In this document: in pieces, positions 1 to 51,965 of the stretch | Numbering within the stretch: position 1 is the first letter of the stretch | Layout of the letters: each line of letters starts with the position of its first letter | Source of the DNA: Bacteroidota bacterium | GTDB taxonomy: Bacteria > Bacteroidota > Bacteroidia > Bacteroidales > B18-G4 | Length of the DNA stretch: 51,965 nucleotides | Reading direction: 5' to 3' | Assembly (NCBI GenBank): GCA_018831055.1 | Contig: JAHJRE010000228.1 | Location: forward strand, 1 to 51,965 | Program-made: the position numbers and the translations under genes | Notes under the pieces: model-generated | What the model saw: only the letters and a program-made list of their open reading frames with translations | Told to the model about the DNA's origin: nothing | The model's database searches: none

Positions 1-751
1 GATATTCATCACTGGTTGCCAAATCGGTAATATATGTGCCGGGAGGTAAGCCCGGACCGACAAGATTCCATGTTAAACCGTTATCTGTGCTATGGTACAG
101 CACGGTACCTGAAACTGCAAATAGTTCATTTCCGAGTTTGGCAATTTGTTGGGTTTCATATAATCCAGTACCGTAAGGATTCCATGTAACGCCCTGATCT
201 GTTGATCGGTAAAGGTAATCGCCCGGGTTGATCAATCCTGCCAGGACATCACTGTCGTTATGAAAGAAGCAGAGGGTTGTTTGAGAGGGGGCGCCAATGG
301 TCATTTCCGACCAGTTCTGTCCGTAGTCGTCTGACCTGTATGTTCCGTCACCATTGCCAATGAACAGATTAACGCCATCTGATTCAACGGTATATACATT
401 CAGATTGCTTAAACCGTTATTTACAGGGCTCCAGGAAAATCCAAGCATGGTAGACCGGAAAAGACCGGCATCGGTTGCGGCATAAAGGGTGATATAGGCT
501 CCCTCAACAGCTGAAATCACTTCATAGATAACCGAAGTTGTAATACCCGAATTGGATGGAGTCCAGTTAGTAAAATCCTGCGTTTGAAATACCCCATTCC
601 CGTTGGTTGCGACATAAGCCATGTTTCCGTAAAAAAGGATATCGCTTACTGCATAATTGGAAGGCAGTGTGGATTGTGTCCATTGACCAGTTGCCCCCAG
701 GGAAAAGCACAGTGCAAGAAAGGACAGGAAATAAGTTGTAAATGTTTTCAT
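1..751 (-). CDS. Secreted BNR/sialidase-like repeat protein, N-terminal part (runs off left edge)
   Basis: The frame is open from the ATG at 749-751 (complement) to the window edge, giving 250 codons; the C-terminus lies outside. Residues 1 to about 23 form a Sec signal peptide (MKTFTTYFLSFLALCFSLGA, then TGQ). The rest is a chain of BNR-like propeller blades with the Asp-box pattern: S-D-D-Y-G-Q-N-W near the middle, then S-T-D-Q-G-V-T-W and S-T-D-N-G-L-T-W. It is a clear paralogue of the 405-aa protein at 5389-6606, including the start of the mature part (QWTQ against QWQQ). By analogy it should end in a T9SS sorting domain, but that is not visible. Substrate and role are unknown. Confidence 0.85.
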   Translation of the reverse strand, partial: MKTFTTYFLSFLALCFSLGATGQWTQSTLPSNYAVSDILFYGNMAYVATNGNGVFQTQDFTNWTPSNSGITTSVIYEVISAVEGAYITLYAATDAGLFRSTMLGFSWSPVNNGLSNLNVYTVESDGVNLFIGNGDGTYRSDDYGQNWSEMTIGAPSQTTLCFFHNDSDVLAGLINPGDYLYRSTDQGVTWNPYGTGLYETQQIAKLGNELFAVSGTVLYHSTDNGLTWNLVGPGLPPGTYITDLATSDEY

Positions 752-844
752 ACTTAATGGATTGATTTTAATGGTTATTAATGGAAATTAGAATATTTTT
801 GCCACATCAGGCATAACAGCTCCAATTTGCAGTTCAATGTACTT

Positions 845-926
845 TGCCACTCAGGAACTAAGGCCACTGTTGTATACTAAGGATTTGTCTTTATATATGC
901 TTCTTAGTGCCTTAAGTGCCTTAGTT
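845..926. repeat. Imperfect inverted repeat after the P-domain protein gene
   Basis: GAACTAAGGCCACT at about 855-868 faces AAGTGCCTTAGTT at about 914-926. This is a diverged version of the spacer hairpins seen between the other secreted-protein genes. It lies just after the stop codon at 930 of the minus-strand gene, so it could act as a transcript-end hairpin. The 178-base gap holds no gene. Confidence 0.5.
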
Positions 927-929
927 GTT

Positions 930-2666
930 TTATTTTTTTATAAACTTGCTAATCAATATTTTATCTTTCATCTGAATTTTAAAGAGATAGGCCCCTGCTG
1001 GCAGTTGACCCACATCGACCTGAACCTTCCCGGAAGCCGTATTACCTTCACATAATATTCCTGTACTTTTTCCCAAAAGATCAAGAATTTCGATTTTGTA
1101 GCATGAATAATGAGGAATGCCGAAGCGGCAATGGATTATATCTGTCACCGGATTCGGGTAGATATAAATATCATCCGGTTTGTTTGGATGGTTATTCTCA
1201 ATCCCACTGCTCGATGAGTATATCAAAATAATGCTCCATGCCTGCAATGATCCTGTGTTTCCGGCAACACCATCATAGATGCTCAAAGTCCATGTTCCTT
1301 CAGGATCTGTTCCCGTAAAAAGCGATAATGGGTTTTCCGGTTTGTATATACCAGCGAAGGGTGCAGTTCCTTTGGAGATTGAATCTAACGCATTATCGGT
1401 AAGCTTTGTCCCAATAAAATTATCCCCGTCTCCTCCGGCATGGTAAATAATTACCTCACTTATACCTTTGTGTGTCAATGTGAATTCCAGGTCACTGTCA
1501 GATGAATGCAGTACGGAATCTATTACTACTTCCACACCGATCAATGCTTGTGTTTTATACCCAAACTTGTTTAACTCAACAAGCAGGTCATCTTCGGTGG
1601 TTTGAAAATCTTCTATTGCTTTATTCAGATCAGAGCGATTATATTCAATAGTTTCGCTTCCGGCTGGCAGGTAATAGAATGTGCTTTTATCCTGATTCAG
1701 CCAATACGCCTCGCCCTTATAATCAAACCATGTCTGCGACAGCATTTTAACCTGGTTGTTTTTATTATCAAAAGTATAAAGATACCTATGCTCATCAAAC
1801 CAGCCGGAACCGTCCCAGGTTTGAGTCAACGACATGATCATGTTGTTATTCTGATCAAATGTGGATAAGTATCTTACCGCATTTACCCATTCAGATCCAT
1901 TCCAGGATTTCCTCCAAATTTCAACCGGGTTATTGTTTTCATCATAGAGGTACGTTAATTTCCAGTAATTTACCCAGTCGGAGCCGTCCCAGTCTTGCCT
2001 TACACTTTCAATAAGGTTATTGTTTCCATCATTCAGGTATGTGTGTTTTTCGTCATTCACCCAGGTTGAACCATTCCAATAAGTATTAGTGGTTTGTATC
2101 AGGTTATTATTGATATCATATGCGTTAATAAACTTTTTTAAATTGCGCCATTCTGATTGCATTGACCATGTAAAGTGCCGCTCTTCAACCAGGTTGTTGT
2201 TCGCATCATAAAAATAGGTTCGCTTATAATTATTTTCCCAGTAAGATGTGTCCCATGCCAGGAGTACATCTTCAACCAGGATATTGTCACCATTATATAT
2301 GTAAACCCTTTTTGAAAAATTGACAACGTTGTTGGTTGAATAGTACCATTCCTTCAGCTCTTCTATCAGGTTGTTATTGGAAATATCGTATGTGTAGGTA
2401 AACTTATATTCTATTTCCCAGATAGATTCATTCTGATCCCAATCTTCATCAACTTGCTCCATTAGCAAATAGTCATTATTGCACAGCATTTTAAAAGTTG
2501 TCGTCCCTGGGTTTTCTAAAATGAGTTCAGTTGAAAAACCAGCTTTTGATTTAATACCATGCTGCGGTTCTCTGATCGTGGTGCTTCCGGGCGTAATTCT
2601 ATTTTGAGAAATTGCTGTTATTGAAATCACCATCAAGAACAGTAAGCTTTGTAATATTTTTTTCAT
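930..2666 (-). CDS. T9SS-secreted protein: W/YDxNNN repeats, P-domain and type A sorting domain
   Basis: 578 aa. A signal peptide (about 1-20, ending AISQ) is followed by about eight repeats of roughly 30 residues at 60-340. Each has the pattern W(N/D)GSxW.N..K.TY.YDxNNNL.E. Residues of about 370-480 resemble a proprotein-convertase P-domain (GISEVIIYHAGG, then GTDPEGTWTLSIYDG and GSLQAWSIIL). The last 75 residues form a T9SS type A domain with IYPNPVTD, the ILDLLGK strand, LPAGAYLFKI and the terminal lysines FIKK. The P-domain suggests binding or stabilising a partner on the cell surface; that is inference. The 491-aa protein at 15810-17285 has related repeats. Confidence 0.88.
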   Translation of the reverse strand: MKKILQSLLFLMVISITAISQNRITPGSTTIREPQHGIKSKAGFSTELILENPGTTTFKMLCNNDYLLMEQVDEDWDQNESIWEIEYKFTYTYDISNNNLIEELKEWYYSTNNVVNFSKRVYIYNGDNILVEDVLLAWDTSYWENNYKRTYFYDANNNLVEERHFTWSMQSEWRNLKKFINAYDINNNLIQTTNTYWNGSTWVNDEKHTYLNDGNNNLIESVRQDWDGSDWVNYWKLTYLYDENNNPVEIWRKSWNGSEWVNAVRYLSTFDQNNNMIMSLTQTWDGSGWFDEHRYLYTFDNKNNQVKMLSQTWFDYKGEAYWLNQDKSTFYYLPAGSETIEYNRSDLNKAIEDFQTTEDDLLVELNKFGYKTQALIGVEVVIDSVLHSSDSDLEFTLTHKGISEVIIYHAGGDGDNFIGTKLTDNALDSISKGTAPFAGIYKPENPLSLFTGTDPEGTWTLSIYDGVAGNTGSLQAWSIILIYSSSSGIENNHPNKPDDIYIYPNPVTDIIHCRFGIPHYSCYKIEILDLLGKSTGILCEGNTASGKVQVDVGQLPAGAYLFKIQMKDKILISKFIKK

Positions 2667-2699
2667 GATTTTAAGTTTTATGGATATTTAATATTAAAA

Positions 2700-5273
2700 T
2701 TATTGTTTGATGACTTTTTTCACAATCATTTTATTTTTAGTCATTATTCTGACGAAATAAACGCCTGCCGGCAATTTGCTCACATCCAGACTCGTGTCCT
2801 CTTCACCTCTCCCTTTCTTTTCTTCTAAAACCACTTTGCCATAGATGTCAACTATTTCAACTTTAATAACATTAAGTGGAACTTTGAACTTTGGACTTTG
2901 AATTTTGAACTGAGAGGTAGTAGGGTTTGGATAGATAACAACATCCCAGCTATTTTGGAAAACAGAGCCTTGTTCGTCATCTTCAATGCCTGTAAGGCTG
3001 CCATACTTCAGAAAGACATCATTTCCACCAACATATCCCTCATCCGGTGAAACAAAATACACGGTTGTTAATGACATGCCTTCGGTAAATCCCGAAGCAT
3101 CCAGTAACCATTCTTCCCCGCCGTTGGTGGTCTTTAGGATATGATCGTAGCCAACGGTCCAGCCTTCAGATAAATTAAGAAAGAAAATATCAAAAAGTGA
3201 ATGTGTAATATTTGTCGTCTGCAATAACCAGCTGGTGCCATCAGTGGTATGAATAATAAAGCCTTCTGATCCGGCAGCCCATCCTTCCAGGTCATTGATG
3301 AAAAAGATTGAGAAGTAATCGCGGGAGCTATCATAGAACTGAAGGTTATTCCATGTGCTGTTAAAAAATCTTCTAATGGTCGTATGGCCGCATACCTTTC
3401 CATCACCATTACTTTCAGGAAAGGATACAGAAAGTAAATCATCTGATACGCCTGCCGGTGATATATTTGTTATCGTATTATCATCAAACGCCCATATTGT
3501 TCCGTTACTGCCACAAGTATATCCTGTATCTGAAGCTGGCGGAAAGGTGATTGCGTTGAGTACCCCTCCGGGTTCGTGGATAATATTCCATTCACTACCA
3601 CCATTGATAGTTTTCAGTATGACTCCGTTTGCTGTTACCACATATCCTTCCATAATGTTTTTCATGCATATGGAAGTTGTTATTCCAGCTTTTTCCGGCA
3701 AATACTGTATTTCGAATGTTTCTCCACCGTCGGGCGTATAGTACATTTTATCTGCGCCTCCTGCCAGCCAACCCTTCTGGCCGATAAAATGCATATCTCT
3801 TATTCCGCCTGATTCGGGCAAGTTGTTCCGTAGATTTCGCCAGCCATGTGTAGCAGTGAGTGATGCTGTAAAGTTTCTGATTTCCGATTGATCGGAAATT
3901 GTCAGGTTAATTGATGGCGGGTCGAAGGTATAATAAGGCTTTTCAGGTATAAGTGTATAATTTCCAGGAGGTAAATGGCTGAAAGCATAGTCGCCGTTTT
4001 CGTTGGTGTGCACGTTTGCATTTATTGGCCCTGATAGTTGAAGTATAGCATCCTTTAATGGTTCGCCCTGTTGCATGATATTTCCCTGAATAGATCCGGG
4101 TGTCAGGGGTGAGTTATCATCTCTTACAGGCCACACCCGCCTGAATTTTGCAGGTTCCTTATCCAGTTCGTGTGTAACATCTGTCAGGGTAATACATACA
4201 TCATGTGTCCTATCTGAAGAACTGGCCGAGGTAGTGGATGTCCAGTATGAAGAGTGCGGGTGAGTAAATGGATGGTTCTGAGGTAAATGAGAATATAAAT
4301 ATTCTCCTCCAAAATCCCTTAATGAAAGCATCTCATTTCGGTTGGGCAGGCGCCAGTCGTTATGGCCTGAATAATATAAATTATTAAGTGAGTCAATATA
4401 CCCTAATGCCTGGCCCCAAGTTATTCCATCTTCCCAACCGAAGCCGAACAATCCAAAAGGGTTGGCATTTTGAGTCCACATGAGCCCGGTCAGGCGATCG
4501 GTAACCGTGCTGTCGTTATGGTCAATAAACCTTGGCGTTGGCCAGGGTATGCCGAAGGAAAGGTCTAAGTCATCTCCCGGGTAATAACTTTTTTCCTGGT
4601 GGGTTCGGGGAAGCTTAATCAAGCCGTTTCCCAGCTCGCCTCTCACCGGCAGAACGTAAACTTTTCTTTTGTCGGCATAATAATTCAAATCAAGTTCCTT
4701 TCTGTACCAGTGCACCTGTCCGGGCCAGCCATCCGGAACGGAATTGATTTCCCATTCAAACATATTTATAACAAAGGCGATACCCTTGTCGTATCCTGTT
4801 GTTGAACTCCAATAGGATTGTTGAATGTTATGGAAAGGATGATTGAGTGAAAGTGCCGTGTCAGGCACGCCGAGGTCAAGCAGCGACATTAATTCCTGTA
4901 TGTTCGGCAACCGCCAATTGTTATACCCAAGATAATGATCCTGGTTTAATCTGGCGACATAATCCAGTGCCGTTGTCCAATTTACTGATCCGTCCCCGGC
5001 ATTGTAATCCTGGTCGAAGTCAGGATCACGCGAAGCCATGAGATTGCCATCAGTCAGCCAAATCAGACCTGTCAAGGTGTCCGTGCATGTTCCATTGCCA
5101 TGATCTGTAAACCGCTGTGTTGGCCACTGAACACCCATCTGCAGGTCGCCATCGTCTCCGGGATAATAGCTTGTTGTCTGGCCGGTGACAGGGAGCTGGA
5201 TGGCGCCCTGTTGTCCAAATGAAAAATAAAAAATAAAAAATGAAAAATGCAAAATGAAGATGAGTTTTTTCAT
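2700..5273 (-). CDS. T9SS-secreted protein: two DUF1566 domains, CarboxypepD_reg-like domain, YCF48-like propeller
   Basis: 857 aa. Signal peptide 1-20, then two DUF1566 (Lcl C-terminal-like) domains at about 40-212 and 225-392. Both carry the marks TGLIW/TGLMW, WRLPN..E(L/M).SL, YW(S/T)STT and V.PVR. About 398-475 is a carboxypeptidase-regulatory-like beta sandwich (GSIQGNI, DGY/ENGDYAFSHLPPGNYTL). About 480-760 is a YCF48/BNR-like propeller with TTDGTSW and TTNGGEEW blades. The end is a T9SS type A domain (IYPNPTTSQF to VKKVIKQ). It has the same architecture as the protein at 20161-23052. Purine-rich DNA at 2798-2826 adds a charged KKGRGEED loop to the sorting domain, and the signal peptide is coded by an A-rich imperfect repeat. 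Confidence 0.9.
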   Translation of the reverse strand: MKKLIFILHFSFFIFYFSFGQQGAIQLPVTGQTTSYYPGDDGDLQMGVQWPTQRFTDHGNGTCTDTLTGLIWLTDGNLMASRDPDFDQDYNAGDGSVNWTTALDYVARLNQDHYLGYNNWRLPNIQELMSLLDLGVPDTALSLNHPFHNIQQSYWSSTTGYDKGIAFVINMFEWEINSVPDGWPGQVHWYRKELDLNYYADKRKVYVLPVRGELGNGLIKLPRTHQEKSYYPGDDLDLSFGIPWPTPRFIDHNDSTVTDRLTGLMWTQNANPFGLFGFGWEDGITWGQALGYIDSLNNLYYSGHNDWRLPNRNEMLSLRDFGGEYLYSHLPQNHPFTHPHSSYWTSTTSASSSDRTHDVCITLTDVTHELDKEPAKFRRVWPVRDDNSPLTPGSIQGNIMQQGEPLKDAILQLSGPINANVHTNENGDYAFSHLPPGNYTLIPEKPYYTFDPPSINLTISDQSEIRNFTASLTATHGWRNLRNNLPESGGIRDMHFIGQKGWLAGGADKMYYTPDGGETFEIQYLPEKAGITTSICMKNIMEGYVVTANGVILKTINGGSEWNIIHEPGGVLNAITFPPASDTGYTCGSNGTIWAFDDNTITNISPAGVSDDLLSVSFPESNGDGKVCGHTTIRRFFNSTWNNLQFYDSSRDYFSIFFINDLEGWAAGSEGFIIHTTDGTSWLLQTTNITHSLFDIFFLNLSEGWTVGYDHILKTTNGGEEWLLDASGFTEGMSLTTVYFVSPDEGYVGGNDVFLKYGSLTGIEDDEQGSVFQNSWDVVIYPNPTTSQFKIQSPKFKVPLNVIKVEIVDIYGKVVLEEKKGRGEEDTSLDVSKLPAGVYFVRIMTKNKMIVKKVIKQ

Positions 5274-5291
5274 GGCTGATATTTTTATATT

Positions 5292-5382
5292 ACCAACATA
5301 TGCACAATAGAACTCAACTTGTCCCGATTTATCGGGATAGTTACAGATAGGATTCTATGTGCCCTATTGTGCCTAATGTGGT
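5292..5382. repeat. Spacer inverted repeat with nested hairpin
   Basis: The outer arms ACCAACATATGCACAATAG (5292-5310) and CTATTGTGCCTAATGTGGT (5364-5382) are largely complementary. Inside is a perfect TCCCGAT-TT-ATCGGGA hairpin (5322-5337). It lies six bases past the stop of the minus-strand gene at 5389, so it would be transcribed as that gene's 3' hairpin. No clear U-run follows. Confidence 0.7.
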
Positions 5383-5388
5383 TCATTA

Positions 5389-6606
5389 TCATAATTTAAC
5401 GATCTTTCTTGCAATTATTTGATTTTCAGTTTCTACCGTAAAGAAATAAATCCCCGGCAGTAAATAACTTAGGTCAAATTGAATTACATCCGAAGCAGGT
5501 TTTCCTTTGAACAACATTCCCGAACTTCTCCCGGTTATATCAAACATTTCGATTTTGCAAAATGCAAATTGAGAAATGTCGAATCGACAATGAGCAATGT
5601 CCACAACCGGGTTTGGGCTTAGCACACATTCGAACTTCTCTTTTCCTGCGCCCAATTCATTTTCCCCGGTCAGTTCCTCCAGTGACCTTCTCCAAATCCC
5701 TTCCGATCCTATACCACAATAGGCGAAAACATCATCCTTTGTGAAGGCCGAAGCATACATGGTACTCATACCTTCCTGCCATTGTTCCCATATGTTGCTG
5801 TTGTTTTCCAGTTTTGACGGGCCTGTGAACTGACATGCCAAAAGGTGGTTTCCGGCTGGAATTATTTGGATTATAGGAATTCCGTTTATTAGCCCGGAAG
5901 TATACTCCCAGCTTGCGCCCTGATCTGTAGAATAATAAACAAAGGAATATGTATAGGCATATAACCTGTCACCGAGCGTTGCCAACCCGTTAATATCCTG
6001 CACAAGCCCGGTACTTGCAAACTCCCAGTTTGTTCCGTTATCGGACGACCTGAACACACCGGGTTCGGTGCCAGGACCTGTACCAACCAGACCCGCATAA
6101 AGGAAGTCATTGTCATGGGCCATGCAATCCACTCCGTTAGAAGTCAGTCCATTGGTTATCGGATCCCATGACTGCCCGCCATCGGATGACCGGTTCAGTC
6201 CCTGGTTTGCTCCATATCCTGCACCGGCAAAGAGAAATCCGTTAAAATAATAGACGAAATTCAGATTTTCAATGGAAGTCGTTACTTCAGTCCAAATACT
6301 TCCATTATTTTCAGTCTTGTATATTCCATCAGATGTCCAGGCATAGAATGTCTGGGTACCGGGTACACTGATTATATCCTTCAAACTGGATGGGGGCAAT
6401 CCTGTTCCTGATGGAGTCCATGTTTCGCCATGGTCGGATGAAACCAGGAAATTGGATTCACCAGTTGAGGCCAGGACGACTTCATCATTAGCTTGCAAAG
6501 CATTGACCGTTTCAGTGGGGGCGGAGGTTTGCTGCCATTGGCCATAGAGGCACATGGAAAAGCTCAACGCCATTGTAAAAAGGGAGAAGGTAAAGGTTGT
6601 TTTCAT
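5389..6606 (-). CDS. T9SS-secreted BNR-repeat (sialidase-like propeller) protein
   Basis: 405 aa. The signal peptide ends near residue 22 (CLYGQ). The body is BNR/Asp-box blades: SSDHGETW, TENNGSIW, SSDGGQSW, SSDNGTNW, STDQGASW. No sialidase catalytic arginine triad or FRIP motif is apparent, so enzymatic activity is not supported. The C-terminus is a T9SS type A domain containing the cysteine pair HCRFDISQF..C, then LLPGIYFFTVE and IVKL. It is a paralogue of the partial protein at the left edge. Spacer hairpins lie on both sides, so it may be its own transcription unit. Confidence 0.87.
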   Translation of the reverse strand: MKTTFTFSLFTMALSFSMCLYGQWQQTSAPTETVNALQANDEVVLASTGESNFLVSSDHGETWTPSGTGLPPSSLKDIISVPGTQTFYAWTSDGIYKTENNGSIWTEVTTSIENLNFVYYFNGFLFAGAGYGANQGLNRSSDGGQSWDPITNGLTSNGVDCMAHDNDFLYAGLVGTGPGTEPGVFRSSDNGTNWEFASTGLVQDINGLATLGDRLYAYTYSFVYYSTDQGASWEYTSGLINGIPIIQIIPAGNHLLACQFTGPSKLENNSNIWEQWQEGMSTMYASAFTKDDVFAYCGIGSEGIWRRSLEELTGENELGAGKEKFECVLSPNPVVDIAHCRFDISQFAFCKIEMFDITGRSSGMLFKGKPASDVIQFDLSYLLPGIYFFTVETENQIIARKIVKL

Positions 6607-6679
6607 GGTAGTGGAGTAACTTTGAATTCATAATAATTAAGGATATTGTCAAGATCAAATTATGTACAGATTTTTATTT

Positions 6680-6761
6680 ACCACAATAGCCACAATAGAG
6701 CACAGTAGATATAATGTGTTCTATCCCGATTATTATCGGGACAGGTTGTGTCTATTGTGGT
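6680..6761. repeat. Spacer inverted repeat with nested hairpin
   Basis: A perfect 10-bp outer stem (ACCACAATAG 6680-6689, CTATTGTGGT 6752-6761) encloses a second CACAATAG copy and the hairpin TCCCGAT-TATT-ATCGGGA (6724-6741). It directly follows the stop of the minus-strand gene ending at 6768. Confidence 0.75.
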
Positions 6762-6767
6762 TCATGT

Positions 6768-8609
6768 TTATGATTTTATAACCTTCTTTACAATCATTTG
6801 GCCATCAGTTATTATTTTTAAAAAATAGATTCCTGGAGAAATACGACTGATGTCAAGTTGCAGGTTACTGGTTGCAGGTTCAGGTATGTTGACCATCAGT
6901 ATCTTTCCGAACAAATCGACTAACTCTACTTTGTCAATTTTTAATTCTTCATTTTTAATGTTTAATTTCCCTAAGGTTGGATTGGGCCACAACATAAGCT
7001 CCTCATTTTCTTCGATATCATTGATGCCGAAATGCAAAACGGGGGAGTAGATCACAAGGGCTTTGGAAGGGTCATCGCTGTTATCATATACGTCAAACAA
7101 TCCCACGTCGCTTTCAGTATCGTGCGACCATTCGTTGTTCTGTGCCCAGATGGTATCGATCAGTTCCGCCGGTGTTTCAATGTACAGGTCATAGCCTCCA
7201 TTGTTTTTAACTGTATTATAGCCGGTACCGGGTTCATTCAGTCTGCCCATTGTAATTGCATCCTTAACCCAAATGCCGTGGCCGCCATTGTCCCTGATGA
7301 TATTATGATTCAGTGAAACCGCACTGGTATCCCATTCCTCCGGGAAGTCGAGTACCATACCATCTCCGGTGCACAGTTCAACGAGATTGCTGTCTATCCT
7401 GGCCGACGCAGATGACAGGTACAACCCATAATGTGCGTTGTTGATCTCATTCTGAGCAAAGTTGTTTGAAGCTGTGGCATACAGATATGTACCATAGGTT
7501 CCGCCGTTTATTTTATTCCCCCTCATTCCTCTGAATGCCACCGAATGGATTCTTATACCGCATATTGCGTTTGTGTCTTCTGCAAAAGGAAGTCCTGATG
7601 GTACTATGTAAGGGAGGGTTATGAAGTTATTCTCTATAGTACCTCCGGCAACAGTCTGTAGTTTAATGCCGCATCTGGATCCATCCGTTTGGATAGTGTT
7701 TTGACGTATTACAAGATTAGTGGATACACAATGGAAGTAAATTCCACCATTGTTAAGGGTATTGCCGGTTACCTCCGCTGAGTCCAGTGCAGTAAAACTA
7801 CCTGACAGAGATCCCTGCACTATCTGATTGTTTTTGAACTGAAATCCGGAGGACGAAACAGCGGATAGTTTAGTGTTCAATCCTATTTGGTTATCATTAA
7901 TGATATCAGGGGCTGAAGCGACAGATGAAATTTCCAGGTTGCCATTTATGTCGTTGTTTGCTACAACCAGGGTATCCTTTTTGGAAATCGTTGAAATTTT
8001 CATGTCACCTCCGACCAAATTCCCATTCAAAGACACTTTGCCCTCCCGCAAACTGGAAAAATAGAGTGCCAGATGATCTGCTGTTTCACAATCAATGATT
8101 TCAATAATGCCTTTGCAAAGCGGAACATAAAGGTGGATGCTGTCGTCAACCGTATTGGCTGACAAATAGAGACATCCTGTTGAGTCAATAATAGAAATGT
8201 CGTTTGAAAAGGTATTTAGTTTACAACCCAGTATGCTCAGCGAAGTTTTCAGGATGCTGCTGTCGCTGAGCACGATGTTTTTGCAGGCCAGATCCTGGAT
8301 GGTAACCGGCATGATGTCCACTGCTCCGGATAAGATATATAAACCTTCTATGATGGTCTCGGAATTGCTGATACCTTTGATATGTACATTTCTGGTAATC
8401 AGCAGCGAATCTTCGGGATAGGTTCCGGCGGCAATGGAGATAGTATTCAGGTTTTGGGCAATATTCAATGCTTCGTTGATGGTATTGAACGGATGTTCCT
8501 GGGTGCCGTCCTCAATTCCTGTATTGTTTGTGATATCAACATAAATGGTTTGTGCATGCAATCCATGCAATGCGAACAGGAAAGCAAAAGCAATAATTAT
8601 ATTTTTCAT
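6768..8609 (-). CDS. T9SS-secreted right-handed parallel beta-helix protein
   Basis: 613 aa from the ATG at 8609. An in-frame ATG 13 codons upstream would put a cysteine-rich stretch before the signal peptide MKNIIIAFAFLFALHGLHAQ, so the inner start is preferred. After the signal comes a DUF1565-like entry module (YVDITNNTGIEDGTQEHPFN), then a long series of beta-helix turns rich in N, I and G (for example GGTIENNFITL and ARIDSNLVELCTGDG), typical of pectate-lyase-like or adhesin folds. No catalytic motif was recognised. The end is a T9SS type A domain (LWPNPTLGKLNI to IVKKVIKS). The same entry module recurs in the protein at 10081-12828. Confidence 0.87.
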   Translation of the reverse strand: MKNIIIAFAFLFALHGLHAQTIYVDITNNTGIEDGTQEHPFNTINEALNIAQNLNTISIAAGTYPEDSLLITRNVHIKGISNSETIIEGLYILSGAVDIMPVTIQDLACKNIVLSDSSILKTSLSILGCKLNTFSNDISIIDSTGCLYLSANTVDDSIHLYVPLCKGIIEIIDCETADHLALYFSSLREGKVSLNGNLVGGDMKISTISKKDTLVVANNDINGNLEISSVASAPDIINDNQIGLNTKLSAVSSSGFQFKNNQIVQGSLSGSFTALDSAEVTGNTLNNGGIYFHCVSTNLVIRQNTIQTDGSRCGIKLQTVAGGTIENNFITLPYIVPSGLPFAEDTNAICGIRIHSVAFRGMRGNKINGGTYGTYLYATASNNFAQNEINNAHYGLYLSSASARIDSNLVELCTGDGMVLDFPEEWDTSAVSLNHNIIRDNGGHGIWVKDAITMGRLNEPGTGYNTVKNNGGYDLYIETPAELIDTIWAQNNEWSHDTESDVGLFDVYDNSDDPSKALVIYSPVLHFGINDIEENEELMLWPNPTLGKLNIKNEELKIDKVELVDLFGKILMVNIPEPATSNLQLDISRISPGIYFLKIITDGQMIVKKVIKS

Positions 8610-8660
8610 GGCTATTAATATTGAACCACATAGACACTTAGGACACATATAAAAGCCAGG

Positions 8661-8699
8661 AACCCTTAGCGTTCATTAGAGTCCCAGGCGTCTAAGGGG
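8661..8699. repeat. Short imperfect spacer hairpin
   Basis: AACCCTTAG (8661-8669) pairs with CTAAGGGGTT (8692-8701) around a 22-base loop. The sequence before it, CCACATAGACACTTAGGACAC, resembles the outer arm of the other spacers. It overlaps the stop codon of the FISUMP gene and sits between that gene and the beta-helix gene upstream of 8700. Confidence 0.45.
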
Positions 8700-10001
8700 T
8701 TATTCGTTTTTCAAACACCTGACAGATATAGCAGAATGTTTATCATAGCTGCCTTCCAGGATATAAACCCCGTTGCAAACCAAACCGCGGTTGGCTCCGT
8801 TAGTAGTGCCAAAATCGTCTGAAGACCAATGATCCCCTTCGAGAGTCAGGGCCAGGAAGCTGCCGCTCCAGTCCATAAAAGCACCACCCGGGATGCCGGT
8901 GAAGCCGCTTTCATTGGTTGCCATGTCGTTGCTGCAACCCCAGAGTTCTGTGCCGGCTTTTTTAAGTTTTTCGCTCGGGTAATCTCCCAGGAAAGTAATC
9001 AGTTCCGTCCATTCTGCAATAGTAGGGATATGCCATCCCGCGGGACAGATCCCCTGGGTTCCGGGAGTTGTGGAATAGTTCATCATTTCATCCCACTGGT
9101 ATAAGCCGCCATACACGTCACAATTCGCGGAATTATCGTTGTAACAGTATTTATCGATTGTGCCGTTGTTTTGCATCAGGGTTGTGTGCGGGATCATGGA
9201 ACCGGCATCCAGGTTGTCCTGCATCCAGCATTGGCCTCCGATCTGAACGGTACGGTATGTTTTCCCTTCATAATCGAACCAGGGTAGTCCCGGACAAGGG
9301 ATCCCTTCCTTAATAGTGAAGGTATAGGATGAATTTGACTGGGGTGCATCCTGGATGACATCGCTTCCCAGGATATCAATTGAATTATTGGCATATCCTG
9401 TAAACCTTAGTTCATCTCCGAGCAGAAAGGGGAAGGCATAAATGCCTTCGTATGCTTTGAAATGGTTTGATACCTGCTTTAAACCCATGTAATGTAAACT
9501 GCATTTGTTATCCGCGGCATACGGTGAGTTGGAAATTTTGATAGTACGGATTGAGTTTTTAGAGGATGCCGTAAAGAAACAAAACTGTTCATTGCCCGGG
9601 TATAAGCGGTATTTGTGAGTGCCTTTTTCGCACAGGGCGGAGTGAGAACACAAGTCACGCCCGAGAATATCCGTAATGCGAATATTCAGGATTTCATCTT
9701 CCGGTATATAGACCTCAATGTTTGTAAAAGATCTTGCCGGGTTCGGATAGTTTTGAAAAACGTTAAGATCACCATTAGCGGATGATGGGTTCTCAGAAAT
9801 ATCTGTTGTTATTTCCAATGAGATGGCCGTGTCGGAATAGACCATTAAAATACCGGGCCGGGTCAGGTTCTCGATAAGGATGCTGTCAAGTGAGACATTT
9901 TGACCTTCGTACTGTGCTGTAAAGGTCAAATCAATGGAGGTTTGTCCTGTGATAAGTGTGGACACGATTGCTAAGATCAATGATAAACATGTTTTTTTCA
10001 T
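8700..10001 (-). CDS. Secreted FISUMP-domain protein with an internal sorting-domain-like module
   Basis: 433 aa with a signal peptide (1-20, ending LITGQ). About 75-165 looks like a Por/T9SS-type sandwich (FQNYPNPARSFTNIEVY, then ITDILGRDL), but it is internal. The C-terminal half (about 240-433) is a FISUMP domain (Fibrobacter succinogenes major paralogous domain), with TVQIGGQCWMQDNL, YGGLYQWDEMM, GICPAGWHIPT..EWT.L, GFTGIPGG and AISVRCLKN at the very end. The protein therefore lacks a C-terminal sorting signal, and its route past the outer membrane is unclear. It is a paralogue of the protein at 40587-41951 with the same domain order. Function unknown. Confidence 0.87.
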   Translation of the reverse strand: MKKTCLSLILAIVSTLITGQTSIDLTFTAQYEGQNVSLDSILIENLTRPGILMVYSDTAISLEITTDISENPSSANGDLNVFQNYPNPARSFTNIEVYIPEDEILNIRITDILGRDLCSHSALCEKGTHKYRLYPGNEQFCFFTASSKNSIRTIKISNSPYAADNKCSLHYMGLKQVSNHFKAYEGIYAFPFLLGDELRFTGYANNSIDILGSDVIQDAPQSNSSYTFTIKEGIPCPGLPWFDYEGKTYRTVQIGGQCWMQDNLDAGSMIPHTTLMQNNGTIDKYCYNDNSANCDVYGGLYQWDEMMNYSTTPGTQGICPAGWHIPTIAEWTELITFLGDYPSEKLKKAGTELWGCSNDMATNESGFTGIPGGAFMDWSGSFLALTLEGDHWSSDDFGTTNGANRGLVCNGVYILEGSYDKHSAISVRCLKNE

Positions 10002-10015
10002 AGTAGTTTTTTTTT

Positions 10016-10074
10016 ACCACATTAGGCACAATAGGTCACAATAGACCTAATATGTCCTATTGTGCCGGTGTGGT
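10016..10074. repeat. Spacer inverted repeat, best-preserved copy
   Basis: ACCACATTAGGCACAATAGG (10016-10035) faces CCTATTGTGCCGGTGTGGT (10056-10074). The stem is about 19 bp with a few mismatches, around a 20-base loop that itself contains CACAATAG. It starts six bases after the stop of the minus-strand gene at 10081. Confidence 0.8.
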
Positions 10075-10080
10075 TCATTA

Positions 10081-12828
10081 TTATTTTTTAATAACCTTTT
10101 TAACCATAATTTGATGATCAATTTGCACCCGGATAAAATAAATTCCTGATGGCAGACTGCTTATATCCAGTTGTATCGCATCTGAATCCGGTTTGCTTTC
10201 ATAAAATAAGCCAGTGGACTTTCCACCCATGTCATACACATCAACACGGCAATGTGGAATATGGGCCATGTCGAACCGGCAATGGACAATGTCTGAGACT
10301 GGATTGGGCCAGATGAATATCCTGCTTCCCCATATATTGTCTTCGCCGATTCCTGCCACAGTGGTGGAAAACCCCCAAACTTCGCTCCAGTCGCTTTCTC
10401 CGGCAAGGTTGTCGGCTTTAACTCTCCAGTAATAATGGGTTTCCGGTTGAAGGGTTGCATTGAATTCCACCTGGGTAAGGTTACCGGTATCAATTGTTAT
10501 GGAAGTGAACCCGGCATCTTCAGCGATTTGCAAGCTGTACACGTCCGTCATTCCTGTCTGCTCCCAGCTTAAAACCGGATTTGCGCCCACTTCCTGGCTA
10601 TTGTTCCCGGGAGCGAGCAATACCGGAGCGGTGGGCAGGGTGATAAATCCTTCAATGTTGAGGGTGAGGTTCGGGTCTCCTTCATTCAGGATGTCATTTC
10701 CCAGGATTTCGGATTGTGTCTCGTGATCCCAGAGGTTATATTTTGCAAAAAGTGTTTCCTGTGAAGCCGGCTGGTACCGTATAACCAATCCATGGGTGCC
10801 ATTGTATTGCAGGATGTTTTTACCTTCACCGTCGTCAAGGCCTCCTCCCAGGTTAATAGGGGCAAATACCACGATGCCGGCACTGTCGTTTTCAGCAATG
10901 GTGTTCATTTCAATGGGGCCGGCAAGTCCGTTGGCTATTATTCCGTTCCCGCGACAATCGGAGATAGTATTATTCCTGACTCTCTCCATTCCGCTGCTCA
11001 GAAATCCGGTGTGAGATTTTGTAATGCTGTTGTTTTCGAAAATGCCGGCCTGGCTGTTGCTAATATAGCCGTAATACCCTCCGGTGATAATGTTTCCTGA
11101 AACCTCACCGCTTCCTGCTTTGTTGTTGATCCCAGCGGTTTTCGGCAGCGGTGCAGGATCGCTGAAAGTAATCCTGTTTCCTGTAATATTTGTAGGGGAT
11201 CCGCTTTCGAGGTGCATACCCGTTGCTTTGCCTGTGATATCGAAGGTATTGTTCCTGATGGTAATGGAGCCTGAAGTTGCCTTGATTATCGTATCGCAGG
11301 AACCTGATGGAACAACCATTTCGAAGATGTTGTTTTCAATGAAATGGGCTTCCAGGCCGGCCGGGGCTCCTGAGTTATCACGGATACCTGCATTTATAAA
11401 GGTGTTATCGTTAATCTGAACGTAGGTCACATCATCTCCCTCAATGAAAATATCACCTTCAATAGTGCAGTTCTCAACAGTCAGTTTGTTTCCTTCGTTT
11501 AATGTTTCTCCTTTGGTAGCGGTAACGTACAACAGGTTATGCCGCACCCGGGAACCGCCAATATAGAATTCCGAAAAGACGGGGCCGCCACCCAAAATAT
11601 TCACTGTTGCCGAGGGGATATCTACATTTTTGATAGCAGTGAGGTGTTCTGTATAGGGGGCGGTATTGATAAAGGGAATGTTGATGATGGTACAGGAAGA
11701 ATTTTCACCTTTTACAGTAACCCCGGCTTTCAGGTTAAGGGATGTTAAAGGTGTTTCCGGATAGTTTCCGCAAAAGACATATACGGTATCCCCGGCTGCG
11801 GCATCGTTCAGACCTTCGGCGACAGTATTGTAGGGGTGGTCGAGGCTTCCGTCTTCAATTCCTGAATTATTGTCGTCATCAACGTAAACGGTTCTGGGCG
11901 CTGCAGATCCTGTGTAATGAAGGATCGTGCCATAATCGCCTACGGCCCAGCCATTGGAAGCATTCAGAAAGAATACTCCGTTAAGGTCACGTGTAGTCCC
12001 TGAAGTCTGTTTTATCCAGTTTTCGCCAAAGTCATTGGAATACCAAATATTACCACTGTTTCCGGCGACCCAGCCAATATTTCCACCATTCGGGAAAGAC
12101 ATATCATTCAGGTTGGAGGGGGTAAGGTATTGTGCGGTCCAGTTTTGCCCTCCATCGGAGGACTTAAGGGTGATACCTTCATTCCCTGCGATCAATATCT
12201 GCGAGCCTCTTGGGATAACGCTCCGGAGTCTTTTGGAGATGCCAACACTGATCTGGGTCCATGTTGAGCCTGAATTTTCTGAGTGCAGGATCATGCCTCC
12301 ATCTCCAACGACCATGTGAGAGGGTGATCCGTAATTTATACCATATAATCCGAAAGTTGCCGGGTTATCCTGGAAGGTCCAGGAATCCCCGCCATCAGAA
12401 GTGTAGGCTATCATGCCATATTCCCCGACTGCAAACCCTTCGGCAAGCGATGAGAAATATACCGAATAATAAATGGAATATGTTCCGGTGCTGATGAGTT
12501 CCCAGGAAGTGCCCCCCGAAACCGTTTTTAGCAGTTTCCCGCTTGAACCGCAGATATATCCGCATTCTTCATTCACAAAACAAATGTCGTTCAATGCCTC
12601 CACCGTGTTGCTTTCAATCTCAATCCATGTTTGTCCTCCATCGGTTGTTTGCAGCAAGGTTCCGGAATTACCGGAAATGAATCCTGTTGTGGAATTGATA
12701 AAAAATACGCTGTTCAACTGGTTGGTAACCGGACTGCTGATTGTAGTCCACCCATCCTGGGCGATGGATGGCATCTGTAAAGCAATCAAATAAGTAGTAA
12801 TAAGTAGGAATTTGGTAATTTTTTTCAT
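10081..12828 (-). CDS. T9SS-secreted protein: YCF48-like propeller, beta-helix, Fn3-like domain
   Basis: 915 aa. The signal peptide ends at about 24 (PSIAQ). Residues 25-330 are YCF48/BNR-like blades (FFINSTTGFISGNSGTLLQT, TTDGGQTW, TSDGGDSW, SSDGGQNW). Residues of about 335-730 are a DUF1565-like entry (VYVDDDNNSGIEDG) followed by right-handed beta-helix turns. About 735-820 is an Fn3-like domain (APVLLAPGNNSQEVGANPVL to HYYWRVKADNLAGESDWSEV). The T9SS type A end carries the paired-cysteine variant HCRFDMAHIPHCRVDVYD and ends VKKVIKK. It joins modules found separately in neighbouring genes, suggesting domain shuffling within the locus. Confidence 0.88.
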   Translation of the reverse strand: MKKITKFLLITTYLIALQMPSIAQDGWTTISSPVTNQLNSVFFINSTTGFISGNSGTLLQTTDGGQTWIEIESNTVEALNDICFVNEECGYICGSSGKLLKTVSGGTSWELISTGTYSIYYSVYFSSLAEGFAVGEYGMIAYTSDGGDSWTFQDNPATFGLYGINYGSPSHMVVGDGGMILHSENSGSTWTQISVGISKRLRSVIPRGSQILIAGNEGITLKSSDGGQNWTAQYLTPSNLNDMSFPNGGNIGWVAGNSGNIWYSNDFGENWIKQTSGTTRDLNGVFFLNASNGWAVGDYGTILHYTGSAAPRTVYVDDDNNSGIEDGSLDHPYNTVAEGLNDAAAGDTVYVFCGNYPETPLTSLNLKAGVTVKGENSSCTIINIPFINTAPYTEHLTAIKNVDIPSATVNILGGGPVFSEFYIGGSRVRHNLLYVTATKGETLNEGNKLTVENCTIEGDIFIEGDDVTYVQINDNTFINAGIRDNSGAPAGLEAHFIENNIFEMVVPSGSCDTIIKATSGSITIRNNTFDITGKATGMHLESGSPTNITGNRITFSDPAPLPKTAGINNKAGSGEVSGNIITGGYYGYISNSQAGIFENNSITKSHTGFLSSGMERVRNNTISDCRGNGIIANGLAGPIEMNTIAENDSAGIVVFAPINLGGGLDDGEGKNILQYNGTHGLVIRYQPASQETLFAKYNLWDHETQSEILGNDILNEGDPNLTLNIEGFITLPTAPVLLAPGNNSQEVGANPVLSWEQTGMTDVYSLQIAEDAGFTSITIDTGNLTQVEFNATLQPETHYYWRVKADNLAGESDWSEVWGFSTTVAGIGEDNIWGSRIFIWPNPVSDIVHCRFDMAHIPHCRVDVYDMGGKSTGLFYESKPDSDAIQLDISSLPSGIYFIRVQIDHQIMVKKVIKK

Positions 12829-12855
12829 GATTTATACTTTTAATTTAGTTCATTC

Positions 12856-12962
12856 ACCACATTCGGTACAACCTGTCCTGATGAAAATCGGGAATAGAGC
12901 GCAATAGTTGTGCTGTGCTTGATTCCGGATATTCAGCAGAACAAGTTGTGATTTAAGTGGTT
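12856..12962. repeat. Degenerate spacer inverted repeat
   Basis: ACCACATTCGGTACAACCTG (from 12856) faces CAAGTTGTGATTTAAGTGGT (ending about 12961). Between them lie remnants of the inner hairpin (CCTGATGAAAATCGGG). It immediately follows the stop at 12968 of the minus-strand gene. Confidence 0.5.
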
Positions 12963-12967
12963 TAACA

Positions 12968-15610
12968 TTATAATTTTATTATTTTTTTGGCAATTACTTG
13001 ATTATTAGATATTAGCCTGACGAAATATACACCTGCTGTTAAACTACTTATATCTATATTTATCTTTTCGTTACTTTCATTTTGTAGTTTTTCAACCTTA
13101 ATCACTTTTCCGTACAAGTCAAGAATTTCAATTTTATCAATGGATAAAAATTGTGTGTTGTATACTATAAATTTTGAATAAGTGGGATTAGGATAAATAT
13201 CAATTTCAGGATTCATTATCCTGGATGGATTTAGCCAGGTTAACTGGTCAATAAAGTTGCCGTAGGATCGGAAGGTATTTACTTCCTGGCTGTTGATTTC
13301 CTGTGTAAATCCTGTGTATGTTGCCAGGATCTGGCCATTGTTCCCCGGACAAAGTTTCGGAGCATACTGGATACCTTCGCTGTTATCAATAGTGAACTCC
13401 TGGCCTGCATTCCCATCCGGGCCAACAACAACCCCTACAATATCCTGATCAGGATGTGAATTGGAATAAAGCTGCCAGCAAAGCAAATAATCATTTCCAT
13501 CGAAGGCAACAGACGGTTTTTGGGCATGTTCATAGGTAGAGGCAGGAAAGTAGGTTTGAGAATTAATAATTATTGAACCATCGTTTGCTACAATGCTCCC
13601 ATAAATTGATTCCTTTGATATGCTGCCGGCTTGCCAGGAAACCATGAAATTATTTCCATTGCTGCATACCACAGGATTGCTTGCTGAATTTTGTCCGTTT
13701 GTAAGCTGAATACCATCCGGATTTAATATTGTTCCATCGGTACTGATCAGCGTACCGTAAATATCGTGTGTGCTATTGCGGTAATCTTCCCATATAACGA
13801 GATAATTTGTCCCGTTAAAGGCAATTCTTGGGAAATCCTGGTCGCCATTTGCACTGCAAAGCGTAAAGATTTCACCAAATGTTGCATTCTGGTCTACTAG
13901 TAATCCAAATATATCGTAGGCATTGGAAGTATATTCATACCAGACAATTAAAGATTGTTCTCCATCGGAGCAGACATTAAACTGCCAGCAAAAATCACTT
14001 TCATCGTATATAGTGATACATGGGTCATCCAGCACTTCGCCATCACTGGTCACGCGTGACAATCTGCCACCTGCTGAATATCCCCCGCTGGTTGAGGAAT
14101 TCCAGGTTACCATAAATTCAGCACCATTGAAAGCGACTGAGGGGTTCCAGAATTTCAACGTGTCGTTGTAACCGATCCTGATTCCATCGGGATCGAGAAT
14201 TACGCCTGAAGTATTCACTCTTGTTCCCCATATTTCTATCTGTCCGGTGCGCCAGTCCTCCCACACCACGAGGTAGTTTGTACCATCGAAGGCCGAGGTT
14301 GGATTTGCATGTGCATAGGCGCCAATACTGATATTAAAGCCTTCATTGTCGGGCATGATATAATCCGGAATACTGATTCTGCCGCCCTGAACATCAACCT
14401 CCAGGGGATATTTTTTATTTTCCCACACTGCAAGGGTATAATTTGTTCCGCAGGAGATATCACCGTACCTGGCATTCGTGTTTTCCCAGGCGCCGACGCC
14501 ATAGCCTTCTGGGTTGATCACTGTTCCATCCGGACTAACACAAGTTGCGTAGGTATCCCATCCATTCCTGAGGTCGGTAAACGATACGATGAAATTTGTG
14601 CCGTCAAAATCTATGGCAGGAAACTGTTGCGCTTCTGACTGGTTAGCTATCGGGAATCCGGAAGTATTTGCCACTGTGCCGTCGGGTAGTACAATGGTGC
14701 CAAAAACATCTCCATCATCATCTTCTGAATCATCACCCCAGACTACCAAATATTTTCCGTTTCCAAAACTTACGTCAGGAACCCATTGGTCACCCTGTTT
14801 ATTGGCAATAATAAAACCACCCTGGTCCATAACAATTCCATCTGTGCTTAACCGGGAACCGAGGATATCATCATGAATTGAATACATTCCGGATTCCCAT
14901 ACGATCAGGAAGTTGGTTCCATCGAAGGCCGCTGCCATATCCCCGGTATCATCGTCGATCGTATCAGATACAATTATTCCTTCAGGATCAAGAACATTGG
15001 CATTTTGATCAATTCGAGTACATTTAACGGCATGGACCCCTTTTGCCATGTCTTCACACCACATAATAACGGTCATGTTGTTCCCTGAGGCTGCAGCCGG
15101 GTTGATGTAGGAAACCATGTTAATTGCGGAGGCAGCCTGGATGCCATCAGGGTCTAGAATTTCTCCGGATGGGGTTACACGGGCGAAATAAATATCATAC
15201 TGGAAATTGTTTCTGCGGTCAACCCAAATTACAATGAAATTGCTTCCATCGAATACAACGTCAGCGATAGCCTGCTGAAAATCAGCGGTACATACGGGTA
15301 TTCCCCCAATATCAAGCACATTGCCATCTTCATCGATTCTTGTTGCATAGATGTCAGGGTTTTGACTTGTCTGACCTCTAAAGTCTGTCCATGCTGCTAA
15401 AAAAACATTTCCATTTGAAGCAATTTTCGGGGAAAGTTGTTCATTGATTATACCGGAATACGCAATGTTTTCGTCGAGTAAAAATGATTCTCCAGTAAAA
15501 TGTTCATGGGATTGCTTTAACTGAAGATCTCCTTTATTGTCCTGGGATCTGATTTGAATTGATATTCCTGACAAAAAGGTTAAAATAAAAATTAGATAAA
15601 GGTTTTTCAT
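12968..15610 (-). CDS. T9SS-secreted propeller-like protein with 'DGTNYLVVWED' repeats
   Basis: 880 aa. The signal peptide ends near residue 23 (IQIRSQ). About 55-790 is a series of repeats of roughly 50-60 residues with the pattern (F)DGTNFLVVWED.R.....DI.G..(I/V)...G..L.(D/N)P.GI.(I/L), likely propeller blades. The end is a T9SS type A domain (IYPNPTYSKFIVYNTQ, ILDLYGKVI, LTAGVYFVRLI, AKKIIKL). No enzymatic motif was recognised, and such repeats are usually adhesive or structural. AT content is visibly higher in the sorting domain than in the repeats. Confidence 0.86.
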   Translation of the reverse strand: MKNLYLIFILTFLSGISIQIRSQDNKGDLQLKQSHEHFTGESFLLDENIAYSGIINEQLSPKIASNGNVFLAAWTDFRGQTSQNPDIYATRIDEDGNVLDIGGIPVCTADFQQAIADVVFDGSNFIVIWVDRRNNFQYDIYFARVTPSGEILDPDGIQAASAINMVSYINPAAASGNNMTVIMWCEDMAKGVHAVKCTRIDQNANVLDPEGIIVSDTIDDDTGDMAAAFDGTNFLIVWESGMYSIHDDILGSRLSTDGIVMDQGGFIIANKQGDQWVPDVSFGNGKYLVVWGDDSEDDDGDVFGTIVLPDGTVANTSGFPIANQSEAQQFPAIDFDGTNFIVSFTDLRNGWDTYATCVSPDGTVINPEGYGVGAWENTNARYGDISCGTNYTLAVWENKKYPLEVDVQGGRISIPDYIMPDNEGFNISIGAYAHANPTSAFDGTNYLVVWEDWRTGQIEIWGTRVNTSGVILDPDGIRIGYNDTLKFWNPSVAFNGAEFMVTWNSSTSGGYSAGGRLSRVTSDGEVLDDPCITIYDESDFCWQFNVCSDGEQSLIVWYEYTSNAYDIFGLLVDQNATFGEIFTLCSANGDQDFPRIAFNGTNYLVIWEDYRNSTHDIYGTLISTDGTILNPDGIQLTNGQNSASNPVVCSNGNNFMVSWQAGSISKESIYGSIVANDGSIIINSQTYFPASTYEHAQKPSVAFDGNDYLLCWQLYSNSHPDQDIVGVVVGPDGNAGQEFTIDNSEGIQYAPKLCPGNNGQILATYTGFTQEINSQEVNTFRSYGNFIDQLTWLNPSRIMNPEIDIYPNPTYSKFIVYNTQFLSIDKIEILDLYGKVIKVEKLQNESNEKINIDISSLTAGVYFVRLISNNQVIAKKIIKL

Positions 15611-15710
15611 AATGGTGTTGTTTTGCGTTTTGTTTTTAAATATTGTGCCTTTAAAGATTTAAAAGTTTAAAAACAGTTATTGAATTATTAGTTTTTAATG
15701 ATCTTTTTTC

Positions 15711-15803
15711 ACCACAATAGGCACAGTAGGGCACAAAGATTCACATAGAATCCTATCCCTAGTTTTCGGGATAAGTTGTGTTTCCTATTGTGTTCTATGT
15801 GGT
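15711..15803. repeat. Spacer inverted repeat
   Basis: ACCACAATAGGCACAGTAGG (from 15711) faces CCTATTGTGTTCTATGTGGT (ending 15803). The inner part has ATCCC and GGGAT arms around TAGTTTTC. It begins six bases after the minus-strand stop at 15810, as in the other copies. Confidence 0.7.
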
Positions 15804-15809
15804 TTATTA

Positions 15810-17285
15810 TCATAATTTGATGATCTTCTTCACAAGTATTTGATTTTCATGATATATTCTGACAAAGTAGATACCCGCAGGGAAAGCACTCACGTCAATA
15901 CTTGTTTCCTCTTCTCCTCTGCTCCCTTTCTCTTCTTCCAAAACGACCTCGCCAAACAAATCAAACAATTCCACACGGATTATCCGCTGACTAAAGATCG
16001 AAGACTTCAGGTAGACAACCGAACTTGCAGGATTGGGGTATAGTATCCAATCATCCTGGTACAGCTCATCTATTCCCGCGTTTCCGGAATAGAAATAGTA
16101 ATCTCTGAAATGCAATAAATACTCACCTATGTGAACCACGTAGCTGTAATACGAGTCGGTATGCAGACGGGTCAGGCTGTCGTATTGAAAGAGATGGCAG
16201 TCAACCAGTTCCCATGCCTCATCGGGTTGTAACCATTGAAAAAGTGAATCCGACAATTGTATGGTTCCATCCTGATAAGAATATCTCCGCTCATAGGTAG
16301 GCACCCATTGTGCCTGGTCATTTCCTGAATATGTCCGGTAATGCACAAGACTACCATAGCTATTATAGGTCATTTCCGCTTTAAGGTCAGGGTACCAAGT
16401 GACCAGATCTTCACCGATCCTGTAATAGGCATAAAGGATCAGGCTGTCGCTATCGTCCCAGCCCCAGTCATCCTTCTCTTTATCAATCCAGATTTCTTCG
16501 CCTTCATCGTATTCAGAGTACAAAGAGTTGGTTTTTCTGTTATAAGTATCGTACCAGTATTGATGCCTTACTGTCAGGTACCATAACCCGGTGCCGGTAT
16601 TATATATCTGATGAATATTTTCAATCTCATTGCCCGAGCCATCGTATTGGTAGTCAATTCGTTCAGATGGATAGATCACCCCTCCGAAATCTTCGTCCGG
16701 TTCCCAGATGGTCAGGTGTTGCAGCAAACCATCCAAGCCGTAATCATAAATGTCGTAAGAAGCAGTATCCCATTGCTCCGATGCCGTGTTCCACTCGAGA
16801 TGGTTTCTTCGCAGGATCTTATTTTGTGCATCGTACAAAAAAACATCCCAGTGATAGTTTTGCCAGTCGCTCAGTGTATAATTCCAGGTATAATAATAAT
16901 ATTGGACTTTATTCCCATTGTTGTCGTATTCGATGGTCTCTTTCATCCATCCTTTATATGCTGAGGTATTGATATCCCATTCGTAGATTGCCCACAAGGT
17001 GCGTCTGTCGTGGCTATCGTATTCCCATAAATCTTTTCGTTGGGGTATCCAAAGGTTCAGGGACTGTTCTCTGGTGAATTTTTCCGATTCGATCGTATGC
17101 ATATGACTGTCGTAGCGATATTTTGTCAGGGTGTTCAATGTTGAATCCCCATAGGCATCGAATTTCCATGCAATAATAGAATCGGGACAGGCCGGGGGCA
17201 TGATCCCATTTTCTGTTTCCTGGGCAATGATTCCTGGAAAGAGGCCAAGGCAGAAAAGCAGCAAAATGAAATAAGGCTTTGTCAT
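15810..17285 (-). CDS. T9SS-secreted protein with W/YD-type repeats
   Basis: 491 aa. Signal peptide 1-21 (LFPGIIAQ). Residues of about 55-400 are degenerate repeats of roughly 30 residues with W(E/D)..., YEYDSHDRRT, IEYDNNGNKV and DYQYDGSGNEI, distantly like those at 930-2666. The T9SS type A domain (about 415-491) has WILYPNPASSVVYL, LFDLFGEVVL, a purine-coded KGSRGEEETS loop, FPAGIYFVRI and VKKIIKL. Its start codon lies 2 bases after the stop of the upstream 915-aa gene, so the two are probably cotranscribed and translationally coupled. Function unknown. Confidence 0.87.
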   Translation of the reverse strand: MTKPYFILLLFCLGLFPGIIAQETENGIMPPACPDSIIAWKFDAYGDSTLNTLTKYRYDSHMHTIESEKFTREQSLNLWIPQRKDLWEYDSHDRRTLWAIYEWDINTSAYKGWMKETIEYDNNGNKVQYYYYTWNYTLSDWQNYHWDVFLYDAQNKILRRNHLEWNTASEQWDTASYDIYDYGLDGLLQHLTIWEPDEDFGGVIYPSERIDYQYDGSGNEIENIHQIYNTGTGLWYLTVRHQYWYDTYNRKTNSLYSEYDEGEEIWIDKEKDDWGWDDSDSLILYAYYRIGEDLVTWYPDLKAEMTYNSYGSLVHYRTYSGNDQAQWVPTYERRYSYQDGTIQLSDSLFQWLQPDEAWELVDCHLFQYDSLTRLHTDSYYSYVVHIGEYLLHFRDYYFYSGNAGIDELYQDDWILYPNPASSVVYLKSSIFSQRIIRVELFDLFGEVVLEEEKGSRGEEETSIDVSAFPAGIYFVRIYHENQILVKKIIKL

Positions 17286-17287
17286 GG

Positions 17288-20035
17288 TTAATTATTATTA
17301 AGGATGGTAATTTTCCCGGTAAATATTTCCTGAGGTGTCCTGATCACACAGGTATAGATCCCGTTACTTATATTTCCTGCATTCCAGGTGATTTCGCGTG
17401 TACCTTTGTCAAGGTACCTGGGATTGCTTTGATATACAATGCGTCCCTGTATATCCCTTATTTCCAGGATTGCGCTGCCTGACTCGGAGAGGTTAAACTC
17501 AAGAACGGCATTGTCAGACACGGGATTCGGATAAACAGAAATGGTTTTAAACGCTGTATTACCGGATATCAATGGCATTTCATGGATCCCCAGCGGGGGC
17601 ATGGGCAGCATGGTGAGTTTGCCGCCTTTGCGGTAAAAGACGATGTTCCAGTTTCCGGCATCACCGGCTATTCTGCCATCACCGGTGGCTATATACCCAC
17701 CGTAAGAGGTTGGTTGTGCATCATACGCCCTGGCAGTTGTGGGCATGTAAACATACCCGGGAGACCATCCAATGGTATCGGATGAAATAAAGTTTCCTTC
17801 CGTATCATAGGTTCTGATGTTCATAAAGTACTGCGAACCAAACTCTTTTCGGCTTAACAGGATGTTGCCGTCCGGTTTTTTTGCTATGGTATTAAATCCT
17901 CCATGCTCAATGGTTTCGGAAGTTTTTTCCCATAGTGTATTGCCGTTGGGATCCAGTTTAGCTATATATTCTTTGTTCTGGTAATAACCCACCAGGAGGA
18001 AGGAGCCATCATCCTGCTCCAGGATGTCACCGCCGGCTTCCCAATAATTATCATCGCCGATTTCCCTTGTCCAGAGAGTATCTCCGTTGGCATTGAAACG
18101 AATAGCATAGATATTGGTGATGTATCCCAGGTCCAGCGAGTGTCCCCTGGTACCGGCGAATATGTATCCGCCATCTGCAGTTCTGTGCACATGGCCTACC
18201 TCGTCCCTGCGGTTTCCACCGTATCTTTTTGTCCACAGACTATCCCCCTGGGAATTGATTTTCATGAACCACAGGTCTCCGGAGCCATCATAGCGGTATG
18301 TCTTTCCTGCAATAAAATAGCCGCCGTCGGCAGCGGTAACAATGGAATAGCCTGCCTCATCGGTATCGCTGGCATAGATTTTTTCCCATTCTTTGTTACC
18401 GTTTTCGTTTGTCTTTACAATGTAAAGATCTTCGCTTGAGCCACCGGATGACTTTGTTAAGCCCGTGAGGATGAATCCGTTGTCGGGGCAGATAGCCACG
18501 TCAAAGGCCCGGTCTTCATTATTGCCTCCATAGTTTCGGGTCCAGAGGGTATCACCATTGATGTCGGTCTTAATGAGCCTCATATCGTAAGTAGAAGATG
18601 TGATGGATGTTCCCTGGTAGCCGGCAACAATGAAGCATTTATCCGGAGTTTCCAGGACGGCATGGCCTCTTCCCCAGGTTGCATAGCCTTCAAGGTTATA
18701 GTATCCGTCGGTATTTTTCGGAGGTTCAAGTTTCCATGCATAAACATCATGGAGCCTGTTTGCCTTGTAATCGTATCCGGTTACATAGAGGAAGCCGTTT
18801 TCATCGGAAGTGATCGCATAAGCCACATCCATATCTATGGCAGGGCCGACGTACCTCATGACCCAGAGGTCGCGCCCGGTGCGGTGGTCAATGCTGATAG
18901 TTCCTGCCTCGGCCAGCAAACCGCAGAAATAGCCTGCGACATGAACATTGGTGTCAGGGGTCTGGGTGATTGAAAATGCCATGTCATAGTTGCCGTACAA
19001 GCCCTCGTAGCGGTGGAACCAGACCGGGTCTCCCTGGAGGTCAACCTTCAAGACAGCCGCATCCATATCGGTGTCAACCTGGTTGTCACGGCCTCCGGCG
19101 CGTCCTGTGATATAAATATTATTATCGATGCCATAGATCAGTTCGTAGCAGGTCTCTCCCCAGTAGGGTTCGGGACCCGGGCCATCTACATTGCAGTTCC
19201 ACTGGTACTGTCCGTAAGCATCCAGACAAACAACTCCCATATCTGAGTTGATCATGCAACTGGCATAAATCCTTCCATCCTTGCCATAAACGATATCGGT
19301 TGCCCAGGTTGCCCCTACATTGAAAAGTGGAAACAGGTATTTCCAGTTTTTTTCACCGGTGGGTGTGAGGCTGACTATGACGAGTTGTTTTTCAGTGGAT
19401 TCGGTAGTATAGCCGGCTGCATAAATATTTCCGTCATCACCAAGGGTAATGGCAGAGGCCTGATCATCACAAAGAGCATATGAGCAACCTCCATCGAACC
19501 AGTATATCCATTCCTGTTCACCGGAGTTTGCATTAACGGCGGCTACAATGAAGTCGTAATTGGCTTTACCGGCAACATAGACCATTCCGGTTTCATCATA
19601 AACAAGGGAGTATCCTGAACTTAAGTAACTTCCGGCATCGTCATAAATGTATTCCCATCGAAAACTTCCGGCGGAGCTTACACTAAAAACCACGATTTTA
19701 TCATCTTCGTTTGCATTTTCTGATGTACCGCAAACATAGATATTGCCATCACCGCCATAAACGATCTCTGCCACTTCCATCACTTTATCAGGATGTCCTT
19801 CATAGGTATAGATCCATTCCTGGCCCCCCTCCTTATTGAGTTTGATAACGATGATGTCATAATCAAGATCATCGTTTTCCGTACCGGCAATGTAGATGTA
19901 TCCATCTGCGCCGTAAACGATATCCTGGCCTATTTCACTGCGGCCATTGTTATAGCTGTAGAACCATCTGTGATTCTGTCCGATGCTTTGAAGGAAAAGC
20001 GTGAGGATCGCTGTGACTAATAATGCTTTTTTCAT
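17288..20035 (-). CDS. T9SS-secreted beta-propeller (delta-60/PQQ-like repeat) protein
   Basis: 915 aa. Signal peptide 1-19 (LFLQSIGQ). About 35-440 is a first set of blades of the type IVYG.DG.IY(I/V)AG......D.(I/V)V.(K/S)L...G...W.Y. About 445-800 is a second set of the type V....DGG(Y/F)I(L/F)(A/T)G.....GD.(L/W)..K.(N/D)..GD.LW...YGG. The C-terminal sandwich (VYPNPVSDNAVLEFNLSESG to KITILNNN) belongs to a different sorting-domain subtype from its neighbours, with no terminal lysine run. It is the first gene of a two-gene unit with the 491-aa gene 2 bases downstream. No active site was recognised. Confidence 0.87.
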   Translation of the reverse strand: MKKALLVTAILTLFLQSIGQNHRWFYSYNNGRSEIGQDIVYGADGYIYIAGTENDDLDYDIIVIKLNKEGGQEWIYTYEGHPDKVMEVAEIVYGGDGNIYVCGTSENANEDDKIVVFSVSSAGSFRWEYIYDDAGSYLSSGYSLVYDETGMVYVAGKANYDFIVAAVNANSGEQEWIYWFDGGCSYALCDDQASAITLGDDGNIYAAGYTTESTEKQLVIVSLTPTGEKNWKYLFPLFNVGATWATDIVYGKDGRIYASCMINSDMGVVCLDAYGQYQWNCNVDGPGPEPYWGETCYELIYGIDNNIYITGRAGGRDNQVDTDMDAAVLKVDLQGDPVWFHRYEGLYGNYDMAFSITQTPDTNVHVAGYFCGLLAEAGTISIDHRTGRDLWVMRYVGPAIDMDVAYAITSDENGFLYVTGYDYKANRLHDVYAWKLEPPKNTDGYYNLEGYATWGRGHAVLETPDKCFIVAGYQGTSITSSTYDMRLIKTDINGDTLWTRNYGGNNEDRAFDVAICPDNGFILTGLTKSSGGSSEDLYIVKTNENGNKEWEKIYASDTDEAGYSIVTAADGGYFIAGKTYRYDGSGDLWFMKINSQGDSLWTKRYGGNRRDEVGHVHRTADGGYIFAGTRGHSLDLGYITNIYAIRFNANGDTLWTREIGDDNYWEAGGDILEQDDGSFLLVGYYQNKEYIAKLDPNGNTLWEKTSETIEHGGFNTIAKKPDGNILLSRKEFGSQYFMNIRTYDTEGNFISSDTIGWSPGYVYMPTTARAYDAQPTSYGGYIATGDGRIAGDAGNWNIVFYRKGGKLTMLPMPPLGIHEMPLISGNTAFKTISVYPNPVSDNAVLEFNLSESGSAILEIRDIQGRIVYQSNPRYLDKGTREITWNAGNISNGIYTCVIRTPQEIFTGKITILNNN

Positions 20036-20050
20036 AATGTGAAAATTTCT

Positions 20051-20146
20051 ACCACATTAGGCACAACCTGTCCCGATAAAAATCGGGATTGAGCACAATA
20101 GTTTCTGAGTGTATCTCTTCAGGTTTTCAATGTGACAAGTTGTGCC
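20051..20146. repeat. Spacer inverted repeat with nested hairpin
   Basis: GGCACAACCTGTC (20060-20072) pairs with GACAAGTTGTGCC (20134-20146) with one mismatch. A perfect TCCCGAT-AAAA-ATCGGGA hairpin (20071-20088) and the ACCACATTAG arm (20051) complete the family pattern. It follows the minus-strand stop at 20161. Confidence 0.75.
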
Positions 20147-20160
20147 TTTTTTGGTCATTG

Positions 20161-23052
20161 TTATTTTTTTATAATCTTCTTTGTTATGATTTGATTCTCC
20201 ATTTTCAATCTGATAAAGTATATTCCAACCGGCAAATAGCTTATATCCAATTGTATTTCACCGGATCCCGGTTTGCCTTCATAGAGTATACCCATCCTCC
20301 TTCCGACCAGGTCAAATACCTCAATTCCAATAAATTGAAAATTGCTTTTACTGGGTGAATCCGGGTGGACAAATGACAATTGAAAATTGATTATTTCTCC
20401 AGCCGGGTTAGGATAGATTTTGATATCCTGGATCACTTCCTCATTAACTGAGGTCGTAATATCCACGGTCACTGTCCATTCCTTCAACGTTTGTCCATTT
20501 TGCGAAGTGACCATATAGATAAACGGGTTGGAGAAATTCTGCATCGAACCTCCAGGTGGATCTATTGTTGCCCCGGCAGAAATATATATTTCAGGGATCA
20601 GTTGCGTGAGGTTGGTACCTTGTTCAACGACTACCTGTATTGTTTGGTCTTCTGAGTTAATCTCAGCCGGTTGTACCTGCTGGTCAACCACAAAGTCCAG
20701 GATGTCGGCGACTCCGGCAGGGAACCCTTCGAGCAGGCCATAGCGATAGAGAGATCCGTTGTTGCCTATCGCCCAGGCGTGGTACCCGTCGACGGCAAAG
20801 ACATCCGTGAGCCAGGAATCTGAGAGATGGTCCAGGTTGAAATGCACGGTGTCGCCGTTGGCGTTCGATGACATCAGGACATCCCCTCCGGTGGTCACGG
20901 CCCATAGACTATCAATGTCCAGGGTGAACACGCCCTGGATGCTCTGTGCCGTATCCTCGTAAAGATGTTGAAACAAACCGTTCCTGAGGCGCAGCAATTC
21001 ACCTCCATAACTTAGCCAGGCCTGGTCGGGTGCGTTGAACTGAACATCCCCGAAGCATGGGAAATACTGCGCCCCGCCGTAGTAGGTCCATACGCCATTC
21101 TCATAGATGGATTTCCTGCCGAAACAACTCACAGCCCAGCCGTATGTGTTCGATCCGAAGGACATGGCGTCCCAGTCCGTATAAGTAAAGAATTGGGATT
21201 GCAGGCCAGTTTCGGTGATCTCCGACAGCCATCCTTCCGTTCCACCTACCCAGCCTATGGAACCGTCGGGCGAAAAGGCGATGCTGCGGATCTGCGAAGG
21301 GGCCACGGCAAAGAAATTCCAGTTCTGGCCGCCATCTGTTGTCTTACAGAGCAGGCCACTCGCTCCTCCTGTATAGCCCACTTCAGAGGACTGCATCCAT
21401 ATATCGTGGCACTCCGCCAGGGGAGTTTGCACATCCCATGTTTCGCCACCGTCGGTGGTGTGGTAAATCTCAGCATAGCTGCAGCTATTGGTGATCCATC
21501 CCTCATTGCCGATGAACCAGAGGCTGGAGAGGCAGCCTCCTGCCGCGCCACCTACCGGGAACAGCTTCTCGCTGATATCCACCCAGCCATAAGCCCGTGT
21601 GTATGTTGCATCGAAGTTGCACGTGGAGGTGCTGCTGTTCAGGCTTACGCTGTAACTCAACGGATCGAAACGCGCATATTTATGGGTAGGGTAGAGGGTG
21701 TAATTCCCGTTAGGGAGATGATTGAACTCGTACTCCCCGTTGAGGTTGGTGCGGGTAAAGCCGCTGATCGGACCGTTCAGATAGACTTCCGCCCTGGGGT
21801 AGGGGTTGCCATCCAGGGTGATGGTACCGTGAATAGAGGAGGTTGGTAAAGGGGTGTTGTCGGTCCGCACGGGCCAGACATGCCAGTCGGCTGTTTTCAA
21901 ATATTGCAGCCTGTTTCCTCCACCCATCATGCCATCTGTAAACCAGACAATCCAGGCCTGGTCGGCTTCATCAGCACGTGTTGTAGAAGTCCAATACACA
22001 TAGGCGAAATTATAACCACTTAAATTGGAAAAAGGATTTCTTTCGGGCAGTGTTGGATTTTTGCGGCTGATGTCCACCAGGCTGGTCATCTCGTTGCGGT
22101 TGGGCATTCGCCAGTCGTTGTGCCCGAGATAATTTTCTGAATTTAAGAGAGCTACATAATCCAGGGCGTGCTGCCAGTTGATGGCGCCGTCGACCCACTG
22201 GTTGGTATCAAATTCCGGGTCGCGTGTGAGCATCAGGTTGGCATCCTTCGTCCACATTAGGCCTGTGAGCCTGTCGGTGACCGTGCCGTTGTTGTTATCC
22301 ACCAGGCGGGGGGTAGGCCAGGTGGTGCCCTCTTTCAGGAAACCGTCATCACCGGGATAAAAGGTATATTGTTGCCCTGTCATCGGGTTTTCGATCGTAC
22401 CAGTAGCTGAAGAATTTCTTACCGGTAGGAGGTAGTACTTCCAATAGTTGGCGCCGGTAATGTCCGGATCTTTGGCAAAATCCTCCGTTTCTCCGGCGGG
22501 ATTTATGATGTTGGAATGGGCGTAGTGCTCCTGCAGCAGGACCCCTATAGCCAGGCTACGCAGCTCTTCCGAGGTGGTGGAACTCCAGTAAAGGTCCTTC
22601 AGGTTGATGAACGGATGGTCCGGGGGCAGGGCAATATCAGGATATTGCAGATTGACCAGCGACCTCAGCTCCACCATATTCGGCATGCGCCAGTCATTGT
22701 GCCCGAGGTAATTGTCGTTGTTCAACAGGTCGACATAATCGAATGCCGTTTTCCAGTCGATGTCCCCGTCTCCGGGTGTCCGGTCCTGGTCAAAGGAAGG
22801 GTTACGGGTGGCGATGAGGTTGGCGTCTTTCACCCACATCAGTCCGGTGAAGGTATCGGTGACAGAGCCGTTGCCATTGTCGGTGAAGCGATCGGAAGGG
22901 ATAGGTATGCCTAACTGAAGGTCGCCGTCATCACCCGGATAATAGCTTGTAGTTTGCCCGGTGGCAGGAAGTTGTATAACTCCTTGTTGTGCAATGGAAT
23001 ACTGTAATATCGAATTTGTTGTAATGATTATCAGGAATATGTATTTTTTCAT
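20161..23052 (-). CDS. T9SS-secreted protein: two DUF1566 domains, CarboxypepD_reg-like domain, YCF48-like propeller
   Basis: 963 aa from the ATG at 23052. An in-frame ATG 29 codons upstream would overlap the preceding gene and has no signal, whereas MKKYIFLIIITTNSILQYS does. DUF1566 domains lie at about 25-220 and 225-400, with WRMPN twice and YWSSTT/YWTSTT. A regulatory-like sandwich follows (SIHGTITLDGNPYPRAEVYL, NGEYEFNHLPNGNYTL), then YCF48-like blades (HTTDGGETW, TTDGGQNW). An extra domain (about 775-860) resembles a bacterial SLH/DUF5018-like sandwich, and the end is a T9SS type A domain (IYPNPAGEIINFQ to TKKIIKK). It is a paralogue of 2700-5273. The middle (about 20700-22000) is more GC-rich than the ends. 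Confidence 0.88.
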   Translation of the reverse strand: MKKYIFLIIITTNSILQYSIAQQGVIQLPATGQTTSYYPGDDGDLQLGIPIPSDRFTDNGNGSVTDTFTGLMWVKDANLIATRNPSFDQDRTPGDGDIDWKTAFDYVDLLNNDNYLGHNDWRMPNMVELRSLVNLQYPDIALPPDHPFINLKDLYWSSTTSEELRSLAIGVLLQEHYAHSNIINPAGETEDFAKDPDITGANYWKYYLLPVRNSSATGTIENPMTGQQYTFYPGDDGFLKEGTTWPTPRLVDNNNGTVTDRLTGLMWTKDANLMLTRDPEFDTNQWVDGAINWQHALDYVALLNSENYLGHNDWRMPNRNEMTSLVDISRKNPTLPERNPFSNLSGYNFAYVYWTSTTRADEADQAWIVWFTDGMMGGGNRLQYLKTADWHVWPVRTDNTPLPTSSIHGTITLDGNPYPRAEVYLNGPISGFTRTNLNGEYEFNHLPNGNYTLYPTHKYARFDPLSYSVSLNSSTSTCNFDATYTRAYGWVDISEKLFPVGGAAGGCLSSLWFIGNEGWITNSCSYAEIYHTTDGGETWDVQTPLAECHDIWMQSSEVGYTGGASGLLCKTTDGGQNWNFFAVAPSQIRSIAFSPDGSIGWVGGTEGWLSEITETGLQSQFFTYTDWDAMSFGSNTYGWAVSCFGRKSIYENGVWTYYGGAQYFPCFGDVQFNAPDQAWLSYGGELLRLRNGLFQHLYEDTAQSIQGVFTLDIDSLWAVTTGGDVLMSSNANGDTVHFNLDHLSDSWLTDVFAVDGYHAWAIGNNGSLYRYGLLEGFPAGVADILDFVVDQQVQPAEINSEDQTIQVVVEQGTNLTQLIPEIYISAGATIDPPGGSMQNFSNPFIYMVTSQNGQTLKEWTVTVDITTSVNEEVIQDIKIYPNPAGEIINFQLSFVHPDSPSKSNFQFIGIEVFDLVGRRMGILYEGKPGSGEIQLDISYLPVGIYFIRLKMENQIITKKIIKK

Positions 23053-23071
23053 AATGTCATGATTGTAATTT

Positions 23072-24112
23072 TCACATTTTAAAAGGCTCCGATAATAAAT
23101 AGCTTTGATCTCTATTTCCGGGATCGAGGGACGGATCATATCCTTTATTCCGGGAGCAGATCACGTTACCGGCGGAGTCTTGCCAGCGTTCCTGCCAGTA
23201 GCTTGTCCCGAATTCCTTTTTTCCGTTAAAGGGATTTTTAAACTTCCTGACCGGGGAAATATCCGTAAACATGCTTTCCATTATGGCTTCCAGGCTCAGG
23301 GAATTGCTTGTTTCCTTCAACGACTCACTTGCTTCGAAAATGGATTCAGGGTTTATGATTTTCGTATACAATACAGGATCGAAAACCATTGAAAGTAGTA
23401 CGGTGCTCAGGACTGGTGCGACATTCCTGAAATGTTTTTCCGGTGCTCTTACAGACCATGTGTTTCTGCTGGCCCACATTCCTCCGCCCATTTGTCCGTA
23501 ATCCACGATCATACAATGGAATTTTTCCAGGAATAATGTGTCATTCTCCTTGTATTCACTTGTGATTATTGCTGAGGTTAGCTTGCATCCTTCATGACCG
23601 GGATGGGCAGATCCCGGATCAGAGGACGATTCTTTGAAGCCCGGATTAAAAATAATTTCTGTAATCCTGATATCAGACGCTGTGGGATTTGCTGCCGGAA
23701 TCAGCATTTTCTTGACGTATTCAGCCGGAGACCGGAATGATGCTACGGTCATACCATTATATATACTTCCCACGGGATAGGTTCCGGTAAGCAAATCGCC
23801 GGTTGGACAGCGTTCCATGTCAAAAAATATTTCATCCGGGAAAAGACTGATATATGCTTTGCTATGAGGATCCTTTACCTGGATTCCGGGTATCTTTGAT
23901 TTGACAACAGGATCCGGAAGAGTATCATCATAACTTTTATCCCCTTGAATAGTCCATCCTTCAGGGCACAGAACATGGATACTATCGCCAAAAGGGGCAA
24001 TCCCGGATTTAAACCGCTGGATTTCCGGATTTGATGTCAGCTGTCGCTCGGTGCAAGCAAACAGAAAGGAGATAATTATGATAAAGTGAATTCGGGTTGA
24101 TGTTATTCGCAT
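23072..24112 (-). CDS. Unrecognised lipoprotein
   Basis: 346 aa. The N-terminus is a lipoprotein signal (IIIISFLFAC, lipobox cysteine about residue 20). I do not recognise the family. Visible features are CPEGW and CPTGDLLTGTYPVGS, a KEFGTSYWQERW segment near the end and scattered cysteines. The gene ends 19 bases before the start of the DUF1566/T9SS gene, so it is probably the first gene of a unit with it. Its leader, 24113-24240, holds interlocked inverted repeats. It is likely periplasmic or outer-membrane anchored. Confidence 0.75.
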   Translation of the reverse strand: MRITSTRIHFIIIISFLFACTERQLTSNPEIQRFKSGIAPFGDSIHVLCPEGWTIQGDKSYDDTLPDPVVKSKIPGIQVKDPHSKAYISLFPDEIFFDMERCPTGDLLTGTYPVGSIYNGMTVASFRSPAEYVKKMLIPAANPTASDIRITEIIFNPGFKESSSDPGSAHPGHEGCKLTSAIITSEYKENDTLFLEKFHCMIVDYGQMGGGMWASRNTWSVRAPEKHFRNVAPVLSTVLLSMVFDPVLYTKIINPESIFEASESLKETSNSLSLEAIMESMFTDISPVRKFKNPFNGKKEFGTSYWQERWQDSAGNVICSRNKGYDPSLDPGNRDQSYLLSEPFKM

Positions 24113-24148
24113 CTCGATATTTTTATTTAAAAATACTACGGGATGCGT

Positions 24149-24219
24149 GAGTGTTTGAAATTTAGTGCCCTACAATAATTTTCAGCCGACCCTACAAAAA
24201 CACTCAAAGCATGTAGGGT
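24149..24219 (-). promoter_or_regulatory. Leader with interlocking inverted repeats
   Basis: The 128-base gap between the TPR-LuxR gene stop and the lipoprotein start holds three CCCTACA elements: 24168-24174, 24190-24196 and inverted at 24212-24218. ACCCTACA (24189-24196) and TGTAGGGT (24212-24219) form a perfect 8-bp stem. GAGTGTTT (24149-24156) is the exact complement of AAACACTC (24198-24205), which lies in the loop of that stem. The two stems therefore either exclude each other or form a pseudoknot. It could be a terminator/attenuator leader or an operator cluster for the adjacent regulator. Confidence 0.5.
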
Positions 24220-24240
24220 GGTTAATAGGCAGAATATCAG

Positions 24241-26244
24241 CTATATACGGTTGATAAAATTGTTAAGATTTTCATCCCTGCTCAGTCCCATTTTTTTTCG
24301 GATTCGTGTACGGGCCACTTCAATGCTTTTGAGGGATTGGCCGGTGAGATTAGAGATCTCCCTGGTATTCATGTCGAGGCGAAGGAAAGTGCAGATTCTG
24401 CGTTCCGAGGGACTAAGGTCAGGGAATTCATCGTTTAGCTTTTTCAGGAAGTCGGGATTGGCTTTATTAAAGTATTGCTCGAATTCATTCCATTGCTCGG
24501 GGCTGTTTTCAATGCGTATCCTGTTGATGATGTTTTTCAGCCAGGCTTCACCGGCCTGACCTTCATGTGATTCGAGGGCATTTGAAGTCTGGTTTAGCAG
24601 TTCATTCTTTTGTTGGATGATAAGGGTCTTTGCCGCCAGCTCTCTTTCTTTGTCTTCGGCATCCTGTTTCAGGCGGCTGTTTTCATCTTTTACTTTTAGA
24701 AGGAGGGATCCCGAGCGTAATCGAAAATATGCCAGGGAGGTTATAATCAGTATGATAAGCAGTGCACCCGATGCAAATAACAGCCATATCACCTGGATGG
24801 ATTTTTTTCCTGAGACCTGCGAAAGGCTGGTATTATCATTTTCCAAAGATTGTATTTCATTTTTCAGGAAATCGTTCATTTCCCTGATCTCCAGTTCTTC
24901 GAGTTGCCTAATCTGTTCGAGTGCGATCACGCTGTCTTTGAGGGTCGTATATTCTCTGAAGTAGTCGAGGGCTTTTGAATAGTTTTTCAGTGCATTAAAG
25001 ATTCGGTAATGGTTATACAACGCGTTCATTTCTTCGTGGATAATGCCGGTCCTTTTAGCTGTTTTCATTGCTTTCATGGCGTGATCCAATGCGAGGATGT
25101 ATTTTCCCTGACTGGTGAAACATCCTGCCAGGAGATTATTCAGAGCCACTTCACTGTTGATATCTTGTATTTCCGATGCCATTTTTAAAGCTTTCTGAAA
25201 ATATGCCGTGGCCTGCAAGGTATCCTGTTTGATCATGAAGAATCTGCCCAGGTTGGTGTAACAGTCGGACAGCTGGAGCCGGTCGTTGATTTTTTCAGCC
25301 TGTACAAGAGCCAGGTTAAAATGATGCAGAGCTTCGTCGTGCCTGTTCAGAGCTACAAGGGCATTAGCCATGTTGTTGTTTCTCATGATGCTGCGGAAAG
25401 GGTCGCCGGTAATTTCAACAATCCGGAGTGATTCTGTGTATTTGGCAAGAGCCACAGAATACTGTCCTGTTTCATAGTACACGTCACCAACATTGTTTAG
25501 GCAGTCGGAAATCCTCATTTCTGCACCCAATTCGCGATAGATCCGAAGGGCGTTATCGAAATATTCCGCGGCTTTGGCATATCTTCCTTGCTTTTTCATC
25601 ACATTGCCCATGTTGTTGTAGCAGTCGGCAACACCTTGCCGGTCGTTCAGAGTTTCTGCTATTTCAAGCGAGTGCCGGTATGATTCAAGTGCTTCACTAA
25701 ATTGTCCGTTGGTTTTGTAAACGATGCCCTGGCTCAGGTAGCACCAGAATGCCCCGGCAAGTGAATCCATGGAAAGGTAAATATTCAGGGCGCTATCATA
25801 ATAATTTAATGAATTTTCGAATTCGCTTTTTTCCAGGAAGACCTCGCCGATATTAAACAGGGTTTCAGCGATCTGGAAGGTGTCTTTCAATGTTTCCGCC
25901 ATCTGAAGCGCTTTGTAATAATGCTCCATAGACAGACCATAACGGCAGTCGAAATAATAGATATGCCCGATTTGTGTTTCCGCCCTGATGATCTTTATTC
26001 CGGTTTCATGGGATAAATCCTTATCATTTTGGTGATGGATGTTATCCAGGATGTCATAGGCAATATCCAGTGCCTGGCGGTAAAAAGCAAGAGCGGAGTC
26101 GGGTAGTATCCTGCGGTACTGGTCGCCCTTGGCGATCAGGGCTGAAACGGAATCGTCATTCCGTGAGTAGCATTTAACCTGCAATCCAATGAAGGAGTAT
26201 AATATCAGGAAAATAAATATGGTGTGTGTTACCCTTGGTTGCAT
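24241..26244 (-). CDS. Membrane-anchored TPR regulator with LuxR-type HTH
   Basis: 667 aa. An N-terminal signal/anchor (about 7-27) precedes about ten tetratricopeptide repeats (90-430; e.g. AETLFNIGEVFLEKSEFENS, ADCYNNMGNVMKKQGRYAKA). These are followed by a short coiled coil, one strong transmembrane helix (about 485-507, VIWLLFASGALLIILIITSL), a second coiled coil (515-555) and a C-terminal LuxR/GerE-like HTH (about 610-667, LSPSERRICTFL..., then EISNLTGQSLKSIEVARTRI). The predicted topology puts the TPR sensor in the periplasm and the DNA-binding domain in the cytoplasm, so it is a one-component transmembrane regulator. It lies directly upstream of the secreted-protein row and divergent from the PBP gene. 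Its targets are not known. Confidence 0.85.
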   Translation of the reverse strand: MQPRVTHTIFIFLILYSFIGLQVKCYSRNDDSVSALIAKGDQYRRILPDSALAFYRQALDIAYDILDNIHHQNDKDLSHETGIKIIRAETQIGHIYYFDCRYGLSMEHYYKALQMAETLKDTFQIAETLFNIGEVFLEKSEFENSLNYYDSALNIYLSMDSLAGAFWCYLSQGIVYKTNGQFSEALESYRHSLEIAETLNDRQGVADCYNNMGNVMKKQGRYAKAAEYFDNALRIYRELGAEMRISDCLNNVGDVYYETGQYSVALAKYTESLRIVEITGDPFRSIMRNNNMANALVALNRHDEALHHFNLALVQAEKINDRLQLSDCYTNLGRFFMIKQDTLQATAYFQKALKMASEIQDINSEVALNNLLAGCFTSQGKYILALDHAMKAMKTAKRTGIIHEEMNALYNHYRIFNALKNYSKALDYFREYTTLKDSVIALEQIRQLEELEIREMNDFLKNEIQSLENDNTSLSQVSGKKSIQVIWLLFASGALLIILIITSLAYFRLRSGSLLLKVKDENSRLKQDAEDKERELAAKTLIIQQKNELLNQTSNALESHEGQAGEAWLKNIINRIRIENSPEQWNEFEQYFNKANPDFLKKLNDEFPDLSPSERRICTFLRLDMNTREISNLTGQSLKSIEVARTRIRKKMGLSRDENLNNFINRI

Positions 26245-26282
26245 TATAAAATCTTAATCCAAATACTAAAGTATAGAAAATA

Positions 26283-26314
26283 TTTGTTAGAGTGTTGCTA
26301 AATGAATAACTTTT
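26283..26314 (+). promoter_or_regulatory. Candidate Bacteroidota promoter for the PBP gene
   Basis: TTTG at 26283-26286 and TAACTTTT at 26307-26314 are separated by 20 bases. This matches the Bacteroidota sigma-ABfr pattern TTTG-N19-21-TAnnTTTG with one mismatch. It lies 24 bases before the ATG at 26338. Confidence 0.45.
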
Positions 26315-26337
26315 CATGCTGTTAACCCGAAACCCTC

Positions 26338-28647
26338 ATGAACAGAAAGCGTAAATCCAAGGCAAGATCAGGAAGAAGCAGATTTAAGATAATGATATTC
26401 AAGGTAGTTGCACTCATAAGCGGATTGATCGTGCTTTGCATTGCCTTGCTTTTCCTGTTGGTATATGCAGGTGTTTTCGGGCCTTTGCCGGGCAGGGAGG
26501 CGATATCTGACATTAGTAATGAGGAGGCTTCTCTGGTTTTTTCTTCTGATGGCACTATCATAGGGAAGTATTTTGCGGAGAACCGCACTAATATCAGCAG
26601 GGAGGAGATCCCTGAGCATTTGGTTCAGGCTCTGGTGGCTACAGAAGATAAGCGTTTTTTTACCCACAAGGGGTACGATACACGGAGTTATATGCGCGTG
26701 CTGGTAAGAAGTATCTTCCTGGGTGATCGGAGTGGGGGAGGAGGCAGCACGCTGACGCAACAGCTGGTGAAAAACCTTTACGGACGTGAAAACAGCGGTT
26801 GGCTGAGCATGCCTGTAAACAAAATCAGGGAGGTCATCCTGGCCACACGATTTGAGGATGTTTTCTCCAAGGAGGAACTTTTACTCTTGTATCTGAACTC
26901 GGTGCCGTTCGGAGAAGATGTTTACGGGATAGAATCAGCTGCACAGCGTTTTTTCGGTAAGCCGGCTAATATGCTGAAGGTTGAGGAATCTGCTGTTTTA
27001 GTCGGCATGCTGAAGGCCAACACGTATTTTAGTCCCGTCCTGAATCCTGAAAACTCAGAGATACGACGCAACACCGTGCTTAATCTGATGGAGGATGCCG
27101 GTTATCTTGATCCTGAAACTTCCGACAGCCTCAGAGAACTGCCTCTTGTAATAAGTTATTCCAACCTTAGCATCAATCCACCGGCGGGTTATTTTATTTA
27201 TCAGGTCAGGAAACAGGCTTCCGGCCTGCTGGAAGAGATAAATCAGCGAAGCGGCAGGAACTATATTCTGGAGACCGACGGTTTGAAGATCTATACGACC
27301 ATGAACCTGAAACTCCAGAAAATGGCAATGGAATCAGCCCGGAAGCACATGAAGGAAATGCAGAATAAGCTTGACAAAGAACTTGAAGCCGGGGGGATCC
27401 GGAAGCTATGGTACCGGACTATGGAAAGGGAAAGTCCTCATCCCGACAAGGACATTGCTAAAAGGAATGTGAGCCTGTTTTCCTGGGATGGGATAAAGAC
27501 CATGAACATCAGCCATTTTGATAGTATCTGGTATTACCGTAAGATGCTGAATGCGGCTGTTTTTGCGATAAGACCGGGTACCGGAGAAATTCTTTCCTGG
27601 GTAGGAGGGAATCATTTCCGTATTTTGCCTTTTGATATGGTGTTGTCGCACAGGCAGATAGCGTCGGCATTCAAGCCTGTTCTTTATGCGGCTGCACTGG
27701 AATCGGGTGCAACGCCTTGCACTTACCTTGAAAATGAAGAGAAATCCTATCCTGAATATGATGATTGGAGGCCGGAGAACTTTGACCATCGTTTTACGAC
27801 TGACAGTACAGTTGCTTTGTGGTATGCATTGGCTCATTCGATGAACCTCCCGGCCGTTGATCTGTATTTTAAGACTCCCTCCGACAGTCTGGCAGCGATG
27901 GGTTCCCGCCTGAAGCTGCCTGATTTTCCTGAAGATGCCCCTTCGGTGGCCCTGGGCACCCTGGATGTCTCTTTATATGAAATCGTGAGGGCATTTGGTG
28001 CTTTCGCAAATGATGGTATGATGACGGAACCCTATATGATCACCAGGATTAGTGACGCCAACGACAGTATCCTGTATGAAAGTGATAAGAGTGAAACAGC
28101 ACGTGTAATCACAGAATATAGCGCGCAGGTGATCACAGCGATCCTGCAAAGAGCGATTAACCAGGGCACTGGAACGGCATTGAGGAACCGATACGGGATC
28201 CATTGCGCTTTGGCCGGAAAAACCGGTACAGCCCACAATTATTCAAATGCATGGTTTATTTCATATACACCTGAACTGGTGACCGGTGTATGGGTTGGGG
28301 CATCGACACCCGACATACATTTCAGCAGTGCCAACGGTTCCGGATCGGCACTTGCATTACCGGTGGCTGCAGGACTGTTAAAAGGAACCGAAAAAGATCC
28401 TGCCTTGAAGAAGGAATTCCTGAAACCATTTCAGATCCCTGAATACATTTATGAAAGCATGGATTGCGACCCATACCGGCAAAAGGGAGCTGATGGTTTC
28501 TTCCGGAGGCTATTTGGGGGTAAGGATAAGCAGGAAGAAATACAGGAAAAGCCTGCAAAAACAGATCCTGCTCCGAAATCCGATACGATCGAAAAAGAAA
28601 CCGGGGTAAAGAAATTCTTCAAAAGGCTTTTTAAGAAGAAAAAATAG
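26338..28647 (+). CDS. Class A penicillin-binding protein (transglycosylase/transpeptidase)
   Basis: 769 aa, normal length for the family. A basic cytoplasmic start is followed by one membrane anchor (about 20-45). The GT51 glycosyltransferase domain shows E103-DKRFFTHKGYD, GGGSTLTQQ (S137) and KIREVILATRFE. The transpeptidase domain shows the SxxK motif SAFK (S443, K446), SMN (501-503) and KTGT (628-631). It polymerises lipid II and cross-links peptidoglycan on the outer face of the inner membrane. The C-terminus ends in a very basic tail (KKFFKRLFKKKK), possibly for membrane or wall contact. It is transcribed divergently from the TPR-LuxR regulator. Confidence 0.95.
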   Translation: MNRKRKSKARSGRSRFKIMIFKVVALISGLIVLCIALLFLLVYAGVFGPLPGREAISDISNEEASLVFSSDGTIIGKYFAENRTNISREEIPEHLVQALVATEDKRFFTHKGYDTRSYMRVLVRSIFLGDRSGGGGSTLTQQLVKNLYGRENSGWLSMPVNKIREVILATRFEDVFSKEELLLLYLNSVPFGEDVYGIESAAQRFFGKPANMLKVEESAVLVGMLKANTYFSPVLNPENSEIRRNTVLNLMEDAGYLDPETSDSLRELPLVISYSNLSINPPAGYFIYQVRKQASGLLEEINQRSGRNYILETDGLKIYTTMNLKLQKMAMESARKHMKEMQNKLDKELEAGGIRKLWYRTMERESPHPDKDIAKRNVSLFSWDGIKTMNISHFDSIWYYRKMLNAAVFAIRPGTGEILSWVGGNHFRILPFDMVLSHRQIASAFKPVLYAAALESGATPCTYLENEEKSYPEYDDWRPENFDHRFTTDSTVALWYALAHSMNLPAVDLYFKTPSDSLAAMGSRLKLPDFPEDAPSVALGTLDVSLYEIVRAFGAFANDGMMTEPYMITRISDANDSILYESDKSETARVITEYSAQVITAILQRAINQGTGTALRNRYGIHCALAGKTGTAHNYSNAWFISYTPELVTGVWVGASTPDIHFSSANGSGSALALPVAAGLLKGTEKDPALKKEFLKPFQIPEYIYESMDCDPYRQKGADGFFRRLFGGKDKQEEIQEKPAKTDPAPKSDTIEKETGVKKFFKRLFKKKK

Positions 28648-28730
28648 TTCTCCTTCCAGTCCGAAAATATAACGTTTGATAATAATTCAGGACTTTAGCC
28701 TTGTTGGCAGCAGAAATCAGGATGTAGACT

Positions 28731-29216
28731 TTATTCAACCAGACTGATGATCACCACATAATTCTTCCCGTATTTTTTTGCACATTTCGGGCAGGTGGTG
28801 TACCACATGTACCATTTTTTGATTTCCATTCCTTTCGACGTTACGATGGACTTGTAATCTTCGGTCCATTTTTTGGTATCCCGGAACGGACCTTCATACA
28901 CTTTGCTGTAAAACTTTCCGCTTAACGTCAGATTATTCGCACCGGGGATGTCCTTATCGACAGCAAGGTACACATCCATGCTCCATTTGGATGTATGATC
29001 GGAAAGGCAAAGCCAGCCGGGAATCTCTGCACCGGCGTCTCTAACGGATTTATCGAGTTTCTTCATGATTTTTCCGAAGTTCAGTGGCATGTAGAAAAAA
29101 GTACATACACTGGCCTTGATGAACTTCTTATCCTGCCATTCGAGTGTTTTATCGTCCCAGGGCATGGGGTCGAATTCCGGACAGCAGATGGATTCAGGTT
29201 TTGATGGGGTTGTCAT
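28731..29216 (-). CDS. Conserved small protein, possibly GyrI-like effector-binding fold
   Basis: 161 aa, soluble, no signal peptide. Its cysteines are grouped at ICCPEF near the N-terminus and TTCPKCAKKYG near the C-terminus, so it might bind a metal. The second half (YLAVDKDIPGANNLTLSGKF, then YEGPFRDTKKWTEDY) has the strand-helix pattern and 'xYEGPF' element seen in GyrI-like/AraC effector-binding domains, but this is a weak resemblance. It is convergent with the PBP gene and divergent from the serine hydrolase gene. No operon partner. Confidence 0.7.
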   Translation of the reverse strand: MTTPSKPESICCPEFDPMPWDDKTLEWQDKKFIKASVCTFFYMPLNFGKIMKKLDKSVRDAGAEIPGWLCLSDHTSKWSMDVYLAVDKDIPGANNLTLSGKFYSKVYEGPFRDTKKWTEDYKSIVTSKGMEIKKWYMWYTTCPKCAKKYGKNYVVIISLVE

Positions 29217-29318
29217 GGGATGCTTTTGAATTTGTTAAATATTTGTTAAAGATACGAATGGGAGCTTAAAAATGTTGCTATTAAGTGTTAATTAAATGTT
29301 ATACTTAAATCTGTTAAT

Positions 29319-30578
29319 ATGAGAACTATATACATTCACTTTTCGGCATATATTGATAAGGCTAAATACATACTTTTGGCATTATTGCCTTTAATACTAC
29401 TATTTCTAAGTTCTTGTAAAAAAGATGACAATAGCCAGACGCTTTGTGATCCAACCCCACAGTTTAACATCGATTTGTTTATTCAGAATGTTAATGAAGC
29501 ATTGAATGATCCTGCCAATCCGGTGGCAGGTTATCAATTCACTGTAAATCAAAATGGGAATCTATACCACGCGGAAGCAGGGGGAAAGTCTGTTTATGCT
29601 TCCGACCCGGGAGGTCCTGTTGAAATGACTGAATTTGTCAGGATGAATGTGGCAAGTGTAAGTAAGTTTATTGGCACAATTGCCTTGATGCAGGTATTGG
29701 AAAAGCATGGCATTGAAGAGACCGAGCTGATCCGCGAATATCTTCCACAACGTTGGAAGGATGGGATGCATACTGATCATTATGAAGCGTCGTCGGTGAA
29801 TAAAGTAACCTTTGAGAAAATGCTCCAAATGAAAACCGGGCTTAGATATAGTGCTGACAACACGAACTGGTCTCCCGGAATAATGCCTACTACCGATCAG
29901 ATGTATACCGCCATTACTCTGCCGGCTGATCCGGCCAGAGTCGATAAATATCAGAATGGTAACTTCACATTGATTAGGGTGCTGATCACTGAGATGGAAT
30001 ATGGGTTGGATGCTTCAGATCCTGAGTACAATTTCATGACAGCCGAAGCCTATTTCGACTACATCAAGAGAAATATATTCGACAAACTTGGTATTGATGC
30101 ACCGATGACTATTTCCGCCATAAACAATTATTATGATAATACCGCCTTTACCCGTGCTCACCAGTATCCATTCGACAGTACGTTCCGGGATGGAAACAAT
30201 AATGTTGGTTGGGGAGCATCCAGCGATCCCGAGTTGAATGGAGGATCCGGTGGTTTGGTCCTTTCATCAATGGATCTTGCAAAGGTATTGGCGTATTTTA
30301 TTCACGATAACGCTACCATAATATCTAAGGATCAGCGCGAGATTATCCTGGAAAAGGACCTGGGATTATGGGGTACGGGTAGTGGTGACCATGGCAAATA
30401 CTCAAGCAAAGGAGGGACAAGGGGCCCGGAAACCGATTTTAACAGGGCCATTCAAAGCATGGTGATGATGTTCCCGAACGGAGTGGAAGCTGTACTGCTG
30501 GTAAATTCCAATAAAACTGACAATGGATCAACCTTGAGGATCGCTTTTGATGAAGCATGGGTTAGTCCATGTAATTAG
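29319..30578 (+). CDS. Serine hydrolase lipoprotein (beta-lactamase class C/DD-peptidase family)
   Basis: 419 aa. The lipoprotein signal ends in LLFLSSC (cysteine about residue 33). The serine-hydrolase fold is indicated by V-A-S113-V-S-K116 (SxxK), the second-motif candidate Y-Q-N-G-N (YxN) and a later SKGGTRG segment in place of the usual HTG/KTG. Members include esterases, D-aminopeptidases and beta-lactamases, so a lactamase role should not be assumed. Anchored in the periplasm or on the cell surface. It has its own short upstream region and no evident operon partner. Confidence 0.87.
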   Translation: MRTIYIHFSAYIDKAKYILLALLPLILLFLSSCKKDDNSQTLCDPTPQFNIDLFIQNVNEALNDPANPVAGYQFTVNQNGNLYHAEAGGKSVYASDPGGPVEMTEFVRMNVASVSKFIGTIALMQVLEKHGIEETELIREYLPQRWKDGMHTDHYEASSVNKVTFEKMLQMKTGLRYSADNTNWSPGIMPTTDQMYTAITLPADPARVDKYQNGNFTLIRVLITEMEYGLDASDPEYNFMTAEAYFDYIKRNIFDKLGIDAPMTISAINNYYDNTAFTRAHQYPFDSTFRDGNNNVGWGASSDPELNGGSGGLVLSSMDLAKVLAYFIHDNATIISKDQREIILEKDLGLWGTGSGDHGKYSSKGGTRGPETDFNRAIQSMVMMFPNGVEAVLLVNSNKTDNGSTLRIAFDEAWVSPCN

Positions 30579-30725
30579 TGTGTTTATATGCAGTACATGT
30601 GGGTTTCATATAAACAACAATTATAATGAACTGAGTTTTATTTGAAACATAGCGACTAAATTTACGGGTAGAAAAATATTATCTTCGTGGGCTTAACCGT
30701 TTTCACCAACAATTACACTTCAATA

Positions 30726-31337
30726 ATGATAACAGTTGATGCCAGAGGTTTGAAATGTCCGGCTCCGCTTATTCAAACTAAAAAGGCGCTGAAAGAGGCC
30801 GGCACGGATGAGGAGATCAAGATAATCATCGACAACAACGAGTCGAAAGAAAATGTTCTCCGTTTTCTTGCTGATAATGGGGTGGAAGCCTTGTTATCGG
30901 AAGACAAGGGATTGTTTGAGATCTGGATCAGAAAATTGTCGGGCGAGCCGGAAATGCTACATCCTGAAGATTACTGCCAGGAAGATACAGGTTTATGCGG
31001 AAGTGATTATGTTATGGTTTTTGCAAAGAATTACGTTGGCGAAGGATCGGTAGCTTTGGGAGAGATCCTGATGGAAGGATTCCTGGAAGCCATTTTGTAC
31101 CAGGAAGAGAGGCCTTCGAAGATCGTTTTTTACAACTCCGGGGTTTTCCTGGTACTTGATGATTCGCCTCATTTACCGACTTTCCGTGGAATGGAGGACA
31201 TGGGCATAGAGCTTCTTGTTTGCGGAACCTGTTTGAAATTTCATAATAAACTGGAGGCATTGGGAGTGGGAAAGGTATCCAATGCCTATGAGATATTCAC
31301 AAGCATACGCAAGGCCAGGCGGTCGATACAGCTATAA
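30726..31337 (+). CDS. yedF: YedF-type sulfurtransferase-like selenium metabolism protein
   Basis: 203 aa from the ATG at 30726. An ATG 13 codons upstream is in frame, but the conserved family start MITVDARGLKCPAPLIQTKK begins here. The N-terminal TusA/SirA domain (about 1-75) keeps the CPxP cysteine (C11). The C-terminal DsrE-like domain (about 90-203) contains VMVFAKNYVGEGS and a TCLKF cysteine. The family is regularly found next to selD and is thought to handle sulfur or selenium; the exact reaction is not established. selD follows after 13 bases, surely in the same operon. Confidence 0.92.
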   Translation: MITVDARGLKCPAPLIQTKKALKEAGTDEEIKIIIDNNESKENVLRFLADNGVEALLSEDKGLFEIWIRKLSGEPEMLHPEDYCQEDTGLCGSDYVMVFAKNYVGEGSVALGEILMEGFLEAILYQEERPSKIVFYNSGVFLVLDDSPHLPTFRGMEDMGIELLVCGTCLKFHNKLEALGVGKVSNAYEIFTSIRKARRSIQL

Positions 31338-31350
31338 CAACAGCTAAAGA

Positions 31351-32391
31351 ATGACATTTGATCTGTTAACTACTGTTGAACAAGGGGGGTGTTCGGTAAA
31401 GTTACCCGCGAAAGCATTAAGTGAAGTGCTGAAAGGGATCCCCATGATACACGATGAAAATCTGCTTGTCGGGACAGAAGCCCATGACGATGCGGGGGTT
31501 TATAAACTCAGGGATGATTATGCCCTTATATTGACAACGGATTTTTTCCCGCCGGTTTGCAGCGATCCTTATGACTTTGGTCAGATAGCGGCAGCCAACG
31601 CGTTAAGCGATGTTTATGCCATGGGGGGGCAGGTGCTGACGGCGCTGAATCTGATGATGTTCCCTGCCGGGATACCGCTGGAAGTGCTGGCCGAAATACT
31701 AAAAGGCGGGCAGGATAAAGTCGTGGAAGCCGGTGGAGTGATTGCCGGAGGCCATACGATCACCGATGATACGCCAAAGTATGGCCTTGCCGTCACGGGA
31801 TGGGTGCATCCTGAAAAACTGGTAACCAATGCAGCGGCTGAAGCCGGGGATTTACTGCTTTTAACCAAACCCATTGGTACAGGAGTGATGATCTCAGCCA
31901 GGAGGAATGCATTATGCACAGAGAAGGCATACCAGACGGCCATCGATAATATGAAGCTTCTCAATAAAAGAGGAGCGGCGATCATGAATAATTACGGTAT
32001 CCGGTGTGCGACGGATATTACAGGGTACGGTTTGGCCGGGCATTCCATAAAACTTGCCATGGCCAGTGGTGTAACTCTCAGGATCAGAGCATCTTCGGTT
32101 CCGGTGTTGCCCGAAACCCTAAGCCTGATCGAAGCAGGCTGCATACCGGGTGCTGCTTTTCGTAATCTCGATTTTGCGGAGCAAGCTTGCACTATGGATA
32201 AAGGCCTGGGATACAATGAAAAGATGCTGCTTATGGATGCACAAACCTCTGGCGGTTTACTGATTTGCGTCAAACCCGGAGACGCTGAAAATATAATTGA
32301 AGATTTAAGGACAGGAGGTTATCCATCAGCTGAGATAATTGGTGAAGTTGTTCCCGGGAAGAAGGGAATCATGCTGGAAATTGAGGTTTAA
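31351..32391 (+). CDS. selD: Selenide, water dikinase
   Basis: 346 aa, usual length. It makes selenophosphate from selenide and ATP. The N-terminal loop is QGGC14-S-V-K17: the catalytic Cys (or Sec in other species) and Lys are present, while the second cysteine of the common GCGCK form is Val. AIRS/PurM-like ATP-binding and C-terminal domains follow (LTTDFFPPVCSDPYDFG, AANALSDVYAMGG, GGHTITDDTPKYGLAVTG, DAQTSGGLL). It follows yedF directly. No selA, selB, tRNA-Sec or ybbB is visible in the window, so the use of the selenophosphate is undetermined. Confidence 0.95.
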   Translation: MTFDLLTTVEQGGCSVKLPAKALSEVLKGIPMIHDENLLVGTEAHDDAGVYKLRDDYALILTTDFFPPVCSDPYDFGQIAAANALSDVYAMGGQVLTALNLMMFPAGIPLEVLAEILKGGQDKVVEAGGVIAGGHTITDDTPKYGLAVTGWVHPEKLVTNAAAEAGDLLLLTKPIGTGVMISARRNALCTEKAYQTAIDNMKLLNKRGAAIMNNYGIRCATDITGYGLAGHSIKLAMASGVTLRIRASSVPVLPETLSLIEAGCIPGAAFRNLDFAEQACTMDKGLGYNEKMLLMDAQTSGGLLICVKPGDAENIIEDLRTGGYPSAEIIGEVVPGKKGIMLEIEV

Positions 32392-32467
32392 TCTTGTATT
32401 ATACCGGTTATATTATTGGTTAAAGTTTCACATTAAAATAGTCCTGATTTTATCCACCTTCTGGCCT

Positions 32468-32483
32468 TCCCGACAAGTCGGGA
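32468..32483. terminator. Hairpin between convergent selD and GH106 genes
   Basis: TCCCGAC-AA-GTCGGGA is a perfect 7-bp stem in the 167-base gap between two convergent genes. It resembles the inner hairpin of the spacer repeats on the left side. There is no long T-run next to it, so a bidirectional terminator is plausible but not proven. Confidence 0.45.
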
Positions 32484-32558
32484 CTGGTATGAATTCTTAG
32501 TTTTTAATCCAAACTACACAATATAAGTTTTCTGCTAAATTGTTTGGATTTATACCTC

Positions 32559-35552
32559 TTAATGCAACTCATAACCTTGATCGAACATTATTCTTACGGG
32601 GCCTGATAACCCTGCTGCTTGTATTTTGCTGCCGGACCGGTAGTAAAACCATGTGGCAAAAGTCTTTCTTCCCTGTGATGGCCGTGGTTTATTGTTAATG
32701 AACCATTCAGGATATGCCTTCAAAGCTCTGCCGAACGATTCTCCCCGGTCATTGCCCCATTCGAAATCAGCAGGCTCCTGTTCGTCACCAATCAGCCGGT
32801 TGGCCCAGTTTGTAGTTACTGCTATTTCGATATGGTTTGTTCCATTGTTCAGTAATCCTGTTATTTCTGTGATATAGGGTGGATGCCAGAGTACTACGGC
32901 TTTTGAACCGTTAACAGTTACTTCTGCAATATCATGTAATTCGCCGAGGTCTAGCCTTACCATATTATTTTTTTCGACCAGGATGGAATCCAGGTGGAAG
33001 GTATTTCGGTATATGGCGGTTCCTGAGAAATATTTCACTTTATCCGATGGATTAATGCTAAAATCAGATAATTCAAAGAATTGCAAAGAAAATGATGTGT
33101 CGTAAGGGGGGATGAACCGGACATCCCAGGTTCCTGTGATTTCAATGGATTCTGTGGCCGGGGTGACAATTTCTGTCTTTTTATCTGACGCGTAGCTTAC
33201 GATTGCAGTGTCGGGCGCTGAAGCGAAGAAAACAAGCTTACCACTATCGTATCTTCGTATCGTCCAATGATTTATTGTATCGCTGAGGGTTACGGACACA
33301 GGATGGTCAGCATTCAGGGTTTGTTTGCGAAAAACAATAAAAACCGACTGATTTCCTTCCAGGAAGACCGGAACAGTGGTGTTGTCTTGATTTTCTTCCC
33401 AGACTAAGGCATCCCTTATCGTTCCGTCTTCAGCCTGCCAAAACTCAGGCTGTTTACCGGAAACAGGGAAAGAGGCATTGAAAAGCATGGCATTGTCTGA
33501 TATATTTGCTATGAAAAAAATATCAATTTCCCGGGCCTTTCTGTGAACAACCTTTATATTGTTTGATGCCCTTCCTGGTTCAAGTCTGATCCCTGCATCT
33601 GTTTTTAAGGATGCCCCGCATGCATCAAGACTGGTAAATACCTGTCCTTTGCCATATTTGTTAAAGCTTTTATTTCCCCAGATCAAATCTGCAAGGCTGT
33701 CTGTGATGCAGTCACACCCGGGATAATCCTTCAGGCTTGGGGAGGAAACAGGTTTGGGAGATACGATGCAGGCGCCGGAATGAATAAGTCTTTCCAGTTT
33801 TAATAACACTTCAGGCAGCATCAGGCTGTCATGAAAAACCATGAATGGGTAAGTTCTGCCGGAAGGAAGCTGGATATTTCCATTGATAACTTTGATATCG
33901 GCTTCAAGGAAGTCGTTTTTCGGGATCACATCGGCGAAGTTGCGGGTAGTTTCGAAGCAGAGGTACGGGGAAGGTTGCTCACCATACTGCAGGAGGGCCT
34001 GGCATCTTGCGAGATAAAGGAAAAATGCTTTTCCCGGCTCGAACCAGGTCTGGTTCCTGCCAAAATGGGTACCCCACCAGCCCATGCACATTCCGGGCAG
34101 GTAGCGGTCATCAAAAGGCTGATGAACCCAATGATGAAGCACCAGGCGGTTTATCCCATTGGTAAAGCTTCCATCTGCGCTTTTCTTCAGGAAGGCGGGA
34201 TCTTCAGTAAACATGCTGTTGGTGGGCCAGCCTGTAAAGGCTTCTGCACCTACGACAGTCTTACCTGCTGCTCTGGCTGCGGCCGGAACCAGGGGGTTGA
34301 CCCTGCCGGTGCCTCCCGTCCAGAATTCTGCCATGGGCAAATCAGCCAGGGCCACTCCCTGAGGAGTACTGAATGGACCTCCGTAAGGCTCAAATTGCAG
34401 GGTAAGGTTATTTTCCTGAAGGATTTTTTTCCCGGTCTCAAAGCCATTCCTGAAATAAAGATGGTTAATCACATCTTTGTAATCCCATTCAAAACGCCTT
34501 GTCATCTCTTCATTTTGGATAAAACGCAAAGGCACTCCGGAGCTTTCATCCTGAGTGATCACCGGAACCATCGTTATTATCCAGGGAAGAGGATCATATC
34601 CTTTTAATGCAATGAATTCCTCTCTGAAACCAGGTGTCCAGTTTTGCAGGCCTGCTTCATAACTGTCGATCAGCATATGCGCGAATGATGTACCCAGATA
34701 ATCCCCAACATGCTCTTTTAAAGGATCGATAACATTTTGCCAGTGCCAAAGACTTTGTTCTGCACTCATCTTGTCTGCTTCCAGCACCTTGCCGATAAGG
34801 TCATCCGGAACGGGGTGCGGAGGTCTTCCCGTGGAGGCATGTCCTATCCTGTATATTTGCCATTTCCCCGGTCTTGCTTCCCATAAAAGTCCTTCTTCCT
34901 GGTTATACTCTTTCGTTAGTTCCAGGATTTCACCGGTTTGTAATACTGATTTTCCTTCCGGAACAGCAATAACCGCAATATCCTGAAAATACGACAGCTT
35001 CCTGCCCGTGGCGCCCCATCCTTCATCCGCGATCAATTCAGGCAAAGCAAGCTTCAATACTTGTTCGTTTTCCCCTGAAATCGTTGTATCGCTCCATACC
35101 AGTCTTTGCATGCTTTTTTCTTCGTTTATCCAGGGCCCACCCGTGGTTGAATATCCGACGGTGTTGTGCAGGCCGATTTCAAGTCCCAGCCTTTCGGCCT
35201 CAGATGCAGCAAAACGGACTGCTTCCCAATACCTGGCACTGTGGTATGTCTGTTCCGGCCAGGGGTTGTTCATTGTAGGGGCATGGCTTTCCTGAACGGC
35301 AGAGGTAATGTTAAAAATGGTTGCCCCCCCAATCCCGGCCTCTTTCATGGCTTCCAGGTCCTTGGTTATACCCTCTTTCGAAAAATTAGGGCCCATCCAG
35401 TGCCACCATACATAGGGTCTTGTTTTTACAGGCGGATTGCTGAATAGCTCTTCAATGTCCTTATTTTCAGTTTGATGAGTGGATTGGCAGGCAAACAGGA
35501 TAAGTAGCAGGGAAAACCAGGTAACATGGTGATTGCAAAGGCTGAGTTTCAT
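32559..35552 (-). CDS. GH106-like alpha-L-rhamnosidase lipoprotein
   Basis: 997 aa from the ATG at 35552, chosen because it starts a lipoprotein signal (LLLILFAC, C22). The upstream in-frame ATG would add 14 residues and overlap the preceding gene. The N-terminal part has the GH106 hallmark RPYVWWHWMGPNFSKEGI..DLEAMKEAGIGG, then GLEIGLHNTVGYSTTGGPWI and LIDSYEAG. The C-terminal part contains a GH2-like sugar-binding sandwich (YRNTFHLD, DLGELHDIAEVTVNG, WHPPY). Family members remove terminal rhamnose from pectin-type or other glycans. It lies 7 bases after the esterase gene, so one operon. Likely surface or periplasmic. Confidence 0.9.
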   Translation of the reverse strand: MKLSLCNHHVTWFSLLLILFACQSTHQTENKDIEELFSNPPVKTRPYVWWHWMGPNFSKEGITKDLEAMKEAGIGGATIFNITSAVQESHAPTMNNPWPEQTYHSARYWEAVRFAASEAERLGLEIGLHNTVGYSTTGGPWINEEKSMQRLVWSDTTISGENEQVLKLALPELIADEGWGATGRKLSYFQDIAVIAVPEGKSVLQTGEILELTKEYNQEEGLLWEARPGKWQIYRIGHASTGRPPHPVPDDLIGKVLEADKMSAEQSLWHWQNVIDPLKEHVGDYLGTSFAHMLIDSYEAGLQNWTPGFREEFIALKGYDPLPWIITMVPVITQDESSGVPLRFIQNEEMTRRFEWDYKDVINHLYFRNGFETGKKILQENNLTLQFEPYGGPFSTPQGVALADLPMAEFWTGGTGRVNPLVPAAARAAGKTVVGAEAFTGWPTNSMFTEDPAFLKKSADGSFTNGINRLVLHHWVHQPFDDRYLPGMCMGWWGTHFGRNQTWFEPGKAFFLYLARCQALLQYGEQPSPYLCFETTRNFADVIPKNDFLEADIKVINGNIQLPSGRTYPFMVFHDSLMLPEVLLKLERLIHSGACIVSPKPVSSPSLKDYPGCDCITDSLADLIWGNKSFNKYGKGQVFTSLDACGASLKTDAGIRLEPGRASNNIKVVHRKAREIDIFFIANISDNAMLFNASFPVSGKQPEFWQAEDGTIRDALVWEENQDNTTVPVFLEGNQSVFIVFRKQTLNADHPVSVTLSDTINHWTIRRYDSGKLVFFASAPDTAIVSYASDKKTEIVTPATESIEITGTWDVRFIPPYDTSFSLQFFELSDFSINPSDKVKYFSGTAIYRNTFHLDSILVEKNNMVRLDLGELHDIAEVTVNGSKAVVLWHPPYITEITGLLNNGTNHIEIAVTTNWANRLIGDEQEPADFEWGNDRGESFGRALKAYPEWFINNKPRPSQGRKTFATWFYYRSGSKIQAAGLSGPVRIMFDQGYELH

Positions 35553-35559
35553 TGGGTAT

Positions 35560-36369
35560 CTATTTGGTGATGGAAATAAAAAGATCATATGCAAACCTGT
35601 TAAGGCCTTTCCTGGAAAAATGAACCCCGTCGTGTCTTTCGGTTACATGGTCATATTGGTCCGTATCCGGGCCTGGTCTAACATTTTCGTTTTCCAGGAT
35701 GAATTCTGTTTGCGCGCTGCGAATGCGTGAGTCCACTCCCTTGTCTTTAATACCGATCATTGCCGGGTGATAGCTGGCCCGGCATACATATAAATCAGCA
35801 TGGATACCATATTCCTGTAATAATGCCAGTATACATTGAAGATGTTTTTTATAATCCTCCCTGCTTGTTTCTTCCAGATTATCAGATTCACCCTGGTGCC
35901 AGAACACATGGGTGACACTGAGGCTGTCTTCTTTAATAAATTGCAGTGTATTCCTGAGTTCTTTGTTACATTCACCCTCCGACCAGCATTGAACGGTAGT
36001 TGCCCCGATTCCTGTATTGACCAGGATCACCTGTTGATAATACCCGCTGTCAATCAGCATATCTGCGAGACGTGTCCAGACACTGCACCCTCCATTGCCC
36101 GGGGCTCCAAGCAATGGTTCTGAAGCTTTGTATAAGTTTCCCCGGAAATATTCATAAATAGAATTGCGACAATCATAATCACCCTGCCCGTGAGATGTTG
36201 CGTTCGACTGTCCCATAGTTAGAATAATAGCTGTATTATCAACATATAGTAAAGGTTTGTCGACTAAAAAACCGGTGGTGTCTGTGATCTGATGAGGCAG
36301 GTTTCCAGATGCCTGGAGAATAAAACCTGTCATGGATATCCATAGGAAAAGGCGAATAATGGTTATCAT
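35560..36369 (-). CDS. SGNH/sialate-O-acetylesterase-like carbohydrate esterase
   Basis: 269 aa with a signal peptide (1-21). The block-I motif is TMGQSNATSHGQG (Ser55), then GNGGCSVWTRLAD, VNTGIGATTVQCW, the VFWHQGESD motif and the final HDGVHFSRKGLNRFA with the catalytic His. This is the SASA/CE6-type family that removes acetyl groups from sugars. First gene of a two-gene operon with the GH106 gene 7 bases downstream. A TAACTTTG promoter element lies about 70 bases upstream. Co-location suggests it deacetylates a rhamnose-containing glycan before GH106 acts; that is inference. Confidence 0.88.
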   Translation of the reverse strand: MITIIRLFLWISMTGFILQASGNLPHQITDTTGFLVDKPLLYVDNTAIILTMGQSNATSHGQGDYDCRNSIYEYFRGNLYKASEPLLGAPGNGGCSVWTRLADMLIDSGYYQQVILVNTGIGATTVQCWSEGECNKELRNTLQFIKEDSLSVTHVFWHQGESDNLEETSREDYKKHLQCILALLQEYGIHADLYVCRASYHPAMIGIKDKGVDSRIRSAQTEFILENENVRPGPDTDQYDHVTERHDGVHFSRKGLNRFAYDLFISITK

Positions 36370-36437
36370 GTTACCTGAGATTTCCCGTAAACAGTTATCT
36401 GTTTTACTGTTAGATTAATGGTGTTTGGGGTCCAGGC

Positions 36438-36445
36438 CAAAGTTA
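36438..36445 (-). promoter_or_regulatory. Bacteroidota -7 element for the esterase-GH106 operon
   Basis: On the minus strand this reads TAACTTTG, an exact TAnnTTTG. No exact TTTG -33 box lies at the ideal distance. It is 69 bases upstream of the esterase ATG and 32 bases from the oppositely oriented copy at 36478. Confidence 0.55.
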
Positions 36446-36477
36446 CATGTATTTCAATAATTGCTAAGGAAAAAGAA

Positions 36478-36485
36478 TAACTTTG
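36478..36485 (+). promoter_or_regulatory. Bacteroidota -7 element for the ROK-MFS-MPI operon
   Basis: TAACTTTG exactly matches TAnnTTTG. A TTTC at 36452-36455 could serve as a weak -33 box at 22 bases. It is 40 bases upstream of the ROK start and directly abuts the inverted repeat at 36486. Confidence 0.6.
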
Positions 36486-36505
36486 TCTGCTTCTAATGAA
36501 GCAGA
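36486..36505. promoter_or_regulatory. Operator-like perfect inverted repeat
   Basis: TCTGCTTC-TAAT-GAAGCAGA has 8-bp perfect arms. It starts at the base after the -7 element, so it covers the expected transcription start. That position suits a repressor operator; alternatively it is a 5'-UTR hairpin. No obvious dedicated repressor gene is in the window unless the ROK protein or an outside LacI/GntR protein serves. Confidence 0.55.
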
Positions 36506-36524
36506 AATGCTTAATTTTCCTTGA

Positions 36525-37451
36525 ATGATGAAGCAATTCGCAATAGGGGCTGATATCGGAGGCAGTCACATAACATGCCAGCTTTACGATCTTGAATCCC
36601 GTGAACTGGTGGAAGGAACGCGGGCAAGACTTGCTGTTGACAGCCATTCTTCCGGTGAATCCATTATTGAAGTGTGGACAGAAGCCATCAGGAAATCTGC
36701 CTCAGGGTACGATTTTAATGTTTTGGCGGGGATTGGTTTTGCAATGCCCGGACCTTTTGATTACCACAATGGTATTGCCTGGTTTAAAGGAGTGGGAAAG
36801 TATGAAGCACTTTATGGCATTGATATCCGTAAAGAGATCCATGAACGATTCCTGGTGTCGGAAGATTTCCCGGTAAGGTTCCTGAATGATGCATCCTGTT
36901 TTGCCATTGGAGAGTCGATATTGGGAGAAGCGTCTGAATATGAAAGGTTTCTGGCTGTTACCCTTGGAACCGGGTTCGGTACCACATTTATTCTCGATCA
37001 CCTTCCCGTTGCCGGTATTTATGGCATACCCGATGATGGTTTTCTTTACCATATTCCGTTTGGTGACTCCATCGCTGATGATTATTTTTCTACACGATGG
37101 TTCCAAAGAGAGTATTCTCTGCGCTTGGGGAAAAGTATCGAAGGGGTGAAAGAGTTGGCTGAACTGGCTGGAATTGAAGGTCCGGAGCGTGAAATCTTCA
37201 GGAAATTCGGCAGGAACCTCGGTACTTTTCTTGCACCGTGGCTGAAAAGTTTTGAGGCCGGGTGCCTGGTTGCAGGAGGGAATATTTCAACATCCAATGT
37301 CCTTTTTGCAGGAGAATTGGATGAAACCCTTTTAAAGGAAGGCGTAAAGGTTAAAATCATTTTTTCATCACTCCAGGAAGAAGCTGCATTAAGTGGCAGT
37401 GCAAGCTTATGTGTTCCTGATTTTTATTCCCGATTGGTGAAGGATCATTAA
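36525..37451 (+). CDS. ROK-family sugar kinase
   Basis: 308 aa. ATP-binding DIGGSHITC at residues 10-18, RFLNDASCFAIGES with the catalytic Asp, and VTLGTGFGTTF phosphate loop are present. No DNA-binding N-terminal domain is present, so it is a kinase rather than a ROK repressor. The usual zinc motif CxCGxxGCxE is missing; the corresponding region reads PDDGFLYHIPFGDSIADDYF. The transporter gene begins within its stop codon (TAATG). With a mannose-6-phosphate isomerase downstream, a hexose such as mannose or fructose is a likely substrate; that is inference. Confidence 0.88.
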   Translation: MMKQFAIGADIGGSHITCQLYDLESRELVEGTRARLAVDSHSSGESIIEVWTEAIRKSASGYDFNVLAGIGFAMPGPFDYHNGIAWFKGVGKYEALYGIDIRKEIHERFLVSEDFPVRFLNDASCFAIGESILGEASEYERFLAVTLGTGFGTTFILDHLPVAGIYGIPDDGFLYHIPFGDSIADDYFSTRWFQREYSLRLGKSIEGVKELAELAGIEGPEREIFRKFGRNLGTFLAPWLKSFEAGCLVAGGNISTSNVLFAGELDETLLKEGVKVKIIFSSLQEEAALSGSASLCVPDFYSRLVKDH

Positions 37452-38629
37452 TGCATGATAATATGAAACCAGGAAAAGTCTCTCTGTTAATAGTCTCTCC
37501 GGTACTATTTGCTTTTTTTATAATGAGTTTTTGCGATCTGGTTGGGATCGGTGTTGATAATGCAAAGGCCGACTTTCAACTGAGCAACACACTGGCTCAA
37601 TTAATCCCATTGGCCGTTTTTGCATGGTTTTTTATACTGTCGGTTCCTGTAGGTATATTGCAGGACAGGATAGGGAAGAAAAATATGGTCAACATTAGTA
37701 TGCTGATAACAGCCGGTGGCTTGTTGCTTCCTTTTTTCTATTATTCATTTCCTACATTGCTGATAGGTTTTGCTTTGCTGGGTATAGGCAATACCATCAT
37801 CCAGGTTTCGGCTAATCCGTTGCTCATTGATGTGGTTCCGCAAAGAACAAGGTCAAGTTTTCTCAGTTTTTCCCAGTTTGTCAAAGCGGTAGGATCTATG
37901 ATTGCTCCCTATCTTGCTTCCTTTTTTGCAATACGATATGGAAACTGGAAGCTTGTATTTCTGATTTTCGGGGTGTTTTCCATCCTTTCGGTACTATGGT
38001 TGCAATTGACAAAAATCACCGAAACACGGACTGAAGGAAGGAGGGCTTCTTTTACTTCGGCCCTCAGGCTTCTGGGGGAGCCTTATATTGCGCTCATGGT
38101 ACTTGGAATATTTCTGCTGGTAGGCATAGATGTAGGGATCAATTCGACATCCGGTCAGTTCCTGATGGAAAGACTGGGTATGGAGCCGGAACCTGCTAAA
38201 ATGGGACGAAGTTTGTACTTTTTCGGTAAGATGCTTGGTACTTTTTCAGGGGCGCTCCTGTTAACCAGGATAAATACCCGCAATTTTCTTTTGATATCCG
38301 CCTGGGCTACCCTGGTCAGTCTGCTGGTTTTCCTTTGGTCGCCTTTTCCTGTTTTTGCCCTGGTATTGATGTTTTTGATGGGACTGGCATCGTCAAATAT
38401 ATTTCCATTGATATTTGTTTTAACGGCCGGGAGATATTCATCACACACGAATGAAATATCAGGACTCATTATCATGGCTGTGTCGGGAGGTGCATTCATA
38501 CCTCCTTTGGCCGGTAAGATCACGGATATGGGAGGCGTTATTGCCGGAATGCTTGTATTCGTGGGATGTGCCATTTATTTGCTGTTCCTGGCATATAAAA
38601 ATCTAAGATCACCCGGAAAACTCCTGTAA
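37451..38629 (+). CDS. MFS sugar transporter (FucP/glucose-galactose type)
   Basis: 392 aa with about 12 membrane helices. It has GIGVDNAKADFQLSNTLAQL near the start, as in FucP-like sugar/proton symporters, then VPVGILQDRIGKKN as the MFS A-loop and GLASSNIFPLIFVLTAGRYS late. An alternative start is the ATG at 37463, closer to the first helix; the ATG at 37451 overlaps the kinase stop by one base. Inner membrane. Middle gene of ROK-MFS-MPI, so it probably imports the sugar those enzymes process. Confidence 0.9.
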   Translation: MHDNMKPGKVSLLIVSPVLFAFFIMSFCDLVGIGVDNAKADFQLSNTLAQLIPLAVFAWFFILSVPVGILQDRIGKKNMVNISMLITAGGLLLPFFYYSFPTLLIGFALLGIGNTIIQVSANPLLIDVVPQRTRSSFLSFSQFVKAVGSMIAPYLASFFAIRYGNWKLVFLIFGVFSILSVLWLQLTKITETRTEGRRASFTSALRLLGEPYIALMVLGIFLLVGIDVGINSTSGQFLMERLGMEPEPAKMGRSLYFFGKMLGTFSGALLLTRINTRNFLLISAWATLVSLLVFLWSPFPVFALVLMFLMGLASSNIFPLIFVLTAGRYSSHTNEISGLIIMAVSGGAFIPPLAGKITDMGGVIAGMLVFVGCAIYLLFLAYKNLRSPGKLL

Positions 38630-38666
38630 TGAAGAACAAAACACAAAGAATAATGCGGGGAAATTT

Positions 38667-40430
38667 ATGGGAAACATGAGAAAAACAAGTCAGTACATTA
38701 TCCCTGCAGAAAAGCCGGAAAGCGGACCGGGCCATTATACGATTTATCCTTCGCATAATCTGGCAGAGGATAAGATCAAAACAGGATGTGATTCATTGGC
38801 CGGGGAACTGGCAAAGCATTCTTTGGTTATCCTTGAAGGGTATCAGGGCGTCTTTTTTGAGGATATCAGAGAACAGCTCGATTCCTTTTTCAAACAGATG
38901 GGAAAACGGGTGAAATGGATGGATATCCGGGAAGCTATGAAAACGGAGGAGGAAATCTCAGCCCTTATCGAACCTTTTCTTGGCGGTAATGATCCTCTTT
39001 TCGGTACCAGGACGACCCTTGGACTTGCTGATTTTTTTGATCCGGTGAAGCTTCAACAGATAAAGCCGGATGCCTTATATGACCTGAATATTATTTATGG
39101 CCCCGGAGCAGCCTTGTTTCAAACACCTGGATTTCTGGTGTATTTCGATTTGCCCAAAAATGAACTTCAATACAGAGCAAGAGCTGCATCCATCACGAAC
39201 CTTGGTGCATCTGCGGCGACGGACATAAAATCCATGTACAAAAGGTTCTTTTTTGTAGACTGGATCGTTTTGAACCGGCATAAGCAAGACCTGCTTCATC
39301 AAATTGATATAGTGGCAGATGCACAACGTGCCGGAGAGCTAAGCTGGGCACATGGCCATGATATCCGTGAAGCATTGCATTTTCTGAGCAGGAATGTTTT
39401 CAGGGTCAGGCCATGGTTTGAGCCGGGAGCATGGGGAGGCACCTGGTGTTTAAAAAATATCGAAGGGCTGAATAAGGATGTGCCCAACTATGCATGGTCA
39501 TTCGAACTCATCGTTCCTGAAAACGGGATAATATTCGAAAGTTCGGGGAAAATGCTTGAGGTTTCGTTTGACATGCTTATGTTCCAGGAGGCTGCTGCCA
39601 TACAGGGAGAGGCATTTGAGCGCTTTGGATATGAGTTTCCGATTCGATTCGACTTCCTGGATACATTCAACGGCGGGAACCTGTCGGTACAATGCCATCC
39701 TCAATTGGAGTATATCAGGGAGCATTTTAACGAGAGTTTTACCCAGGAAGAAACCTATTATATCCTGGATACCCAAGAAAATACATGTGTTTACCTGGGT
39801 TTTCAGGATGATATAGATCCCGGTTTTTTTGAGAGGTCACTAAATGAGAGTTTCCTTGGGATGAAGGAGTTGGAAATTGAAAAGTATGTCCGGAAACTTC
39901 CAGCCCGGAAACATGATTTTTTCCTGATCCCACCCGGTACCATTCACGCATCCGGGAAGAACAACCTGGTACTGGAAATTAGTTCAACTCCATACATATA
40001 CACTTTTAAAATGTACGACTGGGTACGTCCGGATCTGGATGGGAAGCCCCGTCCGTTAAATATTAAGCGGGCAATGGCCAATCTTTGTTTTCACAGGAAG
40101 GGGAAGTATGTTGTTGAAAAGCTCATTTCAAAGCCAGAGCTGATTGAAACGGGTGATGGGTGGGAACTCTATCATTTGCCCACGCATAATAAACATTTTT
40201 ATGATGTTCACCGGATACACCTGAAAACCCGGATAGATATCCCGACAAAGAATAAATTTATGGTGATGAACCTTGTCAAGGGCAGTTCCATAATTATTGA
40301 AACAGATTCGGGCCATCGAGCTCAGTTTAATTATGCAGAAACCTTTGTTATTCCTGCCGCTGCCGGTTCATTCAGGATAATTAACCTGGATCCCGGAGAA
40401 GCGATGATTGTCAATGCATTTATAAAATAG
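38667..40430 (+). CDS. manA: Class I mannose-6-phosphate isomerase with N-terminal kinase-like extension
   Basis: 587 aa, about 200 longer than a minimal type I enzyme. The isomerase part (about 250-587) keeps the zinc ligands Q342 and H344 (VQCHP), E362 (EETYYILD) and H427 (IPPGTIHASGKNN), plus FKMYDWVRPDLDGKPRPLN. It interconverts mannose-6-P and fructose-6-P in the cytoplasm. The N-terminal 230 residues (VILEGYQGVFFEDIREQLD, GGNDPLFGTRTTLGLADFFD, FFVDWIVLNRHKQ) look like a uridine-kinase-like NTPase fold without an intact P-loop. The start is either M1 or M4. Last gene of the operon. Confidence 0.9.
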   Translation: MGNMRKTSQYIIPAEKPESGPGHYTIYPSHNLAEDKIKTGCDSLAGELAKHSLVILEGYQGVFFEDIREQLDSFFKQMGKRVKWMDIREAMKTEEEISALIEPFLGGNDPLFGTRTTLGLADFFDPVKLQQIKPDALYDLNIIYGPGAALFQTPGFLVYFDLPKNELQYRARAASITNLGASAATDIKSMYKRFFFVDWIVLNRHKQDLLHQIDIVADAQRAGELSWAHGHDIREALHFLSRNVFRVRPWFEPGAWGGTWCLKNIEGLNKDVPNYAWSFELIVPENGIIFESSGKMLEVSFDMLMFQEAAAIQGEAFERFGYEFPIRFDFLDTFNGGNLSVQCHPQLEYIREHFNESFTQEETYYILDTQENTCVYLGFQDDIDPGFFERSLNESFLGMKELEIEKYVRKLPARKHDFFLIPPGTIHASGKNNLVLEISSTPYIYTFKMYDWVRPDLDGKPRPLNIKRAMANLCFHRKGKYVVEKLISKPELIETGDGWELYHLPTHNKHFYDVHRIHLKTRIDIPTKNKFMVMNLVKGSSIIIETDSGHRAQFNYAETFVIPAAAGSFRIINLDPGEAMIVNAFIK

Positions 40431-40586
40431 AAATTTGTAATTCCTGGCCCATGCCATTTTTATGGGATAAAAGTCTCTGACAGGGCCGGAGCCCTTGATG
40501 GTGCCAGTGTGAAAATTTTATGTGAATTTTCTATTAATTCCTTTATTGGTCCATTTTAATAAGGGATAAAATGTTGAAAAACTCTA

Positions 40587-41951
40587 TTAATCCTTGATGC
40601 ATCGCACGCTGAACCCGCTGACTTTTACATAATCCTCCATAATTATGTATCCTGCGTAATAATCAAGATATATCAGCCATGCATCGGATTCTGGTATAGA
40701 TTCACTGGATGACCACCAAAGTCCATGTCTGCCAAAGTCGTAGAACGCCGCCTCTTCACCGCGGAGTCCACCGGGAAGGGCTGAAAATCCAAATTTATCT
40801 GTACCATAATTTCCTGAATAAATATCTTCAATCCATCTGGGATGACCGCTCACATTGCACATTCCTCCCAGAGGTGAATTGATTTGTCTGCAGGATTTAA
40901 TTTCGTTCCCATGTGGAGAAAAGTTTCCACCAATATAGTTTATCATATCCGTCCATTCAGTTTTCGTGGGCACATGCCAGCCTGTTGGGCAGAGAGCGTT
41001 TGTATCGACTGTTGCATACCAGTTATATAGAGCTCCATATTTATCTTTCCAGAAAATATCGTTGTTATACCATACATAAGCCCCTGATGTCAGGTTATTC
41101 CAGGTATAATCATCTGTCACATTCGGTATGGGGGTCCCGTTTCTGTAAGTTGTTGTTTTAAGATTTTCTTTCATCCAACATTGGGAACCTAATTGTACTG
41201 TATTGTATATATTTCCATCAATATCGGAGACTGTTGAAGTGCCTGTACAGGATTCTCCGGTAAAATGAAAACTATAGGTTTCATCGTTTGATGGTGAGCT
41301 GGTTATTGATCTTTCACCGAGGATGGTATATGCTGTATACTTCAGATGATCTCCTAAAACAAAAGTAAAATTATTTAAGGGAGTTATTTTTCTGTATTCT
41401 TCTGTGCCGGTTTGAAACCCATTATATTCAAGTTTACAGATTCCATGCATATAAAGTTTGGATGGTATATTGAACATTTTTATCGTATGACTTTCATACG
41501 CAGTCATAGCATTCAGGAAATAAATGTTATCCATTCCCGGGTAGAATATAAAATGATGGTTACCCTTGCATAAATGGAATTTCTGATGAATCAGGCTTCT
41601 TCCTAAGATATCAAATACGGTGATTATAATACTTTCAGTATTTCTTAAGCTGAGTCTGATAATTGTTTTGCCTTTAATAGGATTGGGATAGTTTTGAGAA
41701 ATAAAAACAACATCCTGTCCTGTTGTATTATGATCCTGTAATTTAGTTATATAATCGAGCAGCAATATGGTGTCTGGAGCATACAGGATGGTATCACAAT
41801 CCTTAGACAGGTTTTTGATGTATAAACTGTCAATATCTACATGATATTGGTTGCTGTCAGCAGTGAAAGTCAGCATAATTAATGGTTCCTGGGAAAACCC
41901 GGTAGCAGATATTCCTATCAAAATGCCGGCAAGTAATGTGCTGTATTTCAT
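40587..41951 (-). CDS. Secreted FISUMP-domain protein (paralogue)
   Basis: 454 aa. Signal peptide 1-20 (ISATGFSQ). The internal sorting-domain-like sandwich (FISQNYPNPIKGKTIIRLSL, FDILGRSL) lies at about 85-160. The FISUMP domain is C-terminal: TVQLGSQCWMKENLKTTTY, YGALYNWYAT, ALCPTGWHVPTKTEWTDMI, FSALPGGLRGEE, YYDFGRHGLWWSSSE and SVRCIKD at the end. Same domain order as 8700-10001 but 30 kb away. No C-terminal sorting signal. Stands alone on the minus strand after the sugar operon. Role unknown. Confidence 0.87.
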   Translation of the reverse strand: MKYSTLLAGILIGISATGFSQEPLIMLTFTADSNQYHVDIDSLYIKNLSKDCDTILYAPDTILLLDYITKLQDHNTTGQDVVFISQNYPNPIKGKTIIRLSLRNTESIIITVFDILGRSLIHQKFHLCKGNHHFIFYPGMDNIYFLNAMTAYESHTIKMFNIPSKLYMHGICKLEYNGFQTGTEEYRKITPLNNFTFVLGDHLKYTAYTILGERSITSSPSNDETYSFHFTGESCTGTSTVSDIDGNIYNTVQLGSQCWMKENLKTTTYRNGTPIPNVTDDYTWNNLTSGAYVWYNNDIFWKDKYGALYNWYATVDTNALCPTGWHVPTKTEWTDMINYIGGNFSPHGNEIKSCRQINSPLGGMCNVSGHPRWIEDIYSGNYGTDKFGFSALPGGLRGEEAAFYDFGRHGLWWSSSESIPESDAWLIYLDYYAGYIIMEDYVKVSGFSVRCIKD

Positions 41952-42364
41952 GTTCTTGGGTTATTTAATAAAAATTTGCCAGCCCATACAATGGTGAATG
42001 TTATGGAAATTACACATTCATACCCCTCTATTGTCCAGGATTTTTTACGCTTTTTTATCAGGTTTACCCACCCCAGTCAATGTTTCCTGATGCAGAAAAT
42101 AACCTTTCATTTCCTGGACAAACACAAAATACTAAGATACGAAATTTTCAGGAAAAGTGTATACCAAATTATTAGAAATATCCAAAGACATTGACCATTG
42201 TTACCCTTCATTAAAGCTCATAATATTCAACGCCCTTATCTGCAGCCGTTGCCGTTCACACGGCTATTAACCATCCAAGTACTGTCAGTTAATTCCAATA
42301 CTTTTGTTCCTGATTCATGCCGGGGAATCAAGGGGAACAGTGCAAGAGATAAAATGAGGGTTCT

Positions 42365-42444
42365 GGGGGGCTGGGAACTGGGATACTGGGGGCTGGGAAC
42401 TGGGATACTGGGGAACTGGGGTACTGGGGTACTGGGTACTGGGG
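42365..42444. repeat. G-rich minisatellite (CTGGGRAACTGGGATA-type units)
   Basis: Irregular tandem units of (A)CTGGG(G) separated by 2-5 bases give about eleven runs of three or more G on the plus strand with loops of 2-5 bases, so G-quadruplex formation is possible. The same unit type recurs at 45306-45366. Confidence 0.8.
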
Positions 42445-42452
42445 TCAGGATG

Positions 42453-42613
42453 CAAGAAGCAGGAATGTGTGCCTACTGCGGTTCAAATCCTAACCACAAT
42501 AGGCACAATAGAACACAATAGAAGTTTTACTGGTTAAGGATGGGCGGGTACAGGATTTAAATTGGCCGGGATTCAGGCTTTGTATTGCGCACAGACAAAA
42601 TGCTTTATTGTTA
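42453..42613. repeat. Direct repeat, copy 1
   Basis: 161 bp, matching 43996-44153. The core 42490-42583 differs from 44031-44123 by one substitution and one single-base indel. On the minus strand it runs from TAACAATAAAGCATTT to GGTTAG and begins 40 bases after the stop of the radical SAM gene. It also contains the ACCACAATAGGCACAATAG arm of the spacer family. Confidence 0.85.
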
Positions 42614-42653
42614 TGGCCAGATAAATGTAGAAAGTTAAAAACAAATTTTACTC

Positions 42654-43643
42654 TTAAACTCCAAAGCATTGATTACAAAAAAATATATTGTTGTATGATC
42701 TTTTCCTATGAGCATTTCTAAGATTAATGAATGATTGAGAATTCCATATATTAAAAATATTGTCATTATTTATATTTCCAATTATTAATTGCTCAGGATA
42801 TCGATTATCAGCATAGGAACATACTGGTATATCCCCATTCCATCGAATGCTTAAATTTTTAAAAGGGATAGTACATCTACGTGTCGAATTGTTTATAAAG
42901 TTAATAGGTATGTATACATCTTCAGAATAGTCTGAAATATCTGTTTTAATTATATACTGAGGTAAAACTAAATCCACTTTTTTTCTCCAATACTTTATTT
43001 CTGATTTAAATGAATTTGATTGAGATGGTCTAATCATTAATCTAATTACTATTAATGTTTTTGATTTTAATTCTTTTTTCTTTTTTATCAGATAATTTAT
43101 ATTACTAATTACTCTGTCATAAGATGCCTTTTCTCTGGAATATTCATACATTTCTTTACCTCCTGAATCCAGGGAAATATCTATTTGAGAATATGAACAA
43201 TTCAAAAGTATGTCAGCTATTTTAGTGTCAGGCCACTGACCATTTGTTGTAATGCATAAATATTTAGTAACCTTTGCCAGTTTGAATGATAATGCTTCAA
43301 AAGATGGATTAAGAGTTGGCTCACCACCTCCTACAGCGACTAACTCAACCTTATGACCACCAAAATCATTGATTATTTTATTTAAAATGGATTCATTTAG
43401 AAAGCCTTTTTCACGTTTCTTATAGTGATTATTGCAATATTTACATTTGATATCACAAAAACCTGAAAACTCCAGGGCTATTGATGGTGGTATAGATGCA
43501 TCAGGTAAAATAAAAGGAAATTGTGTCCTTATTATTGAAAAAATAGATACTCCCTTCTGAATTCTTTTTAAAATAAAAAATGTATAAGGACGAAATCTGT
43601 AATAAATCTTATATAGCCTATTTGAATTATCCCAGTTTATCAT
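42654..43643 (-). CDS. Orphan radical SAM/SPASM-domain protein
   Basis: 329 aa. The radical SAM [4Fe-4S] motif is C63-DIK-C67-KY-C70. An AVGGGEPTLN motif (GGE) and a C-terminal SPASM-type cysteine cluster follow (RRCTIPFKNLSIRWNGDIPVC, GNINNDNIFNIWNS, FFCNQC). Family members modify peptides or small molecules by radical chemistry. No precursor peptide or partner gene is visible nearby. The gene is markedly AT-rich (16 G/C in the 60 bases at 42661-42720), unlike its neighbours, and lies between two direct repeats, so it was probably acquired. Confidence 0.88.
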   Translation of the reverse strand: MINWDNSNRLYKIYYRFRPYTFFILKRIQKGVSIFSIIRTQFPFILPDASIPPSIALEFSGFCDIKCKYCNNHYKKREKGFLNESILNKIINDFGGHKVELVAVGGGEPTLNPSFEALSFKLAKVTKYLCITTNGQWPDTKIADILLNCSYSQIDISLDSGGKEMYEYSREKASYDRVISNINYLIKKKKELKSKTLIVIRLMIRPSQSNSFKSEIKYWRKKVDLVLPQYIIKTDISDYSEDVYIPINFINNSTRRCTIPFKNLSIRWNGDIPVCSYADNRYPEQLIIGNINNDNIFNIWNSQSFINLRNAHRKRSYNNIFFCNQCFGV

Positions 43644-43784
43644 TTTTTACATTCTATATATTCAAGAAATTAGGAATATTTTGTAAAGTATCGCTTTTTA
43701 GTTAATTGGCAATAACATTAAGCATATTATCCATCCTTTCCCTACAAATATAACGGCAGGTTTTCGTTGCCGATTCCGAATCAC

Positions 43785-43799
43785 TGACCTGTCAGGTCA
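43785..43799. repeat. Short perfect palindrome TGACCTG-T-CAGGTCA
   Basis: 7-bp perfect arms around one base, about 140 bases upstream of the radical SAM start. It may be an operator or one of the short dispersed palindromes common in this phylum. Confidence 0.5.
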
Positions 43800-43995
43800 C
43801 TCGTAAAGAGCAATCAGATGAAAAAACGTTGAAAACTGCTGTGTATTGTCAATAAAATATACGGCCTTTCAGCGCTTTATGAATCATTTCACGAATTTGT
43901 ATTCATAACTGGAAAATGAAAGTACCTTGCCTGATTCATCAACTGTTTTTACCGTCTCAGCGGTAGTGGGGAACAGGAATGCTGTGGTCACCATA

Positions 43996-44153
43996 CAAGA
44001 AGCAGGAATGTGCCTATTATGGGTCGAATTCTAACCACAATAGGCACAATAGAACACAATAAAGTTTTACTGGTTAGGGATGGGCGGGTACAGGATTTAA
44101 ATTGGCCGGGATTCAGGCTTTGTGATGCGCAACGCCAAATGCTTAATTGTTAG
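43996..44153. repeat. Direct repeat, copy 2
   Basis: 158 bp, same orientation as copy 1. On the minus strand it begins 11 bases after the hepT stop codon (TAACAATTAAGCATTT) and ends GGTTAG about 123 bases later, with homology continuing about 35 bases further. Confidence 0.85.
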
Positions 44154-44164
44154 CAATAGAGCAT

Positions 44165-44497
44165 TTATTTTATCTTCTGAAGAACCTCTTCCTTTAAAGG
44201 CGGCAGGTGTTTCACAAGAATTGCCCAGATCATTGACGGATCAACCGCATCATAAGTGTGTATCAGGCGGTTTCGAAACCCGACAATTTTTCTGGCATTC
44301 TCAAGTGTTGATTCTGGTTGAAGTTTGTCAAATTTATTAACAGCCTCACCAATGATGCTCAGTTGTCGTTCAATAGCACTTTGAGTTTTAAGATCCATTA
44401 AGTATTCCTGGAAACTCGCAGTTGATGTTGAAAACTGCTCAATGAGTTCAATTGCTCGAATAATATCAGACAAGTACTTTTTGCTTTCTTCCGTCAT
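44165..44497 (-). CDS. hepT: HepT-like HEPN ribonuclease toxin
   Basis: 110 aa, all-helical, DUF86/HepT family. The catalytic motif R75-N-R-L-I-H80-T-Y82 is intact. In the studied HepT-MntA system the tyrosine of RX4HXY is poly-AMPylated by MntA to silence the toxin, and it is conserved here. The gene overlaps the 3' end of mntA by 32 bases, so translation is coupled with the antitoxin made first. Its stop codon lies 11 bases from the direct repeat. Confidence 0.92.
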   Translation of the reverse strand: MTEESKKYLSDIIRAIELIEQFSTSTASFQEYLMDLKTQSAIERQLSIIGEAVNKFDKLQPESTLENARKIVGFRNRLIHTYDAVDPSMIWAILVKHLPPLKEEVLQKIK

Positions 44498-44801
44498 AAA
44501 TTAAAACTTTTGTCGAATCAATGCTACGCCGTAAGTAGGGATTGTGAATAGATGATTCAGTAAGTAAATCCACTTTTCTTTTAAAGAACCTCTCAAATGT
44601 ATCCCATAATGAGATAAGTGCCTCCCCTCTTTCAACAGGGTCGGGTGTATCAATATCTACGAGCAAATCTATATCGCTATGTTCCTTATCAAATCTCGTT
44701 GTGACAGACGAACCAAATGCATAAAGATATTTGACCCTATGTGCCTTACATAAATTTTGAAAATCCTTTACATTATCCGATATTTCTTCTTTTATAAACA
44801 T
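44466..44801 (-). CDS. mntA: MntA-like nucleotidyltransferase antitoxin
   Basis: 111 aa minimal nucleotidyltransferase. The motif is FG30-S31 then, after 11 residues, D43-I-D45 (SDIDLLVDID). The usual spacing in the GSX10DXD motif is 10, so this copy is one residue longer. It should transfer AMP to the paired HEPN toxin in the cytoplasm. It precedes hepT on the minus strand and overlaps it by 32 bases. Upstream is a 356-base gap without another gene. Confidence 0.92.
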   Translation of the reverse strand: MFIKEEISDNVKDFQNLCKAHRVKYLYAFGSSVTTRFDKEHSDIDLLVDIDTPDPVERGEALISLWDTFERFFKRKVDLLTESSIHNPYLRRSIDSTKVLIYDGRKQKVLV

Positions 44802-45157
44802 AATTGAAAGATGATTAATTATCCAATAAGTTTAATCCCTATGGATTTCGTTTCCATCGTTTTGCTGCTTACGTTCTGATGGTAAAGCATATTGGTGCCT
44901 TGCCGCATTAAAGTTAGTACAATAATTTGCATTATCAACATAAGCTGTCAGCAAGGTAGCTAAACCCGTGGATTTTTGCTTTCATTATGGGTGGAATGTA
45001 ACTCAAGTGGGCATTATCGACCGGAATATGCAGACCTGAATATAAAATCATAATTCTTTCACCGGATCAAACGATTTTGGTGAAAAACATCATAAACCCT
45101 GAAGTTTCGCCTGTCATCCCGACAAACAGAATTCAGAAAAATACAATTTCAGTATTT
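44802..45157. other. Gene-free stretch upstream of mntA
   Basis: 356 bases. It must hold the mntA promoter and the 3' region of the cyd operon. No repeat, RNA or credible open frame was recognised. Confidence 0.5.
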
Positions 45158-45271
45158 TTACTCCTGGCCAAGCTTTTTATCCTGGTAGCGTACCGCCCAC
45201 CGGATGATCAGGTAACTGACAAAGATCAGCACCGGCCAGAGAAGGAACCAGATGATTTCGTTGGTGTACAT
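45158..45271 (-). CDS. Small one-helix membrane protein at the end of the cyd operon (CydX-like by position)
   Basis: 37 codons plus stop. It starts MYTNEIIWFLLWPVLIFVSY, continues LIIRWAVRY and ends QDKKLGQE. It has one hydrophobic helix (about 6-23) with aromatic ends and a basic-to-acidic cytoplasmic tail, the layout of the small bd-oxidase subunits CydX/CydS/CbdX. It lacks a clear CydX sequence signature, so assignment rests on position: same strand, 169 bases after cydB, nothing between but repeats. Probably inserted beside CydA. The gene is short enough to be skipped by routine gene calling. Confidence 0.75.
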   Translation of the reverse strand: MYTNEIIWFLLWPVLIFVSYLIIRWAVRYQDKKLGQE

Positions 45272-45305
45272 GGTGTTATATTGTTATATTGTTATATGGT
45301 TAAAT

Positions 45306-45440
45306 GGGTGCTGGGATACTGGGGATACTGGGGGACTGGGGTGCTGGGGTGCTGGGGTGCTGGGATACCCAGCCTCCCAGTACCCCAGTAAACCAGTCCC
45401 CTTTCTCCCTTCTCCTTTCTCCCCTCTCCCTTCTCCCCTT
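45306..45440. repeat. G-rich minisatellite plus polypyrimidine tract between cydB and the small gene
   Basis: 45306-45366 has CTGGGGATA/CTGGGGTG units like those at 42365-42444. 45368-45401 is the inverse (CCCAGCCTCCCAGTACCCCAG), so a hairpin is possible. 45401-45440 is a C/T tract of CTCCCTT units that reaches the cydB stop codon. In the mRNA (minus strand) this becomes a purine-rich stretch. Confidence 0.75.
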
Positions 45441-46601
45441 CTAGTACACATGCTCATCCCCCTCCATCACTTCGGCTTCGCTGATGCGGTGTTTATTAAT
45501 GGAACGCCATGCGTACCAGATATAGGCCAGGACGAAAGGCACCAGCAATGAGACATAACTCATGGCGGTGAGGGTATAGTGACTGGAGGAGGCGTTTTCT
45601 ATGGTCAGTGAGCTTTGCAGGTCGTAGATCGAAGGGTAAAATGCTGTATTATTGAACCCGGCGATACTCAGAAGGGCAAAGACTGTCAATACGGTGCCAA
45701 AGCCGGCGAACCATATCCCTTTTCTGCCGCATTTCTCAAACCGGAACAGGGGAACGGCAATGCCCCACAATACTGCCACCACTCCCAGGAGGAAGATGAT
45801 CAGCACGACCGGCATTCCGATAAGATTGTGGAAATACTTGAATGGTTGCATATATACTTCCTTTGTAGCCGGATCGACGGCAAAACCTTCCCTCACGAGG
45901 ATATTCACCACGAAGAACAGGAAAAACACCAGGAAGGGGACAGCATTGCAAAGCAGTCTTTTCCTGGCTCTTTCTACTATGTTTTGGTTATCAACGTGAT
46001 TGATAAAATACAGGAGACCAAGTATCCTTGCCAGGAAGAAAACGGCCAGTCCGAGGGAGAGATTGATGAACGTGGCATAGCGTGTAAAATCGAAAGCCAG
46101 TTCCAGTCCCCGGAAGGGTGTCTTCCAATCCATAAAATTGTTATCATCGATATAAAACATCGATCCTGTGAAGAAAGTAGCAACCGCGGTTCCCAGCAAC
46201 AAGGTTCCCAGCAGGCCATTGAGGAACAGGAAGACTTCATAGGTTTTCGCACCCAGAAAATTTCCTTCTTTGCTTCTGAACTCATAGGCGATGGCCTGGA
46301 TGACGAAGGCAAAGAGTATCAGCATCCACACCCAGTATGCACCGCCGAAGCTTGTGCTGTAAAACAGCGGGAATGAGGCGAAGAAGGCTCCCCCAAAGGT
46401 CACCAGGGTGGTAAATGTGAACTCCCATTTCCTGCCAAGGGCATTAACCAGGATGGTACGTTCGACCGGGGTTTTTCCGAGGGTGTACAGGAGGGTCTGC
46501 CCGCCCTGAACGAACATCAGAAAAACCAGCAGTGAGCCAAGAACGGAAACAATGACCCACCAGTATTGCTGTAATGCTAAATGTGATAATGTTTCAAACA
46601 T
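45441..46601 (-). CDS. cydB: Cytochrome bd ubiquinol oxidase subunit II
   Basis: 386 aa, about eight or nine membrane helices (e.g. YWWVIVSVLGSLLVFLMFVQ). Matching features are the early QGGQTLL segment and WEFTFTTLVTFGGAFFASFPLFYSTSFGGAY, as in CydB/AppB. It is the structural partner of CydA in the high-affinity terminal oxidase that reduces O2 with quinol. It follows cydA by 2 bases. Past its stop codon lies a repeat block and then the small one-helix gene. Confidence 0.95.
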   Translation of the reverse strand: MFETLSHLALQQYWWVIVSVLGSLLVFLMFVQGGQTLLYTLGKTPVERTILVNALGRKWEFTFTTLVTFGGAFFASFPLFYSTSFGGAYWVWMLILFAFVIQAIAYEFRSKEGNFLGAKTYEVFLFLNGLLGTLLLGTAVATFFTGSMFYIDDNNFMDWKTPFRGLELAFDFTRYATFINLSLGLAVFFLARILGLLYFINHVDNQNIVERARKRLLCNAVPFLVFFLFFVVNILVREGFAVDPATKEVYMQPFKYFHNLIGMPVVLIIFLLGVVAVLWGIAVPLFRFEKCGRKGIWFAGFGTVLTVFALLSIAGFNNTAFYPSIYDLQSSLTIENASSSHYTLTAMSYVSLLVPFVLAYIWYAWRSINKHRISEAEVMEGDEHVY

Positions 46602-46603
46602 GG

Positions 46604-48166
46604 TTATTGTCCTCCGTCTTTTGGTCCTTTTTTAATTTGGGTTAACATAATTCGGTATTCAGCGATGGCCAGGATGGTGAATGCCACTGCAAAGAGCCAG
46701 AAGGTGATCTGCACTGAAGAAGCTTCAATACGGGTTACGGCGGCAATGGTAGGCATAAGATCCTGGATGACCCATGGTTGACGGCCCATTTCGGCAAGCA
46801 GCCAGCCGGCCATTCCTGCGATATAGGTAAGAGGAATGCTCCAAAGAGCCAAATACAGGAACCAGCGTTTCTTCTCCAGCTTGTCCCTGAAGCTGTATAT
46901 AGTCGACAGGATAAAGATGATCAGGAACAGTCCTCCCAGGATAACCATGAGGTGGAAGGAATAGAACGACACCGGGACATTGGGGATCAGTTTGGCCGGG
47001 TCGTCGTAATAGCCGTATCCGAAGTTTTTGAAGTAGGTATTTACCCAGTCGGGATCTTCGAATTTCGCGCGCAGTTCGGCGGCTTTTTCGGTATCATTGC
47101 TGTTCACGGCGTCTTTATAAGCTGCCAGTGTGCTAATAGCGATCTTTCCCCGGCGTATCCTTTCATAATAGGAAATGATGCCCTGTTCCTCATTGCCCCT
47201 CACAAGGTCCTTGATACCAGGGACATAAGCACGGGGATCCAGGAAGGCCATGTAAGAAAGCATATTGGGGATCTCTATCTTGAAAGCGAAATCCTTTTCC
47301 TTGAGGTTGGAAGTGTCGGGATTGACCTTTTCCATAAGTCCGATAGCGATGAGCGGAGCATTGGCCTGGCCGTCGTACATTCCTTCCATAGCTGCAAACT
47401 TCATAGGTTGCACACGGGCAACTTCGCGGGCTGACTCGTCGCCGGTGATGATCAGGAATATCGACATGATCAACCCGAAGATGGAAGCCACCAGGATGCT
47501 GCGTTTGGCGAAGATGATCTCACGTTTTTTCAGGATGAACCAGGCGCTGATGCCGATCACGAAGATAGCTGCAAGCACGTATCCTGAAGAAACCGTGTGT
47601 AAAAACTTGTTGATGGCGGTAGGAGAGAAGAGTACATCCCAGAAATTGCCCATTTCATTGCGGGCTGTATCCGGGTTAAAATGCATGCCGACGGGGTTCT
47701 GCATCCAGGCGTTGGCAACCAGAATCCAAAGGGCCGACAGGTTGGCGCCTATGGCAGTCAGCCAGCTTGCCGTCAGGTGAAATCCTTTACTCACCTTATT
47801 CCATCCGAAAAACATGATGGCAATGAAAGTACTCTCCATGAAAAAGGCCATTATGCCTTCAATGGCCAGTGGTGCACCGAAAATGTCACCTACAAACCAG
47901 GAGTAATTGGACCAGTTGGTCCCGAATTCAAATTCCAGGATGATACCGGTCGCAACTCCGATGGCGAAGTTGATACCGAAAAGCTTCATCCAAAACTTGG
48001 TGATTTTTTTCCATTCAGGATTGCCGGTTCTGACGTAGATCGTCTCCATAATGGCGATGATAAAGGTCAGTCCGAGAGTCAGCGGCACAAAAAGCCAGTG
48101 ATACATAGATGTAAGGGCAAATTGCAACCGCGACCAGTTTACTACTAAGAGGTCAATGTTCTCCAT
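46604..48166 (-). CDS. cydA: Cytochrome bd ubiquinol oxidase subunit I
   Basis: 520 aa. The heme b595 ligand H23 sits in SMYHWLFVPLTLGL. FLHTVSSGYVLA matches the region of the b558 His, and FYSFHLMVILGG carries the other b558 ligand Met. GRQPWVIQDLMPT is the signature near the C-terminus, and the quinol loop is short. It oxidises quinol and reduces O2 at the b595/d site in the inner membrane. Order DUF4492-cydA-cydB is typical for Bacteroidota; the spacings here are 7 and 2 bases. Confidence 0.96.
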   Translation of the reverse strand: MENIDLLVVNWSRLQFALTSMYHWLFVPLTLGLTFIIAIMETIYVRTGNPEWKKITKFWMKLFGINFAIGVATGIILEFEFGTNWSNYSWFVGDIFGAPLAIEGIMAFFMESTFIAIMFFGWNKVSKGFHLTASWLTAIGANLSALWILVANAWMQNPVGMHFNPDTARNEMGNFWDVLFSPTAINKFLHTVSSGYVLAAIFVIGISAWFILKKREIIFAKRSILVASIFGLIMSIFLIITGDESAREVARVQPMKFAAMEGMYDGQANAPLIAIGLMEKVNPDTSNLKEKDFAFKIEIPNMLSYMAFLDPRAYVPGIKDLVRGNEEQGIISYYERIRRGKIAISTLAAYKDAVNSNDTEKAAELRAKFEDPDWVNTYFKNFGYGYYDDPAKLIPNVPVSFYSFHLMVILGGLFLIIFILSTIYSFRDKLEKKRWFLYLALWSIPLTYIAGMAGWLLAEMGRQPWVIQDLMPTIAAVTRIEASSVQITFWLFAVAFTILAIAEYRIMLTQIKKGPKDGGQ

Positions 48167-48173
48167 TATGATC

Positions 48174-48398
48174 TTATTTGGTATTGGTTAATTGTTCGAT
48201 CACATGATCGCTGCGTTCTTTATCAGTGTCGAAATTGGATTTCAGGAAATTTGGGAAAAAGAAGATTCTCAGAACGGCAAACATGATGAAAAGCTTGATC
48301 AGGATGATCAGCCAGAGGCTTTTGCCAACGGTCATGTTCCTGAAGCCGTCGTAATAGAAGTAAAATACCCGCTTGAAGATGTTCCGCTTCATAGCCAT
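48174..48398 (-). CDS. DUF4492 protein, first gene of the cyd operon
   Basis: 74 aa. An N-terminal basic/aromatic segment (RVFYFYYDGFRNMTVGKSLW) is followed by one membrane helix (LIILIKLFIMFAVLRIFFFP) and a charged tail. I recognise it as the DUF4492 family, usually encoded just upstream of cydA in this phylum and probably an assembly or accessory subunit. It ends 7 bases before cydA. The upstream region has an inverted repeat at 48431. Confidence 0.88.
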   Translation of the reverse strand: MAMKRNIFKRVFYFYYDGFRNMTVGKSLWLIILIKLFIMFAVLRIFFFPNFLKSNFDTDKERSDHVIEQLTNTK

Positions 48399-48430
48399 AT
48401 TTTTTCTGTTAGCGGTATCGAAGTTAAATA

Positions 48431-48446
48431 ATTTGAGTAATCAAAT
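48431..48446. promoter_or_regulatory. Inverted repeat upstream of the cyd operon
   Basis: ATTTGA-GTAA-TCAAAT, 6-bp perfect arms, 33 bases upstream of the DUF4492 start. The half-site spacing does not fit FNR (TTGAT-N4-ATCAA) or CRP (N6 between TGTGA arms), but it could bind a related regulator. On the minus strand TAACTTCG (one mismatch to TAnnTTTG) overlaps the downstream side. Confidence 0.4.
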
Positions 48447-48521
48447 ACCTAAATATAAAAATTTAGAATCAGTTTAAATTATTGAAATCTGTGCTAATCG
48501 GTGTGATCTTTGGTGTAAATC

Positions 48522-48968
48522 CTAGTAGTCTAAAGTAAGAATCCTTCCCTTTGTGAAGTTAAAGAAATTTTCCTTATCAGCTACGGTCACCCCATCCATA
48601 ATATCTTCAGGTGTTTTACCTGCGGCTTTCAGGCATCCGGGGCAGGCCATTACGATAATACCTTTTTCTGAAAGCTGTTTTAACTGTTCAAAGCTGGAAG
48701 GAAAATGGGCATAAGTGATATCGGGAGCATCTTTGAGAACAACTTCTATCCCTTTGATATCGAAGTAAACGATGACATCCTGTGATTCAGACATTTTATT
48801 GGCCATCATCAGCCCCATGAGTACGCGGTGAGGATCATCGGGGCCGCTGGTGATATGGACGAAAACACCGTCTTTAACCGGAGCAGTGGTTTGTATTTCT
48901 TCAGCTTCGTAACTGATGCAGGAAGCCATGAAAATAGCAAGGATAAGAAAGGGGATAAATCTTTTCAT
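48522..48968 (-). CDS. DsrE-family lipoprotein
   Basis: 148 aa. Lipoprotein signal LAIFMASC (C17). The rest is a DsrE/DsrF-like alpha/beta fold: GVFVHITSGPDDPHRVLMGL near the start, DVIVYFDIKGIEVVL and the cysteine motif IVMACPGCLKAAG. Family members bind or relay sulfur on cysteine; here the CPGC pair is intact and the protein faces the periplasm. It sits between the cyd operon and the metal-binding lipoprotein gene, which is 32 bases upstream and on the same strand. Confidence 0.87.
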   Translation of the reverse strand: MKRFIPFLILAIFMASCISYEAEEIQTTAPVKDGVFVHITSGPDDPHRVLMGLMMANKMSESQDVIVYFDIKGIEVVLKDAPDITYAHFPSSFEQLKQLSEKGIIVMACPGCLKAAGKTPEDIMDGVTVADKENFFNFTKGRILTLDY

Positions 48969-49000
48969 AATTATGTGGTTTTGGTTTAATAATCAAAAGA

Positions 49001-49351
49001 TTAGGGATTAGAAAGTGTATCAGTGGCCATTTCCATGAGTCCGGTGACTGTATAGCCTTTACTTTCGATTGCGGCTTTGATTGCGGGCAGGTCCGACTGC
49101 ACGGTATCAAAAACCACGGTAGTTAAGCCATCCGTATGAGAGGCAGTAACATCTTTAACACCAGGCAGTTCACCTACCGATTTTGTGATAGTATTCTCGC
49201 AGCCAGTGCAGTGCATACCTTCCACATTTAGCGTAACCGTGCGAATAAATTCCACTGTTGCAGTTTCTTCCTGTTGAGGTTCAGGCTTTTGCACAGTATT
49301 ACAGGAAAACAGGATCAATAAGGGAAGCAGGAAAAAGGAGATTCGTTTCAT
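49001..49351 (-). CDS. Heavy-metal-associated (HMA) domain lipoprotein
   Basis: 116 aa from the ATG at 49351, which starts a clear lipoprotein signal (PLLILFSC, C17); the longer in-frame start would run through a repeat element. The mature part is one HMA domain with GMHC48-T-G-C51, VKDVTASHTDGLTTVVFD and IKAAIESKGYTV. It is a periplasmic copper/metal-binding protein, probably a chaperone or scavenger. Next to bd and heme-copper oxidase genes and a Sco homologue, a role in copper supply is plausible. Confidence 0.9.
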   Translation of the reverse strand: MKRISFFLLPLLILFSCNTVQKPEPQQEETATVEFIRTVTLNVEGMHCTGCENTITKSVGELPGVKDVTASHTDGLTTVVFDTVQSDLPAIKAAIESKGYTVTGLMEMATDTLSNP

Positions 49352-49440
49352 TGGGTGTGTTGTTGATGATAAACAAATATAGTGAAAAAAATAAAGAAAT
49401 TGAAAAAAGTTGTATTGCAACTTTAACTCTTTTGATATTG

Positions 49441-49632
49441 CCACCTCACCCCCAACCCCTTCTCCTGAAGGAGAAGGGGCTACCGCGCTAATCAAGCCAA
49501 TCAAGGCAAATCCGGTTCAGTTTTGCAGTCACGTCTCCCCTCTCCTTCAGGAGAGGGGCCGGGGGTGAGGTGGTGTGATCAGGAGAGGGGCCGGGGGTGA
49601 GGTGGTGTGATCAGAGAGGGGCCGGGGGCGAG
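49441..49632. repeat. BIME/MITE-like inverted repeat with tandem duplication
   Basis: Left element 49441-49479 (CCACCTCACCCCCAACCCC, then hairpin CCCCTTCTCCT-GA-AGGAGAAGGGG at 49456-49479) faces a right element 49537-49573 (hairpin CCCCTCTCCT-TC-AGGAGAGGGG at 49537-49558, then CCGGGGGTGAGGTGG). The two are inverted relative to each other around a 57-base centre. A 32-bp unit ending GGTGTGATC is then present twice (549-580 and 581-612 of the 49,000s), plus a partial third. The whole 483-base gap 49352-49834 has no gene. Confidence 0.8.
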
Positions 49633-49720
49633 CAGATTCCTCCACTTTACCACATTTCCTTATTTAAAGCCTGTATAAATTTTAAAATTATGCAAAGCAA
49701 ACATTTCAATTCTTAAATTT

Positions 49721-49740
49721 GCAATGCGGTACTGCATTGC
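49721..49740. promoter_or_regulatory. 20-bp near-perfect palindrome upstream of sco
   Basis: GCAATGCGGTACTGCATTGC matches its own reverse complement at 9 of 10 pairs. It lies 94 bases before the sco ATG in the divergent region. It is a candidate operator; no known regulator motif was recognised. Confidence 0.5.
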
Positions 49741-49834
49741 TTGTTATAAAGGCGGGTAGAAACATTCTAAAAATCAAATGCACAGGAATATCTTTCATTT
49801 TTTATTATTTTTGATCAGCTAACAGGAAATTATT

Positions 49835-50620
49835 ATGGTACGAAGAAATATTTTATCCTTTCTTTTTTTATTGGTACTTCCGGTACTTGGCTGGTCACAG
49901 TACATCGAAAACGAACCTCAGATCGGGATCTATGAACAGCTGGATGAGTACATCCCTGAAGATCTTGTATTTGTTGATGAACGCGGAGACACCATTCAGC
50001 TGGTGTCGCTGATCAATAAACCTACTGTCCTGGTGCTTGTTTATTATACTTGTCCGGGTATTTGCAGCCCCTTGCTCGATGGCGTTGCGGATGTGATTGG
50101 AAAAATGGAGCTGGAGTTGGGCAAAGATTACGAAGTTATTACGGTAAGTTTTAATGAGGCTGAGACATGGCAGCTTGCGCGGGATAAGAAGAAAAACTAC
50201 ACGCAGCAGGTGAAGCGGGCAGTTGATACCACGGCCTGGCATTGGCTCACGGGCGACAGCGTGAATATCGCCCGGCTTACGAACAGCGTTGGTTTCAAGT
50301 ATATCAGGGAAGGCGTGGATTTCATCCATGCAGCTACGATCATCGCCATCAGTCCGAAAGGTAAGGTAACCCGTTATTTGTATGGTACTTATTTTCTTCC
50401 TTTCGATCTCAAGATGGCATTGGTAGAGGCTAACCGGGGACAATCGGGACCTACCATCAACAAAGTATTGCGTTATTGTTTCAGCTACGACCCGGAAGGA
50501 AAGAAATACGTATTTAACATAACCAAAGTGACGGCAACCGTAGTACTGTTTTTTGCTTTTTCATTTTTGTTGTATCTTATTTTAAGTCGCAGGAAAAGGG
50601 CCGGTAAACAAGCTTCCTGA
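49835..50620 (+). CDS. Sco1/SenC-type copper chaperone for cytochrome oxidase
   Basis: 261 aa. Signal peptide 1-21 (LGWSQ). The thioredoxin-like Sco domain keeps C73-PGI-C77 and the copper ligand H165 (DFIHAATIIAIS). It delivers copper to the CuA or CuB site of the oxidase encoded downstream. Unusually, it has a C-terminal membrane helix (about 233-254, VTATVVLFFAFSFLLYLILS), where many Sco proteins are anchored at the N-terminus. The oxidase gene follows after 79 bases. Confidence 0.92.
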   Translation: MVRRNILSFLFLLVLPVLGWSQYIENEPQIGIYEQLDEYIPEDLVFVDERGDTIQLVSLINKPTVLVLVYYTCPGICSPLLDGVADVIGKMELELGKDYEVITVSFNEAETWQLARDKKKNYTQQVKRAVDTTAWHWLTGDSVNIARLTNSVGFKYIREGVDFIHAATIIAISPKGKVTRYLYGTYFLPFDLKMALVEANRGQSGPTINKVLRYCFSYDPEGKKYVFNITKVTATVVLFFAFSFLLYLILSRRKRAGKQAS

Positions 50621-50669
50621 AAATACTTACATGCCGGTTTTGGCCGGGCGGCATCACAGGAGGTATTAA

Positions 50670-50687
50670 ATGATTAAAAGTTATTAA
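50670..50687 (+). other. Five-codon frame with strong Shine-Dalgarno before the oxidase gene
   Basis: AGGAGG at 50658-50663 is followed after 6 bases by ATG-ATT-AAA-AGT-TAT-TAA. The oxidase ATG is 13 bases further. In a phylum with few Shine-Dalgarno sites this may be a leader peptide coupling translation, or chance. Confidence 0.25.
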
Positions 50688-50699
50688 AATTGATATAAA

Positions 50700-51965
50700 A
50701 TGGACATAGCAAATAAGGACAGGAAATACGTTAATTTTTACGACGTCCGGAAAGGGATAGGTTCCTGGATCTTTACCATGGACCATAAGCGTATAGCTCT
50801 GATGTACTTTTACGCGATAGTGTTCTTTTTCATACTGGCTCTGTTGCTGGGGATATTGATGAGGCTGGAATTGATCGCCCCCGGGGAGACCATCATGGAT
50901 CCCGGGCAATACAATGCCGTTTTCACCCTTCATGGTGTGATTATGATTTTTCTATTCATAATTCCCGGCATACCTGCTATTTTCGGAAATTTTTCGCTAC
51001 CATTGCTTTTGGGAGCGCCCGATGTGGCTTTTCCCAAGCTAAACTTATTGTCGTTTTATCTTTACATCCTGGGTGGTTTGCTGGCGCTCAGCACCTTATT
51101 ATTTGGTGAAGGGGCTCCGGATACTGGTTGGACTTTTTACGCTCCCTACAGCGTTAAAACCGGTACCAATGTCACGGTAGCCGTTACGGCGGCATTCATC
51201 CTGGGTTTTTCATCGATACTTACGGGATTGAATTTTATTGTAACCATGCACCGTATGCGTTGTCCGGGTATGTCGTGGTTCAGGATGCCATTGTTTCCCT
51301 GGGCGCTGTATGCCACATCCTGGATACAGGTGCTGGCAACTCCGGTAGTAGGGATTACCCTCATGATGATCATTGTAGAAAGGGCTTTTGGAGTGGGGTT
51401 CTTTGATCCGGCCATAGGAGGCGATCCCATCCTGTACCAGCATTTGTTCTGGATTTATTCCCACCCTGCAGTATACATTATGGTATTGCCTGCAATGGGA
51501 ATAGTTTCGGAGATCATACCCGTATTTGTTAAGAAATCCATTTTTGGTTATAAGGCTATTGTAATATCCAGCCTCGCCATCGCTTTTGTAGGGTACTTTG
51601 TTTGGGGTCATCATATGTATACTTCAGGAATGAGCGGGACAGCATTGTTTGTATTTTCCCTGCTTACCTTCCTGGTTGCTGTTCCGTCGGGAGTCAAGGT
51701 GTTTAACTGGATTGCCACATTATACAAGGGTTCTATCGATCTTCAGACCCCTCTTTTGTATGCCTTGTCGTTCATCTTCCTTTTTTCCATCGGAGGCCTT
51801 ACAGGCTTGGTTGTTGGGGCGCTGGCAACGGATATACATGTTCATGATACTTATTTTGTGGTTGGTCATTTTCATTATGTAATGTTTGGGGGAACGGGAT
51901 TCGCTTTCCTGGGAGCCCTTCATTACTGGTTTCCCAAGATATGGGGGAGGATGTACAACCGGAAA
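50700..51965 (+). CDS. Heme-copper oxidase subunit I, A2 type (partial, runs off right edge)
   Basis: 422 codons visible, no stop. The heme/copper ligands are H255 (CuB, in Y253-S254-H255-P-A-V-Y259 with the cross-linked Tyr), H304-H305 (CuB) and H390/H392 (VGHFH, hemes a3 and a). [11 protein letters not shown] keeps the D-channel Asp. The Glu of HPEVY is replaced by Ala with a Tyr-Ser pair before it, which defines the A2-type proton path known from Rhodothermus-like caa3 oxidases. It reduces O2 and pumps protons in the inner membrane. sco is directly upstream; subunits II/III are presumably further right. Confidence 0.95.

Follow-up and report, generated by a model that had tools for sequence, protein, structure and literature searches.

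Results

Inverted repeats in a row of secreted-protein genes

The window (the whole stretch of DNA that was analyzed, 51,965 nucleotides) is an entire contig, C228 of the source genome G000, which comprises 4.19 Mb in 342 contigs. Ten secreted-protein genes lie in a row on its minus strand, nine of them with the PF18962 T9SS sorting domain (Table 1). A previous sequence-only reading had listed at least seven gaps of this row as carrying inverted repeats, most of which begin within about six bases of a stop codon on the same strand, and this description is borne out in part. All seven repeats are present, and each is preceded by a PF18962 T9SS-sorted gene whose stop codon lies 3 to 14 nt away, exactly 6 nt in four cases (from the minus-strand stop to the nearest arm, 3, 6, 6, 6, 5, 6, and 14 nt, with the gaps taken in coordinate order from 845-926). 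In the direction of the genes, the stop codon and this short spacer are followed by ACCACA..., a hairpin, ...TGTGGT, usually an A-rich stretch, and the next ATG. The folding energies of the seven repeats are 2.2 to 8.0 standard deviations below those of shuffled sequences (z of -2.2 to -8.0).

The same reading took all seven for one design. Six of them do share a dialect, ACCACANTAG-N-CACANTAG-NN-CACANTAG, but the copy at 845-926 is written in a different one, with CTAAGGCAC units as its words. The window also holds copies that had escaped notice: a decayed eighth one in the row, lying inside an over-long ORF at its 5′ end, and two inside-out copies, in which the ends face each other.

TABLE 1 Gene row and repeat copies in the window
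Feature	Position	Strand	Remarks
Row of ten secreted-protein genes, repeats in its gaps	930..23139	-	9/10 with PF18962
Inverted repeat, CTAAGGCAC dialect	845..926	-	3 nt past stop of T9SS gene 930-2666; weakest of the seven
Inverted repeat, CACANTAG dialect	5292..5382	-	6 nt past stop of T9SS gene 5389-6606; inner hairpin at 5322-5337
Inverted repeat, CACANTAG dialect	6680..6761	-	6 nt past stop of T9SS gene 6768-8648; inner hairpin at 6724-6741, within a single word (CACAA^TAG)
Decayed eighth copy, CACTTAG-like words	about 8618..8697	-	Past gene 8700-10001; approximate bounds
Inverted repeat, CACANTAG dialect	10016..10074	-	6 nt past stop of T9SS gene 10081-12828; shortest loop
Decayed inverted repeat	12856..12962	-	5 nt past stop of T9SS gene 12968-15610; inner hairpin at 12876-12893
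Inverted repeat, closest to copies in a Lentimicrobium array (L283)	15711..15803	-	6 nt past stop of T9SS gene 15810-17285
Inverted repeat, CACANTAG dialect	20051..20146	-	14 nt past stop of T9SS gene 20161-23139; inner hairpin at 20071-20088; one arm decayed
Inside-out copy, TGTGGT-like and ACCACA ends facing	42466..42521	.	Outside the gene row
Inside-out copy, same dialect	44009..44062	.	Outside the gene row

Other short-word sequences occur in the window. A HepT-like/nucleotidyltransferase pair of the toxin-antitoxin type (44165-44801) directly adjoins an inside-out CAC repeat. Arrays of GGGTACTG words lie at 42358-42445 and 45306-45401, the latter forming a very strong inverted repeat (-84.7 kcal/mol); the GGGTACTG dialect is also found around a four-helix-bundle gene of the source genome (L009). 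At 49427-49632, an inverted repeat of a separate word family (CCTCACCCCCAACCCC/AGGGGCCGGGGGTGAGG) is followed by a 32-bp tandem repeat. Heptamer tandem words (GAACTTT and AAATGAA) appear within the coding sequence of a T9SS gene at 2879-2911 and 5217-5258, one tract in the sorting-domain region and the other at the signal peptide; the tract at 2879-2911 is similar to the arm dialect of a four-helix-bundle locus, L039.

Anatomy of the arms

The arms are built of a single nine-to-ten-letter word that is repeated; in the family as a whole, they are tandem words of the form CRC plus four to six letters. Across 49 distinct arm pairs from many genomes, the consensus is A(C)CACANTAG, one free base, CACANTAG, two free bases, and CACANTAG, so that the CAC starts within an arm are 9 bp and then 10 bp apart; the wording in the window family is CCACANTAG, N, CACANTAG, NN, CACANTAG. 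Variation among the 49 pairs falls mostly at the free bases and at the N of the word, at the identical position in every word. Such a pattern would result if DNA words were recognized directly on a single face of the helix or if the arms were copied from a shared source; it is not the one that we would expect from a pairing constraint.

An inner TCCCGAT/ATCGGGA hairpin had been described as frequent. It is indeed present, and its position can now be stated more precisely, for it sits mostly at one fixed site within a word, CACAA^TAG. This is the case in the copies at 6680, 12856, and 20051 and in copies on three other contigs (C105, C137, and C171). In UBA5833, CCCGGCTACTTTGCCGGG occupies the same position. 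The hairpin looks like a second small palindrome that entered an arm and was then copied along with it.

Distribution across genomes

Allowing up to three mismatches, the arm pattern has 44 matches in the whole source genome, versus 7 for a reversed control pattern. With one mismatch allowed and 60 genomes searched, there were 36 matches in the source genome and none in two genomes of the same genus, one in a genome of the same family, and 29 and 9 in two genomes of the same order belonging to other families. A scan of 84,980 species returned 74 stretches, nearly all from Bacteroidales-type metagenome-assembled genomes (MAGs) and one from an Ignavibacteriae MAG. The 29-letter arm with its 9/10 spacing recurs at unrelated loci and in unrelated genomes, and the distribution is patchy and horizontal-looking. 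At the DNA level, nothing beyond short matches to the gene row occurs in the same-genus genomes. Words of this sort (ACCACGAAGACACGAAG and the like) occur commonly in environmental genomes.

Movement and target duplications

Signs of insertion come from one other genome, a termite-gut Prevotellaceae MAG (G090), where eight CACAATAG repeats lie within an outer repeat, TTAGTACATGAC/GTCATGTACTAA. Direct duplications of 9 bp (for example, CAGTTCGTT, GAAGAAAAC, CTATAAACT, and CATAAATCT) flank seven of the eight units, one of them with a mismatch; the remaining unit has none. The unit interiors differ in length and wording, and several units (L063, L075, L079, L084, L112, L113, and L119) show nested inverted repeats of varied wording inside TTAGTACATGAC. 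The units containing the CACAATAG repeat were thus inserted in this genome as blocks. Since it is the outer repeat, TTAGTACATGAC, that the duplications bound, CACAATAG may have been carried along as a passenger.

Beside the arms of 14 copies tested in the source genome, there were no target duplications. Nor did we find a precise empty site; when we looked for one in G088 with locus L226, we came upon homologous T9SS arrays instead.

Pairing of the arms

The sequence-only reading held that the arms vary while their pairing is kept, which it took to suggest either selection on RNA or cruciform structure or a mobile repeat. We compared the pairing of each arm with its own partner and with the partners of strangers in three ways (window copies, 55 copies, and 49 arm pairs), and none revealed covariation; a stranger's arm pairs as well as an arm's own partner does. 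In the 49 arm pairs, 86.0% of cells are paired, versus 85.5% after shuffling, and there are 29 double-sided changes, versus 28.9 expected; the arms were selected by consensus, which restricts the variation available to this comparison but not its direction. Compensatory changes are therefore as frequent as chance predicts, the outcome that had been named beforehand as refuting, and selection on the paired structure is unsupported.

No intrinsic terminator with a U-tract occurs at the repeats in the direction of the genes; there is one weak consensus match, within 15711-15803. Without a U-tract after the hairpins, intrinsic termination is unlikely, and we rejected the possibility that the repeats are conventional terminators with a G+C stem and U-tract. 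Rfam has zero matches within the window. The hairpins between the genes will, from their predicted folding, form in the transcript without terminator tails, and they may affect mRNA ends by accident.

GxxExxY and four-helix-bundle genes within short-word arms

In the source genome, we examined five four-helix-bundle genes (TIGR02436) and three GxxExxY genes (TIGR04256). Most of these eight are flanked by inverted short-word tracts, worded specifically for each locus. We then compared, across the order, each upstream flank with the reverse complement of its own downstream flank, with the 99th percentile of stranger pairs as the cutoff. Among the loci returned by the search, 22 of 34 four-helix-bundle loci and 11 of 31 GxxExxY loci passed, compared to 0 of 30 SmpB control loci; CRC-word tracts, a dialect defined here by pattern, flank 20 of 32 GxxExxY genes, 9 of 34 four-helix-bundle genes, and 0 of 30 SmpB genes. 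Locus-specific inverted tracts were a frequent sight around S23-like four-helix-bundle genes throughout the order (L009 to L012 and L166 to L195). About 200 to 300 bp upstream of one such gene (L012) is a CCCCGATAGCTATCGGGG palindrome, within an apparent broken duplicate of a neighboring tRNA sequence.

GxxExxY genes inside CACAATAG arms, the dialect of the window, were found at three independent loci: L048 (in G054), L070/L097 (in two close genomes), and L094. The L097 gene is part of an array that also includes several repeat modules without a gene. The CACAATAG dialect accompanies none of the three GxxExxY genes found in the source genome, and the CACAATAG copies there are gene-less. GxxExxY proteins match PDDEXK_3, and D62, E72, and K74 of the PD-(D/E)XK pattern are kept in the four that we aligned. 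A structure model of middling confidence (pLDDT of 71.5) gave nuclease-like best matches (Cas4-like SSO0001 and phage-type exonucleases), none of them significant. GxxExxY is a predicted PD-(D/E)XK nuclease.

The only Y1 (RAYT-type) gene found in the source genome (L316, on contig C221) is followed by a long GACCCCGCCGGGGTCGAGGGTAG array; GACCCCGCCGGGGTCGAGGGTAG units are classic GTAG-tagged REPs.

Position at gene ends and homologous T9SS arrays

Clustering at 3′ ends, suggested earlier as a check, was borne out across the family. The stop codon is nearer than the start codon at 24 of 32 tandem sites (P = 0.007), with 10 convergent and 4 divergent sites besides, by simple ORF calling in draft genomes. 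This bias is moderate, and selection against promoter damage would also give it.

The spacing in the window is stricter and appears too regular for independent insertion. Homologous T9SS gene arrays with repeats exist in two Lentimicrobium-type genomes, G088 and G089. BLAST orthologues were found there for the 915-amino-acid (aa) gene (74 and 63%), the 491-aa gene (58 and 41%), the 992-aa gene (73%), and the 626-aa gene (47 and 47%). The 6-nt distance from stop to repeat is seen at 5 of 5 repeats in G089 and 2 of 3 in G088, along with the 4 of 7 in the window, and the spacer letters are similar; behind other genes, the distance ranges from 0 to 13 nt. Because this spacing and similar letters recur in homologous arrays, duplication of repeat and gene end together accounts for it better than targeting does. 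Of the options offered by the sequence-only reading, a mobile repeat is the best one, but its targeting of gene ends explains the data less well than co-duplication.

Presence behind orthologous genes varies. The 491-aa gene has a repeat behind it in the source genome and G089 but not in G088, the 626-aa gene in the source genome and G088 but not in G089, and the 915-aa gene in none of the three. The copy at 15711-15803 alone is closest to those of G089; the remaining window copies are closest to others of the source genome. Outside the window, about 6 of 17 copies follow T9SS-type genes, versus roughly 1 expected, where the 6 include gene ends judged by eye and the background, about 200 in 3,500 genes, is estimated. 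The source genome has at least 150 T9SS-domain genes; therefore, such genes do not regularly carry the repeat.

Discussion

We favor, at a probability of roughly 55%, the view that the repeats are MITE-like, non-autonomous inverted repeats, related to GxxExxY elements, that have multiplied with duplicating T9SS genes. The dispersed short inverted repeats would be gene-less relatives of elements in which like arms enclose a GxxExxY (PDDEXK_3) gene, whose product would move or maintain them. One copy would have landed downstream of an ancestral T9SS-sorted gene. Once there, it would have been multiplied along with the 3′ ends of these genes while duplication and recombination enlarged the surface-protein array; single copies would have been lost, replaced, or invaded by the second small palindrome, TCCCGAT/ATCGGGA. 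We infer that an old insertion of this kind, copied with gene 3′ ends and followed by loss, replacement, and local homogenization, is the most likely history. Hairpins in the transcript between genes would be a side effect, whether used or not.

Several features of MITEs are found here: terminal inverted repeats, short length, the lack of an ORF, and many dispersed copies. Target-site duplications are missing beside the 14 source-genome copies, and the partner sharing the ends is GxxExxY/PDDEXK_3 rather than a known transposase. CRC-word arms inverted around a GxxExxY gene were seen at other loci, and in the window dialect only in other genomes. Like bacterial MITEs and small intergenic mobile repeats of the ERIC and RU types, the repeats are short, multicopy, hairpin forming, placed in gaps, and patchy among relatives, and in one genome they lie inside units with 9-bp target duplications. 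Unlike those, they have no recognized transposase partner and no target duplication beside the source-genome copies, and the tandem words of their arms change in concert, as dialects. The combination of a repeat-flanked gene with many gene-less repeats elsewhere recalls REP/RAYT systems (REPtrons) and TIRYT elements (PMC3733652), although here a PD-(D/E)XK-type GxxExxY protein takes the place of the Y1 transposase as the partner, and a GTAG tag is lacking. The 23S rRNA intervening sequences with an S23 four-helix-bundle ORF (PMC4990558) are likewise small ORFs within stem-forming inverted repeats and are suspected of being mobile, but the four-helix-bundle genes seen here lie outside rRNA, and their arms are mostly in other dialects; it is the GxxExxY class that the window repeats resemble. 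The TAACTGA heptamer repeats of Beggiatoaceae, Cyanobacteria, and Bacteroidetes (PMC4679880) are also short-word repeats in gaps with a horizontal-looking distribution, but they are direct repeats, mostly upstream of start codons, with a single inverted case.

Other explanations have to be weighed against the MITE-like reading. The hairpins could have been selected as RNA elements that close the mRNA 3′ end, protect it from decay, or mark intercistronic processing, making each surface-protein gene a separate unit. Strong predicted hairpins a few nucleotides past the stops and ahead of an A-rich leader and the next ATG, the 3′ bias of the wider family, and the comparable arrangement in G088 and G089 are what one would expect in that case. 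We nevertheless consider it unlikely: compensatory changes in 49 distinct arm pairs are not above chance, there is no U-tract or Rfam match in the window, only about a dozen of the 150 or more T9SS-domain genes carry a repeat, and in some genomes the repeat is missing behind orthologous genes. Still less probable is an origin by local mutation, without any mobile element, in which slippage expands words and template switching (quasipalindrome correction) copies them to the opposite arm. The tandem words, the several dialects within one genome, and the dialect shared by both arms of a locus would all follow. Such a process does not account for a 29-letter arm with 9/10 spacing at unrelated loci and in unrelated genomes or for the 9-bp duplications around the G090 units, and, contrary to arm-to-arm correction, the two arms of a copy are no more similar to each other than to those of strangers within a dialect.

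Two known systems of repeats can be set aside with more assurance. Genes all on one strand with an inverted repeat right behind nearly every stop, gene bodies that are diverse while their ends are alike, and array content that varies among related genomes bring to mind integron-like (attC-like) recombination sites behind gene cassettes, through which surface-protein genes are shuffled. We rejected this very improbable idea: the RYYYAAC box and the paired GTTRRRY box are absent at the repeat ends, the scan of window ORFs turned up no integrase, copies elsewhere mostly do not follow cassette-like genes, and the T9SS domain itself explains the similar gene ends. It is harder yet to credit that a RAYT tyrosine transposase moves these repeats as REP sequences. 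Small palindromes do occupy the gaps, and Y1 genes are present in 9 of the 10 genomes searched; however, those genes are mostly flanked by their own GTAG-type palindromes rather than by CAC arms, and the window repeats lack a GTAG tag (GTAG alone was scored), so this candidate too was rejected.

One can extend the MITE-like reading to a broader proposal, which we hold only tentatively and consider rather improbable as it stands. The CRC-word repeats would be the recognition ends of an undescribed mobile element whose sole gene encodes the GxxExxY PD-(D/E)XK nuclease, with ends and nuclease drifting together into dialects. Gene-less copies would be passengers, the S23-like four-helix-bundle genes a parallel class, and T9SS arrays would use the repeats as homology for shuffling. 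In the open-licence papers searched, we found no description of the repeat words, of GxxExxY with inverted repeats, or of T9SS genes with intergenic repeats, which argues only weakly for novelty. For the literature examined, what is new is that CRC-word inverted repeats and the GxxExxY nuclease family are linked, and this point is testable.

A conserved RNA structure was a tempting reading of this locus and is now removed as unsupported. If true, the account given here would suggest a role for two families of small proteins that are common but unexplained (GxxExxY and the four-helix-bundle/23S-IVP proteins) and would explain the short-word inverted repeats of shifting wording that litter many environmental genomes. 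It would also offer an explanation, one that can be tested, for the growth and rearrangement of T9SS-exported surface-protein arrays.
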